Assembly (NCBI GenBank): GCA_009829735.1
Contig: CM020619.1
Coordinates: 30,344,063 to 30,408,062, forward strand
DNA from: Pyropia yezoensis
Lineage: Eukaryota; Rhodophyta; Bangiophyceae; Bangiales; Bangiaceae
DNA: 64,000 nucleotides
Direction: 5' to 3'
The translations under genes were made by a program, and so were the position numbers. The notes under the pieces are model-generated. The model was not told the origin of the DNA and did not search any database. It saw only the letters and a program-made list of their open reading frames with translations. Numbering within the stretch: position 1 is the stretch's first letter; each line of letters opens with the position of its first letter. Below are positions 1 through 64,000 of this stretch, piece by piece.

Positions 1-26
1 GCACCACCTTACATCACCCCACGTCC

Positions 27-2488
27 ATGCGTGCCACCCCCCCCACGTCCGTGATGCGACTTCCCCCTCCTCCATCCCCTGCGGCCGTTGCCGCGGGTGA
101 GCCCGGCGTCGGCACTTTCTTGTACCCCGCAGCGGCCGAGGTGAAGACCGCCGCGTTTGCCACGGGCACTCTACTCGAGACGGTCACCCCCTTGCATGGT
201 GTGCGGGTGCAGACGGCGCGCGCACTCGCTAGTGGCCGACCAGCGGGGCACATTCGGTCGCTCTCGTCCTGGCGGACGTCTCTTTTTGGCGTTCCACCAG
301 CGGCGGTGACGTTGGCGGGTCGGCGACGGGTGTCTGCACCGCTGGTCCAGGGGGCAGGACGGGGGGCTAGGACGGGTGTTTCGGGCGGCGGGCTGTCGTC
401 TCACGGCACGTTCCGAGCGCGGCCATTGGCGTCGGTGGCGGCGGACGGGACGAGCCCGGTCGGGGAGATGGAGGACTCGGACGATGAGATGCCTCAGGCG
501 CGCTCCGCCGGCGGGGCGGGCATCTACCTCAACGCGGGACCCCTTCGGTCGGGGGTGGGAGGGCGGGTTCGCCGTGGCATGAGCACAGCAATGTCGACGG
601 CAACCACGGCTGCGGCGCCTCCCGTGGAGGAGGGTGGCGCCTATGCGGGGCAGATCTTTTGCAACCGCAACCTCAACATGGCCAAGATTACTGCCGTCGG
701 GTTTGGTACGTGACGCGTCGGCGGTCGTGGTCTACGTTTGGAAACATGCAAGCGGCAGGTGTTCAGTGGGTTCTGTCGGTTTGTGAGTGGCATGGGCTGG
801 TGGGCGGACTCGTCGGTGTGTGGGGGATGACTGGGTGCGTGGACGTGCTAGTGACTTGCCATGTTCAGCAGTCACTGACATACTCTCGAGCTTTTTCCTG
901 CTGCTCCACACTTTCTGTTATGCTTGGTCGTGGCCTTGTTTTGTGTCTGGTTGGTACCACAGACATGGACTACACGCTGTCGCAGTACAACTCGGAAGTC
1001 TTTGAGATGCTTTCTTTCCAGGGTGCGCTGAACAATCTCGTGACCCGCCTTGGATACCCCGAGGCCCTGCTGGAGCGGAAGGACAGCTATGACCACCATT
1101 ACTTCATCCGTGGCCTGGTGGTAGACAAGGTGCGAGGCAATATCATCAAGATGGACCGTCACAAATACGTCAAAGTGGCGCTACACGGCTTTCGGGCGCT
1201 CAGCAAGGCTGAGCGGGAGACAGTGTACGACCCTACCGAGTCAGCCTGGAACTCTTTCGCTGAGCCAAACTACGCGGTGCTTGACACCATCTTCTCCATC
1301 CCCGACGCCTACCTTTTTGCGCTGCTTATTGACTACAAGGACGCGCACCCCGGAGAGATTACTCAGTCGAACATCCAAATCTACACGGACGTCCGACGGT
1401 CGGTCGACCTTTGCCATCGGGACGGGTGGATCAAGGAGCAAGTAGCAGCCGACCCGTCACGTTTTATTCACGTTGATCCCAACCTCGTACCGATGCTTCA
1501 GCGGCTGCGCCGCTCTGGCCGTAAGATGTTTCTGTTAACCAACTCACTGTGGGACTACACGGAAGTGGTCATGACGTTCCTGTACAACGCGTCAGAGGCG
1601 GGTCGCGATGGCGGTGACTGGAAGGACCTCTTTGACGTCATCATTTGCGGCTCATGCAAACCTGGCTTTCTCATTGACAAGCGTCTTTCCCTGTACCGGG
1701 TGGACGTGGCGTCAGGGCAGCTCGTCAATACGGAAGGTATCATTTACGAGACGGCGGACGAGTACTTGGCAGGTGGCAAGGTATTTCAGGGGGGCAACTG
1801 GACGCACTTGCACCAGCTGCTCAACATCAAGACTGGTTCCCAACTCCTGTACGTCGGCGACCACATGTATTCGGACATTCTGCGGTCCAAGCGGCAGCTC
1901 GGTTGGCGCACCATGCTAGTCATCCCTGAGCTAGCCCACGAGATCAATGTGCTGGCCTCCAACACCACCCAACTGGCGCGCATTGACAGCTTGCGGCACC
2001 AGCAGGACATGTTGGACGACTCGTTCGAGTGCCTCCGTGGCGAGCTCGACCGCCAGGACAACCTCAAGACCCTAGGCGCCACAGACGGCTCGGCTAGCAA
2101 TGGAGACTCGGGTGCTCGGGACTCGGAGGCCCCCGCCTGGAACCGCTCAGACGCGGTGAAGGAACTGGAGCGCCTGCGGTCAGAGCTGACGACTGTCAAG
2201 GCTGCGATTGCGAAGGATACGGAAGCCTACCACGAGGCATTCCACCCCGTGTGGGGCCAGCTGTTCAAGACTGGCCTCCAGAACTCCACCTTTGCGAAGC
2301 AGGTCGAGTCGTATGCCTGTCTGTACACTGCATCGGCGAGTAACTTGCTGCAGCCCAACCGGTACTGGCGGTGCTGGCCTGACCATCTACCGCATGACTG
2401 GAAGTTTGGGCGGCAGGAGACCCCAGCGGCAATGGGGTCTCCGAAGGCTGGTGGCGAAGACGGGGTGGCGTCGGCGGTCGACTTGTAA
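27..2488 (+). CDS. HAD-type 5'-nucleotidase (NT5C2/NT5DC-like), two exons
   Basis: Exons 27-705 and 963-2488 join in frame to give 734 residues. The 257-bp intron (706-962) runs from GTACGT to CACAG and splits the first catalytic Asp codon (G|AC). The product has the four HAD phosphatase motifs: DMDYT (residues 227-231, nucleophile and acid/base Asp), LLTNS (about 417), the Lys in SCKPGF (about 460) and GDHMYSD (about 525). The segment IFCNRNLNMAKITAVGF just before motif I and the LYTAS...LPHDW tail are typical of the cytosolic purine 5'-nucleotidase family, which hydrolyses nucleoside monophosphates; many NT5DC members have no proven substrate. The first 190 residues are Ala/Gly/Pro-rich and unlike the family, so they may be a targeting leader. 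The frame is open to the left edge, so the true start could lie upstream. It converges with RLP24. Confidence 0.9.
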
Positions 2489-2728
2489 GCAGCGTGCAGC
2501 GGTCAGTGCACACATCTTTGTCTATAGGTTCGTGTGGTGTAGGAGGGATGAGAGCTCCAGAGCTGTGATAAATCACTCCATAGGTATGACGATGCACAAA
2601 AACAGGCAGCGCTGGCTCGTAACAAACACAGGTATACAGCAAACACAAAGAATACGATGTGTACCACGGAAAACAGATGAGGGAAAGAAGAACCCCTTCG
2701 ACAGGTGAAAAGACAACCATGAGACCCT
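2489..2728. other. Convergent 3' intergenic space (nucleotidase / RLP24)
   Basis: These 240 bases separate the stop codons of two convergent genes and must hold both 3' UTRs and poly(A) sites. I see no clear canonical AATAAA on either strand and no other gene. Confidence 0.6.
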
Positions 2729-3229
2729 CTACTCGTCCACCGCCATCCGGGCTTGTGGTTCCTCTTCCCGCATGGCCTGGCCAACCCGCGCCCTGGCCTC
2801 GGCCCGTTCCCGCACCAGGACTGGCTCCACCAGCTGAATGCTCTGGGTGAGATCCCGAATCCCGTCCTTGCGCTCTGTTACCTCCTTGGCGCGCATGCGG
2901 CGGCGATGGAAGTCTGCCTGTCGCAGCACCTTCACCTCCGACACCTTGGTCATCGCCCGCAACGACGAGGCCATCACCTCTCGGTCGTACTTGGCCACCA
3001 CGTTGCGGCGGCGCTCAAACTCAAACGTCGCGTCCACCACCAACTCCTTACCGGCAGCGGCGCGGAAGGCCTTCGTCCACCGCAGGTGACGGGGGTTCTT
3101 CTTCATGGCGAACAGCTTCCGACACTTGGAACGACAAAAGCGAAACGACTTGGAGTCGTTGCGAACAAACATGGTGCCATGGCCGGGGTAGACGGTGGAG
3201 GAGCAGACGTAGCACTTCTCCAGTCTCAT
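2729..3229 (-). CDS. RLP24: Ribosome biogenesis protein RLP24 (L24e-like)
   Basis: An intronless 166-residue protein whose start is fixed by the family's N terminus MRLEKC. It carries the L24e zinc-binding cysteines (C6, C9, C32, C36) around PGHGTMFVRND and FRFCRSKC, then the conserved NPRHLRWTKAFRAAAGKE block and a basic, helical C-terminal half ending in an acidic tail. Human RSL24D1 is 163 residues, so this is full length. In the known family RLP24 occupies the L24 site on nuclear and early cytoplasmic pre-60S particles and is released by an AAA ATPase before L24 loads. The open frame continues upstream to 3763 but that part is not similar to the family and is taken as 5' untranslated. It lies 542 bp downstream of the arginine deiminase gene on the same strand. 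Confidence 0.95.
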   Translation of the reverse strand: MRLEKCYVCSSTVYPGHGTMFVRNDSKSFRFCRSKCRKLFAMKKNPRHLRWTKAFRAAAGKELVVDATFEFERRRNVVAKYDREVMASSLRAMTKVSEVKVLRQADFHRRRMRAKEVTERKDGIRDLTQSIQLVEPVLVRERAEARARVGQAMREEEPQARMAVDE

Positions 3230-3771
3230 GGTGTGGGCTAGCGGAGAGAAAGGCGTGTAACTAGTGAGATAACAACGGCCAAAAGGGAGGAAGAGTGTGA
3301 GGGGACCAGAGATGTGGGGAAGCAAGGGAGATACGAGCGGGCACGGGTCGGTCACAAGGACGAGAAGGGCTTGTATGAGCACGAGGCGGGTCACGAGCAT
3401 GCGTGTTGCGGCGCGACGTGAAGGACGACGGTCGACGACATTCTGAGTTTTCACAGATTGGGAAAAGTATTCCTGAATTAGGCCCTGAAGTCCGTGAGCA
3501 CTAAATTTAGGCTGGCGTGCCAACCGAGGGAGACACCCAACCGCACACGTGGCAAATAAGCCCATCTCGTCTGCTGTGTGACGCCGCCGCAGCGGCGAGG
3601 GGGAAGCGCTAGGGGGAACAAGAGCACACACGCCATAACGCGCGGACAGCGCGACACGGCGCGGGGAAATGCTTGGGCGTGGCAACCAAGACAAGCCGCA
3701 GTGAGTGCTGGAGTTTACGAGCACGTGCCCAAGGAGGGCACCCCTGTGACAGTACGTCATCAATCAACAAC
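3230..3771. other. Intergenic: RLP24 promoter side and arginine deiminase 3' end
   Basis: A 542-base space between two minus-strand genes. It should contain the RLP24 promoter and 5' UTR and the arginine deiminase 3' UTR. No RNA gene, conserved box or additional coding segment was recognised. Confidence 0.5.
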
Positions 3772-5472
3772 CTACTCCGCTTCGCGCTGCACGACTTGAG
3801 AGCAACAATGTACTGCCCCATACATAGCCGTGACAGCATCAAATGGCATAAACTGGACGTCGCCCGAGAAGAACGGCGACCGCGCAATCTCACGCGCCGT
3901 CTTTTGGTGGACGCTCAGCACGCGTCCCCCTCCCAGGTTGAGCGCGTTGCAGCCGTATGCGAGTTGGTCTTCCCCATCGATGGGAATGATGTTGTAGCCA
4001 TTCTCCCGAACATACAAGCTAAACTCCACGTCCACACGGCCCTTGACGTAGGGCGCACCTTCCGCGTCACGCACCCACTCGTCCACAAGCCGGCGGGTGG
4101 GACTGTCGCCGCCCATCATATCGCGAAGCATCAGGCAGCAGTCGCTGGTCAGCAAGTTGAAAACGGTGTCCAAGTGCATTCGAGTTTGCTGCCGCTCGTA
4201 GTCGTCACGCACAACCGCCACGCGGCGGGTGCCAAACAGATCGTTCTCGAGCATGTACGACACCGCCTGCATGTTGGTCCGCGGCCCTACGCCGATGAAG
4301 CACAGGTCTGGTCCCGCTGGGAAGAAGTCTCCACCCTCGAGGAAGGCGTTGGGCTCGGTTACGCGTCCAATGACTCGCAGGGACAGCTTCCGGAGACAAA
4401 ACTCAAGCACGTCCACCTCGTGGTGCCGCTGCGTGCTGCGCAGACGAGCCATGACAATTCCCTTCCTGGTGGTGACTTGCTGATCCCGGCAAAAGATGAT
4501 GTTCGCTAGCGGGTTGAAAGCGTACGAGGCGGTCAACCCAGTGTCCCGAAGCGACGGCACAACCGTTACGGTGGGACGGGTAAGGATGATTTCAACCAGC
4601 TGAGCCACGTCCATCTTCTCCAACACCAAGGACTTGTACTCGGGGCTGACATGGTAAAGGTGCCCGCGCGCCGCGGCCGGGCCCGAGTTGGCCTCCGCGG
4701 CAATCCGCTTCGCGTCGGGATGGAGCTCGTAAGACAGGCAGCGAGCGGCCAGGTCCTCGAGGGCCAGGCGGGCCGTTACGCTTCGCCGTGCGTCCCGCTC
4801 CAGCACCGCCCGCACGTCGTGCACGGTCGCGCCCGCCGCCTCCAGGCGCTCGACAAAGTCCTTGTGCTGCGCCCGCGTGCGGAGCAGGTTCACGGGGCCC
4901 TCCCAGAGGGCTCCCACCGGGTGCAGGGCGCCCATGGTCTTGCTAAGGCCAGGGGTGCAGACAACAATCACGCGGGCGGGGTCGTTCTCATGGTTTTGGC
5001 CGGTCGGCGCACAGGGCGGAGAGGGGCCCGCGGCGGCACCCTCGACGAGATCCCCCAACATGCCAAGACGGGCACAATCCACGTGACGCTTGGGTGGGGG
5101 CGTTGGGGGCACCCCATTGGAGACGGTGACGTCCCCGTCGACGCCATCTCCTGCCATTGAGCTGCAGTGGCGACCGGTCTGGGAGTGAAGCGTAAGGGGC
5201 GGGGGGGAGAGAGTCGCGGGACAGGGGTACGAAGTGCGGGGTGGGTGAAGGCAGGAGCAGGAGGGCTGGAAGTTAGGCCACAGCAGTGAGGAGGAAAGGC
5301 GGGCCTGACGGATGGCAGGGAGAAACCGCAGTGCCGAGGGCAGTGCAGCTACTGTCGTAGCCGCCGACGCCGGCGACGCCCGACCGACAGAGGTGCAGCC
5401 GGAAGTGGCGGTCAACAGAGCCATGCAGCCTGTACAGTTTTGAAGGCAGCGAGATTTGCACTCGGCATGCAT
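3772..5472 (-). CDS. Arginine deiminase, with N-terminal extension
   Basis: An intronless frame of 566 residues from the first ATG (5472). It matches arginine deiminase (L-arginine + water to citrulline + ammonia) in all catalytic blocks of the amidinotransferase fold: FNPLANIIFCRD (Asp near 329), FLEGGDFF (Glu near 378), MHLDTVF (His and Asp near 430), the YGCNALNLGGGRVLS strand, and a C-terminal GAVHCCSQ whose first Cys (about 554) is the expected nucleophile. The first 105 residues are unlike the family and contain an Ala/Ser/Arg-rich stretch, consistent with an organelle leader. An internal ATG at 5157 would give 461 residues without it, so two start forms are possible. In eukaryotes the enzyme has a scattered distribution and is known from algae and some protists. 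Confidence 0.9.
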   Translation of the reverse strand: MHAECKSRCLQNCTGCMALLTATSGCTSVGRASPASAATTVAALPSALRFLPAIRQARLSSSLLWPNFQPSCSCLHPPRTSYPCPATLSPPPLTLHSQTGRHCSSMAGDGVDGDVTVSNGVPPTPPPKRHVDCARLGMLGDLVEGAAAGPSPPCAPTGQNHENDPARVIVVCTPGLSKTMGALHPVGALWEGPVNLLRTRAQHKDFVERLEAAGATVHDVRAVLERDARRSVTARLALEDLAARCLSYELHPDAKRIAAEANSGPAAARGHLYHVSPEYKSLVLEKMDVAQLVEIILTRPTVTVVPSLRDTGLTASYAFNPLANIIFCRDQQVTTRKGIVMARLRSTQRHHEVDVLEFCLRKLSLRVIGRVTEPNAFLEGGDFFPAGPDLCFIGVGPRTNMQAVSYMLENDLFGTRRVAVVRDDYERQQTRMHLDTVFNLLTSDCCLMLRDMMGGDSPTRRLVDEWVRDAEGAPYVKGRVDVEFSLYVRENGYNIIPIDGEDQLAYGCNALNLGGGRVLSVHQKTAREIARSPFFSGDVQFMPFDAVTAMYGAVHCCSQVVQREAE

Positions 5473-6192
5473 CGTCACGGCGCACTCTGTCGGGCCCCGC
5501 GCATCACTGCTGTCGCCCGGAACACAAAGACAAAAAAAAAAAATTGCTGGGGGACACGGTTCCGCATGGGGGGGTCCACAGTCGCGTCCGCAACCCGCAA
5601 ACCCGATTGAGGGCGGTTTCCTGAACCACGGTTTTAAGCCCCACTGCGCCGCCGCGGCGCGTCACTGCGACGCGTTTTCGCCGCTCCTTCCACTCGGGCC
5701 ACGCTATGCACCCCCCCCTCCTGAGCCCCCACCCATGGCCCGCACGCCGCTTCCTTTGGGTGGCGAAGGTCGCTTCCTTTCGATGGCAAAGGCCGCTGTC
5801 AACCACGGCGCTGGGTGCCCATGCGACCACGCCGTGATGACCAGACACGGCCGGCAGCAGCAGCACGCACGCCCACATGACCTGCCCGCTGCAGCAGAGA
5901 GGGTGGCCTAGCGAGGCACTTCCCCTGGCATTGGCGTCATGGGCCAACGGGCGGGCGGTTGCGACTCGCACAGGGCCGCTTCACAGAGATGCAAGAAGGG
6001 AAACGATGCAGTTTTTACCCTCCTACTCACCACGCCACCGTTGCCACAACCGCCCCGCCACTTCATCAAAAAGTAACGACCTCTTTCGAGACGGGGGCTC
6101 CACGCTCAGTGGGACACCCCTCCCCCCGTCCCACCACCTCCTCATGACGGTGCGTAGCCGCTCGGTGGGACCATCCCCCCCACCACCCCCCT
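5473..6192. other. Intergenic: arginine deiminase promoter side and lactonase 3' end
   Basis: A 720-base space between two minus-strand genes. It holds a 12-13 base A-run near 5533, a C-rich stretch near 5710 and a small imperfect tandem repeat (listed separately). Open frames here are short, low-complexity and match nothing I recognise, so I see no gene. Confidence 0.5.
5748..5792. repeat. Imperfect two-copy tandem repeat, about 22 bp
   Basis: Two adjacent copies of a CGCTTCCTTT...GGC(G/A)AAGG unit separated by one base. They differ at about four positions. No function is evident. Confidence 0.45.
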
Positions 6193-8246
6193 CTACGCAG
6201 CAACAAACGGGGACGACAGCTGCGCCGCAGCGGGCGCGTCCAGCAGCCACTCGACGCCCGTCTCCGGCCGCACCCGCGCGGCCGGCAGCAGTACGTCCTT
6301 GCTGCCCTGTCAAGTGCACCAACAACTCAGTGGCCAACCATGGAGCGAGCGCCGCGGGACAGTCCCCCACGGAGTGCCACAAGCAATGAAAAAGTGCCAC
6401 ACCCACATCGGGAGAGCACAGTAGCCACCCCACCGCGTAAACCAAAGAGAGACCGTCAGCTCAGGCTCCATCCACGCCCTCGCCGCAGCAACCCACACGA
6501 GCGTACCGACATCGTTTGTACAAGGCGTGCACGCACCAGCCGCGAGAGCGCATGGTGCACCCCTCCATCACCCCTTCCTCGACTTGCCCCAGCGCCTCAC
6601 CCCCCAAACGCACATGGAATATCTCGTGAAGAACCTCTGCCTTGCCCCCACCGGTAGTGACAAACAGCACGTTGCGACCGGCGTTGAGGACCGGAAGCGT
6701 CAGGGTGATCCGGCCTGGCGGCGGCTTGGGGGAGTCTGTGATGGACGCCACCGCCATGTCGGTGACATCCAGCTGCGGGCGACAACATGAGGCGGTGCGC
6801 ACGTGGGACACAGTGAGACCGATTGAAGAGAGCAAACACAAACCACACAGGCTGTCAGTCACAGCACGGCCCAGAACACACCACACCCCGGGACGATACC
6901 CCACCTTTGCCGAAGTGCGGACAAAGCGCGCCGCGCTCACTCCCAGAGACCAGCGACATGTCCCCACTCACCCAATCTGACACGCCTACTCCACATTCCT
7001 TGGTGCAGCACATCTCACTTACCAGCGGGTGTCCAGGAAAGAGCGACGCCGTGTGGCCGTCGGGCCCCATGCCCAACAGGATCATGTCTACATGGGAGTC
7101 CGGTGGCGGCCGCCCAACAAAAAACAAAGGGACAACCGACGCAAGTGCGCACCCCAAGCAATTACAGGCAAGCCACGAGGCCCTCTGCAGCAGTTAGAAA
7201 CCATGCCCCCGCTTGCAAAGCACACGTGCTGCACAGAGCAGTTTCACAAGCGAGCACAGCCCTTGGTACCACCAACACGTCCCCCAGCTCCGTTGACATA
7301 CCAAACACGGGCACCCCATCCGCCATGTCCATCCCCTTGAGCTTTTCTTCATAGTCGGCCGCCGCGGCGGGTGGGGCGAGGCCCTCGGTGAGCTTCACAA
7401 CCTGGACCCCCGACCCGTCGCGGGCCGCCAGCAGTGTATCGGCCACCAGCTTGTAGTTGCTGTCGTCGTCCGTCAGGGGCACGACCCGCTCGTCCGCAAA
7501 GTAGATGATGGTGGACGACCAGGGCATCTAGACAGGCGATACACAGGCATAGGCGGGGACAATAACAGATACACAGAGGCAAAGCAATGAAAAGCGGGCG
7601 CGAACCTGGATTCCCGCCATCGCCTCCCAGTGTCAGAGCCCTCTACACATAATCGACGCACGGAAAATGCACACAGCACCTAGTGTCCGTCCTTTAAATT
7701 CGCTCGCACCCAGGACATCGACACATCCACCACCATCAGTCTTGCATCACACCCTCCCTTTCTACTTGCACTCCGGGCCACGCTACTTGAAACACACCCT
7801 GCCCCCCCCAACATGCTGGCAGCTCAGCCCGACAAACGTACGTCGTCCCCCTTATCACCGTCCAGTCCTGCAGCCAACGTCTTGGGCAGGCTGCCACCGC
7901 TGACTGCTAGCCGAAACACCCCACGTGCGGATACCGCCGCGGCCGCCGCTGCCAGCACGCGGGCGCCGAGCGTGTCCCCAACCGCCGCCCCGTCGGCGCC
8001 TACCGTCACTACCGGGGTGGGTGGCGCGTCGCCCGCCATGCTAACCGGAGACAGGGTGGCGGGGGAGGCTGGCAGGTGATGGCACCCTAGCGGCGATGAC
8101 CACCGCCCAAGTGACACGAGGAGGGCGGCGGCAGGCGTGGGGGGAGAACGGCCAGCCGATGCGTGACGAGCCGAGAAAGCGCCGGCAAGCGTCCCGGCGG
8201 GGGGGCTCACAACGAACGCGGTGACAGACGCGGCTGCGGTGGGCAT
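6193..8246 (-). CDS. PGL: 6-phosphogluconolactonase, five exons, probable transit peptide
   Basis: Exons on the minus strand: 8246-7842, 7527-7302, 7087-7023, 6772-6614, 6306-6193 (322 residues). The introns (314, 214, 250, 307 bp) start GTACGT, GTATGT, GTAAGT, GTGCGT and end TCTAG, TGTAG, CGCAG, GACAG, and all phases agree. It hydrolyses 6-phosphogluconolactone in the oxidative pentose phosphate pathway. Family blocks in order: [51 protein letters not shown] (spanning the 65-bp exon), [31 protein letters not shown], and in the last exon [12 protein letters not shown] start at 8039 (MAGD) gives 253 residues, the usual enzyme length. The ATG at 8246 adds a 69-residue Ala/Ser/Pro/Arg-rich leader with TAFV near its start, which resembles a red-lineage plastid transit peptide (inference). 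Confidence 0.9.
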
Positions 8247-8560
8247 CGTGGGGAGTGCGGCTTGCAGCGGGGAGGAGAAACCTGCCTCTGCTGCGGCGGA
8301 TGTGTGTACTGCGAGAGGCACTGCACGAGTAGGATGGAGGGGGCCCCTCCGAACGCGCACCCTCCGCGAGGGGGGCGGTCGAGTCGGTGTCGCCCACAAA
8401 CCTCCTGGACTGGGATTGTTTGACAAGTGACCTGCTGACGCGGATCACGCGTTCGAACAGATTCAAAGCGACTCAAGGTGAACAGAAAAACCGAATTAGA
8501 TACAAGAGACCAGGATGCTTATCTTGTCTGTTCCCACAAGATGGTCAGTACAACGCGCAA
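8247..8560. promoter_or_regulatory. Divergent promoter region between the lactonase gene and U6
   Basis: These 314 bases lie between the lactonase start (leftward) and the U6 start (rightward), so both promoters must be here. A TTCCCACAAG at 8531-8540, about 30 bp upstream of U6, shares TCCCACA with the plant snRNA upstream element, but in plants that element sits nearer -60. No clear TATA box is visible at -25 to -30. The promoter is inferred from position, not proven by motif. Confidence 0.35.
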
Positions 8561-8674
8561 TGGCTGCTTTTCGGCTTCGGCCATATGATACACTGGAAAA
8601 CAAACAGAGAAGATTAGCATGAGTCCTCGCGCAGAGATGACACACGTACAATCCGAAGAGTACCACTTTTTTTT
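8561..8674 (+). ncRNA. U6: U6 spliceosomal snRNA gene (complete, with T-run)
   Basis: The RNA is about 107 nt. It opens with a 5' stem (TGGCTG pairing with CGGCCA), followed by ACTGGAAAACA, the invariant ACAGAGA box joined to AGATTAGCATG (including the catalytic AGC), then the internal stem-loop and GATGACACAC. The stem-loop differs from human U6 by paired changes (CUC/GAG in place of human pairs) yet keeps the C.A mismatch and the bulged U, which argues for a working RNA. It ends in T8, as Pol III genes do. U6 forms the catalytic core of the spliceosome with U2. This is the only full U6 in the window; its 3' half, from base 8632, recurs at each LINE junction downstream. Confidence 0.93.
8667..8674 (+). 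terminator. U6: Pol III terminator of U6 (T8)
   Basis: Eight consecutive T directly after the U6 3' end, followed four bases later by a second T-run of seven (8679-8685). Such T-runs terminate RNA polymerase III on the non-template strand. Confidence 0.8.
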
Positions 8675-8711
8675 GGTATTTTTTTGGTGTGTTGAGCTAC
8701 GGAGTGGTGGG

Positions 8712-8734
8712 GGGGGGGTGTGACTCACCCCCCC
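8712..8734 (+). other. LINE 5' UTR hairpin
   Basis: Nine-base-pair stem, G7-TG pairing with CA-C7, around a TGACT loop, just before the first ORF1 ATG at 8763. It recurs in every copy (for example near 16361, 26076, 33723 and 50761). A stable 5' hairpin could protect or structure the element RNA; function is inferred. Confidence 0.6.
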
Positions 8735-8762
8735 ATCGCTTTTGTTTGCGTGGGGAAGCGGT

Positions 8763-11700
8763 ATGGGGGCGGATCGGGCGGTTTTGGTCGCTGTCTTGGC
8801 GGCGGTGGAGGCGGTCATCGCGGCGGCGACGGCCAAGTCGACGGCGACGGAGCGGAAAGCGCTGACAGTGGCTGTCATTTCGGCCTTGTCGGCCAACCAC
8901 GGGCCGTGTACCGGCAGCGACGGGGGTGTTGGTGGTCCTCGTCGGCGGGCGGGAACGCGTTTGGCGGGGGGGGTGGGGTCTTTCCCCTCCTCGCCGGCAT
9001 CGGGCGGGGGTGGGCCCACCCCTACTCCTCTGTCCCCCGCGGCAGGTGCAGCGGCGGCGGGCAACGTGACGGCGGACGCGGTGGCGGCGGCAGCGAGCGG
9101 CACGGCGGCGGCCTCGGCGGCGGCCGAGGGCGCGGCGCCCTCCTCGGCGGCCGCAGCAAGCGGTGGGGCGTGCTCGGCGGGTGCCCCGGGCGCATCGCCC
9201 CCCTCGGGGGGGCAGAGGCTCCCCCTGCGGTGGAGGGGGGGGTAAACGCTCGGGTTACCTGGGCTGAGGCGGTCCGCCGCAGCGGCAGCCTGCGGGCGGC
9301 CGCCGAGGCAACGGTCCCGGCTGGGGGGGCAGCCGGCGGGGCGGGCCCGGCCCGCGGTGCGGCGTCGGCCGCCGCGCCAAAGACGTCGGCCGAGCGCGCG
9401 GCGGCGGCGGCCGCCGCGCTCACGCGTGTGGCCGGCCGGCGCGGGACGGTCGCCCCGTTGGCGACCGTCTACGTGGCCGGCGTGTCGCGTGACGCGCGCG
9501 CCCACCGCCTACGCTCCCTCCTGGTGGACCTGACAGGAGTGGACGCGCATGCGGTGGTGGACGTGGACCGCTTTGGCGCCACCACCGCGGTGACGCTGGT
9601 CACGGACGCTACCGAGGCGTTTTGCGCGGCGGTGCGGGGCGGCCCAGCGGCCAAGGTGCTGACCCTGCTGCCGGCCGCCGACCCGTGGTCGGCGTCGCTC
9701 CTGGGCGCGCGCCGCCGTTCCCAGCTGTCGTGTGAGGCGGCGGCGGCCACAGCGGAGGATCTTTGCCGCCGCCGCCTCGAGGCCAAGCTCGGCCAGCTGG
9801 GCACGCGGGCTGGTATGCCGCCCCACGTGCGCGCGTCGCTGCGAGCGCACGTGGAGGCGGCGCTGGCCGCGCGCCCGGCGAGCGGGAAGCCGCGGGACGG
9901 CGCTGGCGGCGTGGGCGCGGGCGCGGGGCGTGCGGCGAGGTCGGCCGCGAGCGCCGGTGGTGGCGGATCGGCCACCGCTGGTGCACGCGTGGGCCCCGCG
10001 GCGCCCGCTGACGAGAGCGGAGACAGTGTTGCTAGTGTTGCCGCCGACGCTTCGGTGTCCGGCGGCGGATCCGCTGGTGTGGAGGGCACTGGGGGTGTCG
10101 CAGCGGCGGCGGCGGCAGCCGCCGCTGAAAAGGGGGGCGAAGCGGCCGAGGCGACCGCCGCCGCACTCGAGAGTGGCGGGGGTGCGGCTGCCGTGGCGGC
10201 CGCTGGCGAGCCGGCCGGCGGCGGATCGGCCGGCAGAAGGTCCGCTGGGTGCGCAGCGGCACCCAGTGGTGGGCCACCGACCACCGCCCCCGCGGGTAAG
10301 ACCGCGCGGCGGGCCCGAAAGGGCCGACGGGGCCGTGACGGGGCAGACGGCGGCGGTGGTGGCGGTTTGGAGGTGGCTGGCGGGGCCGTGGGCGGTGGCG
10401 ACGACGCCGCGGGGAGTGCGGCCAACACGCCTGAGGGCGGGCGGGGGGCCATGGCCTCGTGCACGGACGGCCGTGCCGCCATGGCGTCTGCCCCCGGCGG
10501 CCACGCCGATAGGGACGCCCCCATGGACGTGGACGACGGGGGCGGATCGACTGACGGCCGGCCGGCCGTTGACGCAGTTGGTGGCGTTTCGGCTGGCGGC
10601 GGTTCTGGCCCGGCCTGTGCGACGGTCATCGAGACTGTGGCCGTGACCGGCCGGACGGCCAGCACGTCTGAGCGTGGGCCGTCGCGCGACCCCGCCACCG
10701 GGGGGGGGAGTGACGCGGCAGTGGGCAGCCGCGCGGCGACTGCGTCTGCCCCCGCCGTCCCAGGCGGCGGCGGTTACGGTGGTGGACCTGCGCGGGTGGG
10801 TGCCACGGGCGGGACGGCGGACGCGGCGGTTGGCGGACGTGCCACCGCCACGGCAGGCCCCGGCAAGCCACGCCAGGGGGAACACCCCAGGGGTGACGGC
10901 GCCAATTTGGCGACCGTGGACCCCGTGCCGCCGCCGCCCGACCCGCCGCTAAATACTACGGCGGGGATGGAGGGGGTGGTGATGGCGGGGGAAAGGGATT
11001 TTGCACCCCTTCTCGGGACGGCCGCGGTGCCGTCAATCTCAACGGCCGGCGGCACTGCCGCCGCGCCGCCCGACACAGCCACACCACGCCGTCCGCTTGC
11101 AGCGGAGAGTTTCGGCTGGCCGCGCCGGGCCGCAGCGCCCGCGCAGCCGCTGGCTGCCTCCACGCCGACGGATGCCAGCGCCCCCCCAGCGACAGGCGCA
11201 GCTGCAGCCGCCATGGCCCCTGCCGCACGGCGGCCGCCGGCGCCCACCGATGCCCCGACGGCGTCCTCAGCCTCGGCGGCCTCAGCCGAGGGGGCGTGCA
11301 TGCCGCCCCCCCCGGCGCCGATCCCCCCGACCCTGGCCGCGGCCACGGCGCTGGCGGCGGCGGTGCGTGTCCCCGGCCTGCCCCCACGAGCTGCCGTCAA
11401 GGCGACCCGCCGCAAGCGGGTGCGGGGCACGGCCACCGCCGACGGCGCAGCAGCCGCCGACGCTACCACGCGCCGCACCGCTGGCACTGCGCCGGGCGTG
11501 GCGCCGGCGAGGGCGATCGCCAAGGTGCGATCCCGCGCCGCCGCCCCGGCGACTCCACGCTTCCACCCGCCCCCTGCAGCGGGGGACACGGACGTCCCCA
11601 CCACGCCAGCCAATGAGCTGGCGCGGGCGGCCGTCCTCCCGACGTCGGCGTGGCCGACGGCCGCGGCTGGCGGGGCGGACGCCCAGATCGGGGGGGTGAC

Positions 11701-11821
11701 CGCCGATGCGGCCACGCCGGACGACCCCCCCGCCACCGCATCCTCGACGGCGGCCGCGGCGGCCTCACCGGCAGCGGCTGGCACCCCCCCCAACGTTAGC
11801 GACGAGCGTCGCCATGAGTGA
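8763..11821 (+). CDS. LINE copy 1 ORF1 (Ala/Gly-rich, RRM-like segment), one frame change
   Basis: Starts at ATG 8763 (MGADRAVLVAVLAAVEA) and ends at the TGA at 11819. About 1,000 codons, very rich in Ala, Gly and Pro. A segment near 9460-9690 (VYVAGVSRDARAHRLRSLL ... AVTLVTDATEAFCAAVRG) has the beta-alpha-beta-beta-alpha-beta look of an RRM, as in many LINE ORF1 proteins that bind element RNA. The C-terminal part has a basic stretch (KATRRKRVRG). The frame changes once near 9200-9240, where a C-run is one base shorter than in copy 4; this could be real or a base-calling error. The stop overlaps the ORF2 start as ATGAGTGA. Confidence 0.65.
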
Positions 11822-14800
11822 CGCTCGCGGGGGGGGGGGGGAGAGGCGGCCGGGGACCCCGCAGGGGGGGGCAGGCCGGCGCTGGAGTGCCACCCACAGG
11901 TGGGGGGGCACAGGGGGCTCCACCCACTGGGGTGGGGGCCCCCCCTGGGGAAGGCGGGGGGGGCCACGACGCGGTGCGGGAGCGGCTGGCCACCACTACG
12001 GTCTGTCCGGTGGCGGGCTGCGTGGAGAGGCTGGAGTGGGGGGTGACGTCGCAGGGGGGCATGGTCCACCTGCGACGCGCACACCTCCTCTCCGAGGTGC
12101 CGGCTGAGGTGGTTGCCGCGCTGCGGCTCAAGGCGTGCCGCTTCTGTGGGCACGCCTGGGAGGCGGAGAGGCGCATGGGGGCCAAGTCCCCCCTCTCTGC
12201 CCACGAGCCGCAGTGCCGGCTCAACCCCAAGCAGGTGCGCCACCGCTGGGCGGCGGCGGCGGCAGCTGGAGGCGGCGCGACGGACGCCAGCGGGGCGGGC
12301 AGCGGCAGCGGAAACGGGACGGCGACGGACGCGGCGGTGCTCAACCTCTTCGACAAGGACCACGCTGAGTGGCGGCGACGACTTTCTACCTTCCTGACCT
12401 TTGTGGCGCCCCCCGGCGCGGACTGGGCTCCGCTCGTGGCGTCCGGGGCACGCACGGTGGCGCACGTGCCGCACGTGCTGCTGGCGTCGTGGCGCCGGCT
12501 GGGAGCGGCGGCACTGGACTGGGCGCGGGTGGAGCCGCGGCAGCAGCACGCCTGGCTATGGCTGCTGGTGCTGCCGTCCCTCCTGCTCCACGTTCCCACC
12601 GCTGACCCCAAGCGGCGACACACTCCGCTGTCGCGCTTGGCTCGCGCGGCGGCGGTGCTGGATGGCGACTTTGCGGCGGCCCTGGCGGACCGCGACGCGG
12701 GGATCTGGCGGCCGCCCCCCTCTGGACAGGTGGGCACGGCCATTGGCACGGGGGCACCCAACGCGGGCCGGGGCGGCCGTCGCGCACGCGGCGCCGACGC
12801 AGGGGCCACACGACGGCCGACGGCGGCGCAGCGGCGGGCGCTGCGGCTAGTAGTGGCCGGGCGCCTCAGCGCCGCCGCCCGCGCCCTGACCGGCGATCCG
12901 CCGGCCCTGCGCACGCTGGAGGTCTGGCTGAAGGCACTGCGGCTGTTTCCCCGCGCCGGGCCCGGCCAGGCGACGCCCGCCTCGGTTGAGGCGGAATTTG
13001 CTGCGTCCCTTGCCCGGGCAGCCGAGTTCGGCGGCCGGGCCACGACACGCCGCCACGTCAGCCGGGAGGCGGTCACGCTGGCCATCCGGTCGGCGCCGCG
13101 GCGGTCGGCGCCCGGCCCCTCAGGGCTCCGGATGGAGCACCTGTGGGCGCTGGGTGACGCGGGCCGCGACGCCCTGGTCGGCGTGGTCTCCCTCATGGTG
13201 GGTGAGACGTCGGTCACGTGGGTGCCCGACGCCGCCAAGCGTGCCCTCGCCGGCGCCGACCTCTTGCTGCTGCGCAAGCCCGGCGGCGAAGACGCCGACG
13301 GGCTGCCCAAGCTGCGGCCCATCGGCATGCCGGAGGTGTTGCGCAAGCTGGCAGCGTCGGCGCTGGCGGGGACGGTGCGATCGGCGGCGGCGGAGCTGCT
13401 GGGGCCGCTCCAGCTGGGGGTGGGGGTGCCCAACGCGTGCGAGCGGGTCATCCACGCGTTAGAGGCCCACCTTGGGAGCAACCCCGACCACGCGGTGGCG
13501 CAGCTAGACTTCAGGAACGCCTTCAACAACGTGGCTCGTGCCGCAGCGAAGGCGTTCCTGAGCCGAGGCCTCCCCGTCGTCAACCACTACATGGAGTGGG
13601 TGTACGGCGGGGAGGGGCCACGCGTGTACGGCTGGGAGGACCCCGAGGGGGTCAACCACCAGCGGCTGTGGCTGACGGCCGAGCGGGGCGCCCAACAGGG
13701 CGACCCGCTCGGCCCCCTCTTGCATGCGGCGGCGCTGGCGCTCGTGCTGGACAGGGTCCGCGCAGCGTACCCCCACCTTTTTCTGGCCGCGTTCCACGAC
13801 GACGTGGTTGCAGCGGGCCCCCCCGACACGCTGGCCCGCCTGGTGGCCGACGCCGGCGAGTGGGGCGCCGGCATTGACGCCGAGCTGGCGCCTCACAAGT
13901 GTGTGGGATGGTCCCCCGCTGGGGCGCCTGCGCCGCCTGGGTGGGTTGGCGCGTGGAGCACCGAGGGGCTGTTGCAGTTCTCCGTCCCCCTCGGCTCGCA
14001 CGCGTACGTCACCGACGCGGTGGACAAGCTGGCGGACGAGATGAGAGAGCTGACGGACGCCATCGTGGCGCTCCCGCCCACCGCCCTCCAGGCGCAGCTG
14101 CTGCTGCTGCGGCTGACGGCTGGCCCCCGCTCCAACTTTTGGATGCGGGGGCTGCCGCTCGTGGCTGGCGCGCGGCTTGCGGCGTCGGTAGACCGCGACG
14201 CGCGCCGCGCGCTGGTCGCGCTGCTGTGCGACGCCCGTGACGCGGAGGCGACGCGGGAGGTGCTGTGCGCGCGGGCGGCCCTGCCGGTCTCCATGGGGGG
14301 CCTTGGGGTGGGGGGGCTCGCGCGGGTGCTGCCCGCTGCCGCACTGGCCTCATGGGTCAGCGCGCTGCGGGAGGGCCGCCTGGACTTCCAGGCCCTGGCC
14401 GCAATATTTGTGGCCTTGGGCGGCGTGCCGCCCCCGGCCGCTGCTGAGGCTGACGCGCCACGCCTGGCGCCGGCTGCCGGCACGCCGGCCGCGCCCCCCC
14501 CGGCGCCCAGCGCAGCGCCGCCTGCCGCGGCCACGCCGCCGCTGGCGCGGGGTCCTCAAGCGGGGGCCACCCTGGCAGTTGCGGCGGGGGGAGCCCGCGA
14601 CGTGGCGGCGGGTCTTGTGACGCGGGTCGCAGCCCCCCGCTCCCCACCTCCCACCGGCGTCGAATTTCGGCCGGTGCTGGGGGGGCGCACTGGCCGCCGC
14701 CGCCGCGGGGCCGCACGCGCCCAGAGCTTCCCCGCTGGCACTGCCGCGTGCCGTGCAACAGACGCGGGGCTTGCCGCTGGCGGGAGGCCACAGCTGCCAC

Positions 14801-15261
14801 AGCCGTCACCGCCGCCGTCGAGGCTGCCGCCGCCGCTGACAGCGACCTGCGCTCCTGTGGGGCGGCCCAGAGGAGTGGGACGGGGTCGGGGGAGGCAGCC
14901 GCGGCTCTTTCTCTGGCGGGGGCGCGACGGGGAGTGGGTGGAGGAGGAGCAGCCCCCCCTCGTCGACGACGACGACGATTGCGAGCCGCCGCCGACGCCC
15001 CCCCCCCCCCCCCCCAGCCGCTTTCTCTGCCGCCTTCCGGCGCGCAGGAGCTGGTGCGGGACCTGGTGGGGCTCCTGGACGCGCACAAGGCTCACGCGGT
15101 TGCCCCTGAGCAGGGGGACCTGTGGCGGACGCCGCCTGCTGGGGGCGGGGGGAGCGGGGGGGGCGCCGAGCGGGCGAGCACCCGTCGGCGAGCTGCCGCC
15201 TGCCGGGGGGAAGAGGAGTGTGGCTTCGGTGCGATCACCGACGACACGGCCGATGGCCTAA
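11814..15261 (+). CDS. LINE copy 1 ORF2: zinc fingers and reverse transcriptase
   Basis: The ATG at 11814 lies in the ORF1 stop (ATGAGTGA). A G13 run follows, after which the coding frame is the one open from 11818, so the start is in frame only if the run is one base longer, as in copy 3. The product has a C2H2 finger (CPVAGC ... HLRRAH), a second CxxC...H...C finger (CRFCGHAW ... HEPQC), a Trp/Leu-rich linker (WLWLLVLPSLLLH) and reverse transcriptase blocks: KLRPIGMPEVLRKL, motif A QLDFRNAFNNV, motif B QQGDPLGPLLHA, motif C FHDDVV (His where most LINEs have Ala). The useful frame leaves for the endonuclease frame at the C18 tract (14998-15015). Confidence 0.8.
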
Positions 15262-16274
15262 ATGGCCCGACGCCACACTCCTCCTTCACCTGGAAGGCGC
15301 TGCTTGCCGGGGAGGTGCCTGCCTCGCAGCGGGACCTCTCTCGCCCCGCCCAAGCTGCGGCGCGGGCCCGCCTGTGGGCGGAGCTGCCGGTCAGCGGTCG
15401 GGCGGGCCTGGCGGCGTGTCAGGGGCACGGCGCCGGCCTCTGGCTGTCGGCACTGCCGACGCCCGGTCCCTTTGGGACTGCCATTCCGGAGGCCGCCATG
15501 CGCGTGGCGGTGCGGATGTGGCTGGGCGTGAGCCCCCGGTCGGTGCCGCCCCCGCAGCGATGCCGCTGCGGGGCGGATGCGGATGCGGCCGGGCGCCACT
15601 TTCTGGAGCCCTGCTCTGAGCAGGAGGGACGCACCGGCCGCATCCACAACCGCATCACCTACCTGGTGGTGGCGGCGCTGCGGCGGGCGCCAGCGTGGGC
15701 AGAGGCGCGGGCAGAGGTGGGGCTGGATGGGGCCCGCGCCTCTCTCCGCCCCGACCTCCGCGCCGTCGAGGCGGCGACGGGGGTGGTGACGTGGGGGGAC
15801 GTCTCGGTAGCGTCCCCCTTTGCGGCGCGGGTGCAGCCACGGGCGGTGGCGACACCCATGGTGCCGGTGGCCGCGGTGGCCCGGGAGGCAGACAAGGTTC
15901 ACCATTATGGTGCCTCTCTGCCCTCCGGCCCGCCGCGGCACGAGTTTACTCCCCTCGTGTGGGAGCAGTTTGGCCGCGTTGGGCCCGCCACGGCGCGATG
16001 GCTCAAGGAGGCGCTGGCAGGCCCAGGCCTGGCGGCGCTGCGGACGGGGCTGCGGACGGACGTGTCCGTCGCCTTGTGGCGCTCGCACGCGCGGGCGGTG
16101 GCCGACGGCTACGCCCGCTGCTTTGCGGTGGACGACCCGGCCGCTGTGCTGGGTAGGGACTTGGGCTGGGAGGGGGAGGGGGGACCGGGTCGAGAGTTTG
16201 TTTGGGAGATTAGGGGCCTTTGCGGCCCCTACTTTCATCGGTCAGGAGGAGTTTATCCTTATCGATTACCCTGA
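15016..16274 (+). CDS. LINE copy 1 C-terminal endonuclease frame
   Basis: This frame is one base back from ORF2 and continues its domain order. It encodes the CCHC motif CRCGADADAAGRHFLEPC, then RIHNRITYLVV, RPDL and GDVSVASP, and ADKVHHY. Together these match the restriction-like (PD-(D/E)xK) endonuclease that site-specific LINEs use to nick their target. It has no start codon of its own at the right place, so it should be made as a fusion with the reverse transcriptase. Copy 1 has one G fewer than copies 2b and 3 in a run near 16180, which alters its last residues and runs it on to 16274; copies 2b to 4 end in ...RVCLGD at the TAG just before the 3' hairpin. Confidence 0.75.
16212..16230 (+). 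other. LINE 3' UTR hairpin, copy 1
   Basis: Seven-base-pair stem AGGGGCC/GGCCCCT with a five-base loop, about 50 bases before the 3' junction. It recurs at 25927, 33576 and 41231; copy 4 changes only the loop. In site-specific LINEs the 3' UTR fold is what the reverse transcriptase recognises, so this is a candidate for that role. Confidence 0.6.
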
Positions 16275-16279
16275 ATAAA

Positions 16280-16322
16280 CAGAGATGACACACGTACAAT
16301 CCGAAGAGTACCACTTTTTTTT
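16280..16322 (+). repeat. U6 3' half at the copy 1 / copy 2a junction
   Basis: Identical to bases 8632-8674 of the U6 gene: CAGAGATGACACAC through the T8 run. It follows the LINE 3' end (AATAAA) directly and lacks the U6 5' half, so it cannot encode U6. Read as a target-site duplication. Confidence 0.9.
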
Positions 16323-19300
16323 GGTATTTTTTTGGTGTGTTGAGCTACGGAGTGGTGGGGGGGGGGTGTGACTCACCCCCCCATCGCTTTTGTTTGCGTG
16401 GGGAAGCGGTATGGGGGCGGATCGGGCGGTTTTGGTCGCTGTCTTGGCGGCGGTGGAGGCGGTCATCGCGGCGGCGACGGCCAAGTCGACGGCGACGGAG
16501 CGGAAAGCGCTGACAGTGGCTGTCATTTCGGCCTTGTCGGCCAACCACGGGCCGTGTACCGGCAGCGACGGGGGTGTTGGTGGTCCTCGTCGGCGGGCGG
16601 GAACGCGTTTGGCGGGGGGGTGGGGTCTTTCCCCTCCTCGCCGGCATCGGGCGGGGGTGGGCCCACCCCTACTCCTCTGTCCCCCGCGGCAGGTGCAGCG
16701 GCGGCGGGCAACGTGACGGCGGACGCGGTGGCGGCGGCAGCGAGCGGCACGGCGGCGGCCTCGGCGGCGGCCGAGGGCGCGGCGCCCTCCTCGGCGGCCG
16801 CAGCAAGCGGTGGGGCGTGCTCGGCGGGTGCCCCGGGCGCATCGCCCCCCCTCGGGGGGGCAGAGGCTCCCCCTGCGGTGGAGGGGGGGTAAACGCTCGG
16901 GTTACCTGGGCTGAGGCGGTCCGCCGCAGCGGCAGCCTGCGGGCGGCCGCCGAGGCAACGGTCCCGGCTGGGGGGGCAGCCGGCGGGGCGGGCCCGGCCC
17001 GCGGTGCGGCGTCGGCCGCCGCGCCAAAGACGTCGGCCGAGCGCGCGGCGGCGGCGGCCGCCGCGCTCACGCGTGTGGCCGGCCGGCGCGGGACGGTCGC
17101 CCCGTTGGCGACCGTCTACGTGGCCGGCGTGTCGCGTGACGCGCGCGCCCACCGCCTACGCTCCCTCCTGGTGGACCTGACAGGAGTGGACGCGCATGCG
17201 GTGGTGGACGTGGACCGCTTTGGCGCCACCACCGCGGTGACGCTGGTCACGGACGCTACCGAGGCGTTTTGCGCGGCGGTGCGGGGCGGCCCAGCGGCCA
17301 AGGTGCTGACCCTGCTGCCGGCCGCCGACCCGTGGTCGGCGTCGCTCCTGGGCGCGCGCCGCCGTTCCCAGCTGTCGTGTGAGGCGGCGGCGGCCACAGC
17401 GGAGGATCTTTGCCGCCGCCGCCTCGAGGCCAAGCTCGGCCAGCTGGGCACGCGGGCTGGTATGCCGCCCCACGTGCGCGCGTCGCTGCGAGCGCACGTG
17501 GAGGCGGCGCTGGCCGCGCGCCCGGCGAGCGGGAAGCCGCGGGACGGCGCTGGCGGCGTGGGCGCGGGCGCGGGGCGTGCGGCGAGGTCGGCCGCGAGCG
17601 CCGGTGGTGGCGGATCGGCCACCGCTGGTGCACGCGTGGGCCCCGCGGCGCCCGCTGACGAGAGCGGAGACAGTGTTGCTAGTGTTGCCGCCGACGCTTC
17701 GGTGTCCGGCGGCGGATCCGCTGGTGTGGAGGGCACTGGGGGTGTCGCAGCGGCGGCGGCGGCAGCCGCCGCTGAAAAGGGGGGCGAAGCGGCCGAGGCG
17801 ACCGCCGCCGCACTCGAGAGTGGCGGGGGTGCGGCTGCCGTGGCGGCCGCTGGCGAGCCGGCCGGCGGCGGATCGGCCGGCAGAAGGTCCGCTGGGTGCG
17901 CAGCGGCACCCAGTGGTGGGCCACCGACCACCGCCCCCGCGGGTAAGACCGCGCGGCGGGCCCGAAAGGGCCGACGGGGCCGTGACGGGGCAGACGGCGG
18001 CGGTGGTGGCGGTTTGGAGGTGGCTGGCGGGGCCGTGGGCGGTGGCGACGACGCCGCGGGGAGTGCGGCCAACACGCCTGAGGGCGGGCGGGGGGCCATG
18101 GCCTCGTGCACGGACGGCCGTGCCGCCATGGCGTCTGCCCCCGGCGGCCACGCCGATAGGGACGCCCCCATGGACGTGGACGACGGGGGCGGATCGACTG
18201 ACGGCCGGCCGGCCGTTGACGCAGTTGGTGGCGTTTCGGCTGGCGGCGGTTCTGGCCCGGCCTGTGCGACGGTCATCGAGACTGTGGCCGTGACCGGCCG
18301 GACGGCCAGCACGTCTGAGCGTGGGCCGTCGCGCGACCCCGCCACCGGGGGGGGGAGTGACGCGGCAGTGGGCAGCCGCGCGGCGACTGCGTCTGCCCCC
18401 GCCGTCCCAGGCGGCGGCGGTTACGGTGGTGGACCTGCGCGGGTGGGTGCCACGGGCGGGACGGCGGACGCGGCGGTTGGCGGACGTGCCACCGCCACGG
18501 CAGGCCCCGGCAAGCCACGCCAGGGGGAACACCCCAGGGGTGACGGCGCCAATTTGGCGACCGTGGACCCCGTGCCGCCGCCGCCCGACCCGCCGCTAAA
18601 TACTACGGCGGGGATGGAGGGGGTGGTGATGGCGGGGGAAAGGGATTTTGCACCCCTTCTCGGGACGGCCGCGGTGCCGTCAATCTCAACGGCCGGCGGC
18701 ACTGCCGCCGCGCCGCCCGACACAGCCACACCACGCCGTCCGCTTGCAGCGGAGAGTTTCGGCTGGCCGCGCCGGGCCGCAGCGCCCGCGCAGCCGCTGG
18801 CTGCCTCCACGCCGACGGATGCCAGCGCCCCCCCAGCGACAGGCGCAGCTGCAGCCGCCATGGCCCCTGCCGCACGGCGGCCGCCGGCGCCCACCGATGC
18901 CCCGACGGCGTCCTCAGCCTCGGCGGCCTCAGCCGAGGGGGCGTGCATGCCGCCCCCCCCGGCGCCGATCCCCCCGACCCTGGCCGCGGCCACGGCGCTG
19001 GCGGCGGCGGTGCGTGTCCCCGGCCTGCCCCCACGAGCTGCCGTCAAGGCGACCCGCCGCAAGCGGGTGCGGGGCACGGCCACCGCCGACGGCGCAGCAG
19101 CCGCCGACGCTACCACGCGCCGCACCGCTGGCACTGCGCCGGGCGTGGCGCCGGCGAGGGCGATCGCCAAGGTGCGATCCCGCGCCGCCGCCCCGGCGAC
19201 TCCACGCTTCCACCCGCCCCCTGCAGCGGGGGACACGGACGTCCCCACCACGCCAGCCAATGAGCTGGCGCGGGCGGCCGTCCTCCCGACGTCGGCGTGG

Positions 19301-21997
19301 CCGACGGCCGCGGCTGGCGGGGCGGACGCCCAGATCGGGGGGGTGACCGCCGATGCGGCCACGCCGGACGACCCCCCCGCCACCGCATCCTCGACGGCGG
19401 CCGCGGCGGCCTCACCGGCAGCGGCTGGCACCCCCCCCAACGTTAGCGACGAGCGTCGCCATGAGTGACGCTCGCGGGGGGGGGGGGGGAGAGGCGGCCG
19501 GTGACCCGCAGGGGGGGGGCAGGCCGGCGCTGGGAGTGCCACCCACAGGTGGGGGGGCACAGGGGGCTCCACCCACTGGGGTGGGGGCCCCCCCTGGGGA
19601 AGGCGGGGGGGGCCACGACGCGGTGCGGGGAGCGGCTGGCCACCACTACGGTCTGTCCGGTGGCGGGCTGCGTGGAGAGGCTGGAGTGGGGGTGACGTCG
19701 CAGGGGGGCATGGTCCACCTGCGACGCGCACACCTCCTCTCCGAGGTGCCGGCTGAGGTGGTTGCCGCGCTGCGGCTCAAGGCGTGCCGCTACTGTGGGC
19801 ACGCCTGGGAGGCGGAGAGGCGCATGGGGGCCAAGTCCCCCCTCTCTGCCCACGAGCCGCAGTGCCGGCTCAACCCCAAGCAGGTGCGCCACCGCTGGGC
19901 GGCGGCGGCGGCAGCTGGAGGCGGCGCGACGGACGCCAGCGGGGCGGGCAGCGCAGCGGAAACGGGACGGCGACGGACGCGGCGGTGCTCTACCTCTTCG
20001 ACAAGGACCACGCTGAGTGGCGGCGACGACTTTCTACCTTCCTGACCTTTGTGGCGCCCCCCGGCGCGGACTGGGCTCCGCTCGTGGCGTCCGGGGCGCG
20101 CACGGTGGCGCACGTGCCGCACGTGCTGCTGGCGTCGTGGCGCCGGCTGGGAGCGGCGGCACTGGACTGGGCGCGGGTGAGCCGCGGCAGCAGCACGCCT
20201 GGCTATGGCTGCTGGTGCTGCCGTCCCTCCTGCTCCACGTTCCCACCGCTGACCCCAAGCGGCGACACACTCCGCTGTCGCGCTTGGCTCGCGCGGCGGC
20301 GGTGCTGGATGGCGACTTTGCGGCGGCCCTGGCGGACCGCGACGCGGGGATCTGGCGGCCGCCCCCCTCTGGACAGGTGGGCACGGCCATTGGCACGGGG
20401 GCACCCAACGCGGGCCGGGGCGGCCGTCGCGCACGCGGCGCCGACGCAGGGGCCACACGACGGCCGACGGCGGCGCAGCGGCGGGCGCTGCGGCTAGTAG
20501 TGGCCGGGCGCCTCAGCGCCGCCGCCCGCGCCCTGACCGGCGATCCGCCGGCCCTGCGCACGCTGGAGGTCTGGCTGAAGGCACTGCGGCTGTTTCCCCG
20601 CGCCGGGCCCGGCCAGGCGACGCCCGCCTCGGTTGAGGCGGAATTTGCTGCGTCCCTTGCCCGGCAGCCGAGTTCGGCGGCCGGGCCACGACACGCCGCC
20701 ACGTCAGCCGGGAGGCGGTCACGCTGGCCATCCGGTCGGCGCCGCGGCGGTCGGCGCCCGGCCCCTCAGGGCTCCGGATGGAGCACCTGTGGGCGCTGGG
20801 TGACGCGGGCCGCGACGCCCTGGTCGGCGTGGTCTCCCTCATGGTGGGTGAGACGTCGGTCACGTGGGTGCCCGACGCCGCCAAGCGTGCCCTCGCCGGC
20901 GCCGACCTCTTGCTGCTGCGCAAGCCCGGCGGCGAAGACGCCGACGGGCTGCCCAAGCTGCGGCCCATCGGCATGCCGGAGGTGTTGCGCAAGCTGGCAG
21001 CGTCGGCGCTGGCGGGGACGGTGCGATCGGCGGCGGCGGAGCTGCTGGGGCCGCTCCAGCTGGGGGTGGGGGTGCCCAACGCGTGCGAGCGGGTCATCCA
21101 CGCGTTAGAGGCCCACCTTGGGAGCAACCCCGACCACGCGGTGGCGCAGCTAGACTTCAGGAACGCCTTCAACAACGTGGCTCGTGCCGCAGCGAAGGCG
21201 TTCCTGAGCCGAGGCCTCCCGTCGTCAACCACTACATGGAGTGGGTGTACGGCGGGGAGGGGCCACGCGTGTACGGCTGGGAGGACCCCGAGGGGGTCAA
21301 CCACCAGCGGCTGTGGCTGACGGCCGAGCGGGGCGCCCAACAGGGCGACCCGCTCGGCCCCCTCTTGCATGCGGCGGCGCTGGCGCTCGTGCTGGACAGG
21401 GTCCGCGCAGCGTACCCCCACCTTTTTCTGGCCGCGTTCCACGACGACGTGGTTGCAGCGGGCCCCCCCGACACGCTGGCCCGCCTGGTGGCCGACGCCG
21501 GCGAGTGGGGCGCCGGCATTGACGCCGAGCTGGCGCCTCACAAGTGTGTGGGATGGTCCCCGCTGGGGCGCCTGCGCCGCCTGGGTGGGTTGGCGCGTGG
21601 AGCACCGAGGGGCTGTTGCAGTTCTCCGTCCCCCTCGGCTCGCACGCGTACGTCACCGACGCGGTGGACAAGCTGGCGGACGAGAGAGAGAGCTGACGGA
21701 CGCCATCGTGGCGCTCCGCCCACCGCCCTCCAGGCGCAGCTGCTGCTGCTGCGGCTGACGGCTGGCCCCCGCTCCAACTTTTGGATGCGGGGGCTGCCGC
21801 TCGTGGCTGGCGCGCGGCTTGCGGCGTCGGTAGACCGCGACGCGCGCCGCGCGCTGGTCGCGCTGCTGTGCGACGCCCGTGACGCGGAGGCGACGCGGGA
21901 GGTGCTGTGCGCGCGGGCGCCCTGCCGGTCTCCATGGGGGGCCTTGGGGTGGGGGGGCTCGCGCGGGTGCTGCCCGCTGCCGCACTGGCCTCATGGG
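16323..21997 (+). mobile_element. LINE copy 2a, 3' part lost in the gap
   Basis: Same unit as copy 1 from the 5' UTR through ORF1 (16411-19468, with one frame change at the homopolymers near 16850-16890) and into ORF2. ORF2 is open only in pieces because, from about 19480 on, single-base homopolymer changes are frequent (for example near 19502, 19531, 19627, 19690, 19952, 20178 and 20663). This looks like low-quality consensus near a contig end, not real decay. It stops at the gap at a point equal to copy 1 base 14356. It shares GTG (Val) at 21902 with copy 1, where copies 2b, 3 and 4 have GCG. Confidence 0.8.
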
Positions 21998-22497
21998 NNN
22001 NNNNNNNNNNNNNNNNNNNNNNNNNNNNNNNNNNNNNNNNNNNNNNNNNNNNNNNNNNNNNNNNNNNNNNNNNNNNNNNNNNNNNNNNNNNNNNNNNNNN
22101 NNNNNNNNNNNNNNNNNNNNNNNNNNNNNNNNNNNNNNNNNNNNNNNNNNNNNNNNNNNNNNNNNNNNNNNNNNNNNNNNNNNNNNNNNNNNNNNNNNNN
22201 NNNNNNNNNNNNNNNNNNNNNNNNNNNNNNNNNNNNNNNNNNNNNNNNNNNNNNNNNNNNNNNNNNNNNNNNNNNNNNNNNNNNNNNNNNNNNNNNNNNN
22301 NNNNNNNNNNNNNNNNNNNNNNNNNNNNNNNNNNNNNNNNNNNNNNNNNNNNNNNNNNNNNNNNNNNNNNNNNNNNNNNNNNNNNNNNNNNNNNNNNNNN
22401 NNNNNNNNNNNNNNNNNNNNNNNNNNNNNNNNNNNNNNNNNNNNNNNNNNNNNNNNNNNNNNNNNNNNNNNNNNNNNNNNNNNNNNNNNNNNNNNNN
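21998..22497. other. Assembly gap, 500 N
   Basis: Exactly 500 N, a placeholder size used by scaffolding software, so the true length is unknown. Left flank ends at element position equal to copy 1 base 14356; right flank starts at the position equal to 12786. The element is therefore rewound by 1,571 bp across the gap. Confidence 0.95.
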
Positions 22498-25400
22498 ACG
22501 CGGCGCCGACGCAGGGGCCACACGACGGCCGACGGCGGCGCAGCGGCGGGCGCTGCGGCTAGTAGTGGCCGGGCGCCTCAGCGCCGCCGCCCGCGCCCTG
22601 ACCGGCGATCCGCCGGCCCTGCGCACGCTGGAGGTCTGGCTGAAGGCACTGCGGCTGTTTCCCCGCGCCGGGCCCGGCCAGGCGACGCCCGCCTCGGTTG
22701 AGGCGGAATTTGCTGCGTCCCTTGCCCGGGCAGCCGAGTTCGGCGGCCGGGCCACGACACGCGCCGCCACGTCAGCCGGGAGGCGGTCACGCTGGCCATC
22801 CGGTCGGCGCCGCGGCGGTCGGCGCCCGGCCCCTCAGGGCTCCGGATGGAGCACCTGTGGGCGCTGGGTGACGCGGGCCGCGACGCCCTGGTCGGCGTGG
22901 TCTCCCTCATGGTGGGTGAGACGTCGGTCACGTGGGTGCCCGACGCCGCCAAGCGTGCCCTCGCCGGCGCCGACCTCTTGCTGCTGCGCAAGCCCGGCGG
23001 CGAAGACGCCGACGGGCTGCCCAAGCTGCGGCCCATCGGCATGCCGGAGGTGTTGCGCAAGCTGGCAGCGTCGGCGCTGGCGGGACGGTGCGATCGGCGC
23101 GGCGGAGCTGCTGGGGCCGCTCCAGCTGGGGGTGGGGGTGCCCAACGCGTGCGAGCGGGTCATCCACGCGTTAGAGGCCCACCTTGGGAGCAACCCCGAC
23201 CACGCGGTGGCGCAGCTAGACTTCAGGAACGCCTTCAACAACGTGGCTCGTGCCGCAGCGAAGGCGTTCCTGAGCCGAGGCCTCCCGTCGTCAACCACTA
23301 ACATGGAGTGGGTGTACGGCGGGAGGGGCCACGCGTGTACGGCTGGGAGGACCCCGAGGGGGTCAACCACCAGCGGCTGTGGCTGACGGCCGAGCGGGGC
23401 GCCCAACAGGGCGACCCGCTCGGCCCCTCTTGCATGCGGCGGCGCTGGCGCTCGTGCTGGACAGGGTCCGCGCAGCGTACCCCCACCTTTTTCTGGCCGC
23501 GTTTCCACGACGACGTGGTTGCAGCGGGCCCCCCCCGACACGCTGGCCCGCCTGGTGGCCGACGCCGGCGAGTGGGGCGCCGGCATTGACGCCGAGCTGG
23601 CGCCTCACAAGTGTGTGGGATGGTCCCCCGCTGGGGCGCCTGCGCCGCCTGGGTGGGTTGGCGCGTGGAGCACCGAGGGGCTGTTGCAGTTCTCCGTCCC
23701 CCTCGGCTCGCACGCGTACGTCACCGACGCGGTGGACAAGCTGGCGGACGAGATGAGAGAGCTGACGGACGCCCATCGTGGCGCTCCCGCCCACCGCCCT
23801 CCAGGCGCAGCTGCTGCTGCTGCGGCTGACGGCTGGCCCCCGCTCCAACTTTTGGATGCGGGGGCTGCCGCTCGTGGCTGGCGCGCGGCTTGCGGCGTCG
23901 GTAGACCGCGACGCGCGCCGCGCGCTGGTCGCGCTGCTGTGCGACGCCCGTGACGCGGAGGCGACGCGGGAGGCGCTGTGCGCGCGGGCGGCCCTGCCGG
24001 TCTCCATGGGGGGCCTTGGGGTGGGGGGGCTCGCGCGGGTGCTGCCCGCTGCCGCACTGGCCTCATGGGTCAGCGCGCTGCGGGAGGGCCGCCTGGACTT
24101 CCAGGCCCTGGCCGCAATATTTGTGGCCTTGGGCGGCGTGCCGCCCCCGGCCGCTGCTGAGGCTGACGCGCCACGCCTGGCGCCGGCTGCCGGCACGCCC
24201 GCCGCGCCCCCCCCGGCGCCCAGCGCAGCGCCGCCTGCCGCGGCCACGCCGCCGCTGGCGCGGGGTCCTCAAGCGGGGCCACCCTGGCAGTTGCGGCGGG
24301 GGGAGCCCGCGACGTGGCGGCGGGTCTTGTGACGCGGGTCGCAGCCCCCCGCTCCCCACCTCCCACCGGCGTCGAATTTCGGCCGGTGCTGGGGGGGCGC
24401 ACTGGCCGCCGCCGCCGCGGGGCCGCACGCGCCCAGAGCTTCCCCGCTGGCACTGCCGCGTGCCGTGCAACAGACGCGGGGCTTGCCGCTGGCGGGAGGC
24501 CACAGCTGCCACAGCCGTCACCGCCGCCGTCGAGGCTGCCGCCGCCGCTGACAGCGACCTGCGCTCCTGTGGGGCGGCCCAGAGGAGTGGGACGGGGTCG
24601 GGGGAGGCAGCCGCGGCTCTTTCTCTGGCGGGGGCGCGACGGGGAGTGGGTGGAGGAGGAGCAGCCCCCCCTCGTCGACGACGACGACGATTGCGAGCCG
24701 CCGCCGACGCCCCCCCCCCCCCCCCCCCAGCCGCTTTCTCTGCCGCCTTCCGGCGCGCAGGAGCTGGTGCGGGACCTGGTGGGGCTCCTGGACGCGCACA
24801 AGGCTCACGCGGTTGCCCCTGAGCAGGGGACCTGTGGCGGACGCCGCCTGCTGGGGGCGGGGGAGCGGGGGGGGCGCCGAGCGGGCGAGCACCCGTCGGC
24901 GAGCTGCCGCCTGCCGGGGGGAAGAGGAGTGTGGCTTCGGTGCGATCACCGACGACACGGGCCGATGGCCTAAATGGCCCGACGCCCACACTCCTCCTTC
25001 ACCTGGAAGGCGCTGCTTGCCGGGGAGGTGCCTGCCTCGCAGCGGGACCTCTCTCGCCCCGCCCAAGCTGCGGCGCGGGCCCGCCTGTGGGCGGAGCTGC
25101 CGGTCAGCGGTCGGGCGGGCCTGGCGGCGTGTCAGGGGCACGGCGCCGGCCTCTGGCTGTCGGCACTGCCGACGCCCGGTCCCTTTGGGACTGCCATTCC
25201 GGAGGCCGCCATGCGCGTGGCGGTGCGGATGTGGCTGGGCGTGAGCCCCCGGTCGGTGCCGCCCCCGCAGCGATGCCGCTGCGGGGCGGATGCGGATGCG
25301 GCCGGGCGCCCACTTTCTGGAGCCCTGCTCTGAGCAGGAGGGACGCACCGGCCGCATCCACAACCGCATCACCTACCTGGTGGTGGCGGCGCTGCGGCGG

Positions 25401-25994
25401 GCGCCAGCGTGGGCAGAGGCGCGGGCAGAGGTGGGGCTGGATGGGGCCCGCGCCTCTCTCCGCCCCGACCTCCGCGCCGTCGAGGCGGCGACGGGGGTGG
25501 TGACGTGGGGGGACGTCTCGGTAGCGTCCCCCTTTGCGGCGCGGGTGCAGCCACGGGCGGTGGCGACACCCATGGTGCCGGTGGCCGCGGTGGCCCGGGA
25601 GGCAGACAAGGTTCACCATTATGGTGCCTCTCTGCCCTCCGGCCCGCCGCGGCACGAGTTTACTCCCCTCGTGTGGGAGCAGTTTGGCCGCGTTGGGCCC
25701 GCCACGGCGCGATGGCTCAAGGAGGCGCTGGCAGGCCCAGGCCTGGCGGCGCTGCGGACGGGGCTGCGGACGGACGTGTCCGTCGCCTTGTGGCGCTCGC
25801 ACGCGCGGGCGGTGGCCGACGGCTACGCCCGCTGCTTTGCGGTGGACGACCCGGCCGCTGTGCTGGGTAGGGACTTGGGCTGGGAGGGGGAGGGGGGGAC
25901 CGGGTCGAGAGTTTGTTTGGGAGATTAGGGGCCTTTGCGGCCCCTACTTTCATCGGTCAGGAGGAGTTTATCCTTATCGATTACCCTGAATAAA
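22498..25994 (+). mobile_element. LINE copy 2b, 5' part lost in the gap
   Basis: Holds the second half of ORF2, the endonuclease frame and the 3' UTR, ending in AATAAA at a U6 3' half. Homopolymer-type indels are dense from the gap to about 25320 (for example the G-run at 23083 and the C-run at 25310), then stop. Its C tract (24710-24728) is 19 long, and here the reverse transcriptase frame runs straight into the endonuclease frame (...PPPPPPQPLSLPPSGAQEL). Variant sites (GCG at 23973) ally it with copy 3 and not with copy 2a. Confidence 0.8.
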
Positions 25995-26037
25995 CAGAGA
26001 TGACACACGTACAATCCGAAGAGTACCACTTTTTTTT
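25995..26037 (+). repeat. U6 3' half at the copy 2b / copy 3 junction
   Basis: The same 43 bases as 8632-8674 of U6, including T8, between the LINE 3' end and the next 5' UTR. Confidence 0.9.
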
Positions 26038-26125
26038 GGTATTTTTTTGGTGTGTTGAGCTACGGAGTGGTGGGGGGGGGGTGTGACTCACCCCCCCATC
26101 GCTTTTGTTTGCGTGGGGAAGCGGT

Positions 26126-29100
26126 ATGGGGGCGGATCGGGCGGTTTTGGTCGCTGTCTTGGCGGCGGTGGAGGCGGTCATCGCGGCGGCGACGGCCAAG
26201 TCGACGGCGACGGAGCGGAAAGCGCTGACAGTGGCTGTCATTTCGGCCTTGTCGGCCAACCACGGGCCGTGTACCGGCAGCGACGGGGGTGTTGGTGGTC
26301 CTCGTCGGCGGGCGGGAACGCGTTTGGCGGGGGGGTGGGGTCTTTCCCCTCCTCGCCGGCATCGGGCGGGGGTGGGCCCACCCCTACTCCTCTGTCCCCC
26401 GCGGCAGGTGCAGCGGCGGCGGGCAACGTGACGGCGGACGCGGTGGCGGCGGCAGCGAGCGGCACGGCGGCGGCCTCGGCGGCGGCCGAGGGCGCGGCGC
26501 CCTCCTCGGCGGCCGCAGCAAGCGGTGGGGCGTGCTCGGCGGGTGCCCCGGGCGCATCGCCCCCCCTCGGGGGGGCAGAGGCTCCCCCTGCGGTGGAGGG
26601 GGGGTAAACGCTCGGGTTACCTGGGCTGAGGCGGTCCGCCGCAGCGGCAGCCTGCGGGCGGCCGCCGAGGCAACGGTCCCGGCTGGGGGGGCAGCCGGCG
26701 GGGCGGGCCCGGCCCGCGGTGCGGCGTCGGCCGCCGCGCCAAAGACGTCGGCCGAGCGCGCGGCGGCGGCGGCCGCCGCGCTCACGCGTGTGGCCGGCCG
26801 GCGCGGGACGGTCGCCCCGTTGGCGACCGTCTACGTGGCCGGCGTGTCGCGTGACGCGCGCGCCCACCGCCTACGCTCCCTCCTGGTGGACCTGACAGGA
26901 GTGGACGCGCATGCGGTGGTGGACGTGGACCGCTTTGGCGCCACCACCGCGGTGACGCTGGTCACGGACGCTACCGAGGCGTTTTGCGCGGCGGTGCGGG
27001 GCGGCCCAGCGGCCAAGGTGCTGACCCTGCTGCCGGCCGCCGACCCGTGGTCGGCGTCGCTCCTGGGCGCGCGCCGCCGTTCCCAGCTGTCGTGTGAGGC
27101 GGCGGCGGCCACAGCGGAGGATCTTTGCCGCCGCCGCCTCGAGGCCAAGCTCGGCCAGCTGGGCACGCGGGCTGGTATGCCGCCCCACGTGCGCGCGTCG
27201 CTGCGAGCGCACGTGGAGGCGGCGCTGGCCGCGCGCCCGGCGAGCGGGAAGCCGCGGGACGGCGCTGGCGGCGTGGGCGCGGGCGCGGGGCGTGCGGCGA
27301 GGTCGGCCGCGAGCGCCGGTGGTGGCGGATCGGCCACCGCTGGTGCACGCGTGGGCCCCGCGGCGCCCGCTGACGAGAGCGGAGACAGTGTTGCTAGTGT
27401 TGCCGCCGACGCTTCGGTGTCCGGCGGCGGATCCGCTGGTGTGGAGGGCACTGGGGGTGTCGCAGCGGCGGCGGCGGCAGCCGCCGCTGAAAAGGGGGCG
27501 AAGCGGCCGAGGCGACCGCCGCCGCACTCGAGAGTGGCGGGGGTGCGGCTGCCGTGGCGGCCGCTGGCGAGCCGGCCGGCGGCGGATCGGCCGGCAGAAG
27601 GTCCGCTGGGTGCGCAGCGGCACCCAGTGGTGGGCCACCGACCACCGCCCCCGCGGGTAAGACCGCGCGGCGGGCCCGAAAGGGCCGACGGGGCCGTGAC
27701 GGGGCAGACGGCGGCGGTGGTGGCGGTTTGGAGGTGGCTGGCGGGGCCGTGGGCGGTGGCGACGACGCCGCGGGGAGTGCGGCCAACACGCCTGAGGGCG
27801 GGCGGGGGGCCATGGCCTCGTGCACGGACGGCCGTGCCGCCATGGCGTCTGCCCCCGGCGGCCACGCCGATAGGGACGCCCCCATGGACGTGGACGACGG
27901 GGGCGGATCGACTGACGGCCGGCCGGCCGTTGACGCAGTTGGTGGCGTTTCGGCTGGCGGCGGTTCTGGCCCGGCCTGTGCGACGGTCATCGAGACTGTG
28001 GCCGTGACCGGCCGGACGGCCAGCACGTCTGAGCGTGGGCCGTCGCGCGACCCCGCCACCGGGGGGGGGAGTGACGCGGCAGTGGGCAGCCGCGCGGCGA
28101 CTGCGTCTGCCCCCGCCGTCCCAGGCGGCGGCGGTTACGGTGGTGGACCTGCGCGGGTGGGTGCCACGGGCGGGACGGCGGACGCGGCGGTTGGCGGACG
28201 TGCCACCGCCACGGCAGGCCCCGGCAAGCCACGCCAGGGGGAACACCCCAGGGGTGACGGCGCCAATTTGGCGACCGTGGACCCCGTGCCGCCGCCGCCC
28301 GACCCGCCGCTAAATACTACGGCGGGGATGGAGGGGGTGGTGATGGCGGGGGAAAGGGATTTTGCACCCCCTCTCGGGACGGCCGCGGTGCCGTCAATCT
28401 CAACGGCCGACGCCACCGCCGCCGCGCCGCCCGACACAGCCACACCACGCCGTCCGCTTGCAGCGGAGAGTTTCGGCTGGCCGCGCCGGGCCGCAGCGCC
28501 CGCGCAGCCGCTGGCTGCCTCCACGCCGACGGATGCCAGCGCCCCCCCAGCGACAGGCGCAGCTGCAGCCGCCATGGCCCCTGCCGCACGGCGGCCGCCG
28601 GCGCCCACCGATGCCCCGACGGCGTCCTCAGCCTCGGCGGCCTCAGCCGAGGGGGCGTGCATGCCGCCCCCCCCGGCGCCGATCCCCCCGACCCTGGCCG
28701 CGGCCACGGCGCTGGCGGCGGCGGTGCGTGTCCCCGGCCTGCCCCCACGAGCTGCCGTCAAGGCGACCCGCCGCAAGCGGGTGCGGGGCACGGCCACCGC
28801 CGACGGCGCAGCAGCCGCCGACGCTACCACGCGCCGCACCGCTGGCACTGCGCCGGGCGTGGCGCCGGCGAGGGCGATCGCCAAGGTGCGATCCCGCGCC
28901 GCCGCCCCGGCGACTCCACGCTTCCACCCGCCCCCTGCAGCGGGGGACACGGACGTCCCCACCACGCCAGCCAATGAGCTGGCGCGGGCGGCCGTCCTCC
29001 CGACGTCGGCGTGGCCGACGGCCGCGGCTGGCGGGGCGGACGCCCAGATCGGGGGGGTGACCGCCGATGCGGCCACGCCGGACGACCCCCCCGCCACCGC

Positions 29101-29182
29101 ATCCTCGACGGCGGCCGCGGCGGCCTCACCGGCAGCGGCTGGCACCCCCCCCAACGTTAGCGACGAGCGTCGCCATGAGTGA
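26126..29182 (+). CDS. LINE copy 3 ORF1, two frame changes
   Basis: Begins at the MGADRAV ATG and ends at the TGA at 29180. Same Ala/Gly-rich protein with RRM-like segment as in copy 1. The frame changes at the C/G runs near 26560-26610 and at a G-run near 27495 that is one base shorter than in copies 1 and 2a. All changes are in homopolymers. Confidence 0.6.
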
Positions 29183-32100
29183 CGCTCGCGGGGGGGGGGG
29201 GGGAGAGGCGGCCGGTGACCCCGCAGGGGGGGGGCAGGCCGGCGCTGGAGTGCCACCCACAGGTGGGGGGGCACAGGGGGCTCCACCCACTGGGGTGGGG
29301 GCCCCCCCTGGGGAAGGCGGGGGGGGCCACGACGCGGTGCGGGAGCGGCTGGCCACCACTACGGTCTGTCCGGTGGCGGGCTGCGTGGAGAGGCTGGAGT
29401 GGGGGGTGACGTCGCAGGGGGGCATGGTCCACCTGCGACGCGCACACCTCCTCTCCGAGGTGCCGGCTGAGGTGGTTGCCGCGCTGCGGCTCAAGGCGTG
29501 CCGCTACTGTGGGCACGCCTGGGAGGCGGAGAGGCGCATGGGGGCCAAGTCCCCCCTCTCTGCCCACGAGCCGCAGTGCCGGCTCAACCCCAAGCAGGTG
29601 CGCCACCGCTGGGCGGCGGCGGCGGCAGCTGGAGGCGGCGCGACGGACGCCAGCGGGGCGGGCAGCGGCAGCGGAAACGGGACGGCGACGGACGCGGCGG
29701 TGCTCTACCTCTTCGACAAGGACCACGCTGAGTGGCGGCGACGACTTTCTACCTTCCTGACCTTTGTGGCGCCCCCCGGCGCGGACTGGGCTCCGCTCGT
29801 GGCGTCCGGGGCGCGCACGGTGGCGCACGTGCCGCACGTGCTGCTGGCGTCGTGGCGCCGGCTGGGAGCGGCGGCACTGGACTGGGCGCGGGTGGAGCCG
29901 CGGCAGCAGCACGCCTGGCTATGGCTGCTGGTGCTGCCGTCCCTCCTGCTCCACGTTCCCACCGCTGACCCCAAGCGGCGACACACTCCGCTGTCGCGCT
30001 TGGCTCGCGCGGCGGCGGTGCTGGATGGCGACTTTGCGGCGGCCCTGGCGGACCGCGACGCGGGGATCTGGCGGCCGCCCCCCTCTGGACAGGTGGGCAC
30101 GGCCATTGGCACGGGGGCACCCAACGCGGGCCGGGGCGGCCGTCGCGCACGCGGCGCCGACGCAGGGGCCACACGACGGCCGACGGCGGCGCAGCGGCGG
30201 GCGCTGCGGCTAGTAGTGGCCGGGCGCCTCAGCGCCGCCGCCCGCGCCCTGACCGGCGATCCGCCGGCCCTGCGCACGCTGGAGGTCTGGCTGAAGGCAC
30301 TGCGGCTGTTTCCCCGCGCCGGGCCCGGCCAGGCGACGCCCGCCTCGGTTGAGGCGGAATTTGCTGCGTCCCTTGCCCGGGCAGCCGAGTTCGGCGGCCG
30401 GGCCACGACACGCCGCCACGTCAGCCGGGAGGCGGTCACGCTGGCCATCCGGTCGGCGCCGCGGCGGTCGGCGCCCGGCCCCTCAGGGCTCCGGATGGAG
30501 CACCTGTGGGCGCTGGGTGACGCGGGCCGCGACGCCCTGGTCGGCGTGGTCTCCCTCATGGTGGGTGAGACGTCGGTCACGTGGGTGCCCGACGCCGCCA
30601 AGCGTGCCCTCGCCGGCGCCGACCTCTTGCTGCTGCGCAAGCCCGGCGGCGAAGACGCCGACGGGCTGCCCAAGCTGCGGCCCATCGGCATGCCGGAGGT
30701 GTTGCGCAAGCTGGCAGCGTCGGCGCTGGCGGGGACGGTGCGATCGGCGGCGGCGGAGCTGCTGGGGCCGCTCCAGCTGGGGGTGGGGGTGCCCAACGCG
30801 TGCGAGCGGGTCATCCACGCGTTAGAGGCCCACCTTGGGAGCAACCCCGACCACGCGGTGGCGCAGCTAGACTTCAGGAACGCCTTCAACAACGTGGCTC
30901 GTGCCGCAGCGAAGGCGTTCCTGAGCCGAGGCCTCCCCGTCGTCAACCACTACATGGAGTGGGTGTACGGCGGGGAGGGGCCACGCGTGTACGGCTGGGA
31001 GGACCCCGAGGGGGTCAACCACCAGCGGCTGTGGCTGACGGCCGAGCGGGGCGCCCAACAGGGCGACCCGCTCGGCCCCCTCTTGCATGCGGCGGCGCTG
31101 GCGCTCGTGCTGGACAGGGTCCGCGCAGCGTACCCCCACCTTTTTCTGGCCGCGTTCCACGACGACGTGGTTGCAGCGGGCCCCCCCGACACGCTGGCCC
31201 GCCTGGTGGCCGACGCCGGCGAGTGGGGCGCCGGCATTGACGCCGAGCTGGCGCCTCACAAGTGTGTGGGATGGTCCCCCGCTGGGGCGCCTGCGCCGCC
31301 TGGGTGGGTTGGCGCGTGGAGCACCGAGGGGCTGTTGCAGTTCTCCGTCCCCCTCGGCTCGCACGCGTACGTCACCGACGCGGTGGACAAGCTGGCGGAC
31401 GAGATGAGAGAGCTGACGGACGCCATCGTGGCGCTCCCGCCCACCGCCCTCCAGGCGCAGCTGCTGCTGCTGCGGCTGACGGCTGGCCCCCGCTCCAACT
31501 TTTGGATGCGGGGGCTGCCGCTCGTGGCTGGCGCGCGGCTTGCGGCGTCGGTAGACCGCGACGCGCGCCGCGCGCTGGTCGCGCTGCTGTGCGACGCCCG
31601 TGACGCGGAGGCGACGCGGGAGGCGCTGTGCGCGCGGGCGGCCCTGCCGGTCTCCATGGGGGGCCTTGGGGTGGGGGGGCTCGCGCGGGTGCTGCCCGCT
31701 GCCGCACCGGCCTCATGGGTCAGCGCGCTGCGGGAGGGCCGCCTGGACTTCCAGGCCCTGGCCGCAATATTTGTGGCCTTGGGCGGCGTGCCGCCCCCGG
31801 CCGCTGCTGAGGCTGACGCGCCACGCCTGGCGCCGGCTGCCGGCACGCCGGCCGCGCCCCCCCCGGCGCCCAGCGCAGCGCCGCCTGCCGCGGCCACGCC
31901 GCCGCTGGCGCGGGGTCCTCAAGCGGGGGCCACCCTGGCAGTTGCGGCGGGGGGAGCCCGCGACGTGGCGGCGGGTCTTGTGACGCGGGTCGCAGCCCCC
32001 CGCTCCCCACCTCCCACCGGCGTCGAATTTCGGCCGGTGCTGGGGGGGCGCACTGGCCGCCGCCGCCGCGGGGCCGCACGCGCCCAGAGCTTCCCCGCTG

Positions 32101-32624
32101 GCACTGCCGCGTGCCGTGCAACAGACGCGGGGCTTGCCGCTGGCGGGAGGCCACAGCTGCCACAGCCGTCACCGCCGCCGTCGAGGCTGCCGCCGCCGCT
32201 GACAGCGACCTGCGCTCCTGTGGGGCGGCCCAGAGGAGTGGGACGGGGTCGGGGGAGGCAGCCGCGGCTCTTTCTCTGGCGGGGGCGCGACGGGGAGTGG
32301 GTGGAGGAGGAGCAGCCCCCCCTCGTCGACGACGACGACGATTGCGAGCCGCCGCCGACGCCCCCCCCCCCCCCCCCCAGCCGCTTTCTCTGCCGCCTTC
32401 CGGCGCGCAGGAGCTGGTGCGGGACCTGGTGGGGCTCCTGGACGCGCACAAGGCTCACGCGGTTGCCCCTGAGCAGGGGGACCTGTGGCGGACGCCGCCT
32501 GCTGGGGGCGGGGGGAGCGGGGGGGGCGCCGAGCGGGCGAGCACCCGTCGGCGAGCTGCCGCCTGCCGGGGGGAAGAGGAGTGTGGCTTCGGTGCGATCA
32601 CCGACGACACGGCCGATGGCCTAA
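29175..32624 (+). CDS. LINE copy 3 ORF2: zinc fingers and reverse transcriptase (intact frame)
   Basis: Runs from the ATG inside ATGAGTGA, which overlaps the ORF1 stop, for 1,149 codons. Approximate residues: C2H2 finger from 62, CCHC-type finger from 105, motif A LDFRNAF at 563, motif B GDPLGP at 628, motif C FHDD at 660. The overlap suggests ORF2 is translated by termination and re-initiation. After the C18 tract (32361-32378) the frame encodes an unrelated Arg/Gly-rich tail to a stop at 32622, while the conserved protein continues one base back. Confidence 0.82.
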   Translation: MSDARGGGGGEAAGDPAGGGQAGAGVPPTGGGAQGAPPTGVGAPPGEGGGGHDAVRERLATTTVCPVAGCVERLEWGVTSQGGMVHLRRAHLLSEVPAEVVAALRLKACRYCGHAWEAERRMGAKSPLSAHEPQCRLNPKQVRHRWAAAAAAGGGATDASGAGSGSGNGTATDAAVLYLFDKDHAEWRRRLSTFLTFVAPPGADWAPLVASGARTVAHVPHVLLASWRRLGAAALDWARVEPRQQHAWLWLLVLPSLLLHVPTADPKRRHTPLSRLARAAAVLDGDFAAALADRDAGIWRPPPSGQVGTAIGTGAPNAGRGGRRARGADAGATRRPTAAQRRALRLVVAGRLSAAARALTGDPPALRTLEVWLKALRLFPRAGPGQATPASVEAEFAASLARAAEFGGRATTRRHVSREAVTLAIRSAPRRSAPGPSGLRMEHLWALGDAGRDALVGVVSLMVGETSVTWVPDAAKRALAGADLLLLRKPGGEDADGLPKLRPIGMPEVLRKLAASALAGTVRSAAAELLGPLQLGVGVPNACERVIHALEAHLGSNPDHAVAQLDFRNAFNNVARAAAKAFLSRGLPVVNHYMEWVYGGEGPRVYGWEDPEGVNHQRLWLTAERGAQQGDPLGPLLHAAALALVLDRVRAAYPHLFLAAFHDDVVAAGPPDTLARLVADAGEWGAGIDAELAPHKCVGWSPAGAPAPPGWVGAWSTEGLLQFSVPLGSHAYVTDAVDKLADEMRELTDAIVALPPTALQAQLLLLRLTAGPRSNFWMRGLPLVAGARLAASVDRDARRALVALLCDARDAEATREALCARAALPVSMGGLGVGGLARVLPAAAPASWVSALREGRLDFQALAAIFVALGGVPPPAAAEADAPRLAPAAGTPAAPPPAPSAAPPAAATPPLARGPQAGATLAVAAGGARDVAAGLVTRVAAPRSPPPTGVEFRPVLGGRTGRRRRGAARAQSFPAGTAACRATDAGLAAGGRPQLPQPSPPPSRLPPPLTATCAPVGRPRGVGRGRGRQPRLFLWRGRDGEWVEEEQPPLVDDDDDCEPPPTPPPPPPSRFLCRLPARRSWCGTWWGSWTRTRLTRLPLSRGTCGGRRLLGAGGAGGAPSGRAPVGELPPAGGKRSVASVRSPTTRPMA
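32361..32378 (+). repeat. C18 tract at the reverse transcriptase / endonuclease frame switch
   Basis: Eighteen C in copies 1 (14998-15015), 3 and 4 (40016-40033), nineteen in copy 2b (24710-24728). With 18 the two domains are in different frames; with 19 they are one frame. Either the element uses slippage here or the consensus miscounts the run. Confidence 0.8.
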
Positions 32625-33577
32625 ATGGCCCGACGCCACACTCCTCCTTCACCTGGAAGGCGCTGCTTGCCGGGGAGGTGCCTGCCTCGCAGCGGGACCT
32701 CTCTCGCCCCGCCCAAGCTGCGGCGCGGGCCCGCCTGTGGGCGGAGCTGCCGGTCAGCGGTCGGGCGGGCCTGGCGGCGTGTCAGGGGCACGGCGCCGGC
32801 CTCTGGCTGTCGGCACTGCCGACGCCCGGTCCCTTTGGGACTGCCATTCCGGAGGCCGCCATGCGCGTGGCGGTGCGGATGTGGCTGGGCGTGAGCCCCC
32901 GGTCGGTGCCGCCCCCGCAGCGATGCCGCTGCGGGGCGGATGCGGATGCGGCCGGGCGCCACTTTCTGGAGCCCTGCTCTGAGCAGGAGGGACGCACCGG
33001 CCGCATCCACAACCGCATCACCTACCTGGTGGTGGCGGCGCTGCGGCGGGCGCCAGCGTGGGCAGAGGCGCGGGCAGAGGTGGGGCTGGATGGGGCCCGC
33101 GCCTCTCTCCGCCCCGACCTCCGCGCCGTCGAGGCGGCGACGGGGGTGGTGACGTGGGGGGACGTCTCGGTAGCGTCCCCCTTTGCGGCGCGGGTGCAGC
33201 CACGGGCGGTGGCGACACCCATGGTGCCGGTGGCCGCGGTGGCCCGGGAGGCAGACAAGGTTCACCATTATGGTGCCTCTCTGCCCTCCGGCCCGCCGCG
33301 GCACGAGTTTACTCCCCTCGTGTGGGAGCAGTTTGGCCGCGTTGGGCCCGCCACGGCGCGATGGCTCAAGGAGGCGCTGGCAGGCCCAGGCCTGGCGGCG
33401 CTGCGGACGGGGCTGCGGACGGACGTGTCCGTCGCCTTGTGGCGCTCGCACGCGCGGGCGGTGGCCGACGGCTACGCCCGCTGCTTTGCGGTGGACGACC
33501 CGGCCGCTGTGCTGGGTAGGGACTTGGGCTGGGAGGGGGAGGGGGGGACCGGGTCGAGAGTTTGTTTGGGAGATTAG
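32379..33577 (+). CDS. LINE copy 3 C-terminal endonuclease frame
   Basis: Continues the ORF2 protein one base back from the C18 tract: QPLSLPPSGAQELVRDLVGL, then the CCHC motif (about 32926), RPDL (about 33112), GDVSV and the Lys in DKVHHY. It ends ...SRVCLGD at a TAG directly before the 3' hairpin. The restriction-like endonuclease would nick the target for priming of reverse transcription. Confidence 0.78.
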
Positions 33578-33643
33578 GGGCCTTTGCGGCCCCTACTTTC
33601 ATCGGTCAGGAGGAGTTTATCCTTATCGATTACCCTGAATAAA

Positions 33644-33686
33644 CAGAGATGACACACGTACAATCCGAAGAGTACCACTTTTTTTT
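33644..33686 (+). repeat. U6 3' half at the copy 3 / copy 4 junction
   Basis: Identical 43 bases of U6 (8632-8674) again, including T8. Confidence 0.9.
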
Positions 33687-33774
33687 GGTATTTTTTTGGT
33701 GTGTTGAGCTACGGAGTGGTGGGGGGGGGGTGTGACTCACCTCCCCATCGCTTTTGTTTGCGTGGGGAAGCGGT

Positions 33775-36700
33775 ATGGGGGCGGATCGGGCGGTTTTGGT
33801 CGCTGTCTTGGCGGCGGTGGAGGCGGTCATCGCGGCGGCGACGGCCAAGTCGACGGCGACGGAGCGAGATTTGCTGACAGTGGCTGTAATTTCGGCCTTG
33901 TCGGCGAATCACGGGCCGCGTAGCGGCCACGACGGGGGTGTGGGTGGTCCTCGTCGGCGGGCGGGAACACGTTTGGTGGCGGGGGCGGGGTCTTCCCCCT
34001 CCTCGCCGGCATCGGGTGGGGGTGGGCCCTCCCCCACTCCCCTGTCCCCCGCGGCGGTTGCAGCGGCGGCGGGCAACGTGACGGCGGACGCGGTGGCGGC
34101 GGCAGCGAGCGGCACGGCGGCGGCCTCGGCGGCGGCCGAGGGCGCGGCGCCCTCCTCGGCGGCCGCAGCAAGCGGTGGGGCGTGCCCGGCGGGTGCCCCG
34201 GGCGCATCGCCCCCCCTCGGGGGGGCAGAGGCTCCCCCTGCGGTGGAGGGGGGGGTAAACGCTCGGGTTACCTGGGCTGAGGCGGTCCGCCGCAGCGGCA
34301 GCCTGCGGGCGGCCGCCGAGGCAACGGTCCCGGCTGGGGGGGCAGCCGGCGGGGCGGGCCCGGCCCGCGGTGCGGCGTCGGCCGCCGCGCCAAAGACGTC
34401 GGCCGAGCGCGCGGCGGCGGCGGCCGCCGCGCTCACGCGTGTGGCCGGCCGGCGCGGGACGGTCGCCCCGTTGGCGACCGTCTACGTGGCCGGCGTGTCG
34501 CGTGACGCGCGCGCCCACCGCCTACGCTCCCTCCTGGTGGACCTGACAGGAGTGGACGCGCATGCGGTGGTGGACGTGGACCGCTTTGGCGCCACCACCG
34601 CGGTGACGCTGGTCACGGACGCTACCGAGGCGTTTTGCGCGGCGGTGCGGGGCGGCCCAGCGGCCAAGGTGCTGACCCTGCTGCCGGCCGCCGACCCGTG
34701 GTCGGCGTCGCTCCTGGGCGCGCGCCGCCGTTCCCAGCTGTCCCGTGAGGCGGCGGCGGCCACAGCGGAGGATCTTTGCCGCCGCCGCCTCGAGGCCAAG
34801 CTCGGCCAGCTGGGCACGCGGGCGGGCATGCCGCCCCACGTGCGCGCGTCGCTGCGTGCGCACGTGGAGGCGGCGCTGGCCGCGCGCCCGGCGAGCGGGA
34901 AACCGCGGGACGGCGCTGGCGGTGTGGGCGCGGGCGCGGGGCGTGCGGCGGGGTCGGCCGCGGGCGCCGGTGGTGGCGGATCGGCCACCGCCGGTGCGCA
35001 AGTGGGCCTCGCGGCGCCCGCTGACGAGAGCGGAGACAGTGTTGCTAGTGTTGCCGCCACCGCTGCGGTGTCCGGCGGCGGATCCGCCGGTGTGGGGGGC
35101 ACTGGGGGTGTCCCAGCGGCGGCGGCGGCGGCCGCCGCGGAAAATGGAGGCGACGCGGCCGGGGCAACGGCCGCCGCGCACGAGAGTGGCGCGGGTGCGG
35201 CTGCCATGTTGGCCGCTGGTAGGCCGGCCGGCGGCGGATCGGCCGGTGGAGGGGCCGCTGGGGGTGCCGCTGCACCCGACGGCGGGCCACCGACCACCGG
35301 CCCCGCGGGTAAATCCGCGCGGCGGGGCCGAAAGGGCCGACGGGGCCGCGAGGGGGCCGACGGCGCCGGTGGTGGCGGTTTAGCGGTGGCTGGTGGGGCC
35401 GTCGGCGGTGGCGACGTCGACGCGGGGAGAACGGCCAACACGCCTGAGGGCGGGCGGGGGGCCTCGGCCTTGGCCACGGACGGCCGTGCCGCCACGGCGT
35501 CTGCCCCCGGCGGCCACGCCAATGAGGACGCCCCCATGGACGTGGACGACGGGGGCGGACCGACCGGCGGCGGGCCGGCCGTTGACGCCGTTGGTGGCGG
35601 TTTGGCTGGCGGCGGTTCTGGCTCGGTCGGTGCGATGGCCAAGGTGCCTGACGCCGCCGCCGGGCGGACGGCCAGCACGCTTGCGGGCGGGCCGTCGCGC
35701 GACCCCACCACCGGGGGGGGGAGTGACGCGGCAGTGGGCGGCCGTGCGGCCACCGCGTCGTCCCCCCCGTGCCTGGCGGTGGCGGTTGCGGTGGTGGACC
35801 TGCGCGGGTGGGTGCCACGGGCGGGACGGCGGACGCGGTGGTTGGCGGACGTGCCACCGCCACGTCAGGCGCGGGCAAGCCGCGCCAGGGGGATCACCCC
35901 GGGGCAGACGGTGCCAATTTGGCGACCGTGGACGCCGTGCCGCCGCCGCCCGACCCGCCGCAAAATATTACGGCGGGGATGGAGGGGGTGGTGATGGCGG
36001 GGGGAGGGGATTCTGCATCCCCTCCCGGAACGGCGGCGGAGCTGCCAATCTCGACGGCCGACACAACCGCCGCCGCCCCGCCAGATACGGCCACACCGCG
36101 CCGCGCGCTTGCGGCGGACAGTTCCGCCAGGCCGCGCCGGGCCGCAGCGTCCGCGCAGCCGCTGGCTGCCCCCCCGCCGACGGCTGCCAGCGCCCCCCCA
36201 GCGACAGACGCGGCTGCAGCCGCAACCGCCGTGGCCGCACGGCGGCCGCCTGGGACCACCGACTCCCCGACAGCGTCGTCTGCCTCGGCGGCCCCTGCGG
36301 GGCGGGCGCCCATGCCGCCCCCCCCGGCGCCGATCCCCCCGACCCTGGCCGCGGCCACGGCGCTGGCGGCGGCGGTGCGTGTCCCCGGCCTGCCCCCACG
36401 AGCTGCCGTCAAGGCGACCCGCCGCAAGCGGGTGCGGGGCACGGCCACCGCCGACGGCGCAGCAGCCGCAGACGCTACCACGCGCCGCACCACTGGCACA
36501 GCGCCGGGCGTGGCGCCGGCGAGGGCGATCGCCAAGGTGCGATCCCGCGCCGCCGCCCCGGCGACTCCACGCTTCCACCCGCCCCCTGCGGCGGGGGACA
36601 AGGACGCCCCCACCACGCCAGCCAATGAGCTGGCGCGGGCGGCCGTCCTCCCGACGTCGGCGTGGCCGACGGCCGCGGCGGGCGGGGCGGACGCCCAGAT

Positions 36701-36833
36701 CGGGGGGGTGACCGCCGACGCGGCCACGCCGGACGACCCCCCCGCCACCGCATCTTCGATGGCGGCTGCGGCGGCCCCACCGGAAGCCGCTGGCACCCCC
36801 CCCAACGTTAGCGACGAGCGTCGCCATGAGTGA
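33775..36833 (+). CDS. LINE copy 4 ORF1, one frame change
   Basis: Open from ATG 33775 to 35994 and then, after a C-run near 35762-35768, in the next frame to the TGA at 36831. It is the best guide to the ORF1 N terminus, since here MGADRAV runs uninterrupted into the VNARVTW block and the RRM-like segment. Ala/Gly/Pro-rich linkers differ from copies 1 to 3 by substitutions and small in-frame indels, which suggests the frame has been under selection. Confidence 0.68.
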
Positions 36834-39800
36834 CGCTCGCGGGGGGGGGGGGGAGAGGCGGCCGGTGACCCCGCAGGGGGGGGCAGGCCGGCGCTGGAGT
36901 GCCACCCACAGGTGGGGGGGCACAGGGGGCTCCACCCACTGGGGTGGGGGCCCCCCCTGGGGAAGGCCCGGGGGGCAACGACGCGGTGCGGGAGCGGCTG
37001 GCCACCACCACGGTCTGTCCGGTGGCGGGCTGCGTGGAGAGGCTGGAGTGGGGGGTGACGTCGCAGGGGGGCATGGTCCACCTGCGACGCGCACACCTCC
37101 TCTCCGAGGTGCCGGCTGAGGTGGTTGCCGCGCTGCGGCTCAAGGCGTGCCGCTACTGTGGGCACGCCTGGGAGGCGGAGAGGCGCATGGGGGCCAAGTC
37201 CCCCCTCTCTGCCCACGAGCCGCAGTGCCGGCTCAACCCCAAGCAGGTGCGCCACCGCTGGGCGGCGGCGGCCGCAGCTGGAGGCGGCGCGACGGACGGC
37301 AGCGGAACAGGCAGCGGCAGCGGATCCGGGACGGCGGCGGACGCGGCGGGGCTCTACCTCTTCGACAAGGACCACGCCGAGTGGCGGCGACGACTTTCTA
37401 CCTTCCTGACCTCTGTGGCGCCACCTGGCGCGGACTTGGCGCCGCTAGTGGCGTCCGGGGCACGCACGGTGGCGCACGTGCCGCACGTGCTGCTGGCGTC
37501 GTGGCGCCGGCTGGGGGCGGCGGCGCTGGACTGGGCGCGGGTGGAGCCGCGGCAGCAGCACGCCTGGCTATGGCTGCTGCTGCTGCCGTCCCTCCTGCTC
37601 CACGTTCCTACCGCTGACCTCAAGCGGCGACACACTCCGCTGTCGCGCCTGGCACGCGCGGCCGCGGTGCTGGATGGCGACTTCTTCGCAGCCCTGGCGG
37701 AACGCGACGCGGGGATCTGGCGGCCGCCCCCCCCTGGACAGGTGGGCACGGCCATTGGCACGGGGCCACCCGGCGCGGCTCGGGGTGGCCGTCGCGCACG
37801 CGGCGCCGACGCAGGGGCCACACCACGGCCGACGGCGGCGCAGCGGCGGGCGCTGCGGCTTGTCGTGGCCGGGCGCCTCAGCGCCGCCGCCCGCGCCCTG
37901 ACCGGCGATCCGCCGGCCCTGCGCTCGCTGGCGGTCTGGCTGAAGGCACTGCGGCTGTTTCCCCGCGCTGGGCCTGGCCAGGCGACGCCCGCTTCGGTAG
38001 AGGCGGACTTTGCTGCGTCGCTTTCCCGGGCAGCCGAGTTCGGCGGCCGGGCTACGACACCCCGCCACGTCAGCCGGGAGGCGGTCACGCTGGCCATCCG
38101 GTCGGCGCCGCGGCGGTCGGCGCCCGGTCCCTCAGGGCTCCGGATGGAGCACCTGTGGGCGCTGGGTGACGCCGGCCGCGACGCCCTGGTCGGCGTGGTC
38201 TCCCTCCTGGTTTGTGAGACGTCGGTCACGTGGGTGCCCGACGCCGCCAAGCGTGCCCTCTCCGGCGCCGACCTCTTGCTGCTGCGCAAGCCCGGCGGCG
38301 AAGACGCCGACGGGCTGCCCAAGCTGCGGCCCATCGGCATGCCGGAGGTGCTGCGCAAGCTGGCAGCGTCGGCGCTGGCAGGGACGATGCGATCGGCGGC
38401 GGCGGAGCTGCTGGGGCCGCTCCAGCTGGGGGTGGGGGTGCCCAACGCGTGTGAGCGGGTCATCCACGCGTTAGAGGCCCACCTTGGGAGCAACCCCGAC
38501 CACGCCGTGGCGCAGCTTGACTTCAGGAACGCCTTCAACAACGTGGCTCGTGCCGCGGCGAAGGCGTTCCTTAGCCGAGGCCTCCCCGTCGTCAACCACT
38601 ACATGGAGTGGGTGTACGGCGGGGAGGGGCCACGCGTGTACGGCTGGGAGGACCCCGAGGGGGTCAACCACCAGCGGCTGTGGCTGACGGCCGAGCGGGG
38701 CGCCCAGCAGGGCGACCCGCTCGGCCCCCTCCTGCACGCGGCGGCGCTGGCGCTGGTGCTGGACAAGGTCCGTGCGGCGTACCCCCACCTGTTCTTGGCG
38801 GCCTTCCACGACGACGTGGTTGCGGCGGGCCCCCCCGACACGCTGGCCCACCTGGTGGCCGACGCCGGCGAGTGGGGCGCCGGCATTGACGCCGAGCTGG
38901 CGCCTCACAAGTGTGTGGGATGGTCCCCCGCTGGGGCGCCTGCGCCGCCTGGGTGGGTTGGCGCGTGGAGCACCGAGGGGCTGGTCCAGTTCTCCGTTCC
39001 CCTCGGCTCCCACGCGTACGTCACCGACGCGGTGGACAGGCTGGCGGACGAGATGCGGGCGCTGACGGACGCCATCGTGGCGCTCCCGCCAGCCGCCCTC
39101 CAGGCGCAGCTGCTGCTGCTGCGGCTGACGGCTGGCCCCCGGTCCAACTATTGGATGCGGGGGCTGTCGCTCGTGGCTGGCGCGCGGCTTGCGGCGTCGG
39201 TGGACCGTGACGCGCGCCGAGCGCTGCTCGCGCTGCTGTGCGACGCCCGTGACGCGGAGGTGACGCGGGAGGCGCTGTGTGCGCGGGCGGCCGTGCGGGT
39301 CTCCATGGGGGGCCTTGGGGTGGGGGGGCTCGCGCGGGTGCTGCCCGCTGCCGCACTGGCCTCATGGGTCAGCGCGCTGCGGGAGGGCCGCCTGGACTTC
39401 CAGGCCCTGGCCGCAATATTTGTGGCCTTGGGCGGCGTGCCGCCCCCGGCCGCTGCTGAGGCTGACGCGCCACGCCTGGCGCCGGCTGCCGGCACGCCGG
39501 CCGCGCCCCCCCCGGCGCCCAGCGCAGCGCCGCCTGCCGCGGCCACGCCGCCGCTGGCGCGGGGTCCTCAAGCGGGGGCCACCCTGGCAGTTGCGGCGGG
39601 GGGAGCCCGCGACGTGGCGGCGGGTCTTGTGACGCGGGTCGCAGCCCCCCGCTCCCCACCTCCCACCGGCGTCGAATTTCGGCCGGTGCTGGGGGGGCGC
39701 ACTGGCCGCCGCCGCCGCGGGGCCGCACGCGCCCAGAGCTTCCCCGCTGGCACTGCCGCGCGCCGTGCAACAGACGCGGGGCTTGCCGCTGGCGGGCGGT

Positions 39801-40279
39801 CACAGCTGCCACAGCCGTCACCGCCGCCGTCGGGGCTGCCGCCGCCACCGCCGCTGACAGCGACCTGCGCTCCTGTGGGGCGGCACAGAGGAGTGGGATG
39901 GGGTCGGGGGAGGCAGCCGCGGCTCTTTCTTTGGCGGGGGCGCGACGGGGAGTGGGTGGAGGAGGAGCAGCCCCCCCTCGTCGACGACGTCGGCGATTGC
40001 GAGCCGCCGCCAGCGCCCCCCCCCCCCCCCCCCAGCCGCTTTCTCTGCCGCCTTCCGGCGCGCAGGAGCTGGTGGGGGACCTGGTGGGGCTCCTGGACGC
40101 GCACAAGGCTCACGCGGTTGCCCCTGAGCAGGGGGACCTGTGGCGGACGCCGCCTGCTGGGGGCGGGGGGAGCGGGGGGGGCGCCGAGCGGGCGAGCACC
40201 CGTCGGCGAGCTGCCGCCTGCCGGGGGGAAGAGGAGTGTGGCTTCGGTGCGATCACCGACGACACGGCCGATGGCCTAA
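36826..40279 (+). CDS. LINE copy 4 ORF2: zinc fingers and reverse transcriptase
   Basis: The ATG at 36826 overlaps the ORF1 stop (ATGAGTGA). A G13 run puts the long frame, open from 36899, out of step with that ATG, as in copy 1. Zinc fingers and reverse transcriptase motifs are all kept (FRNAFNNV, GDPLGPLLHA, FHDDVV) despite many substitutions relative to copies 1 to 3, mostly silent or conservative. The frame switches at the C18 tract 40016-40033. Confidence 0.78.
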
Positions 40280-41232
40280 ATGGCCCGACGCAACACTCCT
40301 CCTTCACCTGGAAGGCGCTGCCTGCCGGGGAGGTGCCTGCCTCGCAGCGGGACCTCTCTCGCCCCGCCCAAGCTGCGGCGCGGGCCCGCCTGTGGGCGGA
40401 GCTGCCAGTCAGCGGTCGGGCGGGCCTGGCGGCGTGTCAGGGGCACGGCGCCGGCCTCTGGCTGTCGGCACTGCCGACGCCCGGTCCCGTTGGGACTGCC
40501 ATTCCGGAGGCCGCCATGCGCGTGGCGGTGCGGATGTGGCTGGGCGTGAGCCCCCGGTCGGTGCCGCCCCCGCAGCGATGCCGCTGCGGGGCGGATGCGG
40601 ATGCGGCCGGGCGCCACTTTCTGGAGCCCTGCTCTGAGCAGGAGGGACGCACCGGCCGCATCCACAACCGCATCACCTACCTGGTGGTGGCCGCGCTGCG
40701 GCGGGCGCCAGCGTGGGCAGAGGCGCGGGCAGAGGTGGGGCTGGATGGGGCCCGCGCCTCTCTCCGCCCCGACCTCCGCGCCGTCGAGGCGGCGACGGGG
40801 GTGGTGACGTGGGGGGACGTCTCGGTAGCGTCCCCCTTTGCGGCGCGGGTGCAGCCACGGGCGGTGGCGACACCCATGGTGCCGGTGGCCGCGGTGGCCC
40901 GGGAGGCAGACAAGGTTCACCATTATGGTGCCTCTCTGCCCTCCGGCCCGCCGCGGCACGAGTTTACTCCCCTCGTGTGGGAGCAGTTTGGCCGCGTTGG
41001 GCCCGCCACGGCGCGGTGGCTCAAGGAGGCGCTGGCAGGCCCAGGCCTGGCGGCGCTGCGGACGGGGCTGCGGACGGACGTGTCCGTCGCCTTGTGGCGC
41101 TCGCACGCGCGGGCGGTGGCCGACGGCTACGCCCGCTGCTTTGCGGTGGACGACCCGGCCGCTGTGCTGGGTAGGGACTTGGGCTGGGAGGGGGAGGTGG
41201 GGACCGGGTCGAGAGTTTGTTTGGGAGATTAG
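40034..41232 (+). CDS. LINE copy 4 C-terminal endonuclease frame
   Basis: Same restriction-like endonuclease as in copy 3 (CCHC, RPDL, GDVSV, DKVHHY), ending ...GTGSRVCLGD. Nearly identical to copies 1 to 3 in contrast to the diverged middle of this copy. Confidence 0.76.
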
Positions 41233-41298
41233 GGGCCTTTGGGGCCCCTACTTTCATCGGTCAGGAGGAGTCTATCCTTATCGATTACCCTGAATAAA

Positions 41299-41340
41299 CA
41301 GAGATGACACACGTACAATCCGAAGAGTACCACTTTTTTT
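41299..41340 (+). repeat. U6 3' half at the copy 4 / copy 5 junction
   Basis: Same U6 segment with seven instead of eight T at the end. Confidence 0.88.
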
Positions 41341-41380
41341 GGTATTTTTTTGGTGTGTTGAGCTACGGAGTGGTAGGGGG

Positions 41381-41849
41381 TGTGGCAGTATTGACCCCCA
41401 GGTAGGGGGGCAACACGTGCCATGCAAGGGGCGGCAGGCCACTAGCCTGATCCGTTCCTCCCCCTGCATTTGGGTCCATATTCCCTAAGTTTGGGATAGT
41501 TAGCTTAGTAGTAAATCCAACTTGGATTTGAGGGTTTTCTGCATTTATCGTCTTGAATTTTCGTGTGGCCCGGTGGGCAGGTGCTGGGGTGGGAGATTCT
41601 GAGTGGCGAGATTCTGAGTGGACCCTGGGGGGATAAGGGGAGGGACAGCGGGGCTTGGCCCTGCGTCCCCGTCCCGACCAAGAAACTGTTGGACCACACA
41701 CCATCCTCTTGTTTGTCCGTGGGGGGTTTGCCCCAAAACAGGGACAGAGTGTGTGCGACTTGGACTTCTTCCGGTTCCCCCGACACGGGAGGCAGCCCTA
41801 GCACACCGCCCCATCTTGGGTGCCGTGTGTGCATGTGGTTTTTTCCACA
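41381..41849 (+). repeat. 5' LTR of element 1
   Basis: 469 bp from TGTGGCAG to CCACA. It matches 50289-50757 exactly for about the first 350 bases. Contains a short internal direct repeat of AGATTCTGAGTGG near 41595. Confidence 0.92.
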
Positions 41850-41851
41850 TT

Positions 41852-41870
41852 TGTTGGAGCAGCAGGGGAC
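41852..41870 (+). other. Candidate primer-binding site of element 1
   Basis: TGTTGGAGCAGCAGGGGAC, two bases after the LTR. Sixteen of these bases recur at the same place in element 2. The complement would end a tRNA 3' region; the tRNA is not identified. Confidence 0.5.
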
Positions 41871-41968
41871 AGAGGTAAACTTTACCTCCGGGTGCACCCG
41901 GGTGTAGGGGGCCCTCTGTCTCAGAGGAACGGTGGTCTTGGACCGTGTCATACGGATCGTCAGCCAAC

Positions 41969-43915
41969 ATGGCTAGTTCGGACCCCCCGTCGTCCGGGGA
42001 GTACACGGGTGACGCACGTACTTCAGTGCCTTTGAATACTGGTGAGACACAGGTGGGTTTACCTGGGGTCGCAGGGGGACTGGAGGTCCCTCAAGCCAGC
42101 AGGACTGGAAGTACGGGCGGGCAACAGGCCACCCCGACTCAGTCGGGAGTTCACTCGGGTGACACTTCTGATGTGGGTGGGCCGAAGTCTGGCCACCGTG
42201 TGGTATACTCAACGGGAACGTCCCAAGGGGTGAGGACTGTCCCCGCGGGTTCCACTCGGGTTGGAGCCAACTTTGGCTTGGAGTCGTCGCCAACTAGGCT
42301 TTCGGAGGACGGTGGACCTCCGTTGGTCGGCGATGGGCTCGCGCCCATGCCCCCGGTTGAGACCCCTGAGGAACGTGGTTACCCCTCAGGTGGACTCCCG
42401 GAGGCGGACCGAGACTCAACTGGAGTCGTCAATCCACTCCTCGCGGAAACTGTCCGTCGGGAGGCGACCAATGTGTTGCGGCAGACTTTGCCGGACCTGG
42501 TGGTCACGATGACGAATACTATTCTGAATCAGATTGTGGCGAGTTTGCCAGATGGCCTTAATGTCCAAACCGGACTGGGGCTTTCGAGCCCGCAGGCGCA
42601 GGGGGAATCCCCCCTTACGCCTATCTCTGGTCGCCCCGAACTGGGGGCGACACCTGTGACTCCAAACGAGGGAGCCACACCATACTCGGTGGGGCGTACG
42701 CCCTTCACGGGGGAGTTCCCCCCGGAAACGCCGGCGGCTACACCAAGCGCGCCGCGCCGGACTACAGGCACTGAGAGTGAACTTACCCCAGTGCCACAGC
42801 GGCTGTTCCCTCAACGTGAGGTGCCGCCCAAGATCCAGGTAGCCAACCCGGTCTACCAGAGGATCTTTGACTGTGAGACCTACGCCCTCCACAACAAGTC
42901 GGTGGCGTATGGTCCTGACCAGGCCCGAGCCATGGGCCGTGCCAAGAAGAATGCACTTCATTCTTTTGGGCACAAAGCGGAGTGGGACGGAACTCCCCCC
43001 CTCCGTGTCTTTGAGTTCCTACGTCGTTTCACAAAAGCCTGTGACGACAATGCCATAAGTGAAGGCATGGCTTTTTACATGCTACAGGAGTTTACGAAGG
43101 GCGACCTACGGATAGAACTTATGTCCGTCATGCCCAGCTCCTTAAGTGGAGGCGCTGGGGAGGTGACGTCCTATTTGGAGCTCGTCAACTGGTTGTTGAG
43201 AGCCATGGTTGATGAGGCAGCGTTGGCTTCTCAAGTCGAGGAGTTTACGCAAGCCCATCAGGAAGAGGCGGAGGACGAGTTGTCCTTTGCGGAGCGAGTC
43301 CGTAAGCTCAACAATCTTTGTGGGTTTCTTCATCCACAAGCTGTGGTGAAGAGTCGGTTTGTGGAGGGACTCCATTGGTCAGTCCGGATGGAGGCCCGGG
43401 AGCATAACACTGCCCGGGCGACCCTGGCCGAGTTGGCCAGGTTCGCCTATCGCAGAGGCGAGGCCTACCGCAAGTTGCGGGAGGAACAACGCCAGGAGCG
43501 TCAGGCCGAGTTGGCCAAGGAACGGGAGGAGGCGCGCCAGGCCAGAGAGTTGAGAGAGGCACGCCGAATCCGCAAGGAGAGGGTGGTAGCTGCCGTGGGA
43601 ACTTCCCAGGGTATCTCTTCGTCTTCCCCAGTTGGGAAGACCCCTCCCGGAACGGACCATCGGTGTTGGAACTGCAACTCCGATGGTCACTGGGCATATG
43701 ATTGCCCCAAGTTGAGTAAACGCATCCAACAACTTGTTAGGAATGCGAGTAAAAAGTCGGCTACGAACGAAGTACGTTCACGCCGCGAGGGTGGGTCTCG
43801 ACCGGTCGTTGCGGTCGCCACACCCTCGGCGGAGGAGGCGGACACGTCGTCCTCGGACTCGTCGTCTTCCTTCCCGCCCTCAGATTCGGACGCCAAGTCG
43901 GCGGGAAACGAATGA
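41969..43915 (+). CDS. gag: gag of LTR element 1
   Basis: 648 codons from ATG 41969. The N-terminal third is Ser/Thr/Pro/Gly-rich; the middle (about residues 290-480) has the helical Ty3/gypsy capsid look (FEFLRRFTKACDDNAISEG, then a leucine-rich part). It is followed by a long Arg/Glu coiled-coil-like stretch and one zinc knuckle, CWNCNSDGHWAYDC. The last residues are AGNE. The stop overlaps the pol start as ATGA, a layout suited to re-initiation. Confidence 0.85.
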   Translation: MASSDPPSSGEYTGDARTSVPLNTGETQVGLPGVAGGLEVPQASRTGSTGGQQATPTQSGVHSGDTSDVGGPKSGHRVVYSTGTSQGVRTVPAGSTRVGANFGLESSPTRLSEDGGPPLVGDGLAPMPPVETPEERGYPSGGLPEADRDSTGVVNPLLAETVRREATNVLRQTLPDLVVTMTNTILNQIVASLPDGLNVQTGLGLSSPQAQGESPLTPISGRPELGATPVTPNEGATPYSVGRTPFTGEFPPETPAATPSAPRRTTGTESELTPVPQRLFPQREVPPKIQVANPVYQRIFDCETYALHNKSVAYGPDQARAMGRAKKNALHSFGHKAEWDGTPPLRVFEFLRRFTKACDDNAISEGMAFYMLQEFTKGDLRIELMSVMPSSLSGGAGEVTSYLELVNWLLRAMVDEAALASQVEEFTQAHQEEAEDELSFAERVRKLNNLCGFLHPQAVVKSRFVEGLHWSVRMEAREHNTARATLAELARFAYRRGEAYRKLREEQRQERQAELAKEREEARQARELREARRIRKERVVAAVGTSQGISSSSPVGKTPPGTDHRCWNCNSDGHWAYDCPKLSKRIQQLVRNASKKSATNEVRSRREGGSRPVVAVATPSAEEADTSSSDSSSSFPPSDSDAKSAGNE

Positions 43916-46900
43916 CCGTTGGGTCTGGTCGTCCGAAGCTCACAACGGCATCCTCGGCCAAGTGGGCCAGGAGGACGAACCAACCGTGCCGGATACTGCG
44001 GCGACCTAAGGGAGTCCGCCCACCTCGGGTAGGACTCCCCAAGAACGTAAACCCACGTCGGGTCATCGCGGTGCTGACGGGTGAGAACTTCCAGGTGGCT
44101 GGACGGGTGCAACTTGCCCCCGGCCGTGCATGCTGTACCCGTATCGTACTTGATACCGGGTCAGGAGCCTCCTTGATACGCAAGTCGCTATTACCAAAGG
44201 AGGTGAAGCTCCAACGCTGGAGGTCCAAAGCTGACCATATGATTGACATCAATGGTGGGGTACTTCCCATCGTTGGTGCCGTGACTCTACCAACTAGGTT
44301 GGGGACCCATGAGGTCGACGTGACCTATGGCGTAGTTGAGAATATATCGGTACCCCTGCTTCTGGGTACCCCTTATGTTGTTACACAAGTGCCTTTGATT
44401 TGTGGCCCTGAGTACTGGGTCAAGTTGATGAATGGGGAGACTATCCCCATCCTTGGTAAGGGAAAGTCTGTGGCTCCTGTGACAGTCTCACAGTCGAAGC
44501 CTGTTTGTTCGGTGAGGGAAGGGTTTACTGCTACCCTGCGTTTAGCCCGCAAAGTCACGTTGCCCCCCAACTCGGTGGCGCACGTTGATGTTGTAAATGA
44601 TTTTACGGGGAACGGGTTGGTGCACCCTCACCCCCGTCTTGCTCGCAAGCACCAAGTGCATGTTGCCCTTGGCACGATGGACTCCAAAGCCGGAGTCCCG
44701 TGGAGGATCCAGGTGATGAACCTGAGCCCGACGCCCAAGTACTTCAAGTCGGGAGCCAAGTTCGGCTATATCGACCAACACGAGGGACCGGTAGTAGCGG
44801 TCACCCTCAACGCGGGCGCAAGTAGCGACCCGAAGTCCGGAAAGGAGAAGCATCAAGCCAAGTCGGCCGCCTCTCCTCGACCCCATGTGAACATGGAGGG
44901 TGTCCCCCCGAGGTTGAGGGTTCAAGTTGAACGCCTCTTGGACCAATATCACAAGTTGTGGGATGGTCAATTGGGACTCATGAGAGCCACCCAACACCGG
45001 ATCGAGTTGAAGCCCGGTGCACCCCCTATACGCCAACAACCGTATAGGGGAGGACCTCGTTCAAGGGCCCTCGTTAAGGAGCAAGTTGCTCGCATGGAGG
45101 CCCTCGATGTGATCGAGGCCAGCAACGCCGAGTGGGCGAGTCCGGTGGTTATCGTCTCCAAAGTTGATGGGACCCCCCGGTTTTGTATCGACTACCGTAA
45201 GCTCAACGAGAGCACGGTGAAGGACAGTTATCCCCTACCTAGGATGGATGACTGTCTGGACTCTCTGGGGGAGGCAAACGTGTTCTCTACCCTGGACTGT
45301 AACGCGGGGTACTGGCAAATTCCCATTGCCCCGGAGGACAGGCATAAAACTACCTTTACCTGTCACTGTGGTACCTACCAGTGCAAGCGTCTACCGTTTG
45401 GTCTGTGTAACGCGCCGGGAACTTTCCAGCGCGCTATGGACAGGATTCTGGCCGGAGTACGGTGGCAGATCTGTTTTGTGTACCTAGACGATATCATTGT
45501 GTTCTCCCGAAGTCCGGAGGAACACATTGGCCATCTTGGCCAGGTGTTCAAGCTACTTGCTGACGCCGGTGTGTCACTGAAGGCGAGTAAGTGCCACCTC
45601 TTTACTCAAGAGGTGGAGTACTTGGGACATGTTGTCCATCCGGGGCGTCTCAGTGTTAACGAGAAGAACTTGATGGCCATTCGTAAGGCTCAGTACCCCC
45701 GGACCCAGACCCAGATGAGGAGCTTCCTCGGGATGTGTAACGTGTACCGACGTTTCACCAAGGGCTTCGCCAAGGTGGCGAAGCCGTTGAATGAGCTAGT
45801 GAGCTCAACGCTACCGAAGAACCTGCCTCCCCCAAGTCGGGCGGAGCAGGAATCCTTTGAGACTCTTCGGGACCTTCTGCTGAAGCCCCCCATCTTGGCT
45901 ATTCCCAGGTTGGGAGGCCACTACATCCTGGATGTGGACGCTAGCTACGACAAACTTGGTTGTGTGTTGCTTCAGCAGCAGCCGGACAAGGAGTACTTGC
46001 CGGTGGGATACTTTAGTAAGGGGCTGAACTCGGCCGAGAAGAACTACGGAGTCACCGAGCTGGAAGGACTCGCAGTGGTGTGGGCGGTGACGTCACTTCG
46101 TCACTACCTGGAGGGTGAGAAGTTCCTCATCCGCTGTGACCACCGCGCGTTGCAGTTTATCTTCAAGACGGACTGTACGAACACTCGTCTCAACCGGTGG
46201 AGGGTGCGACTGGCACCCTTCAACTTTGACATTGAGTACCGACCTGGCAGGCAACATGCCCTTGCCGATGGCCTCTCTCGGGTACCCACCGAGGGGCTGG
46301 ACACTAACCCAGTTGATGAGGACATCCCCATCGTGGGGGTAGTCACGCGCTCGGGTCAGGCGTTGAACCCCGAGGCGCCAGGGAACAAGAAGTACTTGCC
46401 CCTGTCCCTGGACGAGGTGGTGAAGGCCCAGGCCGAGGATCCCTTCTGCAAGTCGCAGAGGGATATACTGGATACATTGGTAGAGACGCGTTTCTTTCTG
46501 GGAGACGATGGCCTCCTCATGAGGAGGGGGGTATTCCAGGGGACCGAACAACTTGTCGTCCCCGCATCCCTCAAGGACAGTATCCTTGAGAGGGAGCACA
46601 ACGCTCCCACGGGTGGACACCTGGGGTCTAGTAAACTGTACCAGACCCTGAGGACCAGGTACTACTGGCCGTCCATGGTGGTGGACATCTACAGTTGGGT
46701 GGCTGCCTGCACAAGTTGTGCACAGAATCGTCTGATTGAACGGCGGCCTACTACGGCTATGCTATTGTTCCCGGCCAAGGAGCCCTTCGCCGCGTTGGCG
46801 ATGGACATCCTTGGGCCACTGCCCGTGACCGAGGAGGGCAACCAGTACCTCCTGGTCATCTGTGACCGCTTCACGAAACTTACGCGAGCGATCCCACTGG

Positions 46901-47895
46901 CAGAGATCACGGCCATGTCGGTCGTGTCAGCCTTCCTAGATCACTGGGTTGCCGCGTATGGCATCCCAGATAGTACACTATTGGACAATGGACCGCAATT
47001 TGCGTCTGTACTGTTTCAGGGAGTGCTGGATATGTTGGGGGTTAAGGCAAACTATGCCACCCCCTACCACCCACAAACTAATGGGCAGGTGGAGCGCTTC
47101 AACAAAACTACTGTTAGGCAGCTGCGCCACTATGTGAGTGAGCACGTGAAGACGTGGGACCAATACATTTCTATCCTTACTACTGCCTACAATTCGCAGG
47201 TTCACTCATCTACAGGGGAAGTACCCCTCGCTTTTGTGACCCCCCGTCGCGTGCGGTCTATTGCCGTGCGGCGGTCGCTCCCAACTAGGGAGGATGGTGG
47301 CAGTACGCCTACTCCTACTGAGAGTAAGGCGGAGTTCGCCGCTAGGCTTGAAAACCTCATCCCTAAAGTCAGGGCTGAGATGGACAAAGCACAAAAGCGC
47401 TACAAGCGTACCTTTGACAAAAAGGTGCGCAATGCTAAACATGTCCCCGAGCAGGGTGACTGGGTGCTGGTACACTCCCACACCCCAACTGTGGGCAAGC
47501 TGGTATTCCAGACGAAGGGACCGTACCAGGTCCTTCGTACTGATGGGCGGCGCTTCACCATCGAAAGTGACGATGGGGTCCGCACAGTGAACGGACAGGA
47601 CGTGGTCAAAGTTGCACCACCGCCTGCAGGCGACCCAGCTTGGGCGCGTGCTTTGGAAGCGTGGCGCCTCCCCTCACTGCCTGCGGCCAAACAGGGCCCG
47701 CAGGAGTACGTGTTCGATACGTTCATCGACCACGGATGGGATGAAGACACTGAACGCCTCATGTTGAGGGTGCGTTGGTTTGGCTACAAAGCCAAGGATG
47801 ATACGTGGGAGTATGTGGAGGACATTCCCGCTGAGAAGGTCCGGGCGTACTGTGCCCGGAATGAGATAGACCCTAACAGCCCTCCCTCAACGTGA
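43912..47895 (+). CDS. pol: pol of LTR element 1 (PR-RT-RNaseH-IN-chromodomain)
   Basis: 1,327 codons. Approximate residues: protease LDTGSGASLI at 80, reverse transcriptase YLDDIIVFSR at 524, RNase H LDVDASYDKLG near 672, integrase zinc finger H...H...CTSC near 895-940, integrase D,D,E at about 964, 1024 and 1061 (MDILGP, LDNGPQF, NGQVERF), and a C-terminal chromodomain (RVRWFGYKAKDDTWE) near 1266-1315. The chromodomain places it with the chromoviruses, whose integrases use it to read chromatin. Confidence 0.93.
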   Translation: MTVGSGRPKLTTASSAKWARRTNQPCRILRRPKGVRPPRVGLPKNVNPRRVIAVLTGENFQVAGRVQLAPGRACCTRIVLDTGSGASLIRKSLLPKEVKLQRWRSKADHMIDINGGVLPIVGAVTLPTRLGTHEVDVTYGVVENISVPLLLGTPYVVTQVPLICGPEYWVKLMNGETIPILGKGKSVAPVTVSQSKPVCSVREGFTATLRLARKVTLPPNSVAHVDVVNDFTGNGLVHPHPRLARKHQVHVALGTMDSKAGVPWRIQVMNLSPTPKYFKSGAKFGYIDQHEGPVVAVTLNAGASSDPKSGKEKHQAKSAASPRPHVNMEGVPPRLRVQVERLLDQYHKLWDGQLGLMRATQHRIELKPGAPPIRQQPYRGGPRSRALVKEQVARMEALDVIEASNAEWASPVVIVSKVDGTPRFCIDYRKLNESTVKDSYPLPRMDDCLDSLGEANVFSTLDCNAGYWQIPIAPEDRHKTTFTCHCGTYQCKRLPFGLCNAPGTFQRAMDRILAGVRWQICFVYLDDIIVFSRSPEEHIGHLGQVFKLLADAGVSLKASKCHLFTQEVEYLGHVVHPGRLSVNEKNLMAIRKAQYPRTQTQMRSFLGMCNVYRRFTKGFAKVAKPLNELVSSTLPKNLPPPSRAEQESFETLRDLLLKPPILAIPRLGGHYILDVDASYDKLGCVLLQQQPDKEYLPVGYFSKGLNSAEKNYGVTELEGLAVVWAVTSLRHYLEGEKFLIRCDHRALQFIFKTDCTNTRLNRWRVRLAPFNFDIEYRPGRQHALADGLSRVPTEGLDTNPVDEDIPIVGVVTRSGQALNPEAPGNKKYLPLSLDEVVKAQAEDPFCKSQRDILDTLVETRFFLGDDGLLMRRGVFQGTEQLVVPASLKDSILEREHNAPTGGHLGSSKLYQTLRTRYYWPSMVVDIYSWVAACTSCAQNRLIERRPTTAMLLFPAKEPFAALAMDILGPLPVTEEGNQYLLVICDRFTKLTRAIPLAEITAMSVVSAFLDHWVAAYGIPDSTLLDNGPQFASVLFQGVLDMLGVKANYATPYHPQTNGQVERFNKTTVRQLRHYVSEHVKTWDQYISILTTAYNSQVHSSTGEVPLAFVTPRRVRSIAVRRSLPTREDGGSTPTPTESKAEFAARLENLIPKVRAEMDKAQKRYKRTFDKKVRNAKHVPEQGDWVLVHSHTPTVGKLVFQTKGPYQVLRTDGRRFTIESDDGVRTVNGQDVVKVAPPPAGDPAWARALEAWRLPSLPAAKQGPQEYVFDTFIDHGWDEDTERLMLRVRWFGYKAKDDTWEYVEDIPAEKVRAYCARNEIDPNSPPST

Positions 47896-48006
47896 GCGAA
47901 GGCCGAGCAACAGTGCCAAGAGAGTGCTTCAAGTCGAAGTGGTACGCAGAGTAGCTTTTAACTACAGCCCTAACCCTCACACTCTCACAACAAAGGCAGC
48001 TGCCAA

Positions 48007-49950
48007 CTAGGCACGCATGCTAGACTCTCCCACTCCACGGCCCTCGCCCTCACGTGGAGGCGAGCGGCGAGACCCACGCCGATAACGGTCTCCACTCGTT
48101 GGAGGGGGCGGCGGCTCCAAGTCGGAACCGTCGCGCCCCTCACGGTCGCGCAAGTGGCGCCGACCGTGGCCACTCTTCTGCCTGGTCTTGCGCGCAAGTT
48201 TGCGACGCAGACGCTGGACGGACTCCGTCTCCGACGGGGTAGAGGACTCCGAAACGGAGTAAGACAACTCGTCTTCCGATACGGAAGGAGAGCGCCGCGA
48301 GTGTCGGCGACGACGGCGAGGAGGCGAGTATGCCCGGCTCGCGCGACGTTTGCCACGCCCAAGTGGGGCTGGCTGGGGCATAATAGCCCCAATGCGAGCC
48401 AACTCGGCTGTCATAAACTCCGCCACCGACTCGCAACTCGCGGTCGCCACTGCAGTACGAACGCGCTCCTCAAGTTGAGGAGTCTCGGAACTCTGTAGGG
48501 TTGTGGTCGACGCGGCCAACGAGGAAATGGTGCGCACCAACGTGGTGATCATCATCTCTGAGGTTAGAGGCGTGGGCGGCAACACCAACTTGGGGTATAC
48601 CGTCAGGAGGGTGGCCCCCAAGTTGGGGGACACCGGGGTGGAAGACTCCACGGCCACGCTGATCGGGATGTTCCCGTGAGGTTGGAAAGGAACAGGAGGA
48701 AGCGGAGGGGCCCGCCGAGGTGGCGGTACCCGGGTGTAACTGCGACCCCGACTTGGGGCCCCCGCAGTGGGTTGAGTCATATGGTCATCATAGGACGGCA
48801 CGGCCATAACTATGGGCTTGTCCGGGGGTGGCGAAGTGTGGCGATCCACCCCCGGGGCATACGGGTAGTCCCCGATGCCCAACCCCTCTCGTAGGACCAC
48901 ACGGCCGTCGTGAAGTTCACGAGCGACCCACACGAACTGGCGAAGTGCGCCATCGTCCTTGGGCCCACGAGTGGGGCGGCGCAACTTGTGCTCAATGCTC
49001 TCCCACTCGATAAACTTATGGAGCCGGAGCATCTCCTCAAGTAGAGTGAGTTGTCCTGATGAGCACCCCTCAGCAACTAGCTGAGGGGTGAGCTGTTCCA
49101 AACCTTGGAGGAGCCGGAGGGGGAGATGCCAGAGCATCCCCCGCCGCTGAACACAGGACACCCAGGTCGACATGACCTCGAGGAGCCACTGGGTGGCCAA
49201 CATGGCCCACACCAGGTGATCAGGGGCAGCCGTCAACATGACGGAGCCGAAGTGGTCAAGCAACCGTGGCAACAACGCCGGGAACCCGTAGGGGACCTCA
49301 ACTTGAGGCCACCACTCGGGCTTCTTCGGATAGTACTGCTCCTTACTGGCAGCAGACTGTTGAGGAAACTCAAGTTGAGCCGAGGTCACCAAGTAGGGAC
49401 CTCGCCGGAAGTCTTTCTCCATCCGCACATCAAAGTGATGAGTGTGCGGATCGGCCTCGTGGAGGTACGGTGGGCGAGTTGCCACAGCGTCCCACGTGAA
49501 GGTCGGCAAGTCGCCGGGACCCGGGATAGTTCCCCCGCGGTCCACCATGGCCTTGGCACGCTGAACGTCCTCAACCTCCTCATCGTCCAGGAAGGCAAAC
49601 TGGTCCGTCCTGAAGCCGGCAGGGAACCCGACCCTACGGGGATACTTCTCCCGTAGGCGGTCCCATACCCGACCCATCGCTGCGCCAAGTCGGCCACAGC
49701 GAAGAACAGTTAACCCCTCCTCATAGAGAGGCCAAGCGGGGTAAAACCACCGCCCCAAGGCCTCACGCGGGACAACTTGTCCCGCCTCCGGGGGAGACCC
49801 CGCCGTCAACCCAAAGCCGGGTGACGCGGGAGTCCCATCCCCCGGAGCGATCGCGGAGCCCCCGCCGGAAGTCCCGGCGGGTGCTGCACCGTAGCTGGTG
49901 TCCTCCATACGCTCATCTAGAGAGTCCGTTTCCACTCCCGGGGTCGCCAT
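48007..49950 (-). CDS. Antisense open frame of LTR element 1, function unknown
   Basis: 647 codons from ATG 49950, on the strand opposite gag and pol, ending 111 bp from the pol stop. I do not recognise a family. The N terminus is acidic and Gly/Pro-rich; the middle (about residues 110-330) is a folded-looking Trp/Leu/Pro-rich domain (PYLHEAD, HFGSVMLTAAPDHL, VQRRGMLWHLPLRL, FIEWES); then a Pro-rich linker, and an Arg/Ser-rich tail (PPRRRRRHSRRSPS) like RS domains or nuclear signals. The middle resembles the antisense product of element 2. Antisense frames between pol and the 3' LTR are known from some plant Ty3/gypsy elements; whether this one is expressed is unknown. Confidence 0.65.
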   Translation of the reverse strand: MATPGVETDSLDERMEDTSYGAAPAGTSGGGSAIAPGDGTPASPGFGLTAGSPPEAGQVVPREALGRWFYPAWPLYEEGLTVLRCGRLGAAMGRVWDRLREKYPRRVGFPAGFRTDQFAFLDDEEVEDVQRAKAMVDRGGTIPGPGDLPTFTWDAVATRPPYLHEADPHTHHFDVRMEKDFRRGPYLVTSAQLEFPQQSAASKEQYYPKKPEWWPQVEVPYGFPALLPRLLDHFGSVMLTAAPDHLVWAMLATQWLLEVMSTWVSCVQRRGMLWHLPLRLLQGLEQLTPQLVAEGCSSGQLTLLEEMLRLHKFIEWESIEHKLRRPTRGPKDDGALRQFVWVARELHDGRVVLREGLGIGDYPYAPGVDRHTSPPPDKPIVMAVPSYDDHMTQPTAGAPSRGRSYTRVPPPRRAPPLPPVPFQPHGNIPISVAVESSTPVSPNLGATLLTVYPKLVLPPTPLTSEMMITTLVRTISSLAASTTTLQSSETPQLEERVRTAVATASCESVAEFMTAELARIGAIMPQPAPLGRGKRRASRAYSPPRRRRRHSRRSPSVSEDELSYSVSESSTPSETESVQRLRRKLARKTRQKSGHGRRHLRDREGRDGSDLEPPPPPTSGDRYRRGSRRSPPREGEGRGVGESSMRA

Positions 49951-50288
49951 GGCTCTCCCCAAGTTGGGGAGAGACGCTCTGGCTATCGCGGCACGAGACC
50001 CGCCTCGAGTTGAGGGGGACTCGGATCGTGGGTATACGGGTGGCCTCCCCAGCGTGGGGCGGCCCAGTGGAAGGTGAAGGGGAGGTGGTGGTGATGGTGA
50101 AGTGTGAACCGAGGAGAGCAAGCTGCCGAGTGGGCAAGCTTGAGGAGAGGGGCGGTCAACGTGACCGCCTCCACATCCGCGTTACGTCCTCGATGGGGGA
50201 CAGCAAGTCGCGCCCCCAACGCCGAGACGTGCGTTTACGCACCCCCTCACAGGGCCGACCGGGTCGGTCGGAACTGAGGAGAGGGGAG
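49951..50288 (-). other. Region between antisense start and 3' LTR, element 1
   Basis: 338 bases that should hold the antisense promoter or 5' UTR. The polypurine tract GAGGAGAGGGGAG (50276-50288) abuts the 3' LTR and would prime plus-strand synthesis of the element. Confidence 0.5.
50276..50288 (+). other. Polypurine tract of element 1
   Basis: Thirteen purines directly before the 3' LTR, the expected plus-strand primer site. Confidence 0.75.
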
Positions 50289-50757
50289 TGTGGCAGTATT
50301 GACCCCCAGGTAGGGGGGCAACACGTGCCATGCAAGGGGCGGCAGGCCACTAGCCTGATCCGTTCCTCCCCCTGCATTTGGGTCCATATTCCCTAAGTTT
50401 GGGATAGTTAGCTTAGTAGTAAATCCAACTTGGATTTGAGGGTTTTCTGCATTTATCGTCTTGAATTTTCGTGTGGCCCGGTGGGCAGGTGCTGGGGTGG
50501 GAGATTCTGAGTGGCGAGATTCTGAGTGGACCCTGGGGGGATAAGGGGAGGGACAGCGGGGCTTGGCCCTGCGTCCCCGTCCCGACCAAGAAACTGTTGG
50601 ACCACACACCATCCTCTTGTTTGTCCGTGGGGGGTTTGCCCCACGACAGGGACAGAGTGTGTGCGACTTGGACTTCTTCCGGTTCCCCCGACACGGGAGG
50701 CAGCCCTAGCACACCGCCTCAACTTGGGTGCCGTGTGTGCTAGTGGTTTTTGCCACA
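50289..50757 (+). repeat. 3' LTR of element 1
   Basis: 469 bp. Differs from the 5' LTR at about seven positions, all in the last 115 bases. Ends TGCCACA, an inverted match to the TGTGGCA start. Confidence 0.92.
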
Positions 50758-51055
50758 GGGGGGGGGTGTGACTCACCCCCCCATCGCTTTTGTTTCCGTG
50801 GGGAAGCGGTATGGGGGCGGATCGGTCGGTTTTGGTCGCTGTCTTGGCGGCGGTGGAGGCGGTCATCGCGGCGGCGACGGCCAAGTCGACGGCGACGGAG
50901 CGGAGTTGTGAGGGGGGGTGGGACTCACCCCCCCATCCACTTTTTTCTTGGCGGAGCGGCAGGATGGGGGCGGATCGGGCGGTTTTGGTGGCCATCTTGG
51001 CGGCCGTGGAGGCGGTCATCGCGGCGGCGACGGCCAAGTCGACGGCGACGGAGCG
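50758..51055 (+). repeat. Direct duplication of the LINE 5' region inside copy 5
   Basis: Two copies of the segment from the G/C hairpin through GACGGCGACGGAGCGG. They are similar but not identical (for example Val-Phe-Pro versus a changed stretch after the hairpin), so the duplication is not recent. The other copies carry one. Confidence 0.75.
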
Positions 51056-51599
51056 GGACTTGCTGACATTGGCTGTAATTTCGGCCCTGTCGGCGAATCA
51101 CGGGCCGCGTAGCGGCCACGACGGGAGTCTTGGTGGTCCTCGTCGGCGGGCGGGAACACGTTTGGTGGGGGGGGCGGGGTCTTCCCCCTCCTCGCCGGCA
51201 TCGGGTGGGGGTGGGCCCGTTCCCAGCTGTCCCGTGAGGCGGCGGCGGCCACAGCGGAGGATCTTTGCCGCCGCCGCCTCGAGGCCAAGCTCGGCCAGCT
51301 CGGCACGCGGGCGGGCATGCCGCCCCACGTGCGCGCGTCGCTGCGTGCGCACGTGGAGGCGGCGCTGGCCGCGCGCCCGGCGAGCGGGAATGCGCGGGAC
51401 GGCGGTGGCGGCGTGGGCGCGGGCGCGGGGCGTGCGGCAGGGTCGGCCGCGGGCGCCGGTGGTGGCGGATCGGCCACCGCCGGTGAGCAAGTGGGCCTCG
51501 CGGCGCCCGCTGACGAGAGCGGAGACAGTGTTTCTAGTGTTGCCGCCACCGCTGCGGTGTCCGGCGGCGGATCCGCTGGTGTGGAGGGCACTGGGGGTG

Positions 51600-51962
51600 T
51601 CTAGCAATATGGTTGTCCGTATTGTGACCCTAATATTAGGGGGGCTACTTCTAATCCTTAACTTCCAATTTGAGAGTCCGAGCTGGTCACGGTATCTATA
51701 AGCTACGTATGACCAGAGGGACTTGCATCTTGGGGTGGAGGGTAGTTAGTAGTGTCTCCGAGGGTTTATAACGAGGGGGCCGGTGGCGAATCCACCGCCG
51801 GCCAAGGTAGAACAACAAACCCCTCCCATTTGGGCTCCCATCTTGGTCCCGTGGCTTGCGCTCCAAGGACAGCAACCTTGGCCTCCCGGTGACGTTGGTG
51901 CCGATCCCCCTTGGTGAGTGTTCCCTGAGAGTGGACGCGCGACGGATCCCTATTGTGCTACA
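51600..51962 (+). repeat. 5' LTR of element 2
   Basis: 363 bp, paired with 62036-62398, ending in TATTGTGCTACA. Confidence 0.92.
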
Positions 51963-51963
51963 T

Positions 51964-51982
51964 TGGTGGAGCAGCAGGGGAC
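51964..51982 (+). other. Candidate primer-binding site of element 2
   Basis: TGGTGGAGCAGCAGGGGAC, one base after the LTR. Its complement ends in CCA as a tRNA 3' end does. Shares 16 bases with element 1. Confidence 0.6.
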
Positions 51983-52186
51983 GGGTTTCCGTCACCCTTG
52001 TGGTGACGCCGTCTTCGGCCCTGGCACACGGATAGGGATCCGGTCCTTTTCTTGTACTCGTGGTGTTGCGACCTGATCGATTGTGTTGAGTTTTTACCTT
52101 TGACTGTGATCTACTGTACTCTCCCCAATCTACCCCCTCGCTCTCTTGTTCGTGGTGATTGATACGTCGGTTGACTGATTGTGACC

Positions 52187-54370
52187 ATGTCTACCCAAGA
52201 GACGGGGAACGTTCAAGATGACGGATCGGCGTCGACGCCGACCCCGGAGGTGACTACGGGAACCGGGATCGGGAACCCGATCGATAACATTGAGACGCCA
52301 ATGCTTTCCGGTGCCGGATCGACGTTTGGCACGGCTCGGACGGCAGGAGGCGGGGGCCCGCCTCAACTGTCGTCGACCGACCTCACTCCGCCGCCTCCTT
52401 CACCAGGGGATTCCCTGATGGCATCATTGGCCCGCATCGAGGCCCGGTTTTCCGGGCTCGACGCCCGTCAAGATCGGACGGAGGACGCAATGGCAGTGTT
52501 GATGTCAACACGGCACACGACGGGACCCCGTCGTGTTCCTCCCACACCGGTACGGTTCGAACCGGCCGGACTACTTTCGGAGTCCACCAGGGTCAACCCC
52601 GGTGTTGCTACTCCTGGACAACCCCCGGACACAATGGGGTATGGGTCCGACTCGTCGGCAGAGTTGGAACGGAGTCACACGGAGCGATACGCTCGGAGCA
52701 CCCGAAGCGGACTCCGCGGACACGACCCGGCGGATACGTACGCCGGGGGAGAGTCGGTTATTGGGGGAGGAGGTACCCTCTCGCAGTACCCCCACGACGA
52801 AGGAGGCCAGGCAACTCGGGTTCCCGAGGTGCCGACGCCTGAAGTACCATCTTCAGTGGTGGAAGCTATGACCGCGCAGGTAACTGCGAGCCTACTGAAG
52901 CGGATGGAGTCCGATGAGTTCGCTCATCAACTGGCTAAGCGACTGGATATCCAGGACGCTGACACGGAGATCGTCAACGAGGTCTTCCGGTCGGTTCTTA
53001 CTCCGGAACGTTATCGTTTGGAGGACCGCTCTACCACCGTATCGGAATCGATGCGTAATACGTCGCATCGGGCGATCCGCTCTATGCAGACCCTTATGAA
53101 GGGAGTCCCTATGTTCGGGGGGCCGAACGGACGCCCGTTGGCAGTCATCGGCTTCTTGACTAGCTTCAAGGCAGCCGCAGACAAGGCGCTCGTTAACGAG
53201 GGGCTGGCCCTGGAGATCCTCCCGTTCTTTGTTGATGAACGGGTGCGAGGCATTCTTCGCCAGGCATCCCCGATGCCGGGAATGAGGGTCGCGGCCACCC
53301 CCATGGATTACCGTGGGATATTGAAGGAGCTGCTGAGCAGCTACCTCAGTGAGGACAAGTGCGAGGACCACTATCGGGCCCTTCGCACTGCCACCGCCCA
53401 GTCCTGGGAGGATGAGGAGATGTTTGGACGCCGGATCCAAGAGCTCGACTACGAGCTGGGGAAGCTCCTCGGAGAAGGGGAGCTACGGGCCATCCTGTTC
53501 GCAGGAGTACCCAACTACGTGCGGATATCCGCACGGGGCGCCAACACGGCACGGACGAACTTCAGTCGACTGATGCATATGTGCAAGTCCCTAGGGGACG
53601 CCTACCGGGTTCTACACCCGGAGTGTGCCTTGGCCCCGAAGCCCAAGGGTGAGGGAGGCAAGCCCAGTCTTACCCCGGTACCGAGGCAAGAGAAGGTGGA
53701 ACGTAAGGCCGCACCAGTACTGGTGGCGACCGAACATACCCCTATTGGCGAGGGTGACCCTCTGGTCGACCAACAGGGCCACCTGTTGCTACCGGCGACG
53801 CCGGTGATTGATGAACATGGTACGGTAGCGTACATCGCCCCGGCTGGAACCCAGTTCCAGGTCAACGAAGGAACGGGACGGCGCGTCCCGTATGTGCGGA
53901 CTACGGGGTACTCCCCGGTGACGGGTAACCCTCACCAACCCTTGCCAACATGGGCGGTGCGCACGGAGGCACCCCCGCAGATTGCGGGCCGACCCAACCG
54001 GTTGGGGGAGTCCATGTTCCGGTTGACCCAAGGACCCAAGGCCTACCAGGGAGCAGGCACTCGGGCGCCCGAGGGAGGCAACCGTAGCTACGGGGCTACC
54101 CCGATGCGACCTCAAGGGGGGACCGGCACGTCCGGATGTATGTTGTGTGGGGATCCCCAGCACTGGGTGTCTTCCTGCCCACTCATCCCCGAGGAGTCTC
54201 GGCGGGCAGCGGCGCAACGCAAGGCATCCACCGGGGGGTATCCCGCCCGAGCACCCGGACCCGCACCGGGTAGGCAGCCAGCTCCAGGTGGAGTACTGGC
54301 CGTCGAGGGGGCACCTCCTCAGCCGGATGTCCCGGCGGACAGCACCCTACCAAGGGCGGGAAACGAGTAA
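52187..54370 (+). CDS. gag: gag of LTR element 2
   Basis: 727 codons from ATG 52187. Low-complexity N terminus, a capsid-like middle (about residues 250-480, with FGGPNGRPLAVIGFLTSFK and YLSEDKCEDHYRAL), a Pro/Gly-rich linker and a zinc knuckle CMLCGDPQHWVSSC (C-x2-C-x4-H-x4-C). It ends AGNE, the same four residues as element 1 gag. Pol starts 8 bases after the stop, in another frame. Confidence 0.85.
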   Translation: MSTQETGNVQDDGSASTPTPEVTTGTGIGNPIDNIETPMLSGAGSTFGTARTAGGGGPPQLSSTDLTPPPPSPGDSLMASLARIEARFSGLDARQDRTEDAMAVLMSTRHTTGPRRVPPTPVRFEPAGLLSESTRVNPGVATPGQPPDTMGYGSDSSAELERSHTERYARSTRSGLRGHDPADTYAGGESVIGGGGTLSQYPHDEGGQATRVPEVPTPEVPSSVVEAMTAQVTASLLKRMESDEFAHQLAKRLDIQDADTEIVNEVFRSVLTPERYRLEDRSTTVSESMRNTSHRAIRSMQTLMKGVPMFGGPNGRPLAVIGFLTSFKAAADKALVNEGLALEILPFFVDERVRGILRQASPMPGMRVAATPMDYRGILKELLSSYLSEDKCEDHYRALRTATAQSWEDEEMFGRRIQELDYELGKLLGEGELRAILFAGVPNYVRISARGANTARTNFSRLMHMCKSLGDAYRVLHPECALAPKPKGEGGKPSLTPVPRQEKVERKAAPVLVATEHTPIGEGDPLVDQQGHLLLPATPVIDEHGTVAYIAPAGTQFQVNEGTGRRVPYVRTTGYSPVTGNPHQPLPTWAVRTEAPPQIAGRPNRLGESMFRLTQGPKAYQGAGTRAPEGGNRSYGATPMRPQGGTGTSGCMLCGDPQHWVSSCPLIPEESRRAAAQRKASTGGYPARAPGPAPGRQPAPGGVLAVEGAPPQPDVPADSTLPRAGNE

Positions 54371-54378
54371 GAGGAAGG

Positions 54379-57300
54379 ATGACCGGGGGGCGCTGGGGTC
54401 ACCCAAGCAAGCCACCCCGGAGTACCGCGGGGAAAGCCCCACGGAGAGCGCGGTTGAGCCGACGCCGCATCAACCCCCGGGTACACCTTCCGGCCCCGAC
54501 GACACGGCGTCAGGGGATTGATGACCACCCCCCAAGGTTGGGAGGAGAGGACGGGAAGCCCCGTCACGTTGAACCAGACAAGGGCCCTGTTCAGGATGCC
54601 CGAGTTACACCGGATATCGGTGTAGGACATGTGTTGTTTACCTTGGAGAACTTCAAGGTATCAGCCACCCTGGGGGTTGACCCCCAGTCGACACGATCGT
54701 ACTACCCTGTACTGGACACAGGGGCTGGACCCAACCTTATCCGGAAGGATACCCTCCCGGACAAGTGGCTTCCACGAGTCAGAGTGACTCGGGGACCCAC
54801 CATCAAGGACGCGAATGGTCGACTCATTCGTACGACCGCAGCGATGTCGCTGCGGGTTACCATCGGGAAACTCACCACGGAAGTTGACTTCCTGGTATGT
54901 GAAACGCTATCGGTGCCCTGCATACTGGGGTGCACCTTCATCAACGTTCACGTTGATGCAATCCGGCCAGGCCGGAGGACCGTCGAGCTTCAAGAAGCCG
55001 ACGGGACGAAGCGAGGACACACGGCTATCGTCAGGGACCTGACGCTACAAGGAAGCCACGTTAACGTGGCTGAGGTGTACGCAAGCGTCGAGCCGAAGAC
55101 ACTTCGGTTGGCCAAGCGGACTCGCTTTGAGCCGTTGTCAGAGACAGTCCTCCCGGTTCACTGCGACCTCGCAGGCATCTGCAGAGTCCAGTCCAACCTA
55201 CGGACGTACAAGCGGCATGGGTTGACCATGGCCAACGGTCTCATAGACCTCCCAGCAGAAGGGTCGTCCCTCCTAGTGATGGCGAGCTACCGCCGTAAGG
55301 CAGTCACCCTCCCGAAGGGAACTATCCTCGGGATTGCCGAACTCTACGAAGGAGATATCCTTACCCCTGATAAGGAAGGTCAAGTGGAACCACTTGAAGT
55401 ACTGGCGGTCGCCGAGACCACCGAGCGACAGCAACCCGATGACGGGAAGCCTAACCCATCGGCGGCTCCGGCGGACCTGCCGCCAAAGGACCAAGAGGCC
55501 TTGAAGGCACTGGCCGAGGCTGACCTCGACCACCTTCCCCCTTCGGTAGCCGAAGGGGTACGACGGATGCTAAGAAAGCATGACGTTATGTGGACAGGCG
55601 GGGCCTTGGGGACCATTGGGGCAACCCAACATCGTATAGACCTGGTACCAGGCGCACGACCCGCCCGCTCACAACCGCACCGAGCGGGACCTATGCAACG
55701 AGAGATCGTTGATGGAGAAGTGAAGAGGATGAGTGAAGCTAAGGTGATCCGACCTTCGATGTCGGAATGGGGTGCCCCAGTCGTTATTGTGCCGAAGAAG
55801 GATCAAACCCCTCGGTTTTGCATCGATTATCGACGCCTCAACTTGGTTACCAAGAAGGACTCATACCCTTTACCAAGGATGGATGAATGCATCGACTCCC
55901 TGGGGGAGGCTACGGTGTTTACCACCATCGACTGCAATGCCGGATACTGGCAGATCCCGGTGGCGGACGAGGATATCCCCAAGACGGCATTCGTCTGTCA
56001 CAGTGGAGTGTACGAGTTCCTAAGGATGCCCTTCGGATTGTCCAACGCCCCCGCTACATTCCAGCGGGCTATCGACATCATACTGTCGGGGGTGAAGTGG
56101 CGTAACTGCCTAGTGTACCTCGATGACGTCATCGTCTTCTCGCGTAACATGGATGACCATGTACAACATGTTGACGAGGTACTCACCCTCTTGAGGAACG
56201 CCGGGGTAACCCTGCGTCTGAAGAAGTGCGCCTTCTTCCAACAGACGGTCGAATATCTGGGCCACCAGATAACCCCTGGTAAACTAGGGGTACTCGAAGC
56301 CAATACCCGGGCACTCCGGGATGCCCGGTTCCCTAACACCCAGACGCAGCTCAAGAGCTTCCTGGGAATGTGCAATGTATACCGACGGTTCGTCAAGGAC
56401 TTCGCTTGGATAGCTAGACCGTTATCGGTTCTTACGAGCAGTACCTTACCCAAGGTACTCCAACCCCCTTCGCCTAGCGAAGAGGAGGCATTCGAGTCGC
56501 TGAAGCGAGCCCTACTAGCCCCACCCGTCCTTGCGTTACCGCATAGACGGGGTACCTTCGTCATCGATGTCGATGCGTGTGATACACAAGTGGGATGCAC
56601 CCTGTTACAGGGAGAGACGTTGATCGGTACCGATAACGTTATCCCGGACCTACGTCCGGTAGGGTACTTCAGCCGGACACTCAACCCGGCTGAGCGGAAC
56701 TATAGTGCCACCGAGCGTGAATGCCTCGGAGTTATATGGGCAGTGCAACTGCTCCGTCCATACCTGGAAGGCTCCAGGTTCATCGTGAGGTCCGACCACG
56801 AACCCCTACGATGGCTCCTCAACCTTGGTGACAAGGATTCCGATAGCCATGGGAGGCTAGCCCGATGGAGGCTGAAGATGGCCGAGCACGACTACCGCAC
56901 GGTGTATAAGGCTGGGTCAACCCACCACCTCGGAGACGCGTTGTCTCGACTCGACACCCCGAGCGGGGATACCCGCCCGGTGGACGAGGACATCCCGGTA
57001 GTACCGGTGTGCATGGTGGGTAATGCTACCCAGGGTATGGCTGACCATACCATGGCACACCTTGCGTGCCCATTGACCCTCGCGGACTTCCGCGAGGCAC
57101 AGGCCAACGACGATGACTGTAGACGTCATCGTGCTAACCTCCTAGCCGGTACGGCCGGCATCTTCTCCGAGAACGAAGACGGACTCATATACCGGCGGGC
57201 ACCCGCCGATGGACGACATCAAGTCGTGGTTCCCGTGTCCTTACGGCAAGCCGTCATGGAACGAGAACATGAGAACCCTACAGCCGGACACCCGGGGGGT

Positions 57301-58545
57301 TCACGTATGTTCGCAGCAATGCGAAGGTTGTTCTACTGGCCAGCAATGGCCGTCGACGTGGTCGACCACGTAAGGGGATGCCACCCCTGTGCGCGTAACC
57401 GCATGAGTCTACATAGGCAGGCGTCTGCCATGAAGCTATTCCCACCCGATGGGCCCAACGAGCAAGTCGCTATCGACATACTCGGGCCACTTCCGGTAAC
57501 GGAAGAAGGGAACAGGTACATCCTGGTCATGTCTGACCGATTCACCAAGCTGTCACGAGCGGCAGCCATCCCGAATGATACGGCATACACGATCATGAAC
57601 GCAGTGGTTGACCACTGGATCAGTGCATACGGAGTCATGAAGCAACTCCTCTCCGATAACGGAGCAAACCTTACGTCGGCATTCTGCACTAAGGTCCTGG
57701 GCATGTTCGGTATCGAACCACGTCGGGCATCCGACTACCACCCGCAGTCCAACGGGCAGGTGGAGCGGTTCAACCGCACCATCGTCAAGATGCTACAGTG
57801 CTACGTGGCAGAGCACACGAACACTTGGGACAGGCTTCTGTCCGTACTCACCCTGGCATACAATGCCAGGCCACATCGGAGTACCAACATCGCCCCACTG
57901 GAATGGGTCATGCCACTAGGCGTCGGTAACCTGACGCTGCCGCCCGGCAGGTGCACTCGGTATGATACACCGAAGGGCCGACCCGCCGAACGCATCCACC
58001 TAGCTTGGTTGGCCAAGCTATCGTGGATGATTCCTAAGCTCAAGGGTGCCCTTGACAGAACACAACTTCGGTATAAGAAGAACTTCGACGCCCGACTACG
58101 AGTGCGCAACGCAACCCTGGTAACAGGTGACTGGGTCTATATCAGACACCAGAAGTTCCGAGGGAACAAGCTTATGCAACCGGTCAAGGGACCGTACCAG
58201 ATCCTCCACAGAGATGACCACTCTGTTATCTTACACTCCGATACGGAGATCCAACGCATCAGTATGAATGATGTCACACCTGCTCCGAAGCCGGAACAGC
58301 TTCAGCCGGTACCGGCTGGGTTGCTACATGAAGCCCTTACAACCCACCGGTCAGATGACCCGGTGGGACCGGATGGGATTCCATACCAAGTAGAGAGCGT
58401 GGTCGGACACACCGACCCGGACCTACCAGGACCCTGGTACGTCAAGGTTATGTGGGTCGGATACGACTCACCCACCTGGGAACAGGCGGCAAATATACCC
58501 CGCCAACTACTCATGCCTTACATGAGGCGACGACGCCTACTGTAA
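54379..58545 (+). CDS. pol: pol of LTR element 2 (PR-RT-RNaseH-IN-chromodomain)
   Basis: 1,388 codons. Approximate residues: protease VLDTGAGPNLI at 111, reverse transcriptase YLDDVIVFSRN at 579, RNase H FVIDVDACDTQVG at 728, integrase zinc finger H...H...CHPC near 961-1007, D,D,E near 1031, 1091 and 1121 (IDILGP, LSDNGAN, NGQVERF), and a C-terminal chromodomain (KVMWVGYDSPTWEQ). Clearly related to, but distinct from, element 1 pol. Confidence 0.93.
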   Translation: MTGGRWGHPSKPPRSTAGKAPRRARLSRRRINPRVHLPAPTTRRQGIDDHPPRLGGEDGKPRHVEPDKGPVQDARVTPDIGVGHVLFTLENFKVSATLGVDPQSTRSYYPVLDTGAGPNLIRKDTLPDKWLPRVRVTRGPTIKDANGRLIRTTAAMSLRVTIGKLTTEVDFLVCETLSVPCILGCTFINVHVDAIRPGRRTVELQEADGTKRGHTAIVRDLTLQGSHVNVAEVYASVEPKTLRLAKRTRFEPLSETVLPVHCDLAGICRVQSNLRTYKRHGLTMANGLIDLPAEGSSLLVMASYRRKAVTLPKGTILGIAELYEGDILTPDKEGQVEPLEVLAVAETTERQQPDDGKPNPSAAPADLPPKDQEALKALAEADLDHLPPSVAEGVRRMLRKHDVMWTGGALGTIGATQHRIDLVPGARPARSQPHRAGPMQREIVDGEVKRMSEAKVIRPSMSEWGAPVVIVPKKDQTPRFCIDYRRLNLVTKKDSYPLPRMDECIDSLGEATVFTTIDCNAGYWQIPVADEDIPKTAFVCHSGVYEFLRMPFGLSNAPATFQRAIDIILSGVKWRNCLVYLDDVIVFSRNMDDHVQHVDEVLTLLRNAGVTLRLKKCAFFQQTVEYLGHQITPGKLGVLEANTRALRDARFPNTQTQLKSFLGMCNVYRRFVKDFAWIARPLSVLTSSTLPKVLQPPSPSEEEAFESLKRALLAPPVLALPHRRGTFVIDVDACDTQVGCTLLQGETLIGTDNVIPDLRPVGYFSRTLNPAERNYSATERECLGVIWAVQLLRPYLEGSRFIVRSDHEPLRWLLNLGDKDSDSHGRLARWRLKMAEHDYRTVYKAGSTHHLGDALSRLDTPSGDTRPVDEDIPVVPVCMVGNATQGMADHTMAHLACPLTLADFREAQANDDDCRRHRANLLAGTAGIFSENEDGLIYRRAPADGRHQVVVPVSLRQAVMEREHENPTAGHPGGSRMFAAMRRLFYWPAMAVDVVDHVRGCHPCARNRMSLHRQASAMKLFPPDGPNEQVAIDILGPLPVTEEGNRYILVMSDRFTKLSRAAAIPNDTAYTIMNAVVDHWISAYGVMKQLLSDNGANLTSAFCTKVLGMFGIEPRRASDYHPQSNGQVERFNRTIVKMLQCYVAEHTNTWDRLLSVLTLAYNARPHRSTNIAPLEWVMPLGVGNLTLPPGRCTRYDTPKGRPAERIHLAWLAKLSWMIPKLKGALDRTQLRYKKNFDARLRVRNATLVTGDWVYIRHQKFRGNKLMQPVKGPYQILHRDDHSVILHSDTEIQRISMNDVTPAPKPEQLQPVPAGLLHEALTTHRSDDPVGPDGIPYQVESVVGHTDPDLPGPWYVKVMWVGYDSPTWEQAANIPRQLLMPYMRRRRLL

Positions 58546-59002
58546 CAACCCAACCGACACCGACTTCGGCTGTTGGGGGGTGAGGCTTATACCTACTAAG
58601 TAGGGTGTGACATGGTTACGGCAGACTTAGGTTTCTAAGTCGAACCAAGCTTATGTAACTCAGTAGAGCTAAGCTTAGGTAACTAAGTAAAAACCTGAAC
58701 CTTAATAAGTTAACTTAAAGGTAAAGGCTAACTCCGATAATATCGAAGTAACTAGGGAGCTTACACGGGAGGATGACCTCCCCAAGCCAAGACACAAAGT
58801 GAGGGAGGATAACCTCCCCAAGCATGAACCAACCGGAAGAAGTTGGGCGGGAGGCAAGGCACCACTGAGCCAGAAGGGGTACTCCCCAGGGCAGCAAACA
58901 GAGGCAAGCAATGCCCCCAGCGGGGGATGAGTTTATACTCACTACTACCCGGCGACCATAAGGGTTGCCGGGGCCCTCTCCCTCACAAACAAATAGCACT
59001 CC
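58546..59002. other. Spacer between pol and the antisense frame, element 2
   Basis: 457 bases where two convergent transcripts would end. It includes an unusually A/T-rich stretch (about 58590-58735) with repeated CTAAGT-type motifs, and a 21-bp imperfect direct repeat GGGAGGAT(G/A)ACCTCCCCAAG at 58768 and 58803. Possible bidirectional 3' end region (inference). Confidence 0.4.
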
Positions 59003-61450
59003 TCAGTGGGTAGACCCACTGCCCGAGGGAGGCCACTCACGCGTAAGCGCGTATACCTCCGTGCTCCACCGGTCGGCAATGTCACGACGGTCGACCACCC
59101 GAGTTACCTCCGTGCATAGCTGGACGAGGGTGCTGCGGCCAGCCTCCACGTCCTCCAGAGCTTTCTGGAGGCGGTCCAGCACGCCACCAAAGCAACGCGC
59201 TGACCCAACCAGCGCAGCACCTGGGGGGATATCCCCCCAGCTAACAGAGAGACCCCCACGCATTGCGCGGGTAACAAGGGCGTCAACGCCTTCATACCAG
59301 AGACGGGGACCCCCGTCATGTAGGACAGGAGCGGGAGGTGACACTGGCGCAGCCAGAGGAGCCACAGGAGCCGACACGGCTACCACCGGAGCCGGTGGCA
59401 CCTGATACGAGGCCCGGTAGGCCCCTACCGAAGGGGCTCCACCGTAACCACGGCGGTACTCCGCCCGACGACGGGACACCTCACGCTCCCCACCCACAGA
59501 GCCCCACTCTCGGGGACGACGGCCAACCGCCGCCGGCATCGGGTTACCGAACCACGGAGCAAGGACCTGAAGAGGGTCATGGATAACCATGGGAATACCC
59601 AGGTCAGGAACGGCCTCGGTGGACGCCCACCCATGGCAACTAGGCTCACCCGGCTGAGTACGCCGGACACGCAACGAGTGACGAGGCAAGGGGGAAGCCC
59701 CAGCCTGCGGGTCCCGGTACGGGGGAAGGGCCAACACCCCAGCCCAGTTCACGGCATCGTGAACAGCCAGCAGGGCTTCGAACTCCCGGGCCAACCCGGT
59801 CTTGGCAGCTATCAGATCCACGCCCAACTGCGCGATGTGCCGACGGACACCCGTCGGAAGATGAAACAGACGACCCTGCCGGCGGACGGACAGCAAGAAG
59901 GATGAAGCCTGCCCGAGGGTAACCTCAAGGGTGAAGGTACCCTGCAACGGGTGGACCGGTCGCGAGGCCAACACACTCCCGAAGTATCGGAGGCAGGAGC
60001 CGGTGTCAAACCGGAAAGCAGGGGCGGGTTCCCACCCCTCCTGCCATAGCGGCGGGCGCACGGGAGTGTATACCGGAGCACGACCGTTGCCGGTCTGCAA
60101 CGCACACGTTATATCCGTGCGGAACGCATCCGCCATGACACCATGGTTACGTCGCCAACTCGACGCCGACTTCAACCCCGCCATGGGCGGGTAGGGAGCC
60201 GTCAACGACAGATACGGGGGTACCCCCGGGTAGTAGTCAAAGTCGGGATACCGACCGGTACGGCTCACCGTCTCCCCAAACGCAACCGGCTCCGCCGCCG
60301 CCGCAATCCCCCGAGCACTAGCCGGGTAGTCAATCTCCCGCGGCAACGCGGGGGCAATCAGGTCGCAGACCCCGAAGTTGGGGTCGAGGTAGACCTCACC
60401 CCGTCCCACCCGGGTGCGCCAGAGCTGCGCATGCCGGTCGTCCGGCTGACTCAGGATCCAATGGTGTTCCACCCGGACCGCGTTCGGCTGGTTGACCAGC
60501 CGCACCAACTCCCGCTCCCAGCACGGGTCCACCTTGACGCGCCGGGAGGATTCTCCACGGGGATGCACCAGGTGGAAGTCCACCCGCATACGCCCATCGG
60601 ACTCCATCGACTCTTGCACCGTGAGGCCTCGAACCCGAGCCACCAAGTCGGACACCGACATGGCGGGTTGACCCGCCGCCACGGCGACGCCGCCACCCAA
60701 CGGGGCAACCCGGGCAGGACCAGGAAGAATCGGGGGCGCCGGGGGACGCACCACCGGCAGAGGGGCCGACGTCGGAGATGGACGAGGCCGAGGAGGAAGA
60801 AGAAGGGCGGGCGCCCGCCCGGAGTAACTCCCGGTGTCAACCGCCATGGGAGAAGGAGCGTCTTGACCGCTCGACACCCGCGGCACCGCAGGTATGGTAC
60901 CGGCGCCGGCACCACCCGTCGGCGTAGCCCCCGCCTCGGAAGTGGAAGGCACTTGGACAGCCTCCGGAGCCGGAGCCCCGGCCGTGCGGACACCCGCACC
61001 GTCTTGACCCACCGCACCGGGTGTCGCACCGCCACCACCACCCGCGTCAACGTCGGGACCGCCTCGAGGAGTCACCGCCCGGACGCCCGGACCACCTTGA
61101 CCAGCCGGAGTCGGCTGCGGGTCGCCACCTCCGCCGCAGGGCGGACCATCTTGAGGTACCTGCGGTGAGCCGGCACCGGCACCAGGCTCCATCCGGGCAG
61201 CCGGCAGAGAGGGGGTAGAAGCCGCCACGCGCGGTTGACCGCCGGGTTGACCTCCGGCCGACGGCACCGTCGTGCCGCTGCACACGGACGACAGTCCTCC
61301 GGCCGACAGACGGACGGACACCGCAGGCCCGTCGTCGTCAGACGAGCTCACCCCGTAACGCGCGGCGTCGGGACCGACAGGCGCGTCGTCCTCCATCTCC
61401 TCCCCGATCAGGAGGTCTTCCTCCTCTTCAAGCACCTGGGGATAGGACAT
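59003..61450 (-). CDS. Antisense open frame of LTR element 2, function unknown
   Basis: 815 codons from ATG 61450, opposite to gag and pol and in the same place as in element 1. The N terminus is acidic (LEEEEDLLIGEEMEDD), then a Pro/Gly/Ala-rich region to about residue 240. The middle (about 250-620) is domain-like: FHLVHPRGESSRRVKVDP, PPYLSLTAPYPP, RYFGSVLASRPVHPL, VRRQGRLFHLPTGV, HDAVNWAGV. A Pro/Ala-rich linker and a short charged C-terminal segment follow. Several of these blocks align in order with the element 1 product. I cannot name a family; it has no visible protease, polymerase or envelope-like membrane segment. Confidence 0.65.
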   Translation of the reverse strand: MSYPQVLEEEEDLLIGEEMEDDAPVGPDAARYGVSSSDDDGPAVSVRLSAGGLSSVCSGTTVPSAGGQPGGQPRVAASTPSLPAARMEPGAGAGSPQVPQDGPPCGGGGDPQPTPAGQGGPGVRAVTPRGGPDVDAGGGGGATPGAVGQDGAGVRTAGAPAPEAVQVPSTSEAGATPTGGAGAGTIPAVPRVSSGQDAPSPMAVDTGSYSGRAPALLLPPRPRPSPTSAPLPVVRPPAPPILPGPARVAPLGGGVAVAAGQPAMSVSDLVARVRGLTVQESMESDGRMRVDFHLVHPRGESSRRVKVDPCWERELVRLVNQPNAVRVEHHWILSQPDDRHAQLWRTRVGRGEVYLDPNFGVCDLIAPALPREIDYPASARGIAAAAEPVAFGETVSRTGRYPDFDYYPGVPPYLSLTAPYPPMAGLKSASSWRRNHGVMADAFRTDITCALQTGNGRAPVYTPVRPPLWQEGWEPAPAFRFDTGSCLRYFGSVLASRPVHPLQGTFTLEVTLGQASSFLLSVRRQGRLFHLPTGVRRHIAQLGVDLIAAKTGLAREFEALLAVHDAVNWAGVLALPPYRDPQAGASPLPRHSLRVRRTQPGEPSCHGWASTEAVPDLGIPMVIHDPLQVLAPWFGNPMPAAVGRRPREWGSVGGEREVSRRRAEYRRGYGGAPSVGAYRASYQVPPAPVVAVSAPVAPLAAPVSPPAPVLHDGGPRLWYEGVDALVTRAMRGGLSVSWGDIPPGAALVGSARCFGGVLDRLQKALEDVEAGRSTLVQLCTEVTRVVDRRDIADRWSTEVYALTREWPPSGSGSTH

Positions 61451-62035
61451 GATAACGGGTGCGGAATCCCCCGCGCCCACAAGCCGTCGACGGCTACAAC
61501 CCGGTACGGCGGGATAACCGGGATGAGCCAGGGAAGCGCGGACACCCGCGCTTATGACCACAAACGGCCACGAGAAGCGCCACAAACACGCGGGTCGACC
61601 CGCGCCCCACGGGGTTACGAACGCGCTCCACCCAGGCACCTGGGCGGGACGGGGCCACCCCCACACACGGGGTAAGCAAAGGGGGGTCACCCCCAACCGC
61701 CCCCACGCAACGCGGGCAGCCCCCGCCCCCCACTCAATCGTCCACACGAGAGGGGCCCCCCTACCACCAGGCACCTGGTGGCGGATCCGCTTGCACCACC
61801 CCTCGGAAAGGGGGGTCGTGAACAAAAACCCGCATCGGGAAATTAACGGTCCGGAAAACGGATCGTGTGTGTACCACACAAAGGGGGGCACCCCCCTCGG
61901 CGACCTCGAAAAGGGGTGTCTGTCGCGACGGGGCGCAAAGCCCCACCCGACGGGTAAACAGTCACGCGACCCACTTACATTCGGTAACCCGAATGCAACT
62001 CGACCCGAGGACGGGCCGAATCTAAGGGGGGGATA
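61451..62035. other. Region between antisense start and 3' LTR, element 2
   Basis: 585 bases, G/C-run rich, likely holding the antisense promoter. The frame of the antisense product stays open through most of it but has no ATG. A polypurine tract AAGGGGGGGA (62024-62033) lies two bases before the 3' LTR. Confidence 0.45.
62024..62033 (+). other. Polypurine tract of element 2
   Basis: AAGGGGGGGA next to the 3' LTR, the expected plus-strand primer site. Confidence 0.7.
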
Positions 62036-62398
62036 TGTAGCAATATGGTTGTCCGTATTGTGACCCTAATATTAGGGGGGCTACTTCTAATCCTTAACTT
62101 CCAATTTGAGAGTCCGAGCTGGTCACGGTATCTATAAGTTACGTATGACCAGAGGGACTTGCATCTTGGGGTGGAGGGTAGTTAGTAGTGTCTCCGAGGG
62201 TTTATAACGAGGGGGCCGGTGGCGAATCCACCGCCGGCCAAGGTAGAACAACAAACCCCTCCCATTTGGGCTCCCATCTTGGTCCCGTGGCTTGCGCTCC
62301 AAGGACAGCAACCTTGGCCTCCCGGTGACGTTGGTGCCGATCCCCCTTGGTGAGTGTTCCCTGAGAGTGGACGCGCGACGGATCCCTATTGTGCTACA
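62036..62398 (+). repeat. 3' LTR of element 2
   Basis: 363 bp, TGTAGCA...TGCTACA, two differences from the 5' LTR. Confidence 0.92.
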
Positions 62399-64000
62399 GG
62401 GTGTCGCAGCGGCGGCGGGGGCGGCCGCCGCGGAAAATGGAGGCGACGCGGCCGGGGCCACGGCCGCCGCGCACGAGAGTGGCGCGGGTGCGGCTGCCGT
62501 GGCGGCCGCTGGCGAGCCGGCCGGTGGCGGATCGGCCGGCAGACGGGCCGCTGGGTGCGCAGCGGCACCCAGTGGTGGGCCACCGACCACCGCCCCCGCG
62601 GGTAAGACCGCGCGGCGGGCCAGAAAGGGCCAACGGGGCCGTGACGGGGCAGACGGCGGCGGTGGTTGCGGTTTTAAGGTGGCTGGTGGGGCCGTGGGCG
62701 GTGGCGACGACGCCGCGGGGAGAACGGCCAACACGCCTGAGGGCGGGCGGGGGGCCATGGCCTCGTGCACGGACGGCCGTGCCGCCATGGCGTCTGCCCC
62801 CAGCGGCCACGCCGATGGGGACGTCCCCATGGACGTGGACGACAAGGGCGGACCGACTGACGGCGGGCCGGCCGTTGACGCCGTTGGTGGCGGTTTGGCT
62901 GGCGGCGGTTCTGGCTCGGTCGGTGCGATGGCCAAGGTGCCTGACGCCGCCGCCGGGCGGACGGCCAGCACGCTTGCGGGCGGGCCATCGCGCGACCCCG
63001 CCACTGGGGGGGGGAGTGACGCGGCAGTGGGAGGCCGTGCGGACACCGCGTCTGCCCCCCCCGTGCCTGGCAGTGGCGGTTGCGGTGGTGGACCTGCGCA
63101 GGTGGGTGCCACGGGCGGGACGGCGGACGCGGCGGTTAGCGGACGGGCCACCACCACGTCAGGCACCGGCAAGCCACGCCAGAGGGAACACCCCGGGGGG
63201 GACGGCGCCAATTTGCCGACCGTGGACCCCGTGCCGCCGCCGCCCGACCCGCCGCGAAATACTACGGCTGGGATGGAGGGGGTGGTGATGGCGGGGGAAA
63301 GGGATTTTGCACCCCCTCTCGGGACGGGCGCGGTGCCGTCAATCTCGACGGCCGACGCCACCGCCACCGCGCCGCCCGACACAGCCACACCATGCCGTGC
63401 GCCTGCGGCGGAGAGTTTTGGCTGGCCGCGCCGGGCCGCAGCGCCCGCGCAGCCGCTGGCTGCCCCAACGCCGACGGATGCCAGCGCCCCCCCAGCGACA
63501 GGCGCAGCTGCAGCTGCCACGGCCCCTGCCGCACGGCGGCCGCCGGCGCCCAACGACGCACCGACGGCGTCCTCAGCCTCGGCGGCCTCAGCCGAGGGGG
63601 CGTGCATGCCGCCCCCCCCGGCGCCGATCCCCCCGACCCTGGCCGCGGCCACGGCGCAGGCGGCGGCGGTGCGTGTCCCTGGCCTACCCCCGCGAGCGGC
63701 CGCCAAGGCGACCCGCCGCAAGCGGGTGCGGGGGACGGCCACGGCCGACGGCGCGGCATGCGCCGACGCCACCACGCGCCGCACCGCTGGCACTGCGCCG
63801 GGCGTGGCGCCGGCGAGGGCGATCGCCAAGGTGCGAACCCGCGCCGCCGCTCCGGCGACGCCACGCTTCCGCCCGCCCTCTGCAGCGGGGGACACGGACG
63901 CCCCCACCACGCCAGCCAATGAGCTGGCGCGGGCGGCCGTCCTCCCGACGTCGGCGCGGCCGACGGCCGCAGCTGGCGGGGCGGACGCCCAGATCGGGGG
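62399..64000 (+). pseudogene. LINE copy 5 ORF1 remainder
   Basis: Continues the ORF1 reading region right after the 3' LTR of the second LTR element, with the GGGTG target duplication at its start. Ala/Gly-rich coding, KATRRKRVRG-type basic block near 63700. It is broken by the insertion and by the upstream 700-bp loss, so no product is expected. Confidence 0.7.

Follow-up and report, generated by a model that had tools for sequence, protein, structure and literature searches.

The array described here, from a red alga that is likely Pyropia yezoensis, consists of LINE copies joined by their 3' ends to one base of a U6 snRNA gene. We consider it quite probable that this LINE is one of at least four sister families that differ in the small RNA gene to which they are fixed, and that the 3' part of the target, with a terminator-like trailer, precedes the LINE in every family, an arrangement by which insertion likely restores the target gene. 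The window is the whole stretch of 64,000 nucleotides analysed; C2 is the chromosome on which it lies, and C3 is another.

The LINE Array and the U6 Gene at Its Head

The sole Rfam match in the 64-kb window is to U6 (RF00026, 8562–8672, + strand), with 60.4 bits, above the gathering score of 44. This agrees with the initial annotation, which had the array begin at a complete U6 gene and expected a covariance model to score 8561–8674. From 8573 on, this U6 is identical to two other genomic U6 genes, both LINE-free and scoring 58.6 and 57.3 bits; the genome has about three U6 genes. Exact copies of the 25-mer that begins at 8632 stand at 16280, 25995, 33644, and 41299, always immediately behind ...TGAATAAA, which verifies all four of the junctions first annotated as placing the LINE 3' end (AATAAA) at U6 base 8632.

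The repeated unit had been taken to be the LINE itself. It actually opens with U6 8632–8674 and a 34-bp trailer (8675–8708), and the LINE starts at the G-run at 8709; the similarity of the sister families to the U6 LINE begins at 8709–8710. The array bounds also needed correction from 8561..41340: a fifth copy begins at 41299, is interrupted by two Ty3-type elements (41.4–50.8 and 51.6–62.4 kb, where both integrase and RNase H were found), resumes at 50758–51601 and 62399–64000, and breaks off at C2:30410150, beyond the window. Because this last C2 copy is truncated, the host U6 tail is unreadable there. Compared with the unit 8632–16279, copy 2 is 99.4–99.6% identical (in two pieces), copy 3 is 99.8% identical, and copy 4 is 95.3% identical. 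The copy number of the array is inexact, since a 500-N assembly gap (21998–22497) with overlapping contig ends lies inside copy 2; 22498–64000 is gap-free. The features of the array are as follows:

8573..8631, + strand: 5' part of the U6 snRNA (A), ahead of the insertion point, with the same sequence as in both LINE-free U6 genes
8632..8674, + strand: U6 3' part (B), T8 at its end; the LINE 3' end joins at its first base
8675..8708, + strand: trailer between U6 and LINE, 34 bp, likely element-borne
8709..16279, + strand: LINE copy 1, from G-run hairpin 5' end to AATAAA 3' end
16280..16356, + strand: junction, LINE 3' end, then U6 B piece and trailer
16357..25994, + strand: LINE copy 2, with the 500-N gap and duplicated contig ends
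25995..26071, + strand: junction, U6 B piece and trailer
26072..33643, + strand: LINE copy 3
33644..33720, + strand: junction, U6 B piece and trailer
33721..41298, + strand: LINE copy 4, 95% identical to copy 1
41299..41374, + strand: junction at which copy 5 starts, U6 B piece (T7) and trailer
50758..51601, + strand: LINE copy 5, second piece, rearranged, flanked by the two Ty3-type elements
62399..64000, + strand: LINE copy 5, third piece, running beyond the window to C2:30410150

Coding Capacity and Class of the Element

The element is a non-LTR retrotransposon: it has a reverse transcriptase, no LTRs of its own, and a constant 3' end at the insertion point. Its coding features in copy 1 are as follows:

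8720..11821, + strand: ORF1-like low-complexity reading frame, no Pfam match
12004..12216, + strand: two N-terminal zinc-finger-like motifs, C2H2 (12004–12084) and CCHC (12136–12216), by motif pattern
13303..13911, + strand: reverse transcriptase domain RVT_1 (Pfam, 6.8e-10), with an FHDD motif at 13792–13803
15561..15908, + strand: CCHC and PD-D...K motifs of restriction-like endonuclease type, by motif pattern and cross-family conservation

The reading frames shift near long C and G runs. For 12004..12216 and 15561..15908, we used motif patterns that we take to be those of zinc fingers and restriction-like endonucleases. The PD, D, and K residues are invariant across the U6, Ile, and Gly rows, and the CCHC is invariant in the two rows that cover it. 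The restriction-like endonuclease with zinc fingers that was originally proposed is thus a candidate assignment based on motifs conserved across families, and the endonuclease part has no match in Pfam or the PDB. The element is likewise a candidate member of the RLE-type LINEs (R2/NeSL/R4/CRE/HERO group), which have a C-terminal CCHC and a PD-D/E-K endonuclease behind the reverse transcriptase. Structure predictions for the reverse transcriptase and endonuclease pieces have pLDDT values of 38 and 36, too low to be of use.

Neither integrase nor RNase H was found in the three LINE reading frames put to Pfam, so this is not an LTR/Ty3 element. Nor does the LINE have a Pfam match to a transposase, and it shows neither the DDE transposase nor the 6–7 bp duplication that define Dada-U6. 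Utopia is defined by one site in U2 snRNA genes; here, five of six 3' ends lie at U6 and the sixth lies in non-U6 sequence. Two further candidate features were rejected. The hairpin at the G-run has z-scores of -3.05 in the U6 LINE (-4.42 with the U6 piece), -3.65 in Ile, and just -0.75 in Asp, and it was dropped as a general feature on account of the last value. An HDV-like ribozyme at the LINE 5' end was dropped as well, Rfam giving for 8560–9100 only U6 and three weak matches far below their cut-offs, with no HDV family.

Sister Families at tRNA Genes

In the ledger of insertions, LINE 3' ends were located by LINE sequence and compared with RNA-gene positions located separately. The 3' ends lie at the target in 14/14 cases for the tRNA-Asp(GTC) family and in 13/13 for the tRNA-Ile(AAT) family (12/13 by pattern; the 13th is also at tRNA-Ile on reading, a T-loop insertion having made the pattern miss it). 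The tRNA-Gly(CCC) family has all four readable 3' ends at its target, while a fifth runs into an assembly gap. The offset of the 3' end is constant within each family: 0 for U6, 2–3 for Asp, 0 for Gly, and, counted from the matched stretch, 82 for Ile. The Asp, Ile, and Gly families are, by these counts, target-specific LINEs. Three tRNA-Ile(AAT) genes are LINE-free, and we therefore gave up the idea that every gene of this kind is bound to a LINE.

In the U6 and tRNA families alike, each LINE is preceded by the 3' part of its own target gene and a T-rich trailer (the 22 places that match the LINE 5' end were read, apart from L052 and L054), and the sister families repeat this layout at more than ten loci. 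Behind the LINE 3' end, the host end of the gene was read seven times (Asp: L056, L057, and L061; Gly: L072 and L075; Ile: L088 and L101). In all seven, the trailer differs from that of the element, and none resembles the LINE 5' end. These host-specific 3' tails show that the tRNA sister families insert into real host genes. At four other places, the tRNA piece runs into another LINE (L058, L074, and L098) or its end is unread; the L074 tail runs into a diverged LINE 5' end, 77% identical to the Ile LINE over 126 bases.

U6 Junctions Elsewhere in the Genome

Genome-wide, five of the six 3' ends of the U6-family LINE adjoin U6 base 8632, one of them on another chromosome; four of these five junctions sit in one array. 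The fifth belongs to an independent, older copy on C3 (87 and 92% identical to copy 1, in two pieces); this junction is at C3:6691960, where the U6 piece is cut short before LTR-like sequence. The sixth 3' end, at C3:12703870, adjoins non-U6 sequence, and a degenerate U6 piece stands before the 5' end of that copy; the first refuting case named in advance, an end in unrelated sequence, thus occurs once. The expectation that most copies end at the same U6 position at independent loci holds for 5/6 of the ends, although the loci are only two. Taken at the level of sequence, these data support specificity of the LINE for the U6 site. The initial suggestion of a U6-targeting element accordingly survives in the position of the 3' ends, but not in the form of host insertions into the U6 genes that have a shared upstream block, both of which are LINE-free.

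This 53-bp upstream block is common to the two LINE-free U6 genes (local score 71 against a shuffle maximum of 27) and was not found at the array-head U6 (its best local scores of 21 and 17 stay below the shuffle maxima, which are 25), which suggests that the head U6 may itself have arrived with the element. It could thus be that the heads on C2 and at C3:12.73 Mb are off-target insertions of a LINE RNA starting in, or at the start of, U6; the U6 would then have been brought by the element, and on-target insertion would have taken place only into such U6 copies. The missing block at C2 fits this explanation, as does the head at C3:12.73 Mb, where base 8632 is preceded by about 20 U6-like bases (17/20 identical) and the 3' flank is not U6. 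Moreover, CGCGCAATG precedes both U6 heads (C2 and C3:12.73 Mb) and resembles the U6 junction CGCGCAGAG. Against it are the U6 junction at a third place, C3:6691960, and the clear entry of the tRNA sister families into host genes. We regard off-target heads as possible but doubtful.

Less probable still is a one-off capture, in which a 3' piece of U6 became the 5' head of an ancestral LINE and the array then expanded by template jumping or unequal crossing-over, with no targeting of U6. The concentration of 4/5 U6 junctions in one array of near-identical units would agree with such an origin, as would the copy without a U6 tail at C3:12703870, and SINEs with snRNA-derived heads have been published. 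The heads on C2 and at C3:12.73 Mb, however, have U6 upstream of base 8632, whereas the internal junctions of the window have none, as expected if the unit entered between two U6 parts. In addition, the three sister families are arranged in this way too, and their tails, which are specific to the host, place them in real host genes. We therefore judge a single capture unlikely.

The U6-family trailer carries the sequence TTTTTTTTGGTATT. The 8675–8708 trailer was not found behind either LINE-free U6 gene, and a similar trailer, with a U6 piece, precedes the LINE copy at C3:12728663. From this C3 head and from the sister families, it is likely that in the U6 family too the gene piece and trailer belong to the element.

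Element-Borne Gene Ends and Host Tails

Ten heads were read in the tRNA families: four Asp heads, of which two share an upstream flank, five Gly heads, and one Ile head. For four of the ten, the array also yielded a readable host end: L044/L056 and L043/L057 (Asp), and L094/L072 and L095/L075 (Gly). An Ile head and an Ile host end 235 kb away from it were left unpaired. In 4/4 pairs, the head continues into the element trailer, and behind the last copy stands the gene end of the host, which has a different trailer. Four tRNA-Gly heads have four different upstream flanks and one common trailer, GGGACTTGTTTTTG. In the Asp pairs, the T-loop insertion also differs between head and tail, and the tail at C2:23174623 has the sequence of two LINE-free tRNA-Asp genes. 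The Ile element piece is without the T-loop insertion that is present in its target at C3:10526 kb. In the tRNA families, the gene piece and its trailer thus belong to the element.

These observations bear on the explanation that the families are ordinary site-specific LINEs with a long target-site duplication, the 3' part of the RNA gene being host sequence and the element carrying nothing. There is a precedent, since tandem R1 arrays in Drosophila are explained by insertion into a 14-bp duplication (PMC2718515). Furthermore, the Asp head L044 and the internal copy L047 have the host-tail base a dozen bases past the junction, so that a portion of the rebuilt gene may derive from host sequence by duplication; and in Gly only, the tRNA itself would look no different after a 30-bp duplication whose end coincided exactly with that of the tRNA. 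Nevertheless, a plain duplication of this kind in the tRNA families is ruled out by the differing trailers of the four pairs; the differing T-loop insertions in Asp and Ile and three more host ends, without a paired head, that also have non-element trailers speak against it as well. Long duplication as a general explanation is about as improbable as a one-off capture. Least probable by far is an assembly artefact through collapse or mis-joining of the array, which the gap and duplicated contig ends in copy 2 and the frame changes near C/G runs might suggest, but three of the four junctions fall in the gap-free 22498–64000, C3 has the same junction, and the sister families repeat the layout at their many loci.

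ARAGORN recognises tRNA-Gly(CCC) in 5/5 heads and, in the single Ile head that was read, tRNA-Ile(AAT). The number of intact tRNA-Gly(CCC) genes found is six. Among 15 element-borne Asp pieces, 0/28 sites vary in the two stretches beside the T-loop insertion, 6/15 vary in the insertion, 4/26 vary in the trailer, and 7/40 vary in the upstream stretch (including the LINE/host difference). This pattern fits a tRNA constraint and is not independent of descent.

A Proposed Gene-Restoring Insertion

The insertion could proceed as follows. The restriction-like endonuclease would nick the bottom strand of the RNA gene at the junction base, and reverse transcription, beginning at the LINE 3' end, would be primed at the nick. 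The opposite cDNA terminus, which copies the 3' part of the gene, would then pair with or join the upstream half of the target, which would restore the gene and its terminator upstream of the LINE. The restored gene would offer the same site again, and the entry of further copies would give head-to-tail arrays, to which unequal crossing-over may add copies. That insertion restores the RNA gene, and probably the target site too, would explain the arrays.

More broadly, we lean towards the view, drawn from comparison of sequences, that a LINE clade may mend the genes it breaks. Each family would parasitise one small RNA gene (U6, tRNA-Asp, tRNA-Ile, or tRNA-Gly), supply a spare 3' half and terminator, rebuild a working chimeric gene upstream, and re-create its own target, so that arrays would grow harmlessly; five of the six intact tRNA-Gly(CCC) genes would stand on LINE-borne 3' ends.

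Relation to Known Systems

Site-specific LINEs are thought to persist by targeting many-copy genes. About three U6 genes or six intact tRNA-Gly(CCC) genes seem too scarce a target for this strategy. In bacteria, islands and prophages at tRNA genes carry the 3' end of the target tRNA and restore the gene on integration; these are recombinase systems, with no reverse transcription. An element-carried gene end that restores the target would answer the scarcity puzzle, as bacterial islands restore tRNA genes. The Dictyostelium TRE elements are LINEs resident at tRNA genes, as are those described here; TRE elements insert near tRNA genes, not inside them.

One of the closest likenesses is to Utopia, as presented in the part of its description that was consulted (PMC4640811). 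Utopia is a LINE with a restriction-like endonuclease and N-terminal zinc fingers, it occupies one fixed point of an snRNA gene, a low-copy target, and the 3' part of the snRNA directly follows the LINE 3' end; the puzzle of a scarce target is openly stated there for U2. In Phytophthora, an intact U2 gene, and not a U2 5' fragment, lies upstream of Utopia. This was put down to deletion in that paper, whereas here a 3' part in front of the element would account for the intact upstream gene. Utopia also differs in its target (U2 as against U6 and tRNAs) and in its hosts (Amoebozoa, SAR, and Opisthokonta as against a red alga).

The site of Dada-U6 is nearly the same: according to the available sections, its duplication covers U6 65–70 (GCGCAA or GCGAAA), and the junction here falls between GCG and CAG; its relatives also target tRNA genes (PMC3706591, PMC8869645). 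Dada-U6 elements are, however, DNA transposons with a DDE transposase and a 6–7 bp duplication, and those sections describe no restoring of the gene. R2 and R1 share with the present LINEs target-primed insertion at a fixed base, in 28S rDNA, and some of their transcripts have 5' target sequence that pairs with the target (PMC2718515, PMC11331408). In the excerpts concerned, R1 tandem arrays arise through its duplication, and the sequence carried by R2/R1 is upstream target for pairing, not a downstream part that rebuilds the gene.

No earlier description of a U6-specific or gene-restoring LINE was found in the literature searched, the coverage of which is incomplete and no proof of priority. 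The families would add the interiors of U6 and tRNA genes to the targets of such LINEs, and sister enzymes with different short fixed targets may be of interest for RNA-templated gene insertion that spares the target gene. In a further LINE group (reverse transcriptase 56–62% identical; L077, L080, and L081 among seven single-end windows, together with L069 and L070, did not reach the end), 4/4 readable 3' ends lie at a common repeat.

A Probable U6-Targeting LINE Array

The array starts, as the initial annotation had claimed, at a complete U6 gene: an Rfam search of the window matches 8562-8672 to the U6 covariance model with 60.4 bits, and the sequence identity of this gene with two other U6 genes begins at 8573. 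The four junctions that had been read at U6 base 8632 are there as well, with the AATAAA of the LINE 3' end directly before 16280, 25995, 33644 and 41299. The identity of copies 2 to 4 to copy 1 ranges from 95.3 to 99.8%; the unit repeated in this way is made up as follows.

8632-16279, repeated unit: U6 3' part, trailer and LINE
8632-8674, U6 3' part with T-run
8675-8708, 34-bp trailer
8709, LINE start, at a G-run

The end of the array, which had been put at 41340, has to be moved, since a fifth copy, interrupted by two Ty3-type elements, continues outside the window before breaking off. Moreover, copy 2 contains a 500-N assembly gap (21998-22497) at whose flanks LINE sequence from the contig ends is duplicated, so the length of the array is uncertain. 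The reverse transcriptase (RT) domain of the LINE is clear (Pfam RVT_1). The zinc fingers and the CCHC/PD-D-K endonuclease attributed to the element are putative, being pattern matches; in a family alignment, the endonuclease residues are invariant among the U6, Ile and Gly rows, as is the CCHC of this region in the two rows covering it. The reading frames shift close to long G and C runs, where the shifts may be assembly errors or real.

Specificity for U6 Across the Genome

The 3' ends of the U6 family were gathered from the whole genome (107.5 Mb, 11 contigs) with the 180 bases at the 3' terminus of the LINE as the query. Five of the six adjoin U6 base 8632 without a gap, four of them in the window, which spans C2:30344063-30408062, and one at C3:6691960. 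The sixth, at C3:12703870, runs into non-U6 sequence; the 5' end of this copy lies 24.8 kb upstream, a distance due to a nested insertion, and has a degenerate U6 piece and a trailer of a similar kind in front of it. The proposed specificity of the family for the U6 site is therefore well supported, with one copy ending in other sequence; it is based on few independent U6 loci and does not extend to hits in promoter-bearing U6 genes. The genome contains at least three U6 genes according to Rfam, the best 47 of 2657 candidates having been scored. Two of these, on C1, have no LINE and have 46 of 53 upstream bases in common (score 71 versus 27 for the best of 100 shuffles); a local comparison did not find this upstream block before the U6 gene at the array head. 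In front of both U6-LINE heads, at window 8553-8561 and at C3:12728.68 kb, stands CGCGCAATG, a sequence similar to the U6 junction CGCGCAGAG.

Sister Families at tRNA Genes

A genome search with 8673-8931 gave 22 matches, namely eight of the U6 family, 12 beginning at window base 8709 or 8710, all of which stand behind a tRNA-Asp(GTC) piece, and two others. From the 135 matches of an RT domain search, two more families were read, in tRNA-Ile(AAT) and in tRNA-Gly(CCC). When the 3' ends of these families were gathered by LINE sequence, and hence independently of the target, all 14 Asp ends adjoined tRNA-Asp and four of the five Gly ends adjoined tRNA-Gly, the fifth running into an assembly gap. 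The Ile set, which consists of partial matches to the Gly query (74 bases, constant offset 82) and may be incomplete, gave tRNA-Ile by pattern in 12 of 13 cases; the remaining one proved on full reading to be a tRNA-Ile with an insertion in the T-loop, and a further copy read separately (L088) is consistent with the same junction. For all families together, 36 of the 37 readable 3' ends meet the gene of their own family at one constant base; the single exception is a U6-family copy.

Two loci (L098 and L099) contain a second tRNA-Gly subfamily, which has a trailer of its own; at the first of them it comes after a first-subfamily LINE. At another locus (L074), a Gly LINE has a tRNA-Gly 3' part behind it, and after this come a trailer of a further kind and the 5' end of a diverged LINE, which may represent a third subfamily. 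In a different LINE group (L071, L076, L078 and L079), whose RT shows about 61% identity, the elements end at a repeat close to CCTRCTAGTGRACGGCCGACAATTACCC; this repeat has no Rfam match.

Origin of the Gene End Upstream of the LINE

The sequences show that, in the tRNA families, the gene end preceding the LINE belongs to the element. Four Gly heads (L094-L097) have one identical trailer and four differing upstream flanks. Seven host gene ends could be read behind LINE 3' ends (Asp L056, L057 and L061; Gly L072 and L075; Ile L088 and L101), and all carry a trailer other than the element's; BLAST found no resemblance between them and five LINE 5' ends, while the same test does recover the LINE that follows each of the five Gly heads. 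Four of the seven form head/tail pairs within one array (L044/L056, L043/L057, L094/L072 and L095/L075), as paired by order and strand from reads of the array ends rather than of the intervening sequence. Head and tail also differ in their T-loop insertion in both Asp pairs. Plain target duplication is ruled out for the tRNA families by these differences in trailers and T-loop insertions.

The tail at C2:23174623 is identical to two nearby LINE-free tRNA-Asp genes. The Ile element piece is without a T-loop insertion, whereas one is present in its target at C3:10526 kb and in three tRNA-Ile genes that carry no LINE. At three loci (L058, L074 and L098), the tRNA piece behind the LINE 3' end runs into another LINE, not host sequence. 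In one Asp head (L044), the base a dozen past the junction matches its host tail, as if host sequence gave way to element sequence within the tRNA; because an internal copy (L047) shares this base, it is only a hint. The T-loop insertions, of about 11-15 bases, are gene-specific in nuclear tRNA-Asp and tRNA-Ile genes (L056, L057, L060-L063, L091-L093 and L101) and are probably ectopic introns.

Probable Gene Rebuilding and Array Growth

The complete gene at an array head would consist of a host 5' part and an element 3' part. ARAGORN called tRNA-Gly(CCC) in all five Gly heads as well as in the single LINE-free gene, and tRNA-Ile in the only Ile head read; it made no call for the Asp heads, which carry the T-loop insertion. 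The array-head U6 outscores the LINE-free U6 genes (Rfam), and a search allowing up to two mismatches gave six intact tRNA-Gly(CCC) genes, five of which run into element sequence.

The proposed mechanism is that the endonuclease nicks the target at the fixed base, target-primed synthesis starts from the LINE 3' end, and the cDNA, which would terminate with the copied 3' part of the gene, is joined to the upstream half of the target through pairing. The rebuilt gene would offer the target base again, such that a new copy could enter between the two gene parts, which would produce the observed order of full gene, LINE, 3' part, LINE, 3' part.

The tandem arrays of R1 are explained similarly, via target duplication (PMC2718515), and for R2 the cDNA is described as pairing with target sequence (PMC11331408). 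Utopia, which inserts in U2, has its layout in common with these LINEs, and the intact U2 gene upstream of it in Phytophthora is explained by its authors by deletion (PMC4640811); a carried gene end would be an alternative reading. A seemingly new feature is that the element carries the downstream part of the gene, with a terminator-like T-run. The literature searched yielded no earlier description of a U6-specific or gene-restoring LINE. The Dada-U6 elements, which are DNA transposons, target nearly the same U6 bases (PMC3706591, PMC8869645), so at least two kinds of mobile element have come to use this spot.

Ty3-Type Elements in Copy 5

Behind the pol of each Ty3-type element lies a long antisense ORF:

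48007-50121, minus strand, 704 aa
59003-61891, minus strand, 962 aa

Their products are related to each other (25% over 189 columns, E 2e-9), and neither has a Pfam match. The element at 41375-50757, in which a Chromo match is weak and below the cut-off, lies within the 5'-terminal G-run of LINE copy 5. At C3:6692.0 kb, another LTR-like sequence was seen by eye inside the same kind of G-run.
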